Source of the DNA: Owenia fusiformis
Taxonomy: Eukaryota > Annelida > Polychaeta > Sabellida > Oweniidae
Direction of reading: 5' to 3'
DNA: 64,000 bases
Assembly: GCA_903813345.2 (NCBI GenBank)
Contig: CAIIXF020000006.1
Location: 22,637,936 to 22,701,935, forward strand
Of this stretch, positions 1 to 64,000 are shown in pieces. Each line of letters starts with the position of its first letter. Position 1 is the first letter of the stretch. The translations under genes and the position numbers were made by a program. The notes under the pieces were generated by a model, which saw only the letters and a program-made list of their open reading frames with translations, ran no database searches and was not told the DNA's origin.

Positions 1-122
1 TTACTCAGTCTTTATTGATTAAATTTGGTTCTTGATAATGGTTTATAGGGATTTGCATATCAATAAATGTTTTAAATTGTGCATTATATAACTATAAACT
101 AATTTTGTTTTCATTATTCCAG

Positions 123-623
123 TCAAGATCCTTTGATGGATCAAGGAAGACCTACCGCCTCAAGCCCCAGTGGCGTACCAGCAGATCAGATGAGTTAAGG
201 TTTGAGAAAGAAACCTTTAAAAGATGGCCCTTTGAACAACAAGGTGCCAGAGCCACCTATTGTCTACAGTTCGAAGAAGTGCCAAAACAGAAACAATACT
301 GGAAAAATTTTCAATGGAGTCCTCAAAAACAATTCAACACCCACTACACCCCAGATCAGTACACCAGATGTAGATACACGTATAACCCTGGTATGAGGGT
401 CGTCGATGATAAAACATTCCCAACGATCCCCCCTGTTAATTACTATGGCCGAAGTGATGTCATTAATCATGTGACTCCAACAATGCCAAATCGTAACAAT
501 ACTGGACGTAATATTGAAATCGGTAATTTGGACCATGGCCCTGGAGTTAACACACATGTGCCCTATCCAGCATATGATATCCACAAACCTGTGAAGACTC
601 TGAGATTTGCAGAGTATGCATGA
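123..623 (+). CDS. Terminal exon of an unidentified gene (frame uncertain)
   Basis: A splice acceptor (TTCATTATTCCAG) ends at 122, and an open frame runs from there to a stop at 621-623, giving about 167 codons ending in LRFAEYA. A poly(A) signal follows at 828, so this fits a last exon with a short 3' UTR. The product is not recognised. Frame choice is not secure. The second frame (phase +1) reads a proline/serine-rich tail ending VPADQMS with a stop at 196. It then reopens as a lysine/proline-rich stretch ending DTRITLV, which resembles a class I PDZ-binding C-terminus, with a stop at 397. The long frame is unusually rich in W, Y and Q. The opposite strand is also open over 264-584. The exon is well supported as the 3' end of a transcript; the protein it encodes is not. 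Upstream exons lie outside the window. Confidence 0.4.
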   Translation, partial: SRSFDGSRKTYRLKPQWRTSRSDELRFEKETFKRWPFEQQGARATYCLQFEEVPKQKQYWKNFQWSPQKQFNTHYTPDQYTRCRYTYNPGMRVVDDKTFPTIPPVNYYGRSDVINHVTPTMPNRNNTGRNIEIGNLDHGPGVNTHVPYPAYDIHKPVKTLRFAEYA

Positions 624-827
624 TCTAAATGTGATATCTTATAGTACAGTGTACAGTCATATGCTATTCATGAGTACTGGAACAGTATTCTGATATAGGT
701 TTTTTGGTGTGTCAATTTTCCAATTTCTATTGGCTGTAATATAATATGGGATCACTATTAGAACTTTGTTCTTCTTTTAGCCATCCATTCTTGTACAAAC
801 ATTATTTTATATCAAAATATTTCATCC

Positions 828-833
828 AATAAA
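828..833 (+). promoter_or_regulatory. Poly(A) signal AATAAA
   Basis: AATAAA lies about 205 bases after the stop at 623 and probably ends the transcript of the first partial gene. The stretch 624-1036 shows nothing else. Confidence 0.45.
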
Positions 834-1044
834 CAAATAATTATCATTTTATATAATGTTATGTATTAAATAATCAACTTTACAATATATGCACATGTTT
901 ATACATTTGTACATTCTTAGGTACAATTAAAGATATTTAACATAAAGAAGCACCATTCCACCTTGAACTATACATCCTCTAAATACTTTATCTTTACTGT
1001 ATAAGCTTTCTGCAAGCCTTCTAAATAAATAGGTCTACTCATTC

Positions 1045-1740
1045 TAGGGATGGGACGGTTCGGTTCGGTTTTTCGGATCATCAGCCGTCGGTTCAGTTTT
1101 TTCGGTTCGGTTCATTCATTTTAAGGATTTGTATTGATTGACATAATTAGCTGCTTTGTCTCTGACTTCACTGCTGACTGTCACTTTCTTTTAATACAAC
1201 CAATAAAATAACTAATTTATAATCTTCATTTCTTTTGGGAAAACAGGAATTTGAGATCCAGACGCCATATTTGAATGTATTATGGGTGCGCACAAAATAA
1301 TACCCTTTATCGAACCTGCGCAAATATAAATTTGCGCAAATCTTTGTATCAATTATGCCACGTTATAACAATATTTTATAGATGGAATTTTATGTTATAG
1401 TATTTCATGAACAATACATATTATTTAGAATACACGACTAAAGAATATAGTACCAGGGATCACATGATTGATTACCGAGGGATACGAATATGCGGATACG
1501 AAACGAATCTAGTAAACGAGTGAGCTAGCAACAGACAAGACAGACAAGGTAGGGACTAGGAATATCAAAAATGTTGCTGTAAAACAGTGTTTTTAACTGT
1601 TATATTGATACTTGACCAATGAAATATTAATCCGAAAACGATCCGAAAAGCTGATCCGAAAGTAGGGCCATGATCCGAAAACCGATCCGAAGGCTATGAA
1701 CCGCGGTTTTTCGGTATTTCGGTTATCCGTCCCACCCCTA
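1045..1740. mobile_element. hAT-type MITE, 696 bp, with 8-bp target duplication
   Basis: The element starts TAGGGATGGGAC and ends GTCCCACCCCTA, so its termini are imperfect inverted repeats. It is flanked by an exact 8-bp direct repeat, ACTCATTC, at 1037-1044 and 1741-1748. Both subterminal regions carry many copies of CGGTTCGG / CCGAAAAC in opposite orientation (about 1053-1115 and 1630-1720), a common feature of hAT ends. No transposase reading frame is visible, so it is non-autonomous. An 8-bp duplication plus TAGGGRTGGGA termini is the established hAT pattern. Confidence 0.85.
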
Positions 1741-1923
1741 ACTCATTCTGATACTCATAGCATACTGTTGCATCGCAGATCCAGAAGGATAGAGATGGAG
1801 AGGGTGTGGCTTACCACGATGAGGTCTACTGCATCTTTTTTGAGTGACTATAAATACAATGTGATGCTGACAGTCTATAGTTACCTTAACATTCACTAAG
1901 TTTCCCGTGATGGCAACAAATGG

Positions 1924-1962
1924 AAGGACGGACGGACGGACGGACGGACGGACGGACGGACG
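1924..1962. repeat. GGAC tetranucleotide microsatellite
   Basis: About nine perfect GGAC units. It lies in the 1741-2243 spacer between the hAT MITE and the 3' end of WDR45, which otherwise shows no recognisable gene. Confidence 0.9.
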
Positions 1963-2243
1963 CCTGGTCGATCCCATAGGCTCACCGTGTGAGCCAAAAA
2001 GTGTTACATTTTGGTCTCTGGCTTTGCCATTAGGATAATTGGTAATAAGTAATAAATAGCCTATTGAATTCCTGTGAGCTGTTTTTTTTGTAAAAATACC
2101 AAACTTTCTGTCATCTTGTAAAATATTGTGAATTTTACAGTAGCAATAGTCGACGCAACTGCTTCACCACAGTGAAATACATATTCTAGCAAATACAGAT
2201 CCTTAAGATTTAATCAAAAGCATGAAAAGTCATTGCATTTCAT

Positions 2244-5200
2244 TTAAAAGTCCATATCATCTCCTAGTTCCAAGTAGACATCGAATGCTTCTCTGTTGCA
2301 GTTTCCATCAGGTGTAAAGACGTACTTGTGAAACGTTCCATCAACACAAATAGCTACAAATACATTAATACCATATTAAGTTAAAGTGGCAATTAAGGAT
2401 CAAGTGTACCATATTGGAAGAATAAAATCATTTTAAAAAGTAAAACCAATTTTTTTCTTAAAAATCCAAATAATGTATTGAAGGAATTGAGATGTCTTAT
2501 CAAATATAAATCACAAGGAGATTCAAGCCGTGGGAATGTCAATTTTTTAGAACTGAAATTCCTCATTGCCCTTCTATATGAGACTTTCAGAGAAAGAGAA
2601 TTCACTCGTTGAATGAGTGGTGGGTTTGTACATTGAAAACCATCAGGTCCGTAGTCAGGATTTGGCAAGGGGGGTTCACATTTGACAATTTTAGCCGAAA
2701 TATAGCTAAAATCACTTGAGAAGTGCTCAAAATGGTGAAAAACTGCGTGATTTTGAAATAATTTTTGGCCAGGGGGGCCACATGTGAACCACCCCTGGCT
2801 ACGGGCCTGACCATAAAATGTTGATGTGTCTGTTATTTCAACAAAAAGCTCATGGTAAAAAATTTTAAACAAATTTAATTGACCTTTGACCCAGATTAGG
2901 TATAATTATCTTGGTCTATATCTAAACAAATTGAAGCATCCTATAGTACAGTATGTCCTACCTATTACAGAACTGCCTGCAGGAGTGACTGGACCGAAGG
3001 CACATATGCAAGCACATTCTGCCGCCACTGTAAAACTGGCCAGACCCCATTGTGACTCCACATACTGACCAAGAAATCCCATCTTCTTAAAGCTGAAAAT
3101 ATATTGTAAATATCCCTCAAAACATACATGTACAATATGCATAATTTATAGACATATTTTGATGATAATTCATGTTAAACTCATTATAAACGGGTTTAAG
3201 ATGGGTGCAAGCATGTATGTGAAATGGGTGTGAAATGAGTGTAAGTTTGGTGTGATATTATGAACACAATATGGGTGCAATATGGGTGTAAGATGAGTAA
3301 AGTTTAGTGTGAGATGAGTTGTGTAACATTGGTGTAAAGTGAGTGCTATATGAATGTAACATTGGGGTAAGATGAGTGTATTTTAATGTAGTATGAATAC
3401 AATTATGGTGTCAAATGAGATGAACATCAGTGTAACTGACATACAAATATTGGCTTCAGAAAACATAGTGTAAAACATGTAACTTACGTTGATCTTTTAT
3501 TGAGCTGGGTATCTTTGACTGCAAATATGTGAACTGTTCCTTTATCACTGGATACACACAGATATGAGGAATCATGGCTGAAGTTCATACTAAAATGTAA
3601 AAGTGCATTTAAAGTGGCAGTAAAGAATAGAGAATGTAAAATGTTATAAGCAATGTTTTCAACAAGGCATTACATGCAAAATGTCACAACCTGCCATTTG
3701 TTACAAATGACCACAGAATGCCAACTATCAAATGCCATCCACCAAAAAGTTGAAGACTGCAATATGTCACCACTTCTGGTCATGACATAAAAAGAACACT
3801 GATGTTTCCAATGCAGTTCATATACTTATTTTATTTTATGAATGTTACTCTTGACTCTCTAGTCTAAATTGTTTCAGGTTTAAAGTATGATTAATAGGCA
3901 TATTAGTAGATCCTGTGTATTATAATGTATAAGACTATATGTATTAGACCTGTATTATATGTGCTTTTATTGTCAAGTATGTGTATAGCAATGAATTAGG
4001 TGAACAACATCATACTAAAAATGGCTGCCTTAAAAACACAGCATGCACAGAAACATTTGCTTATCATACATGAAACATCTCCAAAAATTTCAAATCAATC
4101 CGTTTTGTGGTTTGTCTGGAAAGAAGCATAATGACTACCAACCCGGCAAGCTAATGATATTGTACCCTTTTTGGGAGAGATATGCAACTCACCAGTAAAG
4201 AGTGGCTGGGTCTGCTCCCCTCCGCAGCTCCACCAACTGTCGCCTTGTTGATGTATCAAACACTCGAATAAGTGTCCCCTATAATATCATGTAAGTGTAA
4301 AAACAATCATTGTAAGCCAGGTGATGAAATATTCAAATTTTTATTTGTTTGGAACATAATTTTTTCAATATGGTGGTCATCCATCCATCCATTTATCCAT
4401 CCAAAGGCAAGGGTCTTTATTTTCTGGCCCACCCTGTTTTATGATTGCAAAGAAAATCACCAAAAGTATCTGATGGAAAACAACAATCATAACAAAATAA
4501 GTAAACAAATTACCAGTTTGGTTTATCATTTTCTTCATAATAATTCACAGTGCTTCTCATCAGGTAACATTTTGCTCATCTATTTACAAAATTCTACTTA
4601 CTTTTTTAGAAGCTGTGGCAACAAGAGATCCTTGTTGGTTGATGGCTATGCACGCTAGCTCGCTCTGGTGAGCATTTATAGTAACTGGTGCTGTTGAGGA
4701 TTCTGGCTCAGTAGTAGCTAGATCCTATAAAACAGGAAAACATCACAAAACTAAAAGAAAATTAATTGGATATAGATCACTGTACTTTACAATAATATAT
4801 TTCTTGCAAATGGAAATCAAATGAAGATCAAAGTTTGAACTATTGCGAAAAAAAACATTTATTTGTTTTCTGACTTTACACTAGACACATCTTGATCTAT
4901 CAAGGTAGGATTGAAGGAGTTGATCAACATTTTAAGTATTATGTATGATTTCTAAAAGAGCAAATGAAATTAAATAAGTACTGACCACTATCTGGAGACT
5001 TCCACACTTATAGCCAGGGAAGACTAAAATCTGGTTCTCCATATTAGAACTCACTTCACACAAGCCTGCAAAATTGTACATAAATATTAGCAATTGTATC
5101 AGAAATGTGCATGAGTATGTATACCCTTCAGAAGCATATGTGGGCAAACTTTACAACAAATGCAGTAAAAATGCACATAACTAAATGTAATAAAAATGTG

Positions 5201-8200
5201 CATATAGCACTATTTCAAAAGCATACATATTCAAATATATCAGAAATTTATATACAGTAAATATGGGAAAATTTACCAAAAATGTACATAGCACGGAAAA
5301 ATATATCATGTGCCTTTATGTACTATTTAAAATGTTCAAGTACCTTTAGGATTGTCTCTGGTATCAAAGGAGAGCAAACGTTTACTATCATTGGGGAATT
5401 TAAACACATGGACCTGATTCCTCAGAACAACAATCAACCTGAAATGATCAGCATGCATAAAAAGTAGAAAATGTAACATTAATACAGGAGAGTTCCGATG
5501 ATGGTTCATAGGCTACTAGTCTTCCATCAAATCTGTTAGGCTTTATAAATCAAAATGCCATTAAAGCACTGTAAAAAAATGAATTAAAAAAATCAAGATC
5601 ATGATATTTTACTTGAATGGGGTATTTTTACAACCATTGAAGTTAACAATTTATCTATTGTATAAAGAAAATGAAATTATTTGTAGATAAAGAGTTTTAA
5701 TGGAAATAAATTTAAAAGATGAAATCCTAACCTGTCTCTCCTCATGCGTACAGACATAACTGGTTGAGCAAATGTAAACTCAAGAACACACTTCTTCTCA
5801 GCTTCTTTTTGGCTATCATCCCATACAAGTACTGGAAATACATTGAAATATTGTGGTTTACTATAATTCAAAAATATTTTAGTGCATAAGAATGTTTACA
5901 ATTTTCAATCAAAATTGAGCCAACCAATCAGAATTGCAGACACATAATTTTATGTTTTCATAAGTAGCAGTTAAGCTGTCATCATTTTTGTATTGAAAAT
6001 CCATTAAAAATCATTACAGGTACTACATGTATTGAGGCCATAAAGATCATATCATTACAGCAGCCTTTTCAAAACTGCAAAATTGCCAAAGTCAAAGATT
6101 AGTTACTATCATTAGGATTTAGGGATTACTGTCTGTTGAAGGAGAACTCTTACCTGTATTTTCTGCAAACTTAGGCAGCCCCCCTCCCGCAATAACTGCC
6201 AGTAGGTTGGTCCTGTGTAACATCTCAATGTGGCGCACACTACCAACCGCATCTAAGCCTGAAATAGAATTATAAACTGAACAGAAATACTTGTACCAAT
6301 AAATAAAAATACTGGTAAGTTAACAAGGCATTATCATGCAAAATGTCACCACCTGCCATTTCTTAGATTTTGACGATGTGTTGACCGCCGAGCCCCTAAC
6401 AATATTCACAAAAAAGTTGGAGACTATAACAATATGGCACCATTTCTAAAAATAGTTTTTAAAGTACACGTACAGTACTACATTTGCAACAAAACCTACC
6501 TGCTCTCATTTTCTCAGAAAGAGGCTCCACATTGTATACTCTGAAACCTGTCTCTGTAGCTGATGTGAAACAACCTGCAAATGATTTTATGGATAAGCAT
6601 GAGATATAAGTCATATTCACTTATATGGGACTGAGATGACATAGAAAAAGAAGATGACGGTTGACATGCATGCGTAATAATGTTGAACTGACTGATGAAG
6701 AACAGCTTCGGTACTTACCAAGAAACCACATGCTATCTATTGCAAGACTTATGACAGGGCACAACCATCACCATGTTATTCAGTGTTTTTAAGTTTCACA
6801 AGGATTCTGCCATGACCGTAGTATTGTCACGGTGTTTTTAAGTTTCGCAAGGATTCTGCCATGACCGTGGTATTGTTATCGTGAAAGCCTTGTATAACGG
6901 TGACAATGCTACCTCTATATTATATTGCAAGGCCTGTCATGACCGTAGTAATATTAAAGCCTGATATGACCGTGACAATGTTCATGTTCTTGAATGAGAT
7001 TAGAATTATAGTTTGTGGAAATAAATTAAATTAAAATTAGTAGTAGTCTAGATTTAGATATATAAGGTAACTTATAACTTAATCAAAAACTCCAAGATGG
7101 CCGAAACCAGGAAGCACATGGCATTTGAGTATAATCTGACCATCAAAATTAACTGTCTTTTGGTTGGATTTTCTCTCAATTTTTTAGTTCCACTTATTAT
7201 TTATATAACCAGGCTCACTGTGGTAATGCAAATAGAAACAGTAAACATTTTGGAATGGGAATTTGAGTCCTCTGAAAATGTGACAGAAAAATTGACAAAA
7301 AGAGTAGCACGGCAAAGGTCCCTGAACATTTTTTTTTCTAATTTCTCTGAAACATCCCTTTAATATAGCCCAAAATGGAAGGAGCTTTAGAATTTTGAAA
7401 TCTCTCATACAAATTAAAAAAAATAGAAAAAAACAATTTGAGAAGTGTACTTTTTTCCTTATTTTGATCCCAATTTTTTATCGGGTAATTTTTCAAATTT
7501 CTGTTGCTCCTTCGTTTTTGATATATGTTTGAAGTATATTTTCTGAAATGTTCAGATATTTTGAATCAGTGGTTTTTCATGGGCTACTCCTAGAAAAAAA
7601 TCTTCTCAAATTCTTTAAACGGCACTTTTTTTCTCAAACTAAAGTTTTTTGTTGTTCTTTGATGTCTTTGTAATGATTACAGTGCACAAGCATATATGAA
7701 ATAATAAAAAACGACTTCTCAGGAAGAGTTTGAAAATTTCAAGATTGTGAAATTTTCAATTTTTTCTGAAAATCGATTAAGTTAACAGTCACCTTAAGGT
7801 AGATAAACGATGAAACTTTTCATTATTAAAGTATTCTTATGCTACTAAATGTCACTTAATATGACCAATGTCACGGTCATATTGTGTTTTAACATTACCA
7901 AAGTCATGACTGGCCTTGCAACCATTGTCACGGTCATATCAGGCTTTAACATTACCATGGTTATGACAAGCTTTGCAACCACTGTCACGATCATATTGTG
8001 CTTTACATTATCACGGTCATGACAGGCCTTGCAATATAGTATAGCACTGTCACGGTCATATCAGGATTTAACATTACCACAGTCATGACAGGCCATGCAG
8101 TATAATATAGCATTGTCAAGGTTATACCAGGCTATCATGATATCACTACCACGGTCATGGCAGGATCCTTGCGAAACTTGAAAACACTTTAATAACATGG

Positions 8201-8379
8201 TGACGGTTGTGCCAGGTATAAGTCTTGCAACAGATAGGGTCTCTGAGAAACATTCATTTGACGACAGTGCTTCAACTATAACAATGACAATTTGAGCTTT
8301 TTGATAACTTAGATCTAACATAAAATTACTCACCGTGTTCCTGGTTAAATCGTAGCCCCAAGACACCCCTTGCAGTCAT
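2244..8379 (-). CDS. WDR45: WDR45/WIPI4, PROPPIN autophagy protein (11 exons, complete)
   Basis: Coding exons in transcript order: 8379-8334, 6574-6500, 6258-6154, 5831-5732, 5438-5344, 5065-4986, 4724-4602, 4278-4193, 3589-3488, 3092-2962, 2353-2244. Every junction is GT-AG and phases agree throughout. The total is 1053 nt, 350 aa, close to the vertebrate protein (about 360). The start [15 protein letters not shown] and the end [20 protein letters not shown]...DDMDF match WIPI4 rather than WIPI1/2; WIPI3 ends differently. The LRRG phosphoinositide-binding motif is intact at residues 226-229. PROPPINs are seven-bladed beta-propellers that bind PI3P on the forming autophagosome, and WIPI4 is the ATG2 partner. 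Intron 1 holds a 1.5-kb foldback element; introns 3 and 9 hold other repeats. The 5' end faces the JmjC gene across 814 bp. Confidence 0.96.
2600..2812. repeat. Dispersed GC-rich-ended repeat, copy 1 (related copy at 21.6 kb)
   Basis: An intronic block ending in GGCTACGGGCCTGA on the + strand, with a run of G upstream. Its core (GAGAAGTGCTCAAAATGG) recurs in inverse orientation at about 21590-21700, with a CCCGTAGGC end and a matching GGCCAAAAATTGACCCCCC segment. It is a dispersed repeat of unassigned class, located in the last intron of WDR45. Confidence 0.55.
3180..3425. repeat. Degenerate TG-rich minisatellite in a WDR45 intron
   Basis: About 245 bp of imperfect units such as GTGTAAGATGAG / GGTGTGAAATGAG. 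They are too degenerate for a clean period to be read by eye. Confidence 0.6.
3662..3790 (-). mobile_element. Hairpin-ended dispersed element, copy 1 (reverse)
   Basis: Runs from ACAAGGCATTACATGCAAAATGTCAC to a degenerate GTCACCAC...GTCATGACAT hairpin. It shares both ends and the internal TGCCATTTGTTAC block with the family described at 11285. It lies in intron 8 of WDR45 (exon 8 at 4193-4278, exon 9 at 3488-3589). At 4020-4135, in the same intron, an AAAATGGCTGCCTTAAAA block resembles the satellite monomer carried by the expanded copy at 35.2 kb. Confidence 0.75.
6322..6445 (-). mobile_element. Hairpin-ended dispersed element, copy 2 (reverse)
   Basis: Starts ACAAGGCATTATCATGCAAAATGTCACC and ends with GTTGGAGACTATAACAATATGGCACC. 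The terminal hairpin has decayed. It lies in intron 2 of WDR45. Confidence 0.75.
6733..8237. mobile_element. 1.5-kb foldback element in WDR45 intron 1
   Basis: The ends are inverted copies: CTATCTATTGCAAGACTTAT at 6733 and its near-complement ending CAACAGATAG at 8237. Arms of about 270 bp (left) and 380 bp (right) are themselves made of repeated units with the words GTCACGGTCATATCAGG, TTTAACATTACCA and CATGACAGGCCTTGCA. These units are tandem in the right arm and inverted in the left. The centre (about 7000-7850) is AT-rich and non-coding. This is the layout of foldback-type elements: long terminal inverted repeats containing internal tandem repeats. No clear target duplication was found. 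Confidence 0.75.
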
Positions 8380-9193
8380 TTCTGGTTTCAATCTATTACC
8401 TAGCCCTTAAATTACATTTTCTACGTACATTTTCTATTCCTTTGATGTATTCAGAGAAATAATAAGCAAAATACTACACATTCAGAAAATATTTCGCATT
8501 TTCATTTGTTTTCAAGCTACCAGATTACGCTCAGAGTTCATTTCTAATTCAACAAGGAGGATTGGCTCCCAGGATCGAAACTCGATATTTTCCAACAATG
8601 AAAACGTCGAAATGTCGTTATTTTCTGAAATTAAAACCGACTATAAATTCAAAATAAACAGTTCAAAAGATTCGAACCAATATCTCGATCATTTCTTGTG
8701 AGTTTTGGAATTTTTCGTTTGGAAATAAGACCAAAATTCACGATTTAAATGTTGAAGTGAACAAAATGGCGGCTGTTTGAATTCGAATTTTGTATTACGA
8801 CATACCCATATATGGGACAGAATATCGGTGGTGCACTCTGGGAGCCAATCCTCCTTGTAATTCAAGGAGGATTGGCTCCCAGAGTGCACCACCGATATTC
8901 TGTCCCATATATGGTAGCGTGACCTTTGACCTTGTTGACACGTGACAGGTTTCTTTAGCACGGAAGCCATTTTGAAACCTGTGAGGTCAAAGGTCACCGC
9001 TACCATATATGGGACAGAATATCGGTGGTGCATTCTGGGAGCCAATCCTCCTTGTTTCTAATTGGCCCAATTAAAATTTTGCACATAATTGACCAATCAG
9101 AGTTAGCCAAGTTGCCACTTTCACTTTCACCGGAAAATCAAAACAGAGAAACATTTTACAGATTTTATTATTTTATACTGAAAATAAGTGAAA
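8380..9193. promoter_or_regulatory. Shared divergent promoter region of WDR45 and the JmjC gene
   Basis: The two start codons (8379 on - and 9194 on +) are 814 bp apart and face away from each other, so the stretch must contain both promoters and 5' UTRs. About 505 bp of it (8550-9054) is inserted mobile DNA. That leaves about 170 bp beside WDR45 and 139 bp beside the JmjC gene for ancestral promoter sequence, unless UTR introns extend farther. No clear TATA box was seen. Confidence 0.6.
8550..9054. mobile_element. Composite of two palindromic MITEs with a 9-bp target duplication
   Basis: Three inverted or direct copies of the terminus CAAGGAGGATTGGCTCCCAG occur here. Unit 1 spans about 8553-8857 and unit 2 spans 8863-9054, with roughly 68-bp inverted arms that include CACCACCGATATTCTGTCCC. 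The whole block is bounded by an exact 9-bp direct repeat, TTTCTAATT, at 8541-8549 and 9055-9063, which suggests the pair inserted as one unit. A diverged relative lies at 46067-46256. The class is unassigned; 9-bp duplications with long inverted ends are typical of MULE-like elements. Confidence 0.8.
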
Positions 9194-12100
9194 ATGACTA
9201 ACATACAGTTTCTTATCATATTTGAAATATTGATTCATGTTCATATTTATGCAGTGAAGTATTTAGATCCACCTGATTTACTTGATTTAGTGGAAGAAAC
9301 TTGTATTGTAGGATTCAAGCCAGGGACCAAAATCCAAGATGAAGTTGTGAACATTTTAGAAACATTAGATACAATTTATAAAGATGATGCTGTCTCTTTA
9401 GGATTCATTGACTTGATAAACTTTATGTGGCCAAATGGAGCCAAACTGGAATGGGATTCGGAATCAGCTAGAGTTCCAACAGAGCGAAGGCTGATTGTTT
9501 TTGAAAAGCGTCAAAAGGACCGCACTTGTTTATCACATTCCCGTAAAGTCAAACTTTACACGCCAAAAGCAATAGCATACACTGGCAGCTTGACAGTTGA
9601 TTTACTGGTTCAATTCATAAACGAACACTGTAGAACATTCAGACAATCAAATGGTCATTTGTCTGCAATGGGTCTCCATAAAGAATACATTCTGGATAAT
9701 TTGTTCAAGGTTGCAGACAATAGCATCACGTTGAAAACACTTAACGAATCACCCAACAATCCACTTAAGAGAGATACAGCCTCTAAACACTGCATAATAA
9801 AAGAAGATGGGAGCAAAAAGTGTGATGAAAACTATAATGAAAATAAATATCTCAAAGATGCAACAAAACCTGTGATACCAGAATGCGAAAGAATTGATGC
9901 AAGTCAGCTTTCAAAAGAAACATTTTTCAATAGTTATCTTAAACTATCCAAACCTGTGATTTTAACAAATGGAATGGACGAATGGGCTGCTTTAGAAAAA
10001 TGGACAAATGAATATCTCGTCGAAAAATTTGGCAAAAATAACGTTCACATCAAACTGTCGCCACATGGAGAATATGAGGGTGTTGAACCAGTTGAATTAT
10101 GGGAAGATTATGAAAAGTTCAAAATTCCCGATGAAGTTTTCTATCAGCTGAAATTTCCCGATTTAGTAGTTGTGCGCCCAGCATCTACCAAGCTAAGATT
10201 TGACAAATTCATGGACCTTGTGACAAATATATCAAGTTCAGATAACACAGAAGTATCTGCTTACCTCGAATATTCATCCATTCCAAATAACATGCCAGAG
10301 CTTGAGGAGGATATTGCGGAGTTTCCTTTTATTAAAGGAGTATTGGAAAGAAAGCACCTCAATGCTTGGATAAGTGATGGAAACACACTTGGAAAACTTC
10401 ACTTTGATCCATTTGACAATTTCCTCTGTCAGGTTTGATCACTTCTTCATATCAATTTTATATTCAATCATGAAGTGAAACATAATTGGTATTTAGATAG
10501 ATTTTTACTCCTGACTGTTGAAAATGTTATACAAAAATAACATCATTAATTATAACAGTAATAACTATAAACCCCCAAAAATTCAGTACATATTTTAGAT
10601 AAAGAATTTTAAAGGCCCACTACACTTAATTAAGAAAAAAAGGAAAAAATAATGATTGAAGCATGTTTATCCCACACTCACTCAAATATGACACAAAGCT
10701 TGATTTATTTGACACAAAGCTTTAATATCGAACCAAGTAAAAAATGACTCAAATAGAAAACAGCATTTCTATAAAAATGAATGCATCATGTAATACAAAC
10801 AACTTCGCCATTTTTCAATGACATTGAAAAAAACTTGATATTTAAAGCTTGACAGATCGAAAATGTTTTTTAATAATTTATTGTAAGCTTTGATGTGGTT
10901 CGTTTGAGCTGTTTTTTGGTGTCAAATGAAAGATAAAGTTTTTATCAATCCATTTGACATATTATGCAATTCAAGTGTAAGTTTTTATTTTGCCCAGAAA
11001 TGTTAAAACTATGTAAAGTCGGCCTTTATGGTATTTTATCATATTAATGTTGTATGTTCTGTGTTTTCAGATATCTGGTAGAAAGCAGCTTATTCTATTT
11101 GAGCCCCACAACAACAGGCAAATGTATGAGGCCCATATTCCTGAGGCAACTCTGGGTTTCAATAATATCACTCAAAAATTCAGACGTAAAACTCTCATGG
11201 ATAGTACATCTATGGTCATGGCTCCATTTGATATACTGAAACCGGATTTCAAGGTTGGTTTTGCTTGTTACCCTATTTCTTGTTGTGTCACCACCAGAAG
11301 TGGTGACATGTTGTTAGTCTCCAACTTTTTTTTGGATGGTACTCGGCATCGGTATTATGTTGTCTGTAACAAATTGCAGATGGTGACATTTTGCAAGTTA
11401 ATGCTTTGTATTACAATTGCAATAACCACCATTTATGTTCCCCTGAAGGAGAGCTTCAGTTACAATATTCTCAGTTTATGTTCCCCTGAAGGAGAGCTTC
11501 GGTTACAATATTCTCAGTTTATGTTTCTCCTGTAGGAGAGTCTCAATTACAATAGTATTTATGTTTCTCCTGTAGGAGAGTCTCAATTACAATATTTCAA
11601 GAATGTATTTTTCTCCTGGAGGAGAGAGTATCTATTCTAATAGTCCATAATGACCCTTTATGTTTCAGAGGTTCACAGAGACCAGAGATATCAGACCTCT
11701 GAACTGTACTATCAATGAAGGGGAAGTATTATTTATGCCCTCTTTCTGGTGGCATGAAGTCCAGTCATTTCCCAGTGAAACCATTCCAAGAAATCTAGCC
11801 GTCAATTTTTGGTAAGTGACCTATTCAACAACCTGAAATATTGCTCAGCCTGAGTCTTAACCTCAAGTGGTTATACAGAATTGTTATAAAAATTCCCACT
11901 ATTAAACTAAAAGGAAAACTGAAACAAAACATATTTTATGCTGCTGTACCTTCTGCACACCACTTGTCAGTATTCAGACATGTATTTAATACAAAACCTA
12001 TGATACTTAAAATGGTTAAATAAAGATTGTCATATATTCAAAATGGCCATTCAAACCTTTTTACTTTGGCATAACAGTTATAAGAGAAAATCTCAATCAT

Positions 12101-12540
12101 TATCGTATGATCTGTAAAATTAAGCCTTCTGATTGGTCAGTTCTTGTGCTGTACCAATCTGTATTGCTACTGAGATTTTCCCCGTTGATCATCTCCGTCG
12201 CAATACAGAAAATATTGGTACGGAGGGGACAATCTCATTAGCAATACAGAGGATCACACGATAAAAACGTTATCGAATGATTTGAAGTGCAATACAGGAT
12301 ATATTCTGTCTCGATATTCTGTATTGGCACTCGACTTCGTCTCGTTCCAATACAAAATTTCTCGAACAGAATATATCCTGTATTGCACTTCAAATCATTC
12401 AATAACTTATATTATTGATAACATTTTCAATTTCATGTTTCAGGTATAAACCATTTCTTGTAAAGGAGTTTCCCTGTCAAGAATGTAAGCTGGATGTCAA
12501 CCCAGAATATTACCACTTACTGGATGATATTCCTACGTGA
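9194..12540 (+). CDS. Secreted JmjC/cupin-8 2-oxoglutarate oxygenase with thioredoxin-like N-terminus (4 exons, complete)
   Basis: Exons: 9194-10432, 11071-11253, 11669-11811, 12444-12540. They sum to 1662 nt, 553 aa, with consistent phases; the first donor (GTTTGA) is weak. Residues 1-20 form a hydrophobic signal peptide. Residues about 30-150 look thioredoxin-like: a strand at ETCIVGFKPG and a C-terminal YTGSLTVDLLVQFINEHC helix, without a CxxC. The JmjC domain has the FIH spacing: H403-F-D405 (LHFDPFDN), K418 exactly 15 residues after the histidine as in FIH (2-oxoglutarate binding), and H503 in the GEVLFMPSFWWHEV strand. The Fe(II)/2OG site therefore looks intact. The signal peptide predicts action in the ER or outside the cell; the substrate is unknown, probably a protein side chain. 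No KDEL-like tail. A poly(A) signal lies at 12830. Confidence 0.88.
11285..11409 (+). mobile_element. Hairpin-ended dispersed element, copy 3 (reference copy)
   Basis: A well-preserved short copy. It starts with the perfect hairpin GTCACCAC-CAGAA-GTGGTGAC, continues ATGTTGTTAGTCTCCAAC, has a variable core with TCTGTAACAAATTGCAG, and ends GGTGACATTTTGCAAGTTAATGC. The far end therefore repeats the GGTGAC half of the hairpin as a subterminal inverted repeat. No coding capacity. It lies just after exon 2 of the JmjC gene. Confidence 0.8.
11428..11640. repeat. Tandem repeat, about 45-bp unit, five copies
   Basis: Units contain TTTATGTTCCCCTGAAGGAGAGCTTC or TTTATGTTTCTCCTGTAGGAGAGTCTC, followed by AATTACAATA. 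Each unit centres on a small CTCCTG-AGGAG hairpin. The array lies in intron 2 of the JmjC gene directly after the hairpin-ended element. Confidence 0.85.
12140..12406. mobile_element. Nested inverted repeats in JmjC intron 3
   Basis: A long hairpin spans 12269-12406: GTTATCGAATGATTTGAAGT at the left is mirrored by ACTTCAAATCATTCAATAAC at the right, with arms of about 40 bp around GCAATACAGGATATATTCTGT. Immediately left, 12150-12262 forms a second imperfect inverted repeat around CAATCTGTATTGC / GCAATACAGA. It looks like a compound MITE of unassigned class. Confidence 0.7.
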
Positions 12541-12829
12541 GCCACACACATTACAGTTTAACCAGAGAGCATTCCCTTTGACAGATATCATATTTACAGT
12601 AGGACATTCACAATGGAGGATTAATTAAAAAATATCCTATGGTTTTGAGGAATATCATTTTTATCTACGAGGTGATAGTGGAAAATGTTTTACAAAATCG
12701 CCATCCTGATTACACCAACATTTCTATAGCGCCCTAGGAAATTTATTTTGAAATTACACCTGTCATTTCTAAAACCCTTTCGTGCACTTTTAACGATGTA
12801 GATATGGAGAATATCCAGCAGATATGTAC

Positions 12830-12835
12830 AATAAA
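12830..12835 (+). promoter_or_regulatory. Poly(A) signal AATAAA for the JmjC gene
   Basis: AATAAA lies 290 bases after the JmjC stop codon at 12538-12540. It is the first canonical signal noticed downstream. Confidence 0.4.
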
Positions 12836-13778
12836 TGTATTCTTTAAGCATCTAAGAGAAAACGTAACCGAGACTTTTACCAGTGATGTGAACTTATTTT
12901 TTGCGATATAATTTGATTGCCTTAATGCATTTTTTGGTTCCCATCCATCATTTCCTATATTTTTGCGGTGGCCCAAATGTGTAGTATTTGAAATTTGTCT
13001 TATTTCGTTTAGGGCAAATGGTAAAAACCCGGGTAAGGCGTTTTACAAAAACCGATCAGTATTACACTACACTCCAAAAGTGCCTAATGATTTAAGGCGT
13101 TTTTTAGTGACTAGGGTTGTAGTAGTTTTGGAAAAGCGCTTTTGTAAAACCGCAATCGTGATTACACCTATTTTTCAGACCTTAGGTGCCTTTCTGAAAT
13201 GCATGGTGTAATTCCAGCAAGTATGTCACATGTATTGTCATTTACCATATGCATATTTATTTCTATTACTTGTGTCTTTCAATTTGTATATAATATACTT
13301 TTTGCATTTTATTCAGCTGTCAATAGGGGATTTAAGCCCAAGACACAATTGTACAAGATTCTTTTTGCAGCTTTAAACGAGGGTGGCAGCTTGAGTTCTA
13401 AATAAGAGTGGCAGTGCCAGTCTAAAGGCTAGCATACACTATTGTATTTTGCTGTTATTAACATCAACTTTTATGCTAATAATACTTTAATGTTGCTAAT
13501 GGATTACCCCCACTCCAGAAGAATTTGTGACTTGATAAATTTTTGAGCTCTAAAAGAATTATAGAAACCCAATGAATGTGGTGTAAAAAAGTCAAGATTA
13601 ATGAGCTAATTAATGACTGAGCTAGTATGTAGGTTTATTGAATTATTCATATTTACATCCAAGGTTGTGCAGCTGAAACCTTGTGAATCAAGATGACAGT
13701 TGAAATTACTGGGTACACTTTGATAGCACTGCCAGAGCATGTTTGGTGAACTGTTTTGAAACATTCATTTGAGACATA

Positions 13779-14008
13779 CAGTAAAACCTGTCTTAGTGAA
13801 CACCTCTCTCTAGTGAACATCTGTCTCTAGTAGACATTCTTCCTCTACAATACTCTACTGACTTCTAGTCAACACCTGTGTCTAGTGAACACCCCTCTCA
13901 GCACATACTCTACTGACTTCTGTATAAATGACCCTCATTGTAGGGAACAGCTATCAACATTGAACTTTTTTCTCGGCAAAAAAAGTTCAATATAAACAGG
14001 TTTTACTG
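13779..14008. mobile_element. pogo/Tigger-like MITE, copy 1
   Basis: The termini are CAGTAAAACCTGTC and its complement, ACAGGTTTTACTG, flanked by the TA dinucleotide on both sides. The internal sequence has diverged repeats of CTAGTGAACACC. These are the established hallmarks of Tc1/mariner-superfamily pogo/Tigger MITEs. No transposase. Confidence 0.85.
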
Positions 14009-14476
14009 TATTTCATGTTGATTGTCTTGCTTCAGACTATAGTTGTAGATAATGTAAACTGATCAACAAACATGAAAGTACATTTAAATTTAATGTAAAT
14101 AATGGAACAGTGCCTCCACCGCAATGTGCAAATTACATTAAGTTTTACAATGCTTATTGGTTATCCCTTGATTATAATCACACTTGGTTCTAGACTTCAC
14201 TTATCGATTCTTCATCAGTGAACTATTCTTCTGCCAAATAAAATAATGTTCAATGTTTTTTGTTACCTTTTTCGGTAACTGCATGTTATTTAAATTAGCA
14301 ATTTGCCATTTTGCTTATTGTAATAAATACAGTATTAAAACAAATGAACAATGTTTGTTGTGCACCTTTTGCCAAAGATGCTGCTACCCTATCTGCACAA
14401 TACATGATCCAATGAAGTACTTTCTAGATCTCGTGGCCTTGATATTTGGCTTGAACTATGTGTAGTTTAATCTTTA

Positions 14477-14592
14477 ATGTCACCACCACAGGTTATAGTC
14501 TCCTTCTTTGTGACAGTGTTCGGCCGGTCTGTAACAAATGGCGTCTCTAACAAATGGCAGGTGGTAACATTTTGCATGTTAATGCCATGTGT
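14477..14592 (+). mobile_element. Hairpin-ended dispersed element, copy 4 (forward)
   Basis: ATGTCACCACCACAGGTTAT start, TATAGTCTCC block, two TAACAAATGGC words, and a GGTGGTAACATTTTGCATGT end. Intergenic. Confidence 0.8.
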
Positions 14593-15799
14593 TGATTTCT
14601 ATAATTGACATTAGAAGCCTTCTATATAGCCAATGGAGTAAGCTCAGGGGAATAGGGAAAATATTCACTATCGCGGGAAATTCAAATATTTGAACATTAA
14701 CGTACAATTTTTTCATGGTCAACATTTTCGATAAATGTCTCAAACTATCTGTCATGGCAAGTATTAATTAAGATTAAGCAGTATTTGCACTTTCGCATGT
14801 TTGGATGGAATAATGAGATATTGTGCAATAAAAATACCTTACTACTTTAAGACAAGATATTAGACAAAAACATGCCAAAATCAAAATTGTACAAAAATGA
14901 CATCACAGCATAAAAGCGAAACTGGTAAGTATAATCTTTACTTTGTTCGACTTTTAATCGATTAAGAAAGTAATTATGTAAGGGACATTTTAATATTAAA
15001 ATTGTGGACACTTTTATTATCACTAATTGATTCTATGCCTCGGGATACATGTATATAACTACCTTAATTAGAAATGATATTAATTTTATGCTTTGAGTGT
15101 TGGGGCCGATGTAGTATCAAATTTTGATTATGCTGTGCATGGAGTGAACTACTGAGAAGACAACAAGGATCGATAAATAGATTCGAAATGAGTTATCCCA
15201 TTACTCACTTGTTCGTATCATTTCAGTTATTCCTACTAAATCTTTTATTCCACTTGAATATTTTTACGAAAAAAAAATAGGCATACTCACTGGCCCATTT
15301 CAAAATTTCCCAAAAATTATGCTTCAAACAAACATTTCACCCGTAGTGGCCTTAGATTGTTTCATTCTGATTTTGCACACCAGCTTACACACCCACAGAA
15401 TGATTATTTGGCTCATTGCGTGGGATGGTTCATTTTGTCCGGGATTTTAGTTAAAAACTTGTCCAGTTTTTAAATGAAAAAATAAATTGTCCGAAATTCT
15501 TGATGTTTCTGAGTGAAATGTAATGGTCCGAGCGGTTCCCCGAATTAAACGTCCCCATCCCTCAAATTTTCTCCGATTGCTTGAAGGGGTAATAAAAATT
15601 AGATGCGAATTGAGAGTAACTTTCTGAAGATTGACAAAACTTTACGAAATGGCACAAACGTCCGATACTCGTGTAAATTTTTCTTAAATTATAACTTTTT
15701 ATTTGAAACAGCAAAAACGTCCGATAGTCCTACTCGTGTCATTTTCCCAAATTATAACGTTTTATTTAAAGACTCCACCCAACACCTCACAATGATTTG

Positions 15800-15972
15800 T
15801 ACAGTAAAACTTGTCTTTATGAACACCTCTCCCCGTAGTTAGAGCCTGTCTCTAATGGACACCCTTCCACCACACATACTTCACTGACTTCTGTAATTTA
15901 CCATCTCTGTAGTGAACACCTACCCGAACACTGAACGTTTTTTCCTGGCAATATCCACAGGTTTTACATACA
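15800..15972. mobile_element. pogo/Tigger-like MITE, copy 2 (decayed right end)
   Basis: Begins TACAGTAAAACTTGTC with internal TGAACACC repeats and ends near CCACAGGTTTTACATA. It is the same family as 13779 but with a degraded 3' terminus. Confidence 0.7.
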
Positions 15973-17861
15973 AAGTTGTAATAGAAAAACCATCTTTCGG
16001 AGCAATGTAAACCCTTTGTATCTTTTGTCATAGCTTTGGTTTGAATCATTACTGGCTGGTTTATTCTGTCCAATTGTAAACAAATTAAGGATGCATGCTC
16101 TATAAAGAGAGAATCAGATCTAGCGAGCAGCCCAACAAAAAGTTGTTTCAACTTTAGAATATTTCTGGCTCGTGTCATTCCTTTTCATGACTATTTTCTT
16201 AAAATCACTAAATTTTCAAAGTTAATAAACAATTTTCGAAATCATATTTGTAGATGTACTTTTACATGTAGATTTCAAATATGATATCACTTTGACTGAA
16301 TTTTGAATATTTAATGACGTAAATCAAGATTTTTTCTACTCGCATCTAGTCTATTGTACACATTGCTTGTATTTTTTGCGACCCCATAGCTCTGATTCTG
16401 CCTTTAAGAACCTTACACTGAAAAATTAGGCGTTGACATCTTGTTAACTTGTAATGTAGATTCTTGTCATATGACTCAATCTCATAAAACGTAGAAAAAA
16501 AATTACCCGCGGACGAAGGTACCTTCTCTAGATATTTTCGGGATCTACTTTTATAAATATTGTAAGGTGACAGTGCTTCTTTGAAACAATCACATTTTAG
16601 CCATAAAGGGATTTGTATCATAATGAGAATGAAATTCGGTATATGCTTTTCAAAATATCAATTCCTACACTTTCTGCAAGCGGTGTAGTTAGTCGACCTA
16701 GTTACTAAGTCGAGATCGGAGTTTTATTGCAAGAGTATTGCTAGGATACATCGCGTCTGCATTCCGGTAAATTTTGCACCAGCCATCTAACTCTTAGGAT
16801 ATTGATTATACGAAATAAACAAGTAACTTAGTAAGTATACGAATTGTTACATTACTTATCAGTGGATCTTATTTAAAGCTGTTGATTGATTGTGTTAAAT
16901 TACGGTATATCATGACTACATGTCAGATTGTGATATGGGAAATTGAAAATGAGAAGTTCGGAGAGGGTGTGGCCAATCAGACTCTCAGTAGTCAGATCAT
17001 CTTACGATTAAGAATTACTGCTTCACATGATATATCACTGTGTTGTTATCCTACAGGATGATTACATTTGTATTTAATCATTATGTAATATTTTACTGAG
17101 GGTCCCTTGCATAAAACAGCCCATGCATAAAAGAAGGTTAACGTTTACGTTCCAAAGGCTGGGTGTCGCTTTAAAAGACTGAAAAATAAAATTCGACTAT
17201 CGCTATAATATAGACTTATTATAGACTACATGCATAAAGTAAGAGAGAACAATATGATATCTGTTTTTAATTTCCGCATAAAAAACAATATGGCGTAGCC
17301 GATGAGTCAAATGGAACAGTTTATTTATCATTTACAATAGGGGAGATTGCTCAATTTTAGTATTCAATAACAGTTTTTTCTGCATAGCAAAGAAAATGGG
17401 TATCATGTTAAACAAACAATATGACATCGTACAGTAATGTATTATATATCATCGGAAAGCTGTTTTCATGTTATTTATGGAATTAGTCAAAGTATGTGCA
17501 CACAGGGTCATTTGAGGCCAATAAGGTCAATTTTGAGTTCATCATTTTAACACTACACACTCTGAAATATAAAAGGATAACCTGCAAGAGGTCAATAGGG
17601 GTCAACCCATAAAATATAGGGCACTCAAACCATATGTTATAGCACCTCTTACATGGCGAAGATTTGAAATATAACATATAATTCAATAGAATTGTAGGAA
17701 AGTGTATATACATTGTAACCCAGACGTTTGTAGAGCTATTCACTAAAAGGTTAAACTGTATAAATTGCAGTAGTCTAGAGAGCTATAGAGGTTTATAATG
17801 TTCTTTTTGGAGGCGGAAATCGAATTGAAATGACTAGTCACAAAATAGCAATAGAGTAAAC

Positions 17862-17976
17862 TTTTTAGATAACAGTCGGGTAAATCTTTAATACACACCT
17901 TATTGGATTGCAATATAATCTAACACAACCAAATAAGGTGTGTTTTAAAGATTTTTTCCGGCTGTTATCTAAAAAT
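17862..17976. mobile_element. 115-bp palindromic MITE
   Basis: Inverted arms begin TTTTAGATAACAGTCGGGTA and end CCGGCTGTTATCTAAAA, with the inner mirror ACACACCTTATT / AATAAGGTGTGT. No coding capacity. Confidence 0.75.
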
Positions 17977-18838
17977 CTGCTTGGAACTATACCATTGGAT
18001 TTCTATGGGAAATTCCTTCAAGAGAATATTTTAGGAATTAAGGAAGGTGTCAGCATTACATAATTTGAGAAATTATTGGCATACATGAAACCTTTTTTTA
18101 AAACAGCATTTATCTTATTGAAAAGCGTTGATTATCAATGATTCCCAGCCCTCTGAAGTTTGAAAAATAAAAATACCTCGGTGTTAATCCATGGATCGCT
18201 ATCTTTGAAAATGAGAAGTAATTTTTGGGATTATATGGTGTAATCTTATAGTCAATGAAACGGTGTATTCATGATTTTAAAAGAAAAACATATTAGCGAA
18301 ATGCATGAAAAGGCTCCCCCAATTCATTCTACATACAACTCGCGGTCCTTTTATTAATTTCATCTTGAGATTCATTTCGATTTGAGATGTTGTAATATCA
18401 TTCATATTTTCCCGTTTCTCGTTTCTGTACCCAGAAAAATAAGGTTGATTTCACGGAAAAGGAATCATTTTAATTTCGAGTTAGGTCACCTTGTAAATAG
18501 CTTTCCAGCACTATGACGAACGCGGTATTCTGAAGAGTTTCTACGTATGCAGATCGCCTGATCTTATATCTAACAAATCAACCAAGTTCATGTTTTACTT
18601 GCGAGAGCTAGTGACAGTAATATCCCGAGAATTATCTGTAGAACATGGCAACTGCAGCTGTTCTAATTTTTATGCTATGTAGCTCAACGATGTACAAGTA
18701 TTTACATAAGCTCGTTTTAGGCGCTATAGTACTAACTAATAACTAAACACGAATGTGTGCGGAGGCAGTTGTCGGGGTTAATAATCACATACACCATCGG
18801 TTAAAGTATGGTAACACAAAAACATTCGCATCCATTTA

Positions 18839-20409
18839 CACCCTGGGTATAGTCTGTCACGTGACTTCATGGATGACGTGTGCGCGAGTGATTCGCATTT
18901 TCTTTCGCTTGAGGTTTGTAATCACACTTTTTACATGTTTTAAGATTTTGTATCTCTGTGAAACTTGTCCCGTACCATCAATGTCTGAAGACGATCTAAT
19001 TCACCAAATATCTCATCCAAGCGTGTCCCGGTTAAAGAGAAATTCGCACTTTTGTGTCTCGCAAAATGACGTGTGCGCGAGTAAATCGAATTTTACGAAG
19101 GATGGGTGCGCGAATCTAAAATATTTTTATTCACTTGAGACAATTCTGCAAGCTAAGGCAGAATACAACTCACGTGACATTTGTTTTTGTCATCTTAAAG
19201 TAGTACAGGGTGTCAAAAAACAACGGCACCCCCCTCTACAGCAAAAGGTACTTTGGTGTGTCATATCTCATTTTAAAGACAATTTAATTCTGGAGTTACC
19301 TGAGAAATATCAGCGTTATATCATATACTTTTACAGATTTACAGCTGATTTCTAGTAGTTGGTATGACCACCAGTTGCTGCTCAAACAGCAGCTTATCTG
19401 GACGGATATGATTTCAATAAAAATTCAGATAAAGGTGTAGCATTGCATAATCCTCTAAGCACTTTCCTCACATTCTACAGAAATACATCCTCACTGTATC
19501 TTTTTTCAAGAGGCTCTTTTTCCATCAATTCCTATACCCTGTTTTTCAGAACTGAGTCCATGTGTTCAGTGTAGTTGAAATCTGGGCTAATACGTTCATA
19601 TTTTACTTTTTTAAGATTTGACCTTTAACCAGTAACAGAGCAGCAAACAAAGTACCGAAATAGCAGACTTTGAAACAATGTAGCTTTTTTAATATAAAGT
19701 TTTATTAAATGAAATTTGATGAGTAACTCCAGAATTAAATTATCTTTCAAATAAGGTATGACAGGATATGTAACATTAAGGACCTTTTGCTGTAGAGGGG
19801 GGTGCCGTTGTTTTTTGACACCCTGTATGTTAAAGAATAGTTTGCTATATTGTAGATGTTTCATGTATGCTGCCGGTTTTATGAGACCGCCAAAAAATTA
19901 ATTCAATTTTTGGTTCAAATTTTAATTCAACTGCAATGCCGGACAGCCCTACAAGCTATTTCAAAACATTTATTGTCATTAAACGTAGACATGTATGTGC
20001 CATACATGAAACATCTACAAAATAGCAAACTATTCTTTAACATACTACTTTAAGATGACAAAAACAAATGTCACGTGAGTTGTATTCTGCCTTAGCTTGC
20101 AGAATTGTCTCAAGTGAATAAAAATATTTTAGATTCGCGCACCCATCCTTCGTAAAATTCGATTTACTCGCGCACACGTCATTTTGCGAGACACAAAAGT
20201 GCGAATTTCTCTTTAACCGGGACACGCTTGGATGAGATATTTGGTGAATTAGATCGTCTTCAGACATTGATGGTACGGGACAAGTTTCACAGAGATACAA
20301 AATCTTAAAACATGTAAAAAGTGTGATTACAAACCTCAAGCGAAAGAAAATGCATATCACTCGCGCACACGTCATCCATGAAGTCACGTGACAGACTATA
20401 CCCAGGGTG
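18839..20409. mobile_element. Long palindromic element, 5-bp target duplication, interrupted by a mariner-type MITE
   Basis: The termini are CACCCTGGGTATAGTCTGTC and its exact complement ending GGGTG. They are flanked by the 5-bp direct repeat ATTTA at 18834-18838 and 20410-20414. The left arm is 18839-19205 plus 19826-19870; the right arm is about 20000-20409. Arms of about 410 bp differ at only a few positions seen by eye. The left arm is split by a TA-flanked insertion (19206-19825). The right arm holds an open frame of 116 codons on the - strand (20037-20387); the left arm carries nearly the same frame because the arms are copies. The frame resembles no protein I know. Confidence 0.85.
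19206..19825. mobile_element. 620-bp mariner-type MITE nested in the palindrome's left arm
   Basis: Inverted termini CAGGGTGTCAAAAAACAACG and its complement ending GACACCCTG, flanked by TA on each side. The inverted similarity extends about 46 bp and resumes farther in (GGAGTTACC / GTAACTCC). Removing it rejoins the host arm at GTAGTATGTTAAAG, which matches the right arm. Confidence 0.8.
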
Positions 20410-20475
20410 ATTTAAAATAAACTAATCCCAAACCTATTGAGGTTTTAAAAATATAAAACGGGGATTTGACAATGT

Positions 20476-20932
20476 CACTGCTACCCAACTTATTACACAG
20501 ACGTATCGTCGGTGTATCATGGCGGAACTTCCTCCGGGACTAGGTTTCGGTAAGATTTTTTTATTTCCCGATTTACACCTACTTATAAGTCACGTTGTGG
20601 ATAATAATTTGGCTCGAAGTTAAGGAAGATAGTCTAGTTTGAGAATGTGTCGATGGTTTTAGGTTTTATATGTTAACAAAGACACAATTCACGTATTAAG
20701 TCCCTCGCTTTTCTTACACTGACGATCTTTGTTAACATATAAAACCTAAAAACATCGACACATTCTCAAACTAGACTATCTTCCTTAACTTCGAGCCAAA
20801 TTATTATCCACAACGTGACTTATAAGTAGGTGTAAATCGGGAAATAAAAAAATCTTACCGAAACCTAGTCCCGGAGGAAGTTCCGCCATGATACACCGAC
20901 GATACGTCTGTGTAATTAGTTGGGTAGCAGTG
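20476..20932. mobile_element. 457-bp near-perfect palindrome with 5-bp target duplication
   Basis: Arms of about 205 bp begin CACTGCTACCCAACT and end AGTTGGGTAGCAGTG, separated by a spacer of about 45 bp (20684-20728). A 5-bp direct repeat, AATGT, flanks the element at 20471-20475 and 20933-20937. Each arm, read inward, contains ATGGCGGAACTTCCTCCGGG and then GGTTTCGGTAAGA. That looks like a captured first coding exon (MAELPPGLGF) with a splice donor. It lies only 66 bp from the previous palindrome, which also has a 5-bp duplication. Confidence 0.85.
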
Positions 20933-21589
20933 AATGTGATATTTCCCTCTTGCCCTCCGGGCCCTCGGAAAATATCATATTGTCCCTCGAAATAAAACCC
21001 ATATTGAATCCCTCCCAGTAAATAACCTCTATTAACAGCGTAACTAGAGAGCGGGGTGGTTATTTTCTTTACAGAAACATCGTTCAGACCCCGCTCCTCA
21101 AATTGATGAAAAATCTAAATACGTTTGAAACAGAGAGGTTAAAAAGATTTATGGAGTCTTGATTGGTATGGGATACGTCTGTTATGTTGATTTAGATGAC
21201 ACGATCTTTCCTTCGTGGAAGATGCGGTCCCTGAGGATATACACATATTTCTTTAGGGATAAAACCTGTATCTAAAACACTTATTTTTTGAAGGATGTAC
21301 TATTTAACAAGGAACCTTCAACATGATGGTTGTTAACAGTTGCTTAAGGAAATAAACGTGACCTCCAATACTCTTTCCATTAGTTCCACTTTGCTTTTTA
21401 CAGCGCTTCGTATCTTCAATTACCCTTTGCATTCGTTTGACTTCACTTCTTAAAAGAGAGCTTCGTCTTCTAGTTTAACTAGACTCTGCACGCAGGGTAA
21501 TCTTCAATGCACCTTAAAAACTTTAGAATTTAGAAAGTAACTGGAAAACGATATACATGTAGTTTTAGACTAGTACATATATGATGTTC

Positions 21590-21700
21590 AGACCCGTAGG
21601 CAAGTGTTGGGAGAATCAGGTTCAAAATCATGCAGTTTTCAACATTTTGAGCACTTCTCGAGAGTGGTTTTGGGCCAAAAATTGACCCCCCTTGGTAAAA
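21590..21700. repeat. Dispersed GC-rich-ended repeat, copy 2 (inverse of 2600-2812)
   Basis: CAGACCCGTAGGC at one end, TTTTGAGCACTTCTCGAG in the core and a GGGCCAAAAATTGACCCCCC segment mirror the copy in the WDR45 intron. Confidence 0.5.
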
Positions 21701-22365
21701 GCTTATATTCAACCGAAACTTACAAGGACTTGTAGCTAGACCAGGCACCGTATCATAACATTCTGTTTTCATATTCAAATTATTATACTTACAGGGTGTC
21801 AAAAATATGTTCTCCCCTCTTAGATTTAACACACACATAATGTTGCATAACTTTTCTGTCTGTGTGATATCTGATTTGTTCTTTGATATACCAAAACTAG
21901 GCTTCATGGTGCAACTCCACAAGTTTCAGTTGACTAGCTCAACTAGATGCACTTCTAAGCTCAAAAGTTCATACTTTTGAAATTAAGAAGGGAGGACATA
22001 TTTATTTGAGTTGTTATCAACCCGGGGTATTAACATTTTATATTATAGTTATATTATTTTATTTTTAACCTTGGTTGAAGAAAATTCTGAGGATCCCAGT
22101 TTTTTCTTCATCTGGGTTTAATCAACAGCAACATTTTAGATGCATACTATTCGTGTATGTTTTGCTTTAACCATGTCACTATTATATGTTTTATGGATGC
22201 ACTTTTAAAGTGGTATCCCATAAATAAATGAAAAAAACATCATTAAACGGTCGTAAATTGTTCGTGTATACTATCGGTCAACTGCTATTTTACCCTTCGC
22301 TTCTTAAAAGAGAGCTTCGTCTCTGCGCGCAGGGTACTGCTATTTATGAATATAATTTCAGAAAA

Positions 22366-25249
22366 ATGTCTCACGTCGTGACAAAGCAAGTGACAACGAC
22401 AGTGACAACACAGGGTGGGGGTGGTGGCACCGTTGTAACCACGGGCAACCGAGATTGGAGTAGTGGGACATTTGCCTGCTTCGACGACATCAAGTCATGT
22501 GAGTATACATCGTAAAAAGTTTCCAGATAAACGTTTCGAATGATCAATGTAGCATCTACAGAAATGATTTATTTACCCGCCCTAGCCTTTCGAGTGATGA
22601 CTTTTATATTTTAGTGTCACCGTTAAGTTATCTTTCCGTTGTACCTTAAATACACAATATTTTTTATTAAAAGTTTGTTGATTTTTAACTTTTACATTCA
22701 ACCGTCTGATCCAATAAGTTGGTCCAACACAATATGGATGCGATACCTATCATTTTCCCATCCTAGCGTCATCGTTTGTGGTTTGTATTCTATAGAGAAC
22801 AAGATCCTTTAAATGTTACTCCAACGTTTATAAGATTATGCAACAGAAAAAAGAACTGATGTATTTCGTGAAATCTTGAAACACGTGAAGTAACAAAAGC
22901 ATAATTTCAGTCAACTATTACCGACGAAGCAGTGGTTTGAATAGGGATGAGCGACAAGGACAAACGAATAACGGAAATGAACGCAAGCATTCAAACACGT
23001 TACATGTATATACTATTTTAGTACCTAATCAGAACATTTCAGACTAACCTATGTCATATCATCGCCCACTCAACATAAGCATTTTCTGTTGTGAAAAAGA
23101 TATCGCGGAACGCATAAAAACCAAGTTATATTATTCAAAATCAAACACGAAAAATTGTCTTACATGAGATGAATTTTTATGAGGATTCGTAGAATATGAA
23201 GTAAGCTCACGACGCTAGCTTGCAAAATTACGATATCTGAAATGCTATACGACCATTCGTGATGTAAAGTTACCAACAATTCGACGTTTAAACGAATAAA
23301 AGTTGTAAAACTATTCAAACTGACAATAAAACAATAGAAAAAGTAATACAATATAACATGACCTAGCCTTAGGATCATTTGATTTAAACATTAATTATTC
23401 ATCGAAGTAACTTGACCCAGACCTACAGTATTATGTGTAGTCTAGCTTCAAGCCCTTTTGTTGTATAGATAAGGAATTCAGATGTTCAGTTCTTATCCAG
23501 GCAGGATGACCCCATTAACAAAACTGGCCATCAAAATTGTTGTATTTTTGTAATAATAAAATAGACGTAACCCCTTTTGATCCAATGCACGATAACACGT
23601 AGAAGCGTTTGCGGAAAAGTGTATTGAGTTTAAAAACCGATTCATTGAGGTCAAAATTCATCTTTGAAAAAAAACTTGTTTAAAATCCATTTTATGCATA
23701 AGGAAACGTCTGATCCTCTAACAGCCTAAGCCCTTATAAGATTGTGCCAATTTAATATTTCACCTATTAATCATGTTCAATGCAAAGATCTTTACATATG
23801 TTCATAGGTCTGTGTGGAATCTTCTGCGGACCATGTCTGCTGTGCATGGTTAGCAAGCGTATCGGGGAGAACATGTGTGTTGGATGCTGCGTCCCTGGTG
23901 GCATCATTGCCCTTAGAGTACGACTCAGGTCTCTCTTGGGGATACAGGTAAGACTATTGTCATGTTGACCATACCCAGACTTGTAGCCGAGAATTTTTAA
24001 AAACTGAACCCCTATCAGTATCGGGAAAAGCTGGAAACGGGTCTGATAACATTATTTACTACTTGTAAACGACTTGAAGCAGTCTGCTGGAACTTATGCC
24101 AATACTTCAACACCTGAAATTTATATGTAATATTTAAACACCTCAAACTGATGGCAATATTTAGAATAACAAATAATACTTAGTTTGATTTTAAAACTAA
24201 GTGTTTTGTATGAGGCTAAATTGTAAGAAAAAACAAAGTGTGTACTTTATATCTTCAAGTAGCTATAAACGCCTACAGCAATCCAGAGTAAAATGATATA
24301 CAGGCCAAATTTACGTACAACTTACTGTATTTAAAGGAAACACGATACATGTATCTATGATGCTTCAGTACTCCTTGAACTGTTTGTTTTTGTGTTTTTT
24401 TTTAATTTTTAAGATACTGCCATCTAATGTTGTTTACAATGCAGCTTTTCTTACTGTTATAGAACACGTAAAACAGTATTATCTTCACTGGTGATGGTTA
24501 CCGAAACGAACCGTTTCGGTAACCAGCGTAATCGAGCGTGGATCACCAGTGATCTTTGTACATGCATGTGAAAAATTAATACCCCGAGTCCTATGTATAT
24601 TACAGGTGAAGCTCTCTTTTGAGGTAGAAAAATCAAACGATTGGAAAGATTAATGTTCCTTTCTAGAATTCTAGAATTCGAGTATTACTTAAGTATGTGC
24701 TGTCATTTTCAAGTTACTTTCGATTTGTCTTAGTTCGTGATAAATCAACTCTTCGTGTAAGTTTCAGGTGTTCAATTTGTCAATGTAGGCAAGTTAGGAT
24801 TTTCTAATCAAACATTAATCGAATTTACAATTACATTGACATGAAAAAGTAAGAAAATTATATTTGAAATAGCAATGTTATTTGGTCGTGTATATCAAGA
24901 ACATTCTTGAACATCAAGATGAGTTGATAATATGTACCGGGTCGTTCAAATAGATTTATTTGGACAGCCATGTCTCTTACAGGGTTACATTCTAAAAACT
25001 AAGATCTGTACTTTAAAATAAATATAGTTGTCAAGTTATAAGGGTCACGCTACTCCTGCATTTGTTTGAGTTCGCTTCTGAATTCTGAAAAGAGAGCTTC
25101 GCTGGTTTACCATCAGCCTATGGTTGATAAAAGGACAATTTATTTTCCAGGGAACGATCTGCAACGATTGCTTGTGTTCTTACTTCTGCGGTCCATGCGT
25201 TGCCTGCCAAATGTACAGAGAGGAAACCCATGCTGGACTGACAAGCTAA
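22366..25249 (+). CDS. PLAC8/cornifelin-like cysteine-rich protein (3 coding exons, complete)
   Basis: Coding exons: 22366-22498, 23808-23947, 25151-25249. They total 372 nt, 123 aa, with phases 1 and 0 at the two junctions. An acceptor (ATAATTTCAG at 22352-22361) sits four bases before the ATG, so an untranslated exon lies upstream. The N-terminus (about 30 residues) is rich in T, V and G. The PLAC8 domain follows: a W-S-S-G-T-F-A-C-F-D-D start, then CLCGIFCGPCLLC, a middle GCCVPGGIIALRVRLR, and CNDCLCSYFCGPCVACQM near the C-terminus. These CxxC/CxxxC clusters and the total length are typical of the family (PLAC8/onzin, cornifelin, plant cell-number regulators). Members are membrane-associated, with roles in metal handling, growth control or immunity; which applies here cannot be told. 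The stop is followed by a non-canonical 3' region, with AATAAA only at 25861. Confidence 0.92.
24486..24551. repeat. Perfect cruciform-forming palindrome in PLAC8-like intron 2
   Basis: The inner palindrome GGTTACCGAAACG-AAC-CGTTTCGGTAACC spans 24496-24524. It is enclosed by a second inverted pair, CACTGGTGAT at 24486 and ATCACCAGTG ending at 24551. Confidence 0.85.
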
Positions 25250-26996
25250 ATTCTTCATCTGTTTACAGTAGTGATATTAGCATAAACATTGCAAATCGAC
25301 TTTTTTGTATTTGGCCACGAAAAAATATAATCATTTATTCTGTTTTATAGGGTTTGAAATCTCAGCCAATCAGGCCTGTTATTGAAATTAAATTTTTGTT
25401 TTTGTCATTTTTACGTCTAAAGTGACGAAACACCAAAAAAGCGTTAGGCATTTGTGAAAATAACTTTGTAATGTAACTTTGTAATAACTGAGAAAAGTGT
25501 CAAAATATTATTGGATGGCTTTACATATATAATGTAGAAACGGAATTCGAAATAAGCATTTTCAAAAATGTTCATGATTAAGTTATATAGTACAACAGAG
25601 GCCACCATTCCAAAGGGCCAAGCTGGAAATTTCAAATTCTTGCCATCAGCCTGATGACCAGATACACACTTTTTCGTGGCCTTATATAGTAACTGTGTGT
25701 ACAATAATCCAAATTATTACACGTTGGCCAGACGCATTCGTTGGCTAAGATCAGATAAAACGCATCTAGCATCTAAGAAGCAGTTTTATAACTACGCCAA
25801 TCATCAACACAATAATTCTATTTACATTAATCTAGAAGTTAGAACATTTGAAAAACTAACAATAAAATTGTTATGGTGTGTATTTGTATATTATGGTAAT
25901 CATAGTTTGTACATGAATGACTAAATCTCTATCATTAAAACGAAGGAACGCGATTCTCCCATCAAAAAGCATATAAGGGTGTCCATCCATGGCATAATAC
26001 AAAACCCACTTCAGCCAACTTCTGCGTCTAGCCAGCCACAGTGTATCAACTGATTATCTTGTTTGACTGAGTATTTTGATGTTTAATTTTAAGCAAGTCA
26101 TATTGTTATGAATATTCTCGTTGAACATCAGTTTATTTTTGAATATTATAAGATTACATTTTACTCACAAAATGACGTTGTGCAGCTTGTAGAATCGATG
26201 CTATTCTTGCTTTTTGTGGAATATTAGTACCCTGATTAAGGGATCAAGAAATAAGGCACATACGGTAACATCTATTTGTACATCGTAGTATGACATTTAT
26301 CCATGTATTAGTATTAGGCCATGGTCTGTTATTCTGATTCTAAATTATCACATAATATCTGAATTCACAATGATATATTACTCACGCCATCAATAAACTT
26401 TGATATAAGTCGTGGTCAAAGCTAGAAAAATCGCTCACGTGGATTATCTGACTTTTGAAATTGAAAAAGGTGCATGATGTACATCTGTAGTACAACTGCA
26501 ATTTTTAACTTGACATCCTTCTGCTAAATACACTTCCAATCCGCACTGAAATCACAACCCGTACGTACATGTACGGTACCCGTATGGTGCTGTTTTAGTC
26601 ACGGTAACGTGCAGTGTCGTATTTTACGGTAACATACAGTACCATAGCCGAAAAAGAAAGTACCATAACTGTTCGAGATTGGCGTAAGTGATCATTTTTT
26701 CAAGCAATGATATTTTCAGACAGTATGGTCTTTGCATCTGCATTTAGGGCCAGAATTACAGACACCGCCCCTTTTTAACAAAGATATAGACCACTATAAA
26801 CATTAAGTTTGATGTGAGGTGAAGTTTTGCATTTTGTTTACAGAATTTCAATCATGTAAAATATCATACATCATGTATTTTTTATTGTATTAACCCGAAG
26901 GGGGATTTTTAATTAAAGACATTCTTCCATTATATGATTAGGTAAACATATGTCATGTAGTCATCCTTTAAACAATTGTACTACTAAATGAACATA

Positions 26997-27174
26997 CAGT
27001 GAAACCTGTAAAGTTGAACACATCTATAAGTGGAACACATCTGTTAGTGGAACACTTTTGAGAGTCCAAAGACCGACTGACTTAATATCCAATGTACCTA
27101 CATAAATGGAACACCTCACACGCGGAACACTTTTTAGAGGTTCCAAAGGTGTTCCACTTAGACAGGTTCTACTG
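26997..27174. mobile_element. pogo/Tigger-like MITE, copy 3
   Basis: CAGTGAAACCTGTAAAGTTG at the left and GACAGGTTCTACTG at the right, TA on each side, with internal GTGGAACAC words. Confidence 0.85.
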
Positions 27175-28220
27175 TACTTGTATGTAGAATCAATACGTGT
27201 TCGTTAAAATGACAATGCGTTTATCTTCTACAAATAATCATCAGATGTTAGTATATTGGATCATTTTTCTTCTCAACATTTTAAACATTTAATTAATATT
27301 AGATGAATCAAATCTCGAACAATCAACAACTGCTTAATTTGAGAAGTTTCGTTGATCCTTGAATCCTAAACAATGCCTTTGTAGAAGATCAACCGTTGAC
27401 TAAATCTATTCTCTACCAAATACCAAACAATCTAGAGTGGGTCGAGTTTACATTTACAGATTTAACTCGATTTTGCCGGTTGCTGCTTAAAAATGGTAGG
27501 ACTTCAATATTGTCAATTGGCATTTTAGCCGCACGTAACCAAAGATTGAAATATATACTAGTAGTTTCATGTTTTCATATTTTATAACATACAATATAAT
27601 AATGGCATTTTTTGGCATGACCATTGCTTTTATACCCAACTAGTTGTTGTGTTTATTTATGTGAACGATGGGAAATTGTTGGATTTTCAGGGTAAGTAAA
27701 AAAAATTAAGAATAAGGCAATATGCAGGGTGTCCATACAATTTCAATAACCCTATATTACATGTTTAAAGAGAGACTAATTTGTTTATATCATTACAATG
27801 CCTCTATTTTTTATCCTCGTTGAATCTTAAGTGCATAAATATTTAAAACATGAAAAAAAATATTTTCAATATTTCAAGGATTTTGTTCCGCCGTTTCGGC
27901 ATCAAAAAAATTCGGCGCTGTTCCGGCACCGTTCGGCACAGAAACCTTTCGACACCAAAATTTGGCACCGGACTAGTCAGATATAGTATGGTACCCCTAC
28001 CCCATTTTATAAAATATTGATTTTCAAGAAAAATACATATATTAATATACATAACTCTTTTTATGAGGCTGGTTTATCTCGAAAATGCTCACATTTTATC
28101 TCCGAATGTTTAATTTTAATACAAGTCTGGTGCACAGTAGTAAATCTAGAACCAATCCAGTCTGGTTTGCAGCAGAACTTAGGATGGGTTAATTTTGATA
28201 TCAGTCTGCTATATAGAATA

Positions 28221-28341
28221 CAAGGCATTAACATGCAAAATGTCTCCAGCTGCCATTTGTTACAGACGCCAAACACCAACCACCAAATGCCGAACACCAA
28301 CCCCTGAACGCTGTCCACAAAAGTATGTGGTGGTGACATAA
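28221..28341 (-). mobile_element. Hairpin-ended dispersed element, copy 5 (reverse)
   Basis: ACAAGGCATTAACATGCAAA start, TGCCATTTGTTACAGACGCC core, GTGGTGGTGACATAAT end. The hairpin is partly decayed. Confidence 0.8.
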
Positions 28342-28841
28342 TATAGTATAGTATCTCACCCTTTCCTGAATGTTGTATTATTTAGAGTAGTACACTGTAT
28401 TGGTTTCAAGTAATACAAACAGCTCTTAGAGCACTGAAGTGCATTCTAAACCTAAGCATTATACATATCAGTTTCCCTAAGTTTGCATTTACTGTATCCA
28501 CTTATAGCCTAGGAGTAATGTTTATGTAAACGTTATCTTGGTACACTATTTTCTACCACCCTCTACTACTTCAACATTTCTCAATGCCAATACGTGACAT
28601 GAGCATTCAGAAACTTTGTTCACTACTGTCTTTTCTTTTTATTCCTGCCTATATATTTCCTGTCAGTCTTATCCCTGCTCATTCCAAAGTTCAACTTCAG
28701 CAAGTTTCATGAATTTGTGAATTGTGCATATCTCCTATTACTCACTATTATTTTTGTTTATTCTCAGGGCCACACAGGCAGAGGCAATATATAATACCCA
28801 GTTACTAAAGGAATTACATTAATTAACAAACTATTACATAC

Positions 28842-28989
28842 CATGTTTTGGAAACTGTAACAACTTTATATAGAGGGTCAATTATAATTCCAGTGGTTAG
28901 ATGACTGGGTCTCTCATTCATGGCCTGGCAATATACTTCTAGGTCGTTTTTGCTTGGAAACAGACTACATGAGTCCATGTACACGTATC
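28842..28989 (-). CDS. Orphan exon-like open block of unknown gene
   Basis: On the - strand an acceptor (TCTGTAG) precedes 28989 and a good donor (GTATGT) follows 28842. They bound 148 nt that are open in one frame. The peptide begins YVYMDSCSLFPSKN, contains LEVYCQAMNERPSH and ends YKVVTVSKTW. It looks like real protein (two cysteines, varied composition, no repeat character), but I do not recognise the family and saw no partner exons nearby. It could be an internal exon of a gene with long introns, a pseudogene remnant, or chance. Confidence 0.3.
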
Positions 28990-29580
28990 CTACAGATAGC
29001 ATTATAAATGGATTGTATTAATGAATTTAGAATTTCTCTAATACTCTCAGATCTTTTCACTCACATCACATCCTCTTCATTCACTCTTTAAAAGTTTTAA
29101 AACATACTTTTCTCTTTTTACACTTTAATTTATTCATTATATTCAATACAAATAAAAAACGTATACATCATAGACTTCATACATTTTGTACACTTGATAA
29201 TTCATTAAGAGATTTACATCCATATTTCAAGTTAGAAATAGAACATAACAACTTCAAAACATTTGTTTTAGCATGTACACAAGGTGTATAAAGGAATGTT
29301 ATTCAGATTTTTGCAAAATCTGGAATGGATTATAAACCATAAGGAATGTACATCAAAACCTGTGTTGAATGAACAATCTAGAATATCAAAAAATGTTCAC
29401 TGCTGATGCTATTTAGAGAGGTGTTCGCTAACACAGGTGTTATTGTACTAATAGAAAAATGATTGATCTCTTGTACATGTCTATCCCTGCTTCTACTTCA
29501 TCACAGCATTCAGTTATAAATAAAAAATGAGTGATGTGCTTTATACAAAAATAAAGGCAAGCAACGATTAGTGCTTTATG

Positions 29581-30160
29581 TATAGGGTGATCAAAAAAAT
29601 TGAAACCCTAACACCATTTTTCTCATATCTTTGTCATTTTAAGAAATAACTCCCCGATGTTTTACACCTTTGTACATCATTCAATTTGCTACTAGCCTAC
29701 TTTATTTCATGACCATCAGATTGATAGTCACAATGTTACAGCACTTTAAAGAACATGCCCCAGTGGCCACTATAGCGCTCTCGGGAAACCTGTACTTGTC
29801 GTCTAAAATGTCCCTACCTGTGGGGATATGGAAGAGATAGAGTATATGAGAATGACCTCAGGACAATTGCAAACCTCAAAAGTGAGATCATCCGTGTCAT
29901 TCAGGCCTAATACCTGCTGAGGAATGTATTCAGGTCATCAACAACTGTGCTGTTTTGCCTACAACGCGATGATGGCTAAACCTGAAGCATGTTATTCAAA
30001 GTGCTGTAAAATTGTGACTATCAGTCTGATGGTCATGAAATATGGTAGGGTGGTAGGATATTGAATGATGTACAAATGTGTGAAATATCAGGGAGTTATG
30101 TCCTAAAATGACAAAGATATAAGGAAAATGCAGGGTTTCTGTTTTTTTACCACCCTGTAC
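29581..30160 (+). mobile_element. Tc1/mariner-derived element with transposase C-terminal relic, copy 1
   Basis: The ends are inverted: TAGGGTGATCAAAAAAATTG and TTTTTTTACCACCCTGTA. Inverted similarity continues inward (TTTGTACATCATTCAATTTG / AATTGAATGATGTACAAA type arms). The centre retains a degenerate stretch matching that in the 42.7-kb copy, reading PYLWGYG...ENDLRTIANLKSEI. This is the typical C-terminal segment of mariner-family transposases; the catalytic part is missing. Confidence 0.75.
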
Positions 30161-30530
30161 AAACAAATGTGGATGCAATTTAATCTAACATGTAATAAAA
30201 ACTTTCTACTCCCCTTATAAAAAACCTCTGGTCAAATAACCAAAATCCAATATTGATTTCAAAACCATATCTTCAAACAACTGACAAAATGGTCTCTTCT
30301 TTATTGTACATACAATATTTGTATTGTATGTTCAATAAATAGTTTTACTTTGCTATGGCAACATCAAACATTGTTTCTTGATTATTAATGGGACAATCAA
30401 CCATTTCTGGGAGACATTATTATGCTATTATAGCATGTATAAAAGTGAATACTGGTTTTATTTCAATACATGAATCATCCATTTTAACTATTCCTAGTAT
30501 TTATGAGACAGGTTTAACCATGCTATACAT

Positions 30531-30576
30531 ATACTGGGTGGCCCAAAATAGGTTTACAGTTTTGGGCCACCCTGTA
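30531..30576. mobile_element. 46-bp micro-MITE with mariner-type ends
   Basis: TACTGGGTGGCCCAAAATAG and TTTTGGGCCACCCTGTA form almost the whole element: two termini and only about ten bases between them. Confidence 0.7.
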
Positions 30577-31141
30577 TCTTATATGCTGTATATATATATA
30601 TGATGTGCTATGTATATATTCAAACATGATTCTTTGAAATAAATTAATTGGAACTGTTACTGATGCATTTTGAATGCAATAATTGATATACATTTTATAA
30701 GTGTTCCAGCTGCTACACATAGGCCAACCCATTATTACAAAATTCACTATGGCTCAAAACCTTTCTACATACATTGTATACTTAATAAAATCATGCTTTG
30801 AAAGAACTACTTGCCTTTAGCCTAATATTAAGTTGAATATGAAAACTGCATCGGTGGTAATATCCACAAGGGCAATTCAATTAATATGTATATCCACAAG
30901 GGCAATTCAATTAATATGGATACAATTTGTATGAATATTTAATGAGCATCCCTCATTCTCCATGATCTCCTCTTTGAAATGTGGACTCAATAAATGCCAG
31001 GCATTTTATATTTAGAATCTATTCACATACTATCCTACTCAATTTTACATTGGAAAATCTAACCACATTTCCAAACTGAAATAGAACAGTTCTGGGCTTC
31101 ATAAATTAGTCTTTCAACATCTCTTATGTCTACATACTAAT

Positions 31142-31377
31142 TACTGTGAAACCTGTTAAGTAGAACACCTCTAGAAGTGGAACACCTCTGTTAAGTGGAA
31201 CAGGTCCCAAGACCAACTAACTCAATGAATGAAGCTCTCAAAGTGGAACACCTTCCAAGGGGAACACCTTCCAAGTGAAACACCTTCCAAGTGGAACACC
31301 TTCCAAGTGGAACACCTCCCAAGTGGAACACCTTTTAGAGGTTCCAAAGGTGTTCCACTTAGACAGGTTCTACTGTA
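31142..31377. mobile_element. pogo/Tigger-like MITE, copy 4, with internal minisatellite
   Basis: Right end GACAGGTTCTACTGTA and a mutated left end TACTGTGAAACCTGTT. Inside, a 15-16-bp unit (AAGTGGAACACCTTCC) is repeated about seven times at 31238-31335. Confidence 0.8.
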
Positions 31378-32872
31378 CTATTGTATTCAACTGAAATGTA
31401 CATGTACGGAATGCTGCTGTCATACAAAAATATAATGTAGTCATCTTCAAAAGAAGTAAGATTTAATTGTTGGTTTACAATAGATCAAGTTGCATTGATT
31501 TCTAGATTGGATACATAATATGTAAGCTTATATACACACATCATTACATGGGTTCATTTTTGGAAAAATCTTGTTTAAGCTTACAGGAAAATTGGCCAAA
31601 TTACCTAATTGTAGGTTTAAAATGGCTCCAAATTTAGATGGACCCATATTGCAGTCCAAGGATTCACCTAATGATATTCCCAGGGGAAAACATTATCTAC
31701 TCTGCAAACCCACCTTTTATGCATAGTTTTAAAATTACGTATTATGAAACAGTCTTAAAATCCTCCTTTATCAGTTTCTTGATACATACATAAAGCACTT
31801 AAAGCACGAAAATAAGTAAATGGGAATCCGCAGACTATGATATACCAAATATGGATCCTGAATCACGCAAGTTAACGCATAATTAGTTTTTAGAGGAATT
31901 CCTCTACAGTATTTATTTTGACCATCTAAAAGTGAATGTGTGAAGATTTTGAAATGTGAGCTTCAAGTCCAGCACAATCTACAACAAATTGTCATTTCTT
32001 TTCACATTTACCAGGTTTTAATGGAATTCATTCATAATTTGATTAGCTTCATAATGATTACACAACAAGTAATAATGACATGAGCAGTGAGTGTGTTAGT
32101 TAGTTAAAAGAAAATTGGAATGGTAAAACTAGTACCCATAGACGCATTGTTATTTTTATTTACATAATGAAACTGGTGCTAAAAATACATAAAAATCATA
32201 AAAACTAAAATTGTGCTTTTAAAAACTGATGCTCTATGTACAGTATGTATCTCTGGTAAAGATGATCTGCATATAAGTATTTGTGTAAAACACACATATA
32301 GATTCATAAAAAAATACTCAAATTATGCTAGTGACTAAAATGCTCTGATAAAAGATCTATTATACAGGATCCATTAAGCAGTAATGAACACAAGTCTTTA
32401 AAAAATAAAATAAAAATATGCTAATGGCTAAAACTGGTATTTATGAACTCTATCAGACTATCTGGTGTCTACTAACAAATGCATTTTCTAAACAATGAGC
32501 TAAAAATTAAGCTACTCTGGCTTCTTAACACTATCTATTTTTGCCAATGCTCTCCTTCTTTTGCTACTAAATTAGGGTCGGAATCAGGGGTCTTGAAACA
32601 AGTATTTCTCAATTCCATTGTATGGAAATCATGGTATTATATCTTGAGAACAATAATTTAAAATTCTTTAAGGAATGTCTCAAGAAAAGCACCCCTTATT
32701 ATTGACAAACATAATTTTACTGTTCTTTATTGAGAGAGATTGTGTACTAAATCAGCACAAGAGAACCTGACAATACAAAGCAGGATACACTTGATGCAGA
32801 TGAAATACTATTTGGGCTTAATCAAAATGCAAGTATCAATATTTCATGTATTTGCAAAACCTATCAAAGACC

Positions 32873-32910
32873 TACAGGGTGAAAAAGTGGCATTTTTGGA
32901 CCACCCTGTA
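32873..32910. mobile_element. 38-bp micro-MITE with mariner-type ends
   Basis: TACAGGGTGAAAAAGTGG and TTTTTGGACCACCCTGTA meet almost directly. Same terminus class as 30531 and 59148. Confidence 0.6.
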
Positions 32911-33734
32911 TATCAACACTAAAGTCACTGTTATCACAAAAAACAGTTTCATCCACTTATCAATCAATGTGATTGCACAAGCCCCCGCCCCCCCCCCCAA
33001 AAAAAAAAAATTCATTTCATGATACATTGATATTTGACCAAGCCCGTTTGATTTGATGTAAGTTTCACACAAACATTGCACTCACATATCTACACTATAC
33101 ATATATATACATTGAGATCTCATCAGTTTGATTCCAAAAAACATAAAAGCATTAATAAACAACAACAACAATGAAAGCATTTATAAGACCACACAATAAA
33201 CTAAAATCTCCTTACCCCAAAATATTTTAAATATTGATATTAATCTAGACATACAATCACATGGATATTAACCTTTTTTCTGAGAATATCATAGCGTGAA
33301 AAACTTCTACAAACTTCTAGTTTGATATTGCAAAATAACTTGCATATTTTCTATTTTGAAAGGTAATAAATAACTTTCTAAATAAAGAATTTTCCCCAAG
33401 CTTCGATAATTACAGAAAAGGTTTCTAGGTTAGTTATAATATTGTATTTTAAAATATTTTAGAGTTACCTCTAGGATAAAATTTACAACTCTACTTTTTA
33501 ATCATATGCATTCTAAATTTTTCTGAAAACATGATGTAAATGCAAACTTTTTTACACAATTTAATCTTTTAAATTTTCAAAGATCTACAAAATTCTTAAA
33601 GTTCAAGAATTCAAAATTTACAACATACTGTTTAATCATGACGCCAGATATTGGCTGCAACCACCAATAATCATCCTGATTTGATTAAATGTGTCTCAAT
33701 CTTGTATCATAAATAAATAAATCAATTAAAAAGA

Positions 33735-36700
33735 TTAATTAATCCATGCATAAGAAGGGAAAAATGGGGCGGCTTCCCATCGTCTGCATTCATTCTCTTT
33801 ATACCTTGGCCTAGTTTCAACTTTGTTTGATATAATTGCAGTTCCAGTTTCCCAATCGGGCCAGTTTGTGATCTTTCCTGTTGTAACAAACTCTTTAATT
33901 CCACTTCGCAAAATTTCAGTCAATTTATTCTCATTTTCCCCGGTAGTATCCATATATTTGGAAAAATCCCCGAAAAATGACATTGAGTCAAAACCATGGA
34001 ATGCATATTCAGCTGCATACTTGAATTTTAATGTGATTGGTTTGGATGGTACAGCTGTAAGGACATAGCGATACACAGGAGACGTGAATGCATCTGCTGC
34101 CTTCTGGGTAAGGACATCAGTTGCACAAATTACTCTAGCATCAGATACTAAACTTGTAAACTGAAACTGTGGTGTCACATTGTGTGGATAACTGAAAAAT
34201 AAAGAGTAAATCAAAAGTTACATTCAATACTCTCCATACAAAGTTAACTACATGTCTTGAAACTAATACTTCTGCCTTGTGCAAAAATAGCTTCCTTGAA
34301 TTGGTACGATCCTAAAATTAATCCGAATAAATTTCGATGCATAACATATTGTGGGATTAATCTGGGAATTTATCCTATCATCAATGAATTCAAACTATCT
34401 TCAAGGATAATTCTTACCCTACTCTTAATTTTTAACTGTACTGCGACCGTAGCTTCCCAAAATCAAGATAATGAATATGCAATATAAAATATAGGGATAA
34501 GCAGTACGATGTACATTTTCCATATCGATTTTGTAAAGCTACAGGTGACGTTTGCCCACCATAGAGCAACAGTGAACTTACCAAGAGTTCCTAAAATGCT
34601 GAAAGGTAAATTCTCACAACATCTCAATCTTAACCAGATTTCATAAATTAATGAGAATAAAAGAAACTTACTCTTGTAACACCTGATCAGCAAGGGTGTT
34701 GTCAAATGAGTCCATGGCATCACGGACAACTTGATCATATTTCTCCCAGGTCCAAGTGGGAAGATCCATTTCTGTGGGGGCAAAATCGATCTCTTGAGCT
34801 GTGTTTCCTAAAGTAAGCAATAAGATTTCAAAATGTGATAGGCTCCCTCCCTCCACTCCTTATTATAAGGCTTGTGACACTAAAATGACATTTGTGTAAA
34901 TAACTGATTGATAACTGAATAACTCATATTTTGAAAATTTCAACAGATCCCTTTTCAACTGATAGATTGACATGCAAAAAGACCCTGCTAAATAAAACAT
35001 ATTGGTGCACTAATGCCCCTCTGGGTAATGACCTACCTATTACAAGAGGAACATCATTCCCAGCACCCTGTGCCCAAACATCAAATGGTGCTGAGGGTAT
35101 CACTTCACCTGGAAATATAGAACCATACACAAATATAAAACGAGGCATAAATATACAAAAAGTCACCACCTGCCATTTATACAGATGCTGACACGACTGA
35201 GAACAAGGCACAGACGTGAACAATATCGTACCTAAAACACAGCAGTGTGACAGTGAAGAATTTAGGACGGAAAATCCAAAATGGCCACCTTAAAATTTAC
35301 CCAGAATGCCCAAAAACTAATCAGTTTTTAACTTTGATACGTAGAATCATCCCTGAAAATTTCAGATGAATCCATCAAATGGTTTGGCTGGAAACCTGTA
35401 GACAAGTCTTGAAAGTGAAGATTTTAGGACGGAAAATCCAAAATGGCCACCTTAAAATTAACCCAGAATGCCCAAAAACTAATCAGTTGTTAACTTTGAT
35501 ATGTAGAAACATCCCTGTAAATTTCAAAAAATGAATCCGTCAAATGGTTTGGCTGGAAAACTGTAGACAAGTCTTGAAAGTGAAGATTTTAGGACGGAAA
35601 ATCCAAAATGGCCACCTTAAATTTTACCCAGAATGCCCAAAAACTAATCAGTTGTTAACTTTGATATGTAGAAACATCACTGTAAATTTCAAAAAATGAA
35701 TCCGTCAAATGGTTTGGCTGGAAAACTGTAGACAAGTCTTGAAAGTGAGGATTTTAGGACGGAAAATCCAAAATGGCCACCTTAAAATTAACCCAGAATG
35801 CCCAAAAACTAATCAGTTCTTAACTTTGATACGTAGAAACATCCCTGAAAATTTCAGATGAATTCGTCAAATGGTTTGGCTGGAAACCTGTAGACAAGTC
35901 TTGAAAGTGAAGATTTTAGGACGGAAAATCCAAAATGGCCACCTTAAAATTTACCCAGAATGCCCAAAAACTAATCAGTTGTTAACTTTGATATGTAGAA
36001 ACATCCCTGTAAATTTCAAATGAATCCGTCAATTGGTTTGGCTGGAAACCTGTAGACAAGTCTTGAAAGTGAAGATTTTAGGACGGAAAATCCAAAATGA
36101 CCACCTTAAATTTTACCCAGAATGCCAAAAAACTAATCAGTTCTTAACTTTGATACGTAGAAACATCCCTGAAAATTTCAGATGAATCCGTCAAATGGTT
36201 TGGCTGGAAACCTGTAGACAAGTCTTGAAAGTGAAGATTTTAGGACGGAAAATCCAAAATGGCCACCTTAAAATTTACCCAGAATGCCCAAAAACTAATC
36301 AGTTGTTAACTTTGATACGTAGAAACATTCCTGAAAATTTCAGATGAATCCGTCAAATGGTTTGGCTGGAAACCTGTAGACAAGGCTTGAAAGTGAAGAT
36401 TTTAGGACGGAAAATCCAAAATGGCCACCTTAAAATTTACCAAGAATGCCCAAAAATTAATCAGTTCTTAACTTTGATACGTAGAAACATTCCTGAAAAT
36501 TTCAGATGAATCTGTCAAATGGTTTGGCTGGAAACCTGTAGACAAGCTGAAAAGTGAGACGCCGCCCGCCCGCCCGCCACCCGCCTGTCATGCTGACGAC
36601 AATATCGTACCTTAATTAGGTACGATTAAAAGACGCCAAACACCATCCACAAAAAGTTGGAGACTATAACAATATGTCATCACTTGTGGTGACATAACAA

Positions 36701-39700
36701 TACTTTATTTAGTTGCCAAAGTACATAGACATATTCTTACCCTGATGTCAAGAGGGTATTTTTAAGCATGTATTAACACCTTTTGGAACAAAACCTTTAT
36801 ATTTACTTCAGACATTTAACCGAATCCCATGGGGAAGCAACAATAAATACTATTGCATGAAAAAAATCTGATTTGGGAAAAAGGCATCCAATATGCGTAA
36901 CTCTGTTTATCCTATGCCAAGTAGAGTTTTAGGGAGATAAGTTGGTAAGATATATCCCGTATCCTGATTTTGAGGTTTATGCCCCTGAAAACTCTACTTG
37001 GAATAGGATAAAGCAGTTATGTATGGTCGGTTTGAATATGGGGTTCATCCCTCGTGAGATATGCACATCTACCTTCGGTCCCTATGGTCCCTCAAGTAGA
37101 TATGCATATCACCCTCTGGATAAACCCCATATCCAAAACCTCCCAGTACATAACCCTTATATATTTAAGTAAGTCAATTATTACCATCAATTATTGCTAC
37201 GGGTCCAGAGAACTGCCCATTCTTGGGGATATCAGTAAGATCAGCCATCCTCCATGCAGGGTACACATCCCAAGGTATGGCATCCACAATTTCACGTGGG
37301 GTTAGATTATATAAGCATTCTAACCGATTTGCAGCCTGGTCACACTTTGTATTTCTAAAAACCATGGTCACTAACATTATTCGTTATTCATACTTGTAAT
37401 ATGATATGTGATGTCACAATGACTAGAACAATTGATTTACTGGTCTATAATTGAGTATGTATGACCTCTAAGTGTCATCAGTGCAAATAATTGTTTTTCC
37501 GGTTTGTTTCATATTAAAACTGTAACAAACACCTTAATTCTACGATTTAAGGCAAATATATGGCCTTAGATTTTATTCTGGCCCTGCCAGATGAAAAAAG
37601 AATAAATCCTCTGTCATATACTGCGCCATAAATCAGAATCTAGGTCTTTATTCCTTAAATTAGACTACCGGTATTATAAAAAGCAGCATCAAAACTAACT
37701 AACTTGACTAAATAACAACCTCATCACAGTTTACGAACCTCGTGTTAAACATTTGATTAAAAAAAAGAAATTGTGATTTGCTGTATTGATTATGAATGAA
37801 ATAATGTACAAATATATAATATGAAATAAATTACAAAAAAAAAATCAAAACTTCTTGAACACCAGAGTATTTTTCTCACTTGCTTGCTTGTATTTCTGAT
37901 CAACAACAAGATGACTAAAACAATAAATCCATAAGAATCTACAGACAGAATTTTGTATATGATGTACAGAATCTACTAATTTGACGAACAGAATTCACTA
38001 CTTGAAATACAACATTTATTCTTCAAGTAAAAAATGTACTAATAAATGTACAGCATTTTCTACTTGATGTACATGAACTACTTACGCAAGGAAAACCTTA
38101 TTGTCTTCTTGGGCATCGGCCAAAGTTGCTTCATACTTGACTGAACTACTCATCAGCCAAGCTCTACTGAATAAGCCCTTAGCCTCAGGACTGGCAAGCA
38201 GTGCATATATGGATGTCCCTCCAGAGCTTACTCCAAACACCGTAACCTATAGAATACATGAGATTTAATGATTAGGCTAGAGTGAGTTTATCCAAATTTT
38301 GTCTGAAGGAAATGGGCGGGAAAATAATGTTCAAGTTGGGGACTAGAGGGGTTGGTTGACACAGGCAACATTCAAGATATCCTGGTTGTAGCCCTACTGC
38401 CTTACCTGAAGATTTTCAACATCATTTTAACTTAATACAGTGCATAATTTCCTTATCTTTCAGATATAGGGACCAATGGTTCAACAAAGAATTATGACGA
38501 AATGTCAAAAGGTAGAACAAGAAGTTTTGACTGAATGCTTGCGATAAACAGACATGCAAAATGTCACAACCTGGCATTTGTTACCCAAGTTACAAACGCC
38601 AAACACCAACCGCCACCACAAAAAGTAGGAGACCATTGCACTAATAGTTTCAAAAGAGGATGTTGTTTCGCATCTGGTTTTGTGTCACTATCGTTGATTA
38701 ACAGTGGCCTCTTTTAGAGATTAGGTCGTCACGGCAACAGATGCTGGCGCCACCTATTTACTTTAATAATACATGGAAGATATTTTCTCTCACCTGAGAA
38801 GGGTCACCTCCAAACTGTTCAATGTTATCCTGAACCCACGTTAGAGCAGCAATCTGATCCATGAAGCCGTAATTTCCCGATGATTTGCTTGTGGAATTCT
38901 GGGATAGCTCCTCTAGGGCCATGAAGCCGAATGCATTGACACGATAGTTGAAACTGACAAAGACAACATCCATAGATTTGGTGACTTCCGGAGTTGGCAT
39001 ATCACCTTTTGTATTTCCACTGCCATACTGTAGGTATCCACCATGGATCCACACCTGTAGAAAATGCCAATATAATAGCAACATCAAGTACAAAAAATAT
39101 TGGCTATGGGGGTGTTTTTTTTGGCCCACCCTGTATATTTGTTTTTGTTCTGCGAAAAATTTGAAGTACTGCAAATGTACGTCGAAATGAAGTGGAAGTA
39201 AAATATTATGTTATCAGGATTTGACAAAAATAATGCAGGATAAATATAACTAAGAACTTACCATAACAGGTCGTTTTCTAGTTTTATTAAAACTTGGAGT
39301 CCAAACATTAAGATATAAGCAGTCTTCAGCTCCAAATATTTTTTCTGATCCAAATTCATACTGGAAGCATTTACTTTTGAACTGTTTAGCATTATATGTG
39401 TTGTTCTCAGTCCCACATTTAATAGATTCAGTCTTAGGGCGCCTCCATCGATTGTTTCCAGTGGGGGGTTCGGCATAAGGTATACCCTGTAAGAGTAAGT
39501 ATCAAATTCAACATGTGCAACAAAGAGTGGGATTTTCAAGGTGTGACATACCTAGTTTTTTTGCTTTACCATTCAGGGTGAGACAGTTTTCAAGGTGTGA
39601 CATAGTTTTTTTTCACCATTCAAGGTGTGACATACAGTGTTTTTTGTTTTACCATTCAATGTGTGACATAAGGTGTTTTTGGTTCATCACTCAGGGTTTG

Positions 39701-42343
39701 ACATGCTGAGTGCTTATTTTCAACTACAATAGAAAAACTTAAGTCTTCATTCAAGTTTGTTCCTTATACTCGTAATCTTAGTATTGCACACTGAGCAAAT
39801 GAAATATATATGCATTCTTGTAACATTGTTTTATGCATGTTTAAAAGCTATCCTTAATCTAATTTCCTCATTTGCTTTTAAAATAATACGACTTATACCA
39901 AAATATGTCTTTTGAGACTCCTACCTTAAAAACAAAGACCTGGTCTTCAATGACACCCTGCAGAGAACCGCACGATACTTGAGCAATAGCCCTTGGGTCA
40001 TCATAGGAAAATGTACTATTTGGTGACTTAGAAGGAGTCTTCTTGCTTGGATCGGGATGTACAGCAGCGACAATTATTATCACGATGATAACCACCAAAA
40101 TTAGAATCGTGAAAAGAGCTATCAGAGCCCAACGTACAAATGGGCGCTTCAAAAAAGGAACTTGTTTTGAGTCTGGTTTTGTACCTCCATTTTCGGTAGT
40201 GGAGACATCTTTTGGAGATTCATTCACCTTGGCAACAGATGCTGTCGCTGCAGGTGCTGCCACCTATTTTAAGAAAACAGTTGTTCTTAATCATATCAGA
40301 CTCAAACTCTTATTTTCAGTTAATCGTTTGTTCAAAGTTACAAACTGTACCACATCAATTATTTAACAAAATTATGAAAAGGTTATCATTCAAGATATCA
40401 TTATTTTCTAATAAAGAAAATATCTTAAGGATCCAGTAAATGCTGTTTTGTTAATGTTACCTCTTCATCATCTTTGAGTAACTTTTCAGTCTCCTCGTCA
40501 TCTGTTTTGTTGCCCTCTGTCTCATCTTTATTAGTATCTTTAGCATCACCTGCAGCAGCTGGATCAATGGCAGTTTCATCCTGGGCTTTAACATCATCCT
40601 CTACTTTAATATCTTCTGCTTTGATATCATCACTCGCCTGAGTTTTTATAACAAAATATTCATCATTTTAAAACTGTAATCAAACAGAGATTGTTTTGCA
40701 GGGTCTATATAAAAATGATTGCCATAATTTAACATATAAGCAATTGGTCATTGCCTAAGAAACAACTCATTTTTCCAAGATCATTGCTAAAGTAAAAGTG
40801 TCTGCTACTGCCATTCAGACAGATGTGAGTTTTGAACCGTGTTGTTTTGCATCAAATTCAGTGTATCTACCATTAACCGTAATGCTGACTGTTAATACCA
40901 TTTCTCTTAACAGACACCGAATGCCAGATACCAACTGCAGTCACAAAAATGGAGACCATAACAATATGTCACCACTTTTGGTGGTGACATAATAACCAGT
41001 TTAGAATAGCATAACCTAGAACCATTTTATGTTTTATAAAAGTCAACACTATTTTACAATTGGCATTAAGATGTTACTAATCTGTCAAACTGAGAGCTGA
41101 CAGCACTCACAAATTGTCTATAAAAAGTCTATAAATGTTTTGAGAAATATGAGAGAACCAGGGATGCATGTAAATTGCACTGTATACATGTAATAAGTAC
41201 AATTTATTAGAGTTACACTTGTTAAAATAAATAAGTTATTACTCAACAAGTAAAACCTGGACCTGCAAAGGAGTTCGCTTCATCATAAAACCAACCTGCT
41301 CCCCTATACACTTTAAATGATTATTCAGTGCATGTACGTGTATACTAACAGCAACAATTGGACTGAATTTCGAATTTGAAGTTTTTTATATCTGAGTTAT
41401 ATTCTATTGAATATAATAACATCTTTTTGTAAAATGATTAAACACTTAAAATCAAACCCTTAAAAGTGCAATATCCAAATATCAAACTTAAATGTTAATT
41501 GTAATCAAATTTTGTTATTGTAAAACCTCTCAACAGAAATGCATGATCACTTTGAAATTTTAAGAGCAGTTTTACGATTGAGCAGCTGAGAGTGATAAGG
41601 CAGACACCTTGAGAGGAAGTCTCATTTAAATCATCTTCAGACTGGTGAAATTTACCAGACAAAATACTTGTCTTGTATCTGAGTGACACCAGGTAGTCAC
41701 TAGAAGTTCAATATCATAGAATGCAACTGTTGATTCAACATTACTACTTTCCGATTTGATAGACTGTCTATATAATTCATTTTAGCAAAACAACCTCTCA
41801 TTTGAATGATGTGCACATCCTTGGCCCAAGAGTAATTCATTGCATTACATTACATGATCTGCTATGAAAGCAGTGAAGGACCGATCTTGAAGGATGTGAT
41901 GTGCATATTATACATTTCTTCCTTTTGAAAAAAAAAATTGATAGTGTCACTGTGTCGTCTTAAAGTCCCCATGTATTTCATCAAAATGTAATATACGAGT
42001 AAGAAACTTTTTTGAATAATATTTTTTTTCAAATAATAAAAAGGCCAACAGCTTTGTTTTATTTGTAAGTTAGCATATTTAATATCTGTGATATAAGTGA
42101 TGACAAAAAATATTTGGATAATTTAACAATCTTTTCAAACATTTTACATGCTCTTAGTTGTAAAAACAAGATGCTAAAATGAGGTTGAATAAAGTGGCTT
42201 AAATAAACTGAGGTTCAAATGCATGATTCTTAAAAAATTTTAATTCTAAAAGGCATTATATTTACCTTCTCCGTTTCTTTTTGGACTTCATCTCCAGGCT
42301 CTACAATCTTCAGTTCCACATCAGCAGCTTTTGTCTCCGACAT
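33735..42343 (-). CDS. Type II membrane carboxylesterase / cholinesterase-like protein (10 exons, complete)
   Basis: Coding exons in order: 42343-42266, 40637-40461, 40263-39925, 39486-39262, 39054-38794, 38246-38086, 37354-37185, 35108-35037, 34807-34672, 34191-33735. The sum is 2076 nt, 691 aa, all GT-AG with consistent phases. Residues 1-125 are acidic and disordered (KAEDIKVEDDVKAQ style). LKRPFVRW precedes one membrane helix (about 130-153), predicting cytosolic N-terminus and extracellular catalytic domain. Alpha/beta-hydrolase landmarks: GIPYAEPPTG, EDCLYLNVW, WIHGG (277-279), NYRVNAFGF, and the nucleophile elbow G-V-S367-S-G. The acid E500 is in GNTAQE and H605 is in AFHGFD, so the Ser-Glu-His triad appears complete. 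The residue before the serine is V, where most relatives have E. It probably hydrolyses esters at the cell surface; a true acetylcholinesterase role cannot be assigned. Confidence 0.94.
35143..36698 (-). mobile_element. Hairpin-ended dispersed element, expanded copy 6, carrying a 162-bp satellite
   Basis: The left end (AAAAAGTCACCACCTGCCAT) and right end (GACGCCAAACACCATCCACA, then AATATGTCATCACTTGTGGTGACAT) are those of the short copies. They are separated by 1.4 kb of satellite instead of about 60 bp. A repeated CAATATCGTACCT word borders the array on both sides. It lies in the intron between the 35108-35037 and 37354-37185 exons of the carboxylesterase. Confidence 0.8.
35252..36548. repeat. 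Satellite array, eight monomers of 162-165 bp
   Basis: The word AGGACGGAAAATCC recurs at 35264, 35426, 35591, 35756, 35918, 36080, 36242 and 36404, giving steps of 162, 165, 165, 162, 162, 162, 162. Each monomer contains AAAATGGCCACCTT, ACTAATCAGTT and GGTTTGGCTGGAAA. Divergence between monomers is low. A CCGCCCGCC stretch follows at 36562-36585. Confidence 0.95.
38550..38640 (-). mobile_element. Hairpin-ended dispersed element, copy 7 (truncated)
   Basis: ATGCAAAATGTCACAACCTG start, GCCAAACACCAACCGCC core, stops at AAAGTAGGAGACC. Carboxylesterase intron. Confidence 0.7.
39534..39705. repeat. Tandem repeat, about 45-bp unit, four copies
   Basis: Repeats of TTCAAGGTGTGACATA followed by a T-rich spacer and ACCATTCA, in the carboxylesterase intron just before the 39486-39262 exon in transcript order. 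Confidence 0.75.
40900..40992 (-). mobile_element. Hairpin-ended dispersed element, copy 8 (partial)
   Basis: CCAGATACCAACTGCAGTCA core and ATATGTCACCACTTTTGGTGGTGACAT end, with an intact terminal hairpin; the other end is eroded. First intron of the carboxylesterase. Confidence 0.75.
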
Positions 42344-42716
42344 TATTCTGCAACAAAAATATTAAACCTTCATGCAATAGTAATACTTGGTCTAATAGTA
42401 TGAAGAAAGTCAGTATGTTCTTTAATCAGTAAATGTATTTATTTTTTATTGAATCACGGAGGTAGCTATTCAAATACTTGAATCAATGAAGTACAAGTAA
42501 AATACATGAATCATCAGGAAATTCAAAGGGCTCTTTTACGAGTGGGTTGTTTAGCGTTTACTTGAGCCCCAGTAAAAAATGACATAGTGGTGTCATGTGA
42601 CACAATGACATGACTATTTAGATGTTTTATATCAATGGAACATGAATAATCTTTGCAAAGGTGAAAATGAAACTTATGACTCAAATAACAAAGTAAGTTC
42701 TGAGGTAACTTTTTAA

Positions 42717-43262
42717 ACAGGGTGGTCTAAAAAACTGGAAACATTTCACCATTTTCCTCATATCTTTATCATTTTAAAAAATAAGTTCCTGATATTTTAC
42801 ACATTTGTACGTCATTCAATTTCCTACCACGCTACCATATTTCATGACCATCTGATTGATAGTCACCATGCTACAACAGTTTAAAGAACATGCCCCAGTG
42901 GTCACATTTTTGCACATGCACATGGCGTCCAGGATGTCCCTACCTGTGGGGATATGGCAGAGTGTATGAGAATGACCTCAGGACAATTGCAAACCTCAAA
43001 AGTGAGATCATCTGTATCATTCAGGCCATACCTGCTGAGGAATGCATTTGGATCATTGACAACTGTGTAGGTGTACTGTAACTACAGCGCGATGATGGCC
43101 AAATCTGAAGCATGTTATTCAAAGTGCTGTAAAATTGTGACTATCTGATGGTCACGAAACATTGCAGGGTTGTAGGAAATTGAATGATGTACAAATGTGT
43201 GAAATAATGGGGAGTAATTTCTTAAAATGACAAAGATAGGAAATTTTTTTTGACCACCCTGT
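42717..43262 (+). mobile_element. Tc1/mariner-derived element with transposase C-terminal relic, copy 2
   Basis: Inverted ends CAGGGTGGTCTAAAAAAC and TTTTTTGACCACCCTG. The + strand at 42890-43081 is open and encodes CPYLWGYGRVYENDLRTI followed by ANLKSEI and a helix with IPAEEC, the well-known last domain of mariner-family transposases. The DDD catalytic core is absent, so this is an internal deletion derivative. It is closely related to 29581-30160. Confidence 0.85.
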
Positions 43263-43366
43263 ACCTCTGTCTGAATGCATGTTTTTGCATAGTTGAAAGC
43301 TGTGGATTTAACATGATGGCTATGATTTAACTCTTCAAGTTTCGTATTCTTTAAATGTGATAGTGT

Positions 43367-43539
43367 ACAAATAGTGACTGCCATTGAGGGAAATAGTGCA
43401 AAATAATTTCCTCAAGGGAATATCCTGTCCACTGACACGTTCCCGAGGCTGCAGGCCGAGGGAACAAGTCAGTAGACAGGATATTCCTGAGAGGAAAATT
43501 TTTACACTATTTCCCGAAAATGTGGCAGTCACTATTTGT
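43367..43539. mobile_element. 173-bp palindromic MITE
   Basis: Ends ACAAATAGTGACTGCC and GGCAGTCACTATTTGT, with inner mirrors AATATCCTGTCCACTGAC / GTCAGTAGACAGGATATT and GTTCCC / GGGAAC. Most of the element pairs with itself. Confidence 0.8.
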
Positions 43540-44384
43540 TTTATTATATACCTGATAAGTACTCTGTAAACAAAAACAAAATGAGAAGTCTTCATTTCAA
43601 TATCAAATGTTCACAGGTTCTTATTGGCATTTAAAGGCATTTTACCTTTCAACTCCTATAATCTCAGATTTGGGGGAAGATAAAATGTACTATTGACTGG
43701 TCACATGACCTAACTGGTGATTAGTACAATTCATCTTCCCTGAAAGCAGGGATTTAGGACTTTCCAGGGAATAAGTTCATCTATTCCATGTCATGTGACC
43801 ATGAATAAGCCAATGAGCATCTAGAATACATTTGAGGTATATAATAACTTAAACTATATCTGCAGTTATTATTAAGAAGTACTGCTTAATTCCTCATACT
43901 TAAACAATTTACATATTGTGTATAAAATCTGTCACTTTACAATATATCTTGATGGTTCCAGGTTATATCTAATTTGCAAACCATCCTTGTAACTTGCTTT
44001 CCCGGCTAACAGGTACCATCCATGGAACCTTCATACACCTCTATTTTGTTTCATGTTTCAACTACATTGCCTTCCCCCCCCTTTACCAGTAGTAGTGGCT
44101 GGAGTTTATACATAAATTCATTCCTTTACTTAGCAATAATATGCACCAAATTGATTGCCAAAGTTTTATAAAAAATATAAGCGACAATTTCAATAAATAA
44201 GAACAGGAATACATAGAAATTGAAAAGGTATCAATGAAGTTGTATAACTTATATACAAAGCTATAATTCCATGGGCCAGGGATGAGTTAACACATGTAAA
44301 AATCAGACAAACTGATCAATATGGCTCATACTTTCATTCACAAAATCACTCATTAGTTAGATAATTTTTCATATAATGAGTTAT

Positions 44385-45780
44385 CTAAATTTTCATCCCC
44401 ATACAAAAGGAACCGAACTTTGTCAACTTTTTAAAATTCTGAACCAAAAGATGAAGATTTGAAGTTCGCAGTACTGCAAATAAAGTTTTACGCTCATTAA
44501 CAAGCAGAGGACATTTTAAGATAAAATGAGAAGGTGTTTGCGGTAATCCACAAAAAGGATCAACTACATAAGTGAAAGTTATGCATATAGCTGCGATTTT
44601 AAAAGACCTACTGAGTTTGTTAAAAGCATTCAACATATCTAGGCCTTTCATTTACCATTTTGCTTGGCTTAGTGCCTATATCATTGATATAAACAAGGAA
44701 GCAATGTGGTCCAAGCACTGTTCCTTGGGGAACTCCTGATTTTACCGGAGTTTTTGAACTTGATTCACCGTCAAGCACTATCTCATGTGATCTTCCCACA
44801 AGCCAGGATCTGAACCAGTTCAAGTTGTTATTACAGATTCAATAGCAGTCAAGTTTGAACAGGAGGCACTCCTGGTCTAACCTGTCAAACACTCTTGAAA
44901 AGTTAAGTACCAACATCTCTGTTTTTTTTTTATTGTTGTCAAGGGTTCAAGCTATGTTTTCTATTTTATTGACGAGTTGGGTTTCACATGAGTGCTTTGA
45001 CCTGAATCCATGCTAAATGTTTACCAGGATTTCATATACACTGTAGGTCAATTAGGTCAAAATGGGCCATTTTTGATATGTTCTATTATTTTACATGGAA
45101 CTGACACTAGAGATACATGTCTGTAATTCACAGCCTCATATCTTCTTCCTTTCTTTATAAATAGCTGTAACATTGGCATGTTTCCAGTCTATTGGCACAA
45201 AGTCATCAATAGACTGTTGAAACTAGTTTGAATTGGTGATATGCTGTAAATACACTCCTTTAGGACCCTAGTTGGCATGAGATCAGGTCTAATGGCTTTT
45301 GATTGATTCAGGCTAGTTAGCATTTTAATGCTTTGGAATGGCGGGAATTTGACTGGGTCCAATTGTTAGTAATGTAGTATCCTCATCTATGAATGCAGAG
45401 TTGTATTTGTCATTGAGGATGCTTTCTGGGCAGCGTCAGTCATTTCATCACCATTTTTGTTACGTAGCACGCTGATACCTAATGCATCTTTGCACATTTA
45501 GACTTTATATAACTCCAGAAGCATTTGGTAATGCTTTTGTGCAGAACATTCTCATTTATGATTTCGCTTTCATCAATGTCCAGCAGATCATTGATGTAGC
45601 GCTGATGTTCAGACTTGCTTGACAGGAAAGCGACAAGTTTTTGGTAAGTGATGACATGACCAACTTGTCCATCGATATCATTGTTGAGCGCAAATGAACC
45701 TGACACAGTATTTCAGAAGCAGTCCTAAAGTTCATTCACATAGGCGAGGTAATTTTTGACAGGCTCTTACTCTCTTTTCC
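44385..45780 (-). pseudogene. Decayed non-LTR retrotransposon (reverse transcriptase fragments)
   Basis: On the - strand, frames with stops and shifts read in order: a linker-like WSYIKSKCAK block (about 45500), KAIRPDLMPTRVLKE (about 45260), VPIDWKHANVTAIYK (about 45170), a degenerate FSRVFDR block (about 44890), and SGVPQGTVLGPHCFLVYIND (about 44680-44740). The last is the hallmark of non-LTR reverse transcriptases. It then jumps to a C-terminal CGLPQTPSHFILKCP segment (about 44500), losing the region that should carry the YADD catalytic motif. It is a dead copy (Jockey/CR1/L2-like range; exact clade not assigned). Confidence 0.85.
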
Positions 45781-46066
45781 TTGATGCTCAGAGGGGGGTG
45801 GACTTTAATTTCGGTCATCTTTCATTCTTGCACAAAAGATGCATTAGTGTATCAAAAGTGGGGGACAAAAATAAAACTCAACCCTCAAAAGTTGTCACAA
45901 TGAGCTAAATTCTAAGTTTCGTGTCTCAAACTCTCCTTAGTGGAAGAAAAATAATTCCCATTCACTTTAAGTAGCACAATAAATGAATCCAAAGCTTCAT
46001 ACCTGCAAATGATGGATAAATCCCTACCACATCGAACGAATGTTTTCATGAATCGCCATGTTTGTC

Positions 46067-46256
46067 CAAAGAGGATTGACTCCAAGAATGCAACATCAGG
46101 TAACCTTATTTACTATTTTTTTCATGGCCTGAGTTCGTCGCTAACATGCTAAATATAAGAGTTAGCTGACGTTTGGGAGTCTGACTTACCTTCTAAAGGT
46201 TAGAACCCGAATCTTGACATGTGTCACGTTGCATTCTGGGAGCCAATCCACATTGG
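46067..46256. mobile_element. Diverged copy of the promoter-MITE at 8863-9054
   Basis: Ends AAAGAGGATTGACTCCAAG and TTGCATTCTGGGAGCCAATC match the unit in the WDR45/JmjC spacer. It lies between the carboxylesterase 5' end and INTS12. Confidence 0.65.
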
Positions 46257-47028
46257 CGACGTAACATGTGAATGTCCACTTCAAATTTTTAAGTTCTTAT
46301 TTGTAATTATGGACACGAATTCCACTATATCTGGACTTATTAGGATGGAGAAAATAGAGCACTAAAATACACTGAGGTAAGAATTTATTACATGTGTGAC
46401 AGCATGTAATTTCCATAGCTTTTGTAATTCTTTATGTCCCCCACTGTAGACTATTAATTGAGGGTCGATAATTCTTCAGAATGTTTGAATAACTAGAATA
46501 TTCAGTGGTTTACTTTTCAAAATTGCAAAAAAACTCCAACGAACATGCACTCTGGCCTTAGCTTAGGCCAAGCCAAAAAAATTAAGAAAAGGAGGGAAAC
46601 GTGTCTCCCACTAATATGTAAAACTATACTCATTCACCCAAGATCCAAGCGTATATATACGGTTTAAATGTCTCTTACATACTCATATATTAAATCTCAA
46701 TATTGTGAAATCCATACTTACGTCTATTTTGATATATTCGAGAAAGTACGGAGATGCGAATCCAAACCAAGGTTTTAGCCGCGATTTTTTCTTTCCTCCA
46801 GGATTGAAGATTAACTTCCGGTTTGGAAAGTGTTTTCAATCACATTTTCTTATTTTACAACCTCAGTCGATATAGTAAGTAATTTGAAATGGTATTTCTA
46901 TAATATTTTAATCGAGGTTAATATGTAAAACTGAGTTCTTCATTGTAGTTACTATTATGTTCTAAATGTCGCATGATTGCCCTTTCATAAAGTCTCATTC
47001 GAAAGATTGAGGATTCATGGGTTCTTCC

Positions 47029-47114
47029 ACAGGCAATGGAACATAGAAATAATCCCCCTTATTTACTTATGTACAGAGAGTGGGGGGGGATTATTTCTAT
47101 GTTCCATTGCCTGT
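47029..47114. mobile_element. 86-bp palindrome with 10-bp target duplication
   Basis: Perfect 30-bp arms start ACAGGCAATGGAACATAGAA and end TTCTATGTTCCATTGCCTGT, with a loop of about 26 bp. The direct repeat GGGTTCTTCC lies at 47019-47028 and 47115-47124. The perfect arms suggest a recent insertion. Confidence 0.85.
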
Positions 47115-47664
47115 GGGTTCTTCCATACTCTGTTGCGGTGCTAGGCCTAGCATGCATGGGCGTTGCGCTATTTTTCTAAGAAGTATGCCACCACCACGGG
47201 AACAAGAGTTGAGTGAATCAAAAATCGAGTTCTCCCCCAGGAAAATTTTGAAATTTGGTTGTATCTGGAGCGAATTTGCAACCATCTGTTACGCCTGTGT
47301 GTACCCAGCGTACCGGGCGTACCGTCTTCAACATACGACTGGTGGGCTAAACTTTCATGGCGGGATCACCTCATTATAGTGACGCTTACTTCCTGCGAAA
47401 GCTACAGTATGTGGATTTTGATAGCTTTCCCACGGCGCACTTGGACAGCTGAATAATAGTGACCTTTAAAACATGAATAAAGATTTCTGTGGCTTACCGT
47501 TGGTCTCTAACTGTGTCTTACATCAGTATCATCAATCCGTGCAAGTATTGGAGCGCTGAAATATTTCTTTTTCGATCAAGACTTGTAAATTGTTCATTGA
47601 GTGAATGTTTTTTCGACCCATTTCTAATATGGCGGTTTGCTATTATTCATCGATACAAATCTTT

Positions 47665-47774
47665 TGCATATGGATGGTGGATGGTGTTTGGCATTCGGCG
47701 ATTGGTGTTCAGTGGTTGGTGTTCAGCATCTGTAAGAAATGGCAGGTTGTGACATTTTCATGTTAATTCCTTGT
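47665..47774 (+). mobile_element. Hairpin-ended dispersed element, copy 9 (forward, left end lost)
   Basis: GGATGGTGTTTGGCATTCGG core, TCTGTAAGAAATGGCAGG, and a GTGACATTTTCATGTTAATT end. Confidence 0.75.
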
Positions 47775-48054
47775 TTACTATTTATTTCAGAGAAAAATAT
47801 GATATGTGAAAGTAGTACACGTAGTTACATTATAAAGTTACATCTGTTTTCGTTTACACTTCATCATTAGAGAAATGGATTCCCTGCCATTTAAAAAAGA
47901 GCCATCAATAGATTCGTTTTACTGGTAAAACTTATTGTCTATGTAAGTCCATCTATCTGGTTTATATAATAGCTTTAATCTAAAAAAGACTTGAGGATAC
48001 AAGTTTAAAGTCTTGATAGATTAAAATTCTTATTATGTCATTGTCATCAACTGT

Positions 48055-48184
48055 GTTGTGGATATTGCTTGGTGGTTTATGCTTGGCATCCAGTGTTCGG
48101 CGGTTGGTGTTCAACATTCAACAATCAACATCTCTGTAATAAATGGCAGTTTATACATTTTGCATGTTAATGTTAATGCCTTGT
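48055..48184 (+). mobile_element. Hairpin-ended dispersed element, copy 10 (forward)
   Basis: GCTTGGTGGTTTATGCTTGG core, GTAATAAATGGCAG, and a CATTTTGCATGTTAATG end; the left hairpin is eroded. Confidence 0.7.
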
Positions 48185-48308
48185 TTTATTCATTAAAATG
48201 AATAATCACTATTATCAATTTAAGTAAAGGCCTAATAATGTTGAACTTTAATTTTCAGGTGTTGTAGTATAATAAGCCTACACTACCCCTACAGTAATAT
48301 CCTACATC

Positions 48309-51017
48309 ATGGCAATGTTAGAGTTGGATCCAATATTTGTGAAGGCATTGCGATTGCTGCATTCACGGAAGAAAGAATCAGCTGCCGAGTTAAAGCAAAT
48401 GGCGGAAGAACTTAGTGCTCAAAAGAGAAAAGAACGGGTATGGCTTTTCACATGTTAAGTATTTCATATGTCTCCATTAGCTATATGCATACAGCATTTA
48501 ATTTGGCGAATTGAAAAAATTGCCAATTCATGCCTTTGCCAATGTTTCAGAAATCTCCAGGAATTTTTGTCTTGTGTAATTTATGTTCGGCAAAATGGTG
48601 TATTGCGGTTCAAATGTTCAAGATCTTATCATGGGCTTTCAAGAGAAATTTGACCATTTGGTGTTAGAAAGTTGCATTATAGCATCCAGTTGATAAGTAG
48701 AGCTTATTTATTCATTTGGATAAATTTTGAAGGTATTAAAGCATTACTTTGGGTCTAAGTGATTGATTTTTTTGTACTAACTTTATTATCGACCATCTAA
48801 ATAAAAAAATTTCTATCATTTTCTGAAGGAAATAGAGTTAAATGCACATTGATTCAATTTTAATCGCAACATTTGCTTCCTTTGTTAATTTTTTTATCAA
48901 CCTGGCTAATAATTTTTTCCGAATGACGACCGTTAATACTGGCGCATCTTTGAAATTCGCCAATTTCAGCTATTTATTCTTGCTAAATTAAATCTCCGCC
49001 AATTCGCCAAATTACATTGCACCAAATTAAGTAGACTAACAGTATATGAATACTCATTTGTGTATATCAATGTATTAAATTATCAAATTATCAATTTATG
49101 CTCTGTTCCACCCCAGCTCCCACAAATTCTGTTTAAGAAAACATTTTACCCTCTACTTGTACTTGATTGTGACAGCAATCAGGCAATATGTTCACATAGT
49201 ATTTGTCAACGATTTAGGTATTTGTTCTTATATAGCAAATTTTTGAGCCAGAACTGTTGTTGACAAAATTACCACTTAAATACAAAAGATAGTTACGGGA
49301 GAGGCAGCGGCTTGATGTAATATAAATACAATGTATTCAATATTATCATTACACATAGGGATTGAGTAGCAGGCCTGTCAATAAAGTAGATTCTGAAAGG
49401 CAGAAGAAGGAAATTGAGAAAGAGAAAATAGAAAAGGTAAGTAGGCCTATTTATATTTCTTCTAAAAAAGGTGTAATACTTTCCAAAGACTAACTTACAA
49501 GTATAGAACAGTTTTCAAATTCTAAAGGGATTAAAGCTATGATGAAAATGGCACAAGGATCTGAAACATATGTTTTCCTTACTAGCTTTTTAATGATACA
49601 ATACAGTGACTTGGTAATTTTTTTTTTTGGGTTTCATTATAAAGCTGAAGCTCTTGGTAAAATCTAGAGTTTTGGGGTCCTTAGCATCATGTTTAATCTT
49701 TTATAAATCTCATGTTCCTGCTTGTGATTCTCCACTATGAACCTGGCAGCTTGAAAACACAAATATGCTCTGTCAGACCCCAAATTTCAATTTTGTATTT
49801 TGGTACTTCCAGCTTTTGATGTAAAATAAATGGTAATCTTGGTAATAATGAAAATGTATTAATTTAGATATTTCAGTAGACTTAATACAATAATATTTGA
49901 ACTTTTTTAGCTAAAACAGGACCTTGCTGAGTTTTCTGACCTCACGGCTGAGCCCTCTCCTAAAAAAGCTCGTTATGACTCGCCAAAATCCCAGTCACCA
50001 GATCGGGAAAAACCTAAGGAAAAGAGTAAAGACCGCGATCAGGATCGATACAAAGAGAAAGAAAAACAACGCCAGAAGGAACGGGAAAAAGAGGAGGCAA
50101 GGATAAAAGCGAAGGAAGAGGCTGCAAAGCTAGAGGAGGAAAAATTGAAGGATATGACTCGTTACGATTCATCTACTGAAGATGATGATGATGACGTCAT
50201 GATGACATCCCTCGCTGTTGCAGATTTTGCTGCAGATATGGGGATTTCCTGTATTGTTTGCAAGTACGTATTATGACCCGAACTATCAAAGTAAAAAGTT
50301 AACAGATCATGATGATAACATGGTAGAGAGTGCATGGTTGTTCATGATTCAGGAATTTTAAACGGTCACCCAAATGCCCAAAAATATCTTGACCCTGCCA
50401 GATCTCTTCAATTCATTCACCTTCGAAAGCTGGCCCCCTTTGATATCAGATTGATGAAATGGCTTGATCGCATTATAGATGTCACTGTCTATAGATTGCT
50501 TTGCACATCTTGTTGTATTGAGAGTATGAATATTTTCCTTAAAAGATAGGCAGTGTAAAAATGTCTGTGCAAACAAGTATTCATTACTTATTGATCACCC
50601 AAGCCCTCAACCTTTGCATGTGATAATAAATTTTTTACCATGCATACTGTAGTTTTACTGGTAAAATCAAATTGTTCTTTGTAGTATGAATGCATTTTAG
50701 CGTTTGAGATTGTAGCATTTGCCCTTGACCAGTTTGACATCACAGTTACTGTTTTGTATAAATATGTTCATGTTTGTTTCCATTTTTTGTCTATTTATTG
50801 CCCATTTTAATTTTTACCATTCTTAGGGAATCAAAAATATATGATTACCACCTCACCCCAGAACAAAATTATTTTCACTTAACAATAACAAATTGATATT
50901 TAAGCAAGCCCCTATAGAGGTTTTTTAAATGTTCATTGTTTCTTTTTTAGGAAGTTTGATACGCGGGCAGGTAATCAGCTGGTTGAGTGTCAAGAATGTC
51001 ATGGACTTTATCATCAG
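48309..51017 (+). CDS. INTS12: INTS12, Integrator complex subunit 12: first four coding exons only
   Basis: Exons 48309-48437, 49359-49436, 49911-50263 and 50951-51017 join in phase to 209 codons with no stop. An acceptor at 48249-48258 precedes 50 nt of 5' UTR, so an untranslated first exon lies upstream. The N-terminus ELDPIFVKALRLLHSRKKES matches the INTS12 microdomain that contacts INTS1. A charged, basic/acidic middle (residues about 70-165) follows, then VADFAADMGISCIVC and GNQLVECQECHGLYH, the first half of the PHD finger (first cysteines at 183 and 186). The reading stops at a good donor (GTAAGT) inside the PHD finger. No continuing exon is visible before the opposite-strand transporter at 51770, nor later in the window. 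Integrator cleaves snRNA and other Pol II nascent transcripts in the nucleus. Confidence 0.93.
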
Positions 51018-51078
51018 GTAAGTCCTCTTAAAATAATGGATCATCTCAAAAGTTTTGCATTAAATTCTGCACATTTTA

Positions 51079-51231
51079 ATGTCACCATCACAATTGTTGA
51101 CATATTGTTATAGTCTCCAATTATTTGTAGATGGTAATCAGTGTCTGGCAGTAGGCAGGCGGTGTTCAGTGGGTGAAGTTCAGTATCTGTAACAAATGGC
51201 AGGTGGTGATATTTTGCATGTTAATGCCTTG
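51079..51231 (+). mobile_element. Hairpin-ended dispersed element, copy 11 (forward)
   Basis: ATGTCACCATCACAATTGTT start, GACATATTGTTATAGTCTCC block, TCTGTAACAAATGGCAGGTG and a TTTTGCATGTTAATGCCTTG end. Follows the last visible INTS12 exon. Confidence 0.85.
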
Positions 51232-51392
51232 CTGTTATCTGCTAGACCACCCACCCACCCTAGACTTGGAAAAGGGAAAAATGTTACAAAAATCTACAGT
51301 TTTTAGATAATAAAGCTTAAAGCTTTAGTATAAACATAAAGTGCTACTGAACATTCACTCGCTCTGTTTTGCAAGTTGTGGGCTTTTTCATG

Positions 51393-51490
51393 TCATCACT
51401 GAGAAGTGGTGACATATTGTAATAAGAAACCATTTTATGACTGGCATTTGGAGCATTTCAGCGTCAGTAACAAATTGTAAGACTTTTGTA
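51393..51490 (+). mobile_element. Hairpin-ended dispersed element, copy 12 (partial)
   Basis: ATGTCATCACTGAGAAGTGG hairpin, GACATATTGTAATAAG, and a CAGTAACAAATTGTAAG remnant. Confidence 0.65.
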
Positions 51491-51769
51491 ACTACATGTT
51501 ATTGCAAAATCTTACTAGGTAGGAGCAACTGGGATCAAAGTTTAAATTTCACCCCTTACAATAATGTTTACTGTATTTAAATCTGACATTATACATTGAT
51601 ATAAAGACCTTTTATTGTCAATCATCTATAAATTTTATATGTACAGTACATTATCAAAAGTATTTTCTAAAGATTGTGTCAAAGTATACAAAATATTTTG
51701 ATTGATATCTGCAAATCACTTGTAAATGTCATCAAACAGTAAGATGAATACAGAAAAGTAAGGTATTTG

Positions 51770-54700
51770 CTAGGTAGTGATTTCAACTTTTATTAACTCA
51801 GTAACATTTTTGTTTTTTTGTTTGCATCGCTTTTTGTAGAGTCTTGCAGACCCATATGTTACACAAGACAGGGATGATATCAATATTGAAAATGTCATAA
51901 TAACATAAGGGAAACACATGACTTGGACTTTATCAATTAGGTATCCAGTCAGTAAAGGTACTGAGACGGCCCCTAGACATTGTGTTGAAATTTGAATACT
52001 TGGTATGAGCCCTGTAGTCACAGACATTATGTTTTCTTTGTACCATAGCAACATAGGTACAAATAGCCCAGCTTGCCCTATTCCAGATATTAACATTGTT
52101 ATCCAGATCACAATAAAATGTTTTTGAACAAAAATCGCAAAAATGATACCTGAAGATAAAATCATGGTTACGTTCATTACAATAAGCTGTGTAACGCTGA
52201 TGAATTTAGTTGCAAATATTGGAATGGATAAAAGACTAGACACAGGAAACGCAATCAAAAAAGCTGATCGTATTAGTGAACCTTTTGGTTTTGTCCATTG
52301 AAGACATTGTACAACAAATGGTATTAAAAGTCCTCCGATTGTGGTTTGCAAGCTTCCAAATGAAAAGAATATCAATCCAAGTAACATGAGAAACTTGATT
52401 TTGTAATATCGAGGCAGTTTATCATTAGTTTGATTGGTAGCCTCATTTCCATCCTCTGCAATGTTTACTGGTGTATAATTATTTTTCCTGTTAAATCTTG
52501 CTAATATACAATAAGATAATCCCATGACTCCAATATATACTCCAATGATCATATATAGAAACTGGATGTAAGATTTTGTCATGATAGTTGCATATGTTGG
52601 ACAATTTGCTGTGCCATTGAAAGTGTTTGCATTGTTAGATTCATTCATCATTAGATTTCCATTGCTGAGCTTTGTACTATTTTTCAGAGGCATTTCATCA
52701 AAAAACATACTTTCTGTATTGTTATGGGCACTGTATATAGATGTTGATAAAAATGGAATTGCAATTGCTTGTGTAATGAATGCCCCAACACTGTAGGAGA
52801 GATGGAGGCCTTGAAGGTATGGTCCGGACTGTTGACCCCATGTCAATATCATCAACACATTATGCACTGGAAATATAATATCAATAAAAAGTAAGGGAAA
52901 ATAAAATGAGAAACAGGTCATGTCTCATTTTGTTAGTGTGTGCAAGACAACTTATTATGAAATGGGCCTCAACAATGCGGCCAAATTTTCTGGAGCAAGG
53001 CCCAAAAAAGAAACCTCCCTCAGAAAGCTTTTACAGGCCTGTAATTACTTAACAACACAAACCTGTATCTGTTGTACCATTTAATATTCCAGTTGTCCCT
53101 ATTAGCAACATCACCAAGGCAAAGTTATGTAACCATGGCATCACAATCACTAACACAGAGGCAACCATCATGTATGCTCCAACAAGGAGTGTCTTATTCA
53201 CTGACTTCATATTTGTAAGACATCCCGCTGCTATACCACCTAATCCAATCCCTGCATAGCGTGTTGTGAATGCAAATGACATTTTAGCTGTGTCAACACC
53301 TAACTGGTCTCTGAGGTCTAGAAATGTTGTAGGAAGCAATCCCTCTGTCATACCCTGAAATTAATTTTATTATTTCTTACATGTACAATGTATTTGTAAA
53401 GTAACATACAGTGTGCTTATTTCTTATAACTATGATACCAAGAGATATTTTATACTTTATATCTCCAAAACTGAACTTTGCGTGACTCTACATCAATGTT
53501 GACATTTTAATTTAATTTTTTTAACGTTTTTTAATTTTGACATTTTTATACCATGACACCGAGTGATGTACGTTTACATCTTCAAAACTGAAACTTTGAG
53601 TGACTCCATGAATCAATGTTGACATTTATTTTATTTATTAACATTTTTTAAATTAATTTTGACACTCTATCACTCTGAATTTCGTCTGTCCCACATCATT
53701 TGAGACTGAATGGTCTATCTTGCATAAATACTTACTAGCATTTACACATATATCCTTGATGTCAAGAGAATTAGAAAGCAGCCAGTCCTTTAACATGATC
53801 TGTATTGACTACAATATAAATTTAATGTTTATGGTTCTGTGATTGTTATTGTAATAATGGTTCCTGAATGGTGGGGAGGAGTAAGGGGTATAATACTAAT
53901 TCTTATCTACATGTTGGATCATTGTTTTGGATATTTAGCATTTGTTTTTCTTGTAACTGGTTAATCTTTTAGATCTGTTTCATTTTCTTGGTCTGTTAAG
54001 TAAAAAAATAGTCTTTTCCCTTTGGTACTTGTACTATTGATAGCAAAAATCTAAAATAAATCTGTGTTATAACCAAGTCTGCAGTATGAATGAAATATTT
54101 TTTGGTTGTGGGATTGAGATAATGGTTTCCTAAAGATAAGGGAGAGGATGTTTGACATTTTTCACCGAAAGTTAGATCATCTTTTGTCTACTTGGGTAAT
54201 TACAGATTTTTTTCTTATCTTATGACTGAGTTTTGGGCTATATGGGGTTTGTTTTTCTTGACTGGTATGCACTTAGAGTTTGCTTTTTCTTGCTAAGTTC
54301 CATTACAACTTTTGGTCCTTTCCCTTTGGCACTAGTGCTTATATATTGATTACAATGTCAATTTTTTGCATACAGTGTCTTGTAATACATTTAGGTCATA
54401 CCCATTTACACACTTGGACTTACCCAGTGCTACATAATCTAAATAGCTCTTAACACAATTACAGACAATACCTCAAACCTCTTAACATTTCTAATTTTGT
54501 CTAAAACATTGGTGAGGAGTATCAAAAGGTTTACTTTACTACAAAATAAAGTACAATGTATCATAATTCCTTAAACTTATCACCTCCAGAAATCCTGATT
54601 TTTAAGTGCTTATACCAGTTTTTAGTTCTTACCCTGATTTAAATGAACAGAATTGTAGAAAGAAACTCCTGATTTTTGAATAATACCCTCAGTGTAAGAA

Positions 54701-55118
54701 ACTCCCAATTCCTTTTTAAGAAATACTTGAGATTGCATACTTCATTTTTGTACATAGTTTTTCTTTGTAAATAATGTCTTGATGTAATTATTTTTGATAT
54801 TTATGGTATGTATGTTTATATACTGCACAAAACGCATTTAAAAACTCAAAAACACTGATATGTTGGAGAGATTGACATGAAATAGAGTCAATAAAAGATA
54901 TAAATCGGATATATTATAGATTTCTTAATGGCATGTTTCCTCGTAACTATGAGAAAACCAGTACTTACCAATCCTGTATATGAAGCAAACAGTAGTATAG
55001 TTGTGATCCATTTTAGAGGTTGTCTTTCATTTATTTTTTTTTGCATTTGGTTTTTCTTCATTTTCACACCTGTTGAAATGAGTTGTGGTTCCACTGATGC
55101 AATAGGTAAAGCAGACAC
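51770..55118 (-). CDS. MFSD4-like (SLC60) major facilitator transporter, copy A (3 exons, complete)
   Basis: Exons 55118-54969, 53354-53063 and 52866-51770 join to 1539 nt, 512 aa. TM1 spans the first junction (WITTILLFASYTGLGMTEG). Exon 2 carries the DLRDQLGVD loop, TM2-4 and a GTTDTVHN motif completed across the second junction. Exon 3 has LTWGQQSGPYLQGLHLSYSV, the signature shared with MFSD4A/B (sodium-dependent glucose transporter 1 type). It also has a loop with several N-glycosylation sequons, a cytosolic LPRYYKIKF loop and TM7-12. It is predicted to be a 12-helix plasma-membrane solute carrier, possibly for sugars; substrate not determinable. Tandem paralogue of the gene at 57994. Confidence 0.9.
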
Positions 55119-57993
55119 ATATACAGCAAAACCTGTATATATTTATATATGAACACCACTCTTATCTGAACAACTCAAGCAACAGAGATATGTAGAATGA
55201 ATAGCATAACACAAAAACAACAAGCAATTACATTTTTTTATTTCCTCTTTTCAAGAAATTCCAGATTTGCCAGCAGAATTGTTGATAATTAGTTGTAAAT
55301 TAGTTGGTAATAAGTTGGTAATTAGTTTTATTTTTCAATTGGGATGATTTCAACTTTTCATTCAATGCACTTGATATTTTCAAATTTTGATGGGGAAAGT
55401 ATCGATTGCGCATCAATTGATAAAATTCAGGTATTATTTGATTTTCCTAAATTCTATGAACAGGATCCGTGGCATGACTCAGTTTGAAGCATTTACATTT
55501 TTTTACTTCCTCTTTTCTAGAAATGCCACATATAATTTCCATTTTTCATTCAGTTTAGCTGACATTTTCAAATTCTAATGTAGATATAGAGAAGCCGTCA
55601 ATTAGTCATTCCTTTTGTCCGTACATTTGGATTCTGTCCAAAATTTGGGAAAAACATTGAAACTCAGTCATCGTTTTCTCATATCACTAGAAAGTGTTGA
55701 TGAATTCATTTGTATCAAACAATGGTGCTATTTTCAAATTGTTGATATGTCATACAATTGAACTATAAATATTTGTTGTTTTATGTGTTCCCATTCATAA
55801 AACATATTGATCTCAAAAGTTACCTGTCTTCCTTTATGGAATAACTTTCAAATGTTAATTATGGTGTATCATATTGCTTATTTGGTAAGTATATGCAAAA
55901 ATCAGGAAACGTGACTCTTAGTCAAAAAGTTATTTATTTACTATGTGTCTTTATTTACTGTATGTATCACAGACCATTCACGTGTACAGTGACCATTTGT
56001 GCCAGCAACCTTGACTTGTGCAGTATTTGTAATTGGCTGAATAGTCATAATAAAGACATGCAGTAAAATCTGTTTAATGCCAACACTACTGGCATCAGCT
56101 ATATTGTAAGTATTCATATCAGAGGTTTGTGACCTTTATACAAGATATGACACAGAATCTGTAGTTGAGATACCACAACATGGTGCCATAGGAAGCACGA
56201 TCAAGAACCCCCTGGTCCTTTGTATTGTTGAGTCCCAAATCCCCCTCTTTATGTGCTAATTTTGCAATTGTAATGAATTATTTTCATGGAAATTGATTGA
56301 ATCTGAAATTCAAATATACCGGAGCAATCCATATGTTATCTGATTGGTCGTCAACTTTGTTTATCATTATGGTCATGTGAACAAGGGAACTCCATATATG
56401 GCAGATCTGGAAATTCAAAAAAATAGCTCTAAATATGATTGGCTGCCTTGTTCAAGCAACAAGCCGACAGTCCACCAGTATGCATGTCACTTTACGGGCA
56501 TTTTTCAAAATGGCCACCATTTTCTGGTATGCTTTTTACATTTTTTTACTATAACTCAAAAAGAAGTAGAGCGATTTTGTTCATATTTTATATGTGAATA
56601 CTAAAAGCATGGCACACTGTCTAAAGACACTTTGGATAGTAGGCGGCCATTTTAAAAAATGGCCTTCACTTTTACATTTTTTACTATTACTCGAAAAGTA
56701 TTGGAGCGTTTTTGTTCATATTTTATATGTGAATACTTTAAGCGTATATTGTCTAATAAAATGTTGGTGAGTAGTCAGCTATTTTGAAAAATGGCCATTT
56801 TTATGTGTGTTATTTTACATTTTTTATTATAACTCAAAAAGTAATAGATCGATTTTGTTCATGTTTGATATGTGAATATTCGTAAGGATTGCATACTCTC
56901 TTATGACATTTTGGTAGTAGGCTGCCAGTTTAAAAATGGCCACCATTTACATGTATGTGTGTGCGATTTTTAAAAATTTTATATGTGGCTACTTAAAAGC
57001 ATATTACTTCTTCTGATGACAACTTGGCTAGTGAGCATTGAAAATGGTGGCCTTTCTTATATGTGTTATTTTATGATATCTGCTATATATTTTGTTTGTA
57101 AAAATACCAGCCATTTCTGTTCGATGGGATTCGCTATGCTTTGGCATTGCCATTGTTCTGGTTCACATTGTTTAGAAAATTTTATTTGTAGAAATTCTTT
57201 TAGATTATCCATGTCCAGTTCTGTATTCTTGGCTGTGGTCTGATGTTCCAATTCCTTTAGAAAATCATTCATATTTATTTTCTGGAATCTTTGATAACTA
57301 TACTCTTTCCCTTTTTTAAATCATCAAACAGAGCAATTGTACAGTAATTGTACAGCAATTTACAGTAATTATTCGAATGGTACACAAATGCACCACAATG
57401 CAAACAGTGATTTGGACAACAGCGCGCAGATATAATAAGGCCTGCTCAGCCAGAATGTTAAAGCTATATCCTGTCCTCTGATGAAAAAATATAACTCTTA
57501 TGTTATACCTCAAAAACTTCAAAGTATGGGATGGAGTTATCTCATCTGTTTGTTACTTTGTCTGGGTGACAACTCAAATACCTGCTGACAGATTGGGTCC
57601 ATATTTTAGAGGCTGGTGCCTAATGGGGATAGGAATATGGCCACCATTGTTTGAGAAAAATATAATCTTCAAATACTAGTGAACATATTTAGTTCAATTT
57701 TCATATGCTGATGCCTTTGGGGCAATTGAGGTCTATTAGGAAATAAATTTTCTAAGATGGCCACTGAATTCAAAATGGCCGCCATTTTGTAACTATATTA
57801 TTAAACAAATGTTTTATTAATTTCTCCAACATTTTAATATTTTTACTATAAAATACTATATTTTATATTTATATTTCATGTACATACATTTTCTTTCATT
57901 TATATGTAATCATGCTGCTAATATCATGTTCCTTAGCCTGTCAAGTTGTTGAGCATTGGAAAACCATGTTTCTTGAATGTTTCTTTTTTTATT
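55119..57993. other. Spacer between the two transporter genes
   Basis: No gene recognised. AT-rich and partly repetitive (tandem repeat at 56500-57050); it should contain the promoter of copy A. Words such as AAAATGGCCGCCATTTT recur near 57770. Confidence 0.55.
56500..57050. repeat. Degenerate tandem repeat, about 140-bp unit, four copies
   Basis: TTGTTCATATTTTATATGTG recurs at about 56577, 56713, 56855 (diverged) and 56975 (partial). Each copy is followed about 70-80 bp later by AAAATGGCC. Confidence 0.8.
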
Positions 57994-60900
57994 TCACATC
58001 ATTGGTTTCATTTCAACCTCTGTTGCTATCTCAGTCTGCTTATGTCTCTTTTTGTAAAGTCTTACAGACACATAGGTGAAACAAGACAAGGATGTCATCA
58101 ATGTCGTTAATGTTACAATAACATAAGGGAAACACATGGCTTGGACTTTGTCAATAAGATATCCAGCCAATAAAGGTACTGAGATGGCCCCTAAACAGTG
58201 TGATGAAATTTGAATACTTGGTATGAGCCCTGTAGTCATAGGCATAACGTTTTCTCGGTACCATAGCATTGCAGCTACAAGTAACGTAGCTTGCCCTATG
58301 CCTATTACTAACATGGTAATCCATACTACAATAAAATGATATTGGACAAAAATGACAAAAATAATACTTGAGATAAATATCATGGAAATGTTTATAAGAA
58401 TAAGCTGTGTAACTTGTATGAATTGAGTTGCAAATATTGGGATAGTTACAAGACGTGATATTGCAAATGTTATCCAGAAAGCTGATACTATCAAAGTACC
58501 TTGCTGTTTAGTCCAATCAAGACCTTGTACAACAAATGGTATAAGAAGTCCTCCTAGTAATGCTTGCAAACTACCATATGCAAAGAATATCATTCCTAAT
58601 AAAATGAGAAACTTAATTTTATAATATCGAGGTAATGTATCTTGTGATTCATCGGTATAATTTTCTTCATCTTGCTCTCGTACTTCGTTTGCAGGTTGAT
58701 AACCTCTTTGCTTGTTAAATCTCACTAGTATGCAAAAACATACTCCCAATATTCCAACATAAAGTCCTATGATCAAATATGCAAATACAATCCTTGATTT
58801 TGTCATTGTAGTCACCATTGTTGTAACATTGTCATTTACAGTATGATTCGATTCACTCACTGTTGGAACACTGGTGTCGAGTATTGTATAATTTCTAAGA
58901 GTTTCTGTTGGATCTGCAAATACATCTGCACCATTGTTATCAGCACTTTGTATTTGTTTTGATATGAATGGCATTGCAATTCCCGGAGCAATAAAAGCCC
59001 CAACAGTGAAAGAGAAATGGAGGCCTTGGAGGTACGGTCCGGACTGTTGCCCCCACGTCAGTATCACTAACACATTATGAACTGGAAACACATAAATGCT
59101 GTTGTTAATACATGTATAGGTTCTACTATGTAATTGTTGGCTATATACAGGGTGGGCCAAATAATTTAATTTTAATTTTTGATACAAAATCATAATTTGC
59201 ATACCAAATGAAACTTGAAGTTGTTATCTAGCCATGGATCATGAATTATACACTTTAACTTGAATAAAATATGTCACCAGCGTCGAACTTAAACATGTGG
59301 TGTGCCATGAGAAATAAGCATAATTTGCAAAATGTTCCTGAACTGATACGGCCTGATGACAACCAAGTTAATAGGTCTGATGCAAACCCCAGTGAGTATA
59401 GGGTATGGGAATGTCTGCAGGAGATTGTATCAAGGCACCCAATCTAAAAAATTGCTCAACTAGAGCTGGCAATTAGGACAGGTTGAAAAAAACTTAGCTA
59501 ACATTTCATTGATACTGCTATATCAGCAAGGCGACTAAAACTAAAATCGATCATCAAATAGGGTGGCGGACCAATTGAACTCCTCTTTTAGATCAAATAT
59601 AATCCACGTTGAAGGACTTGTTACATTATATTATTGCTAAGAACCCCTGGCACTATATAACTGCAAAATTTGGGGTATGTAGGTTGGAAAATAAAAAAGT
59701 TGTAGTGTCTTGAAAAAAAGTGGCGTTTTTTTGGCCCACCCTGTATAGTCAGAACTTGACTGTTTAAATGATATCATGACTATAAATTGAATAAATCTGA
59801 ATATAGGAGTCTATTGTTATGTCACCACCAAAAGTGGTGACATATTGTTATGGTCTCCGTTTTTTTGCGACGGCGGTTGGTGTCCGGCGGTTGGCGGTTG
59901 GCGTCCGGCGGTTGGCGTCCGGCGTCTGAAACAATTTCTTACAACTTCCTATAACTTAACAAATACTGTTTAGACTTACTTCAATTTTTTTCTAAATCAT
60001 CTACATGTTCTCAGAAGTTCAAATCTGACTTTAGATTTGACATTTGACCTTCAATGACCTTCTCAAGGTCAAAAAGGTCTTTTTTCAACTTGCTTCACAT
60101 TGACTAAATTTTTTTTCAAAATCATCTACATGTTCTCAGGAATTCAAATCTGACTTTAGATTTGACATTTGACCTTCAAATCTGACTTGAGATTTGACAT
60201 TTGACCTTCAATGACCTTCTCAAGGTCAAAAAAGGTCAAAAAGGTCTGTTTTCAACTTGCTTCAAATTGACTAAATTTTTTTTCAAAATCATCTACGTGT
60301 TCTCAGAAATTCAAATCTGACTTAAGATTTGACTTACGATTTGACATTTGACCTTCAATGACCTTCTCAAGGTCAAAAAAGGTCAAAAAGGTCTGTTTTC
60401 AACTTGCTTCAAATTGACTAAAATTTTTTTTCAAAATCATCTACGTGTTCTCAGAAATTCAAATCTGACTTTAGATTTGACTTTAGATTTGACATTTGAC
60501 CTTCAATGACCTTCTCAAAGTCAAAATAGGTCAAAAAGGTCTTTTTTCAACTTGCTTCAAATTGACTTAATTTTTTTTTCAAAATCATCTACATGTTCTC
60601 AGAAATTCAAATCTGACTTTAGATTTGACATTTGACCTTCAATGACCTTCTCAAGGTCAAAAAAGGTCAAAAAGGTCTGTTTTCAACTTGCTTCAAATTG
60701 ACTAAAAAATTTTTTCAAAATCATCTACGTGTTCTCAGAAATTCAAATCTGACTTAAGATTTGACTTAAAATTTGACATTTGACCTTCAATGACCTTCTC
60801 AAGGTCAAAAAAAGTCAAAAAGGTCTGTTTACAACTTGCTTCAAATTGACTAAAAAAAATTTTCAAAATCATCTACGTGTTCTCAGAAATTCAAATCTGA

Positions 60901-62843
60901 CTTTAGATTTGACTTAAGATTTGACATTTGACCTTCAATGACCTTCTCAAAGTCAAAAAAGGTCAAAAAGGTCTTTTTTCAACTTGCTTCAAATTGACTA
61001 AATTTCTTTTTCAAAATCATCTACATGTTCTCAGAAATTCAAATCTGACTTTAGATTTGACATTTGACCTTCAATGACCTTCTCAATGTCAAAAAAGGTC
61101 AAAAAGGTATTTTTTCATCTTGCTTCAAATTGACTAAATTTTTTTTCAAAATCATCTACATGTTCTCAGAAGTTCAAATATGACTTTAGATTTGACTTTA
61201 GATTTGACATTTGACCTTCAATGACCTTCTCAATGTCAAAAAAGGTCAAAAAGGTCTTTTTTCAACTTGCTTCAAATTGACTAATTTGTTTTTTTCAAAA
61301 TCATCTATATGTTCTCAGAAATTCAAATCTGACTTTAGATTTGACATTTGACCTTTAATGACCTTCTCAGGGTCAAAAAGGTCTGTTTTCAACTTGCTTC
61401 AAATTGACTAAAAAAAATTTTCAAAATCATCTACGTGTTCTCAGAAATTCAAATCTGACTTTAGATTTGACTTAAGATTTGACATTTGACCTTCAATGAC
61501 CTTCAATGACCTTCTCAAAGTCAAAAAAGGTCAAAAAGGTCTTTTTTCAACTTGCTTCAAATTGACTAAATTTTTTTTTCAAAATCATCTACATGTTCTC
61601 AGAAATTCAAATCTGACTTTAGATTTGACATTTGACCTTTAATGACCTTCTCAAGGTCAAAAAAGGTCAAAAAGGTCTGTTTTCAACTTGCTTCAAATTG
61701 ACCACATTTTTTTTTCAAAATCATCTACATCTTTTCAGAAGTTCAAATTTGACTTTACAAGTTCTCAGAAATTCAAATCTGACTTAAGTTGAACTCATAA
61801 TATTGTGAGCAACTAGGTGGTGACATTTTGTCATGTTAATGCCTTGTTTTGATAGTATAGAATACTAAGTATATATATAGGCTAAAAAACTTCACACTCA
61901 TATTTGTCATATTCCATCAAATTTTGCCTCAGATTCATTGTTAGAGAGCTAAGCTCTCTAGATAAAAGTTGTTTTTTTTGGAATACATATACGCAAACTT
62001 GAAGTTGTACAAGTCAAGTATAGCACTCGGGGATCGCTAAAAACGAAGATAGGGTGCTTTCATCCTTCAAATCACAACAAAATATTTGGTAAGTATGTAG
62101 TTCATGAGTTCCGGTTTCAAAACAACTTAGAAATTAATTCTGCCATTGCTGGGATATTCACAAATCAATTTTTCTAATGAAATGTACTTTCCTGATTTCT
62201 TTTAGAAACCTTCCTCCCCAGTGGTATTTACGTCATTTAAAAATTAAAGTTGCAGTATAAGTTTGGCTGAAAACTTATATTGAAAGCTCTCTCTTATTAT
62301 GATAACAACCATAAACATTAACTGGTAACTGAGCAGCATTGAGCGGTCAGTAGTTAAAAATATATTATGAAATATATATAATATATATATATGTATTATA
62401 TGACCAATCAGAATATTTCACTTGAGGATCTAACAATACTAATAATTATGCAAGTAATGTAAAGTCTCGAAGGCATTTGTATATGACACTTTTCTGGAAA
62501 TTTGATATACTTTACCTCTAACTTTTGATGGATAAATATAACGACACAAACCTGTATCTGCTGAACCAGTTGATATTCCAGAAAGTCCAATCAGCAACAT
62601 CACCAGGGCAACATGCTGTAACCATGGTGTCACAATAAATAACACAGAGCTTACAATCAGGTATATCCCAAGAAGAAGTGTTTTATTTAATGTTTTGATA
62701 TTTGTAAGATACCCTGCTGACATACTCCCCAATGCTACCCCAGCAAAACGTGTTGTGAATGTGAATGACATAGTCGCTGTATCTACGTCTAGCTGGTCTC
62801 TAAGGTCTAGAAATGTCACAGCGATTAGTCCATCAGCCATACC
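57994..62843 (-). CDS. MFSD4-like (SLC60) major facilitator transporter, copy B (last two exons; first exon outside window)
   Basis: Exons 62843-62552 and 59081-57994 give 1380 nt (459 aa plus stop) in the same phases and with the same lengths or nearly so (292 nt and 1088 vs 1097 nt) as copy A. They read GMADGLIAVTFLDLRDQLDV, then LTWGQQSGPYLQGLHFSFTV, LPRYYKIKFLILLGM and TGLIPSIQISSHCLGAISVP. The exon matching copy A's first exon, with the start codon and TM1, was not found in 62844-64000, so it must lie beyond the window edge. The large loop and C-terminal tail differ most between the copies. The 3.5-kb intron is almost entirely mobile or satellite DNA. Same predicted role as copy A. Confidence 0.9.
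59148..59743 (+). mobile_element. mariner-family element with transposase relic, in copy B intron
   Basis: Ends CAGGGTGGGCC and GGCCCACCCTG with TA on both sides. The + strand retains a degenerate frame at about 59345-59450 (RSDANPSEYRVWECLQEIVS), matching the family's SPDLNPxDYxVWxxLQ block with the last catalytic acid changed. Further on (about 59500-59580) it keeps a stop-containing AISARRLK...GGPIELLF tail. Dead copy. Confidence 0.85.
59819..61855 (+). mobile_element. Hairpin-ended dispersed element, expanded copy 13, carrying an AGGTCA-rich satellite
   Basis: Left end: perfect hairpin GTCACCACCAAAAGTGGTGAC, ATATTGTTATGGTCTCCG and GGCGTCCGGCG repeats. Right end: AGGTGGTGACATTTTGTCAT and GTTAATGCCTTG. 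Between them lie about 1.8 kb of satellite. It is the second expanded member of the family and lies in the intron of transporter copy B. Confidence 0.85.
60003..61775. repeat. Satellite array, about 13 monomers of 128-159 bp, rich in TGACCT/AGGTCA
   Basis: The words TTCAACTTGCTTC and AAAATCATCTACRTGTTCTC recur at steps of roughly 130-160 bp. Length varies through extra copies of GACTTTAGATTT and AAAGGTCAAAAA. Each unit holds TTTGACCTTCAATGACCTTC, then TCAAGGTCA or a variant, then one or two AGGTC words. At least six TCAAGGTCA words are intact. Confidence 0.95.
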
Positions 62844-64000
62844 CTGTAATTTAACAAAATATCATTTTTACAGATTTATATTCATGATTCTGGATAGCAT
62901 TTGTTAACATCATAGCTATACCTTGAACCTGGGCATTTGTGGTCAGTTATAGTACATTTGTCTTGTAATTGAGAGTCTCTAATACTTATTTGTGTCAACA
63001 GTATGATATTAGGGAGGTTAAGATATAGAGGTTCTTGTAGGAGTACCTGTGCAAGATCGTTTATTCTTGATGAGCTTTGATAATTCTTCTTTATTGTGTC
63101 GCAGACGAGATAAAAAAAACATTATTAAAGCGAGTCAAGATGAATGGACGATATTGCACAGGTATGAGCACAAGAAAGTTTTTCTCATATGACTCTAAAT
63201 TATGCCATGTTTTCACATTTTTATGATAAAAATGAGTGAAAATAGCTTCAAATTAATGGAACTTCATCTTTCAATTGTTATGACGTCATAACAGTGTTGT
63301 AGATAACACATGGTTACGCGTGGCAACAAAGTCCGATTGTTATGACGTCACAACTTATTTTGTAGAATGAGCATGGATACTCATAGTAACAGTGTATCTG
63401 TTGTCATGTTGATGATGTTTTTAAACCTGTGATGTCATGAGTAAATCTCATCTTGCACGTGTGACTTTTTTGGATGAATATGGCAATATCTTGCATGGGG
63501 TAAAGATGGCTGTATCTATGAGAAAAAAGGTTTTTGTTTCCCCAGGGGTTGAAATATTACACGCTCACCTTCTCTTAAAAACTTGTAACCTATATTTAAC
63601 CTCCCCATTGATTAGGTTCTGTGACTTCTGTCCCAGATTCAGTCTGAATATAGAAAGTCGTAATCAGAAAAATTGCTGAAAATGATAGCTGACCATGCAC
63701 AAATGCTTGATCCATTACTAAGGGGGTTTAATTTTATGACATTTTAACTAGCCTGGTATTTCAGTTTATGGTTTTACTCCTATCGTTCAGTTTATACAAT
63801 TTTAATGATATCTGTATGTTTCACGATATTTAACTCTAATGTTTCCTTATACATTTGTTAGTTTGTTCTTTAATTTGTTCTTTCCCAAGAGGTGACCTTG
63901 GGTTTCCTCATTTGTGGTGACATAAGAAACATATTGTGGTGATTCAGATCGAGCAAAAGCTAGGCAAAATATGCATGTATCTTATTTAATGTATAGACAC
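62844..64000. other. Intron or 5' region of transporter copy B; no exon recognised
   Basis: Contains a roughly 62-bp tandem duplication at 63275-63400. Each copy starts ATTGTTATGACGTCA and so carries a perfect CRE-type TGACGTCA. A fragment of the hairpin family (TTGTGGTGACATAAG) lies near 63913. Nothing coding was identified. Confidence 0.55.

Follow-up and report, generated by a model that had tools for sequence, protein, structure and literature searches.

The satellite-bearing HINEs found in the 64-kb stretch of DNA analysed here (the window) probably arose as ORF deletions of a coding Helentron by way of its satellite repeats, their satellite being inherited and not captured, while a second, 162-bp array in the window belongs to another, inserted HINE family. 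The observations on which this reading is built are the ends and the array common to HINEs and coding Helentron, three coding copies lying at different sites, and the positions of the junctions.

Ends, copies and tandem arrangement of family 1

The dispersed element, called family 1 below, starts with ATGTCACCACCAAAAGTGGTGACAT.. at its 5′ end and finishes with GGTGGTGACATTTTGTCATGTTAATGCCTTG at its 3′ end; joined in a circle, a form looked for in Fusarium by outward PCR or long reads (PMC5148889), the two termini would read GCCTTG-ATGTCACC. The 5′ terminus carries a hairpin made of a subterminal inverted repeat (subTIR), ATGTCACCAC, and the complementary inverted repeat GTGGTGACAT. At the other end a 3′ subTIR, GGTGGTGACA, starts 31 bp from the terminus, and palindromes recognised by eye (GCATgttaATGC or TGACAtttTGTCA) lie behind or overlapping it. 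Both arrangements are features by which HINEs are defined. The direction is set by the ORF of the coding partner: the hairpin is the 5′ end and not the 3′ end, and the other block is the 3′ subterminal repeat, behind which the 3′ palindrome stands. The hairpin, the GTTATRGTCTCC and TGTAACAAATGGC blocks and the GGTGGTGACATTTTG-CATGTTAATGCCTTG end that the initial annotation had described are all present and above chance: GTGGTGACAT with at most one mismatch occurs 30 times in the window against 4.1 expected and TGTAACAAATGGC with at most two mismatches 14 times against 3.0, GTTATAGTCTCC alone being weaker (9 against 3.6, a count reached in 2 of 100 shuffles).

End profiles seeded with 6 and 9 window copies, which match by construction, yielded 19 matches to ends within it. 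Grouped by eye they correspond to about 13 copies, some partial or weak, in agreement with the number first proposed; genome-wide (498 Mb), exact matches to the family-1 5′ end amount to 3,677. Short copies were delimited by profile at 3663–3788 (minus strand, both ends), 6324–6447 (minus, decayed 5′ end), 11285–11408 (plus, 124 bp) and 51079–51231 (plus, 153 bp), and by profile for the 3′ end and motif for the 5′ end at 14477–14589 (plus) and 28221–28339 (minus). Further matches are a 5′ end at 40941–40990 (minus), a profile seed with the top score in the window (58.8 bits), a 3′ end at 47717–47773 (plus, by profile), a partial 3′ end at 38552–38584 (minus, 31.7 bits), a weak 3′ end at 48133–48183 (plus, 31.2 bits) and a weak partial 5′ end at 51391–51422 (plus, 19.9 bits).

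TT closes the left flank in 17 of 19 family-1 end-pairs, and of the 18 pairs with letters in the right flank 16 have T as its first base. Target duplications were absent from all 17 elements compared (14 of the 19 end-pairs and the three coding copies), which share only 0–4 T-rich bases; not included were element 1, which is nested, a 2.4-kb pair of doubtful status, a pair whose 5′ end has decayed, and two loci (L006 and L018) in which the right flank is absent or has 3 bases. The one diverged paralogous empty site (L002) is a T-run of ambiguous length. Anatomy, T-rich target and lack of duplications fit HINEs, the non-autonomous Helentrons, which are non-coding transposons of the rolling-circle type, and together with the Rep/Helicase partner described below they bear out the type assigned initially.

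Exact tandem junctions of family-1 5′ ends were also observed, 172 in the genome. Among the 100 of these that were listed, 99 join at the T-run after a TCTCC-type block (the exception is C2:30114823). The tandem unit comprises the terminal 45–53 bp only, with no more than four units in the loci fetched, and tandem loci that have a 3′ end continue into the remainder of the element. As their source we prefer slippage or template switching, with the internal T-run and the T-rich flank of the donor as the two sites involved. GTT or ATT, as found in genomic flanks, closes some tandem spacers; compared with the flank now present, the spacer ending is the same in L004, L018 and two L073 spacers and different in L072, L075 and L076. 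It is rather unlikely that tandem ends were produced by repeated self-insertion into the T-run 41–48 bp inside the element's own 5′ end, with later transposition of the stretch that reaches from the outer 5′ end as far as the first 3′ end, and we disfavour this as the sole source. The number of junctions and their position, nearly all of those listed being at the T-run, would agree with it, as would the T-rich target and the plant Helitrons with several 5′ ends and one 3′ end (Xiong et al. 2016, as cited in PMC12628747), although, unlike in these plant elements, the unit repeated here is confined to the terminal segment. On the other side, one frequent form of the satellite T-run had no 5′ end behind it, and the in-situ precursor, in which the remainder of the outer 5′ region comes after a 3′ end, gave no match with two patterns, a weak test because chance insertion would by our estimate predict only about one. 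The stricter pattern, GTTAATGCCTTGN{0,14}GCGACGGCGG, misses copies reading GCGACGGCGT (7 of 22 loci) and a looser one was therefore run, also with no match. With gaps of up to 30 bases, tandem 3′ ends gave 7 matches at three places, two of which look like local repeats of other spacing, the third (C7:27691116) being a possible genuine tandem of 3′ ends; 3′-to-5′ neighbours gave 19 matches, local repeats accounting for two of the places.

The coding partner and the origin of the 148-bp satellite

Element 2 (59819–61846, plus strand) is a genuine satellite-bearing family-1 HINE, because the 148-bp satellite was present behind the 5′ end in 30 of 30 sampled family-1 loci found by that 5′ end; the idea that the family carries satellite DNA is supported. 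As for a role as a seed of satellites, which is at most tentative, no long free-standing array was among the places scored (40 of 539 and 40 of 469 candidates). Element 2 is complete, with TGTCACCACC ends: the 5′ terminal hairpin at 59819–59843 (plus) is followed by the 148/136-bp array at 59985–61757 (plus; 60183–61757 by Tandem Repeats Finder, repeat family D3 and a first diverged unit from 59985), then by the 3′ subTIR at 61816–61825 (plus) and the 3′ palindrome, the element terminating in GCCTTG|T.

Three Helentrons of about 12 kb, here C6, C10 and C11, lie at different sites and have the same ends as family 1. In each, a family-1 5′ end scoring 56.1 bits is followed by satellite units mostly 88–97% identical to the window unit and then by the ORF, behind which a family-1 3′ end was found in all three. 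The C6 element (5172599–5184714, 12,116 bp), whose 5′ part is 88% identical to element 2 over 1,977 bp, contains a 2,508-codon open frame that spans element positions 3373–10899. A domain search with a 1,200-residue part of this frame (P0002) placed Rep (PF14214, 2.3e-25) and a PIF1-type helicase (PF05970, 8.1e-25) in the one ORF. C10 and C11, picked for follow-up because their Rep scores equal that of C6, match PF14214 as well; their open frames rest on the Rep-match survey, the element middles lying outside the DNA fetched. The three copies are 99.5% and 98.9% alike over about 3 kb of ORF. The C6 ORF has a candidate C-terminal AP-endonuclease domain, with matches to PF14529 (5.2e-4; 20.3 bits against a Pfam cut-off of 27.4) and PF03372 (1.5e-3, under the cut-off); no PDB relative of the candidate endonuclease was found at E ≤ 1. 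The ORF has a GDFN motif, which we take to be an endonuclease motif. The Rep/Helicase partner with the same ends that the initial annotation had envisaged is thereby found, with a weak endonuclease match, and this coding Helentron is probably the parent of the family-1 HINEs.

A first look at eight Helentron loci (L031–L038, about 1.5 kb on each side of the Rep match) gave scattered one-mismatch motifs and no end pair; the ends of C6, C10 and C11 lie further out than these flanks. Nor was a family-1 5′ end in ORF direction found in the first upstream stretch of nine Helentron loci, L047 having a weak one on the opposite strand (26 bits). With more upstream DNA, C6 has the family-1 5′ end at its own end, and in C1 a short family-1 copy stands separately, well ahead of the different end that C1 itself has. 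C1 is a second coding Helentron (one copy) with other ends (ATGTCCCCACC..) and a 162-like array before its ORF, two 162-like pieces lying before a GGTGGGGACAT repeat.

In the coding element the 148-bp satellite is located between the 5′ end and the ORF, and a diverged satellite-like piece between the ORF and the 3′ end. In the C10 3′ tail this piece, which is matched by the C10 array, starts at position 1150 of 1314. When 12 HINEs were compared with this tail, no BLAST match extended upstream of position 1150, which alone is no proof that the HINEs kept the piece because their arrays resemble it. Examined by eye, 7 of the 12 have the array joined to the 3′ end inside the satellite-like piece, in three junction forms, two of which look like short homology and not like in-register crossing over. 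The other five, window element included, have by eye a different 3′ junction without the satellite-like piece beside the 3′ end and keep a stretch resembling the parent 3′ UTR (ATAATATTGTGAGCAACTAG, below BLAST length); one simple repeat-to-repeat deletion therefore does not cover all cases.

We infer from these comparisons the direction from parent to HINE, a deletion step and movement in trans. The parent Helentron would have carried the 148-bp satellite on both sides of its ORF, the rear piece having diverged; recombination or slippage between the two satellite stretches would remove the ORF, and the leftover 5′ end, array and 3′ end would constitute a satellite-bearing HINE such as 59819–61846, which the parent's proteins could still move. 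The opposite course, in which HINEs first took up a host satellite and the coding Helentron gained its array later by recombination with a HINE, appears improbable. For oyster HINEs, PMC7492417 discusses such a capture origin (‘filler’) as one of two scenarios, the array could have come to the parent from a HINE, and the three coding copies are so alike that they may stem from one event. It is countered by C1, which has the same layout with another satellite, by the divergence of the piece behind the ORF, suggesting long residence in the parent, and by the lack of long free-standing satellite arrays among the places scored (40 of 539 and 40 of 469 candidates). Deletion of the ORF from a satellite-bearing parent is thus preferred over capture. 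The chances are about even that the satellite works as a built-in deletion cassette, repeated loss of the ORF from repeat to repeat shedding satellite HINEs; in this reading the layout is common to at least two Helentron families that differ in ends and satellites.

Element 1 and the 162-bp array

Both arrays of the window are real (35248–36557, 162 bp; 60183–61757, about 148/136 bp) and have no common sequence by BLAST at E ≤ 1. In this the initial annotation was right; its assignment of both to one family did not hold. Judged by its two sets of ends, element 1 is a nest, a 132-bp family-1 HINE interrupted by a complete second-family HINE which owns the 162-bp array. The outer, short family-1 part spans 35141–36695 (minus strand; 132 bp without the insert), with its 5′ part at 36627–36695 and its 3′ part at 35141–35203. 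Inside it, end profiles revealed a second complete end set (ATCGTACC..GGTACGAT) running inward from 36626 and from 35204 (35204–36626, minus), with LE162 at 44.6 bits and RE162 at 58.0 bits, the window copy being one of the profile seeds. These inner ends enclose the array at 35248–36557 (minus), which has relatives on many large contigs. The second-family HINE would have inserted into a T-rich spot of the short family-1 copy.

The same association was found elsewhere. Eight other 162-bp loci were fetched, and the second-family 3′ end was present in 8/8 and the 5′ end in 7/8 (L057 is truncated), whereas family-1 ends enclosed the array in none of the eight, L062 having one weak 17-bit family-1 3′ end outside the inner element. 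Conversely, the 162-bp unit was absent from the 30 family-1 loci at E ≤ 1e-10. It is consequently very improbable that the end modules of a single HINE family gained two unrelated satellites independently, as a seed or carrier, even though both arrays sit between family-1 ends and Cg_HINE group 2 of the oyster is described as combining related end modules and unrelated repeats (PMC7492417); for the window this was rejected, as the 162-bp array is bounded by second-family ends. Among the Helentron loci for which upstream DNA was retrieved, corresponding to 11 of 58 Rep matches, no parent with second-family ends was detected. Where outer ends are common but the repeats within are unrelated, two families may be nested, and this should be excluded before repeat replacement is invoked.

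Relation to known elements

The family resembles Cg_HINE of the Pacific oyster as presented in PMC7492417, in its 5′ subTIR with complementary inverted repeat, microsatellite-like stretch, 3′ subTIR and palindrome, its central array (oyster units are mostly 140–180 bp), TT insertion and lack of target duplication. It differs from that description in that the apparent common ends with unrelated repeats are here a nest of two families. Bivalve pearl elements CvA, CvE and CvG, with HINE-type ends around arrays of ~160-bp repeats, are similar by description (Gaffney et al. 2003, as cited in PMC7492417 and PMC11136912). According to PMC4067079, Helentrons combine Rep/PIF1 and a C-terminal AP-endonuclease (weakly matched here) in one ORF, and Helentrons, HINEs and DINE-1 have subTIRs, a 3′ palindrome and a poly-T target, HINEs being deletion derivatives, as in our family; the 3′ subTIR of mite HINEs is reported there at 38–60 bp from the terminus, farther than in family 1. 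Unlike the known Helentrons of that account, which ties central repeats to HINEs and DINE-1, the array is here part of the coding element, before the ORF and with a relic behind it. A MITE of a DDE transposase with TGTCACCAC..GTGGTGACA as terminal inverted repeats, suggested by inverted repeats at both ends and short copies of 124–153 bp, has next to no chance and was rejected, since these repeats are not at the very ends (conserved 3′ sequence runs about 21 bp past the right one), fixed-length target duplications are absent (17 of 17) and the partner with the same ends encodes Rep/PIF1.

In the oyster study (PMC7492417), the ten coding Helentrons from Repbase are described as not relatable to Cg_HINEs and the captured or intrinsic origin of HINE satellites is left open. 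Here three coding partners share ends and array with the HINEs, HINE and coding Helentron are directly linked, and the evidence on one family points towards an ‘intrinsic’ satellite. If this is true, dispersed satellites in this animal lineage would have been shed by Helentrons and not captured.

Family-1 copies and their target sites

The window lies on contig C6 (22637936-22701935) of a 498-Mb genome. Family 1, its dispersed non-autonomous Helentron (HINE), opens with the 5′ hairpin ATGTCACCAC..GTGGTGACAT and closes with the 3′ block GGTGGTGACATTTTG-CATGTTAATGCCTTG, both recurring within the window. End profiles seeded with window copies gave 19 matches there, which were grouped by eye into 13 copies, several of them partial, in agreement with the initial annotation (about 13 in 64 kb). 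The exact 16-mer GGTGACATATTGTTAT from the 5′ end occurs 1,832 + 1,845 times genome-wide, compared to 1 + 0 for the reversed control, and short copies measure 124-153 bp. The left flank ends with TT in 17/19 end-pairs and the right flank starts with T in 16/18. The absence of target duplications, suggested earlier as a test, was borne out, none extending beyond 0-4 T-rich letters in 17/17 elements. At locus L002, a diverged paralogous empty site lies within a T-run, which hides the exact cut position.

The window also carries large inverted repeats at 18839-20409 (367-nt arms) and 20475-20933 (208-nt arms), both 99% complementary, and a short array of a 16-bp unit, AAGTGGAACACCTTCC, at 31241-31334, with related sequence at 27011-27178. 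Two related long ORFs on the minus strand (51770-52921 and 57994-59202; 82% identical over a 300-nt stretch) may encode hydrophobic, transporter-like proteins, as judged by eye.

The two satellite-bearing elements of the window

Element 1 (35141-36695) had been annotated, at 35143-36698, as a single element owning a 162-bp array. This had to be abandoned, as ends of a second HINE family enclose the array here and at other loci: a 5′ end ATCGTACCTAATAAAGGTACGATATTGTCGTCAG, preceded by TT and carrying a GGGC-rich stretch, and a 3′ end CACTGCTGTGTTTTAGGTACGATATTGTTCACGTCTGTGCCTTG, followed by T. Among eight other 162-bp loci, picked from the match list for several-unit arrays, the second-family 3′ end was present in 8/8 and the 5′ end in 7/8 (L057 is truncated); family-1 ends enclosed the array in none of the eight, L062 having a weak 17-bit family-1 3′ end outside the inner element. 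In the window the second-family ends lie at 36626 and 35204, both inside the outer ends of element 1, and the outer part minus the insert amounts to 132 bp (69 + 63), similar to short family-1 copies; element 1 is thus a nest, in which a second-family HINE landed in a short family-1 copy. The earlier proposal of one family with two unrelated arrays thus stands for the arrays (no BLAST match between the 162-bp and 148-bp arrays of the window at E<=1) and falls, with the nest, for the common family. At L063 (~599-680), two second-family ends are arranged head to tail: 3′ end, TTT, then 5′ end.

Element 2 (59819-61846), in the order 5′ hairpin, array, 3′ end, is a genuine satellite-bearing family-1 HINE. 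The 148-bp satellite follows the 5′ end in 30/30 loci retrieved with the element 2 5′ end and the 162-bp unit in 0/30 of them; these loci are the best 30 of 40 scored, among 1,888 candidates, and the sample is biased to array-bearing copies because the query included the stretch adjoining the array.

Coding Helentrons carrying satellites

A Helitron Rep family search of the genome gave 58 matches, and up to 6 kb upstream was fetched for nine. In 2/9 the upstream DNA contained multiple units resembling a window satellite: the 148-bp satellite on contig C6 (L045; mostly 90-97%) and the 162-bp unit on C1 (L044; 72-78%), which keeps the orientation towards the 5′ end that it has in the window. A single diverged satellite-related unit is present at L046. 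Further upstream DNA was then fetched for C6 and C1, together with loci on C10 and C11 with a Rep score equal to that of C6. The Helentrons of C6, C10 and C11 lie in three different flanks and all show the order family-1 5′ end, array, ORF (3/3), with the family-1 3′ end downstream of the ORF (3/3), so that the Rep/Helicase partner sought by the initial annotation was found (Rep/PIF1 scanned on C6). In the C6 Helentron (5172599-5184714; 12,116 bp) the reading frame stays open for 2,508 codons, from element position 3373 to 10899; the Helentrons of C10 and C11 measure ~11.6 kb and ~11.9 kb from end coordinates, with frames of 2,576 and 2,424 codons as listed in the Rep search. Upstream ORF parts (~3 kb) are 99.5% identical between C6 and C10, and 98.9% between C6 and C11. 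A domain scan, on the C6 ORF only, detected Helitron_like_N and PIF1; the expected endonuclease gave a match there, but a sub-threshold one.

Several other features were seen in Helentron loci. The N-terminal half of the C6 ORF (P0001, L045:2503-6001) matches DUF6570 (4.9e-13) and, weakly and below cut-off, a herpesvirus tegument N-terminal domain (5.9e-4). In seven loci (L039-L041, L043-L046) the ORF contains tandem repeats of 54, 63, 69 or 102 bp ahead of its Rep domain; at L045 they encode a Lys-rich stretch. Rep matches cluster on the small contigs C13 (six), C515 (four), C505 and C158, many on small contigs lying within open frames >3,000 codons. The C11 Helentron has a ~300-bp duplication that starts with the 5′ end and reaches into the array (L050, ~1440-1774), the second copy beginning within the hairpin.

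Downstream of the ORF in the probable family-1 parent lies a satellite-like piece, matched by the C10 array (87% over 70 bp). The C1 Helentron has other ends (ATGTCCCCACC..; one copy, ends by eye, 3′ terminus not fixed), a 162-like array upstream of the ORF and two 162-like pieces ahead of a GGTGGGGACAT repeat, ~72-74% identical to window units and 69-72% to its own array. In this one copy, with ends read by eye, it appears to repeat the layout of the family-1 parent, array before and pieces behind the ORF.

Junctions and the possible origin of satellite HINEs

Element 2 aligns with both extremities of the C6 Helentron: the first 1.9 kb at 88% (1,977 bp aligned) and the final 150 bp at 70% (166 bp aligned). 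In a BLAST comparison of 12 two-ended HINEs with the C10 3′ tail, no match extended upstream of position 1150 of 1314, the start of the satellite-like piece. As this piece is similar to HINE arrays, an alignment starting there does not alone show it to be retained, and each junction was additionally read by eye. Three forms lie inside it: A1 (L012, L002), A2 (L025, L027) and A3 (L022, L014, L018). The fourth, B (element 2, L009, L017, L020, L013), is without the piece and retains a parental 3′-UTR-like stretch, ATAATATTGTGAGCAACTAG, too short for BLAST. In 7/12, HINEs may have arisen by repeated loss of the ORF through satellite repeats; for the fourth form, satellite-mediated ORF loss alone is an insufficient explanation.

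At least two 5′ ends, 47-51 bp apart, are present in 6/30 family-1 loci, and likewise in the coding C11 copy. A genome-wide pattern search gave 89 + 83 such junctions (control 0), loci with more than two units being counted more than once; of those listed (100), the join falls at the internal T-run in every case except C2:30114823. In 22 tandem loci, 16 selected for varied junctions plus the six, units were identical within the element in 21. Their 3′ junctions were A1 in five, A2 in one, A3 in three, B in five and unclassed in one, with no 3′ end within the fetched DNA in seven; tandem 5′ ends are therefore found with each of the four forms. Nested precursors gave no genome match with two patterns, nor did a satellite T-run directly joined to the 5′ end, searched in one common spelling. 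Spacers such as T7-GTT and T9-ATT are similar to donor flanks; at L004 and L018, and for two of the three spacers of L073, the spacer end agrees with the present flank, and it differs at L072, L075 and L076. As origin of the tandem ends we favour slippage or template switching, which would have linked the T-run at +41 with the T-rich flank of the donor site, either while the element transposed or beforehand. Thomas et al. (PMC4067079) propose that nicks fall at variable positions in the poly-T of the flank.

A non-exhaustive search found no report of a HINE satellite within its own coding Helentron in the accessible portions of PMC7492417, PMC4067079, PMC11136912, PMC8268682, PMC12628747 and PMC5148889. 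The window holds a HINE family, corrected for the nest and unexpectedly tied to a probable coding parent that bears the satellite. Confidence in this overall reading is high, though slightly reduced because matches starting at 1150 argue less strongly and the C10 and C11 Helentrons are known from their outer parts and listed frames.
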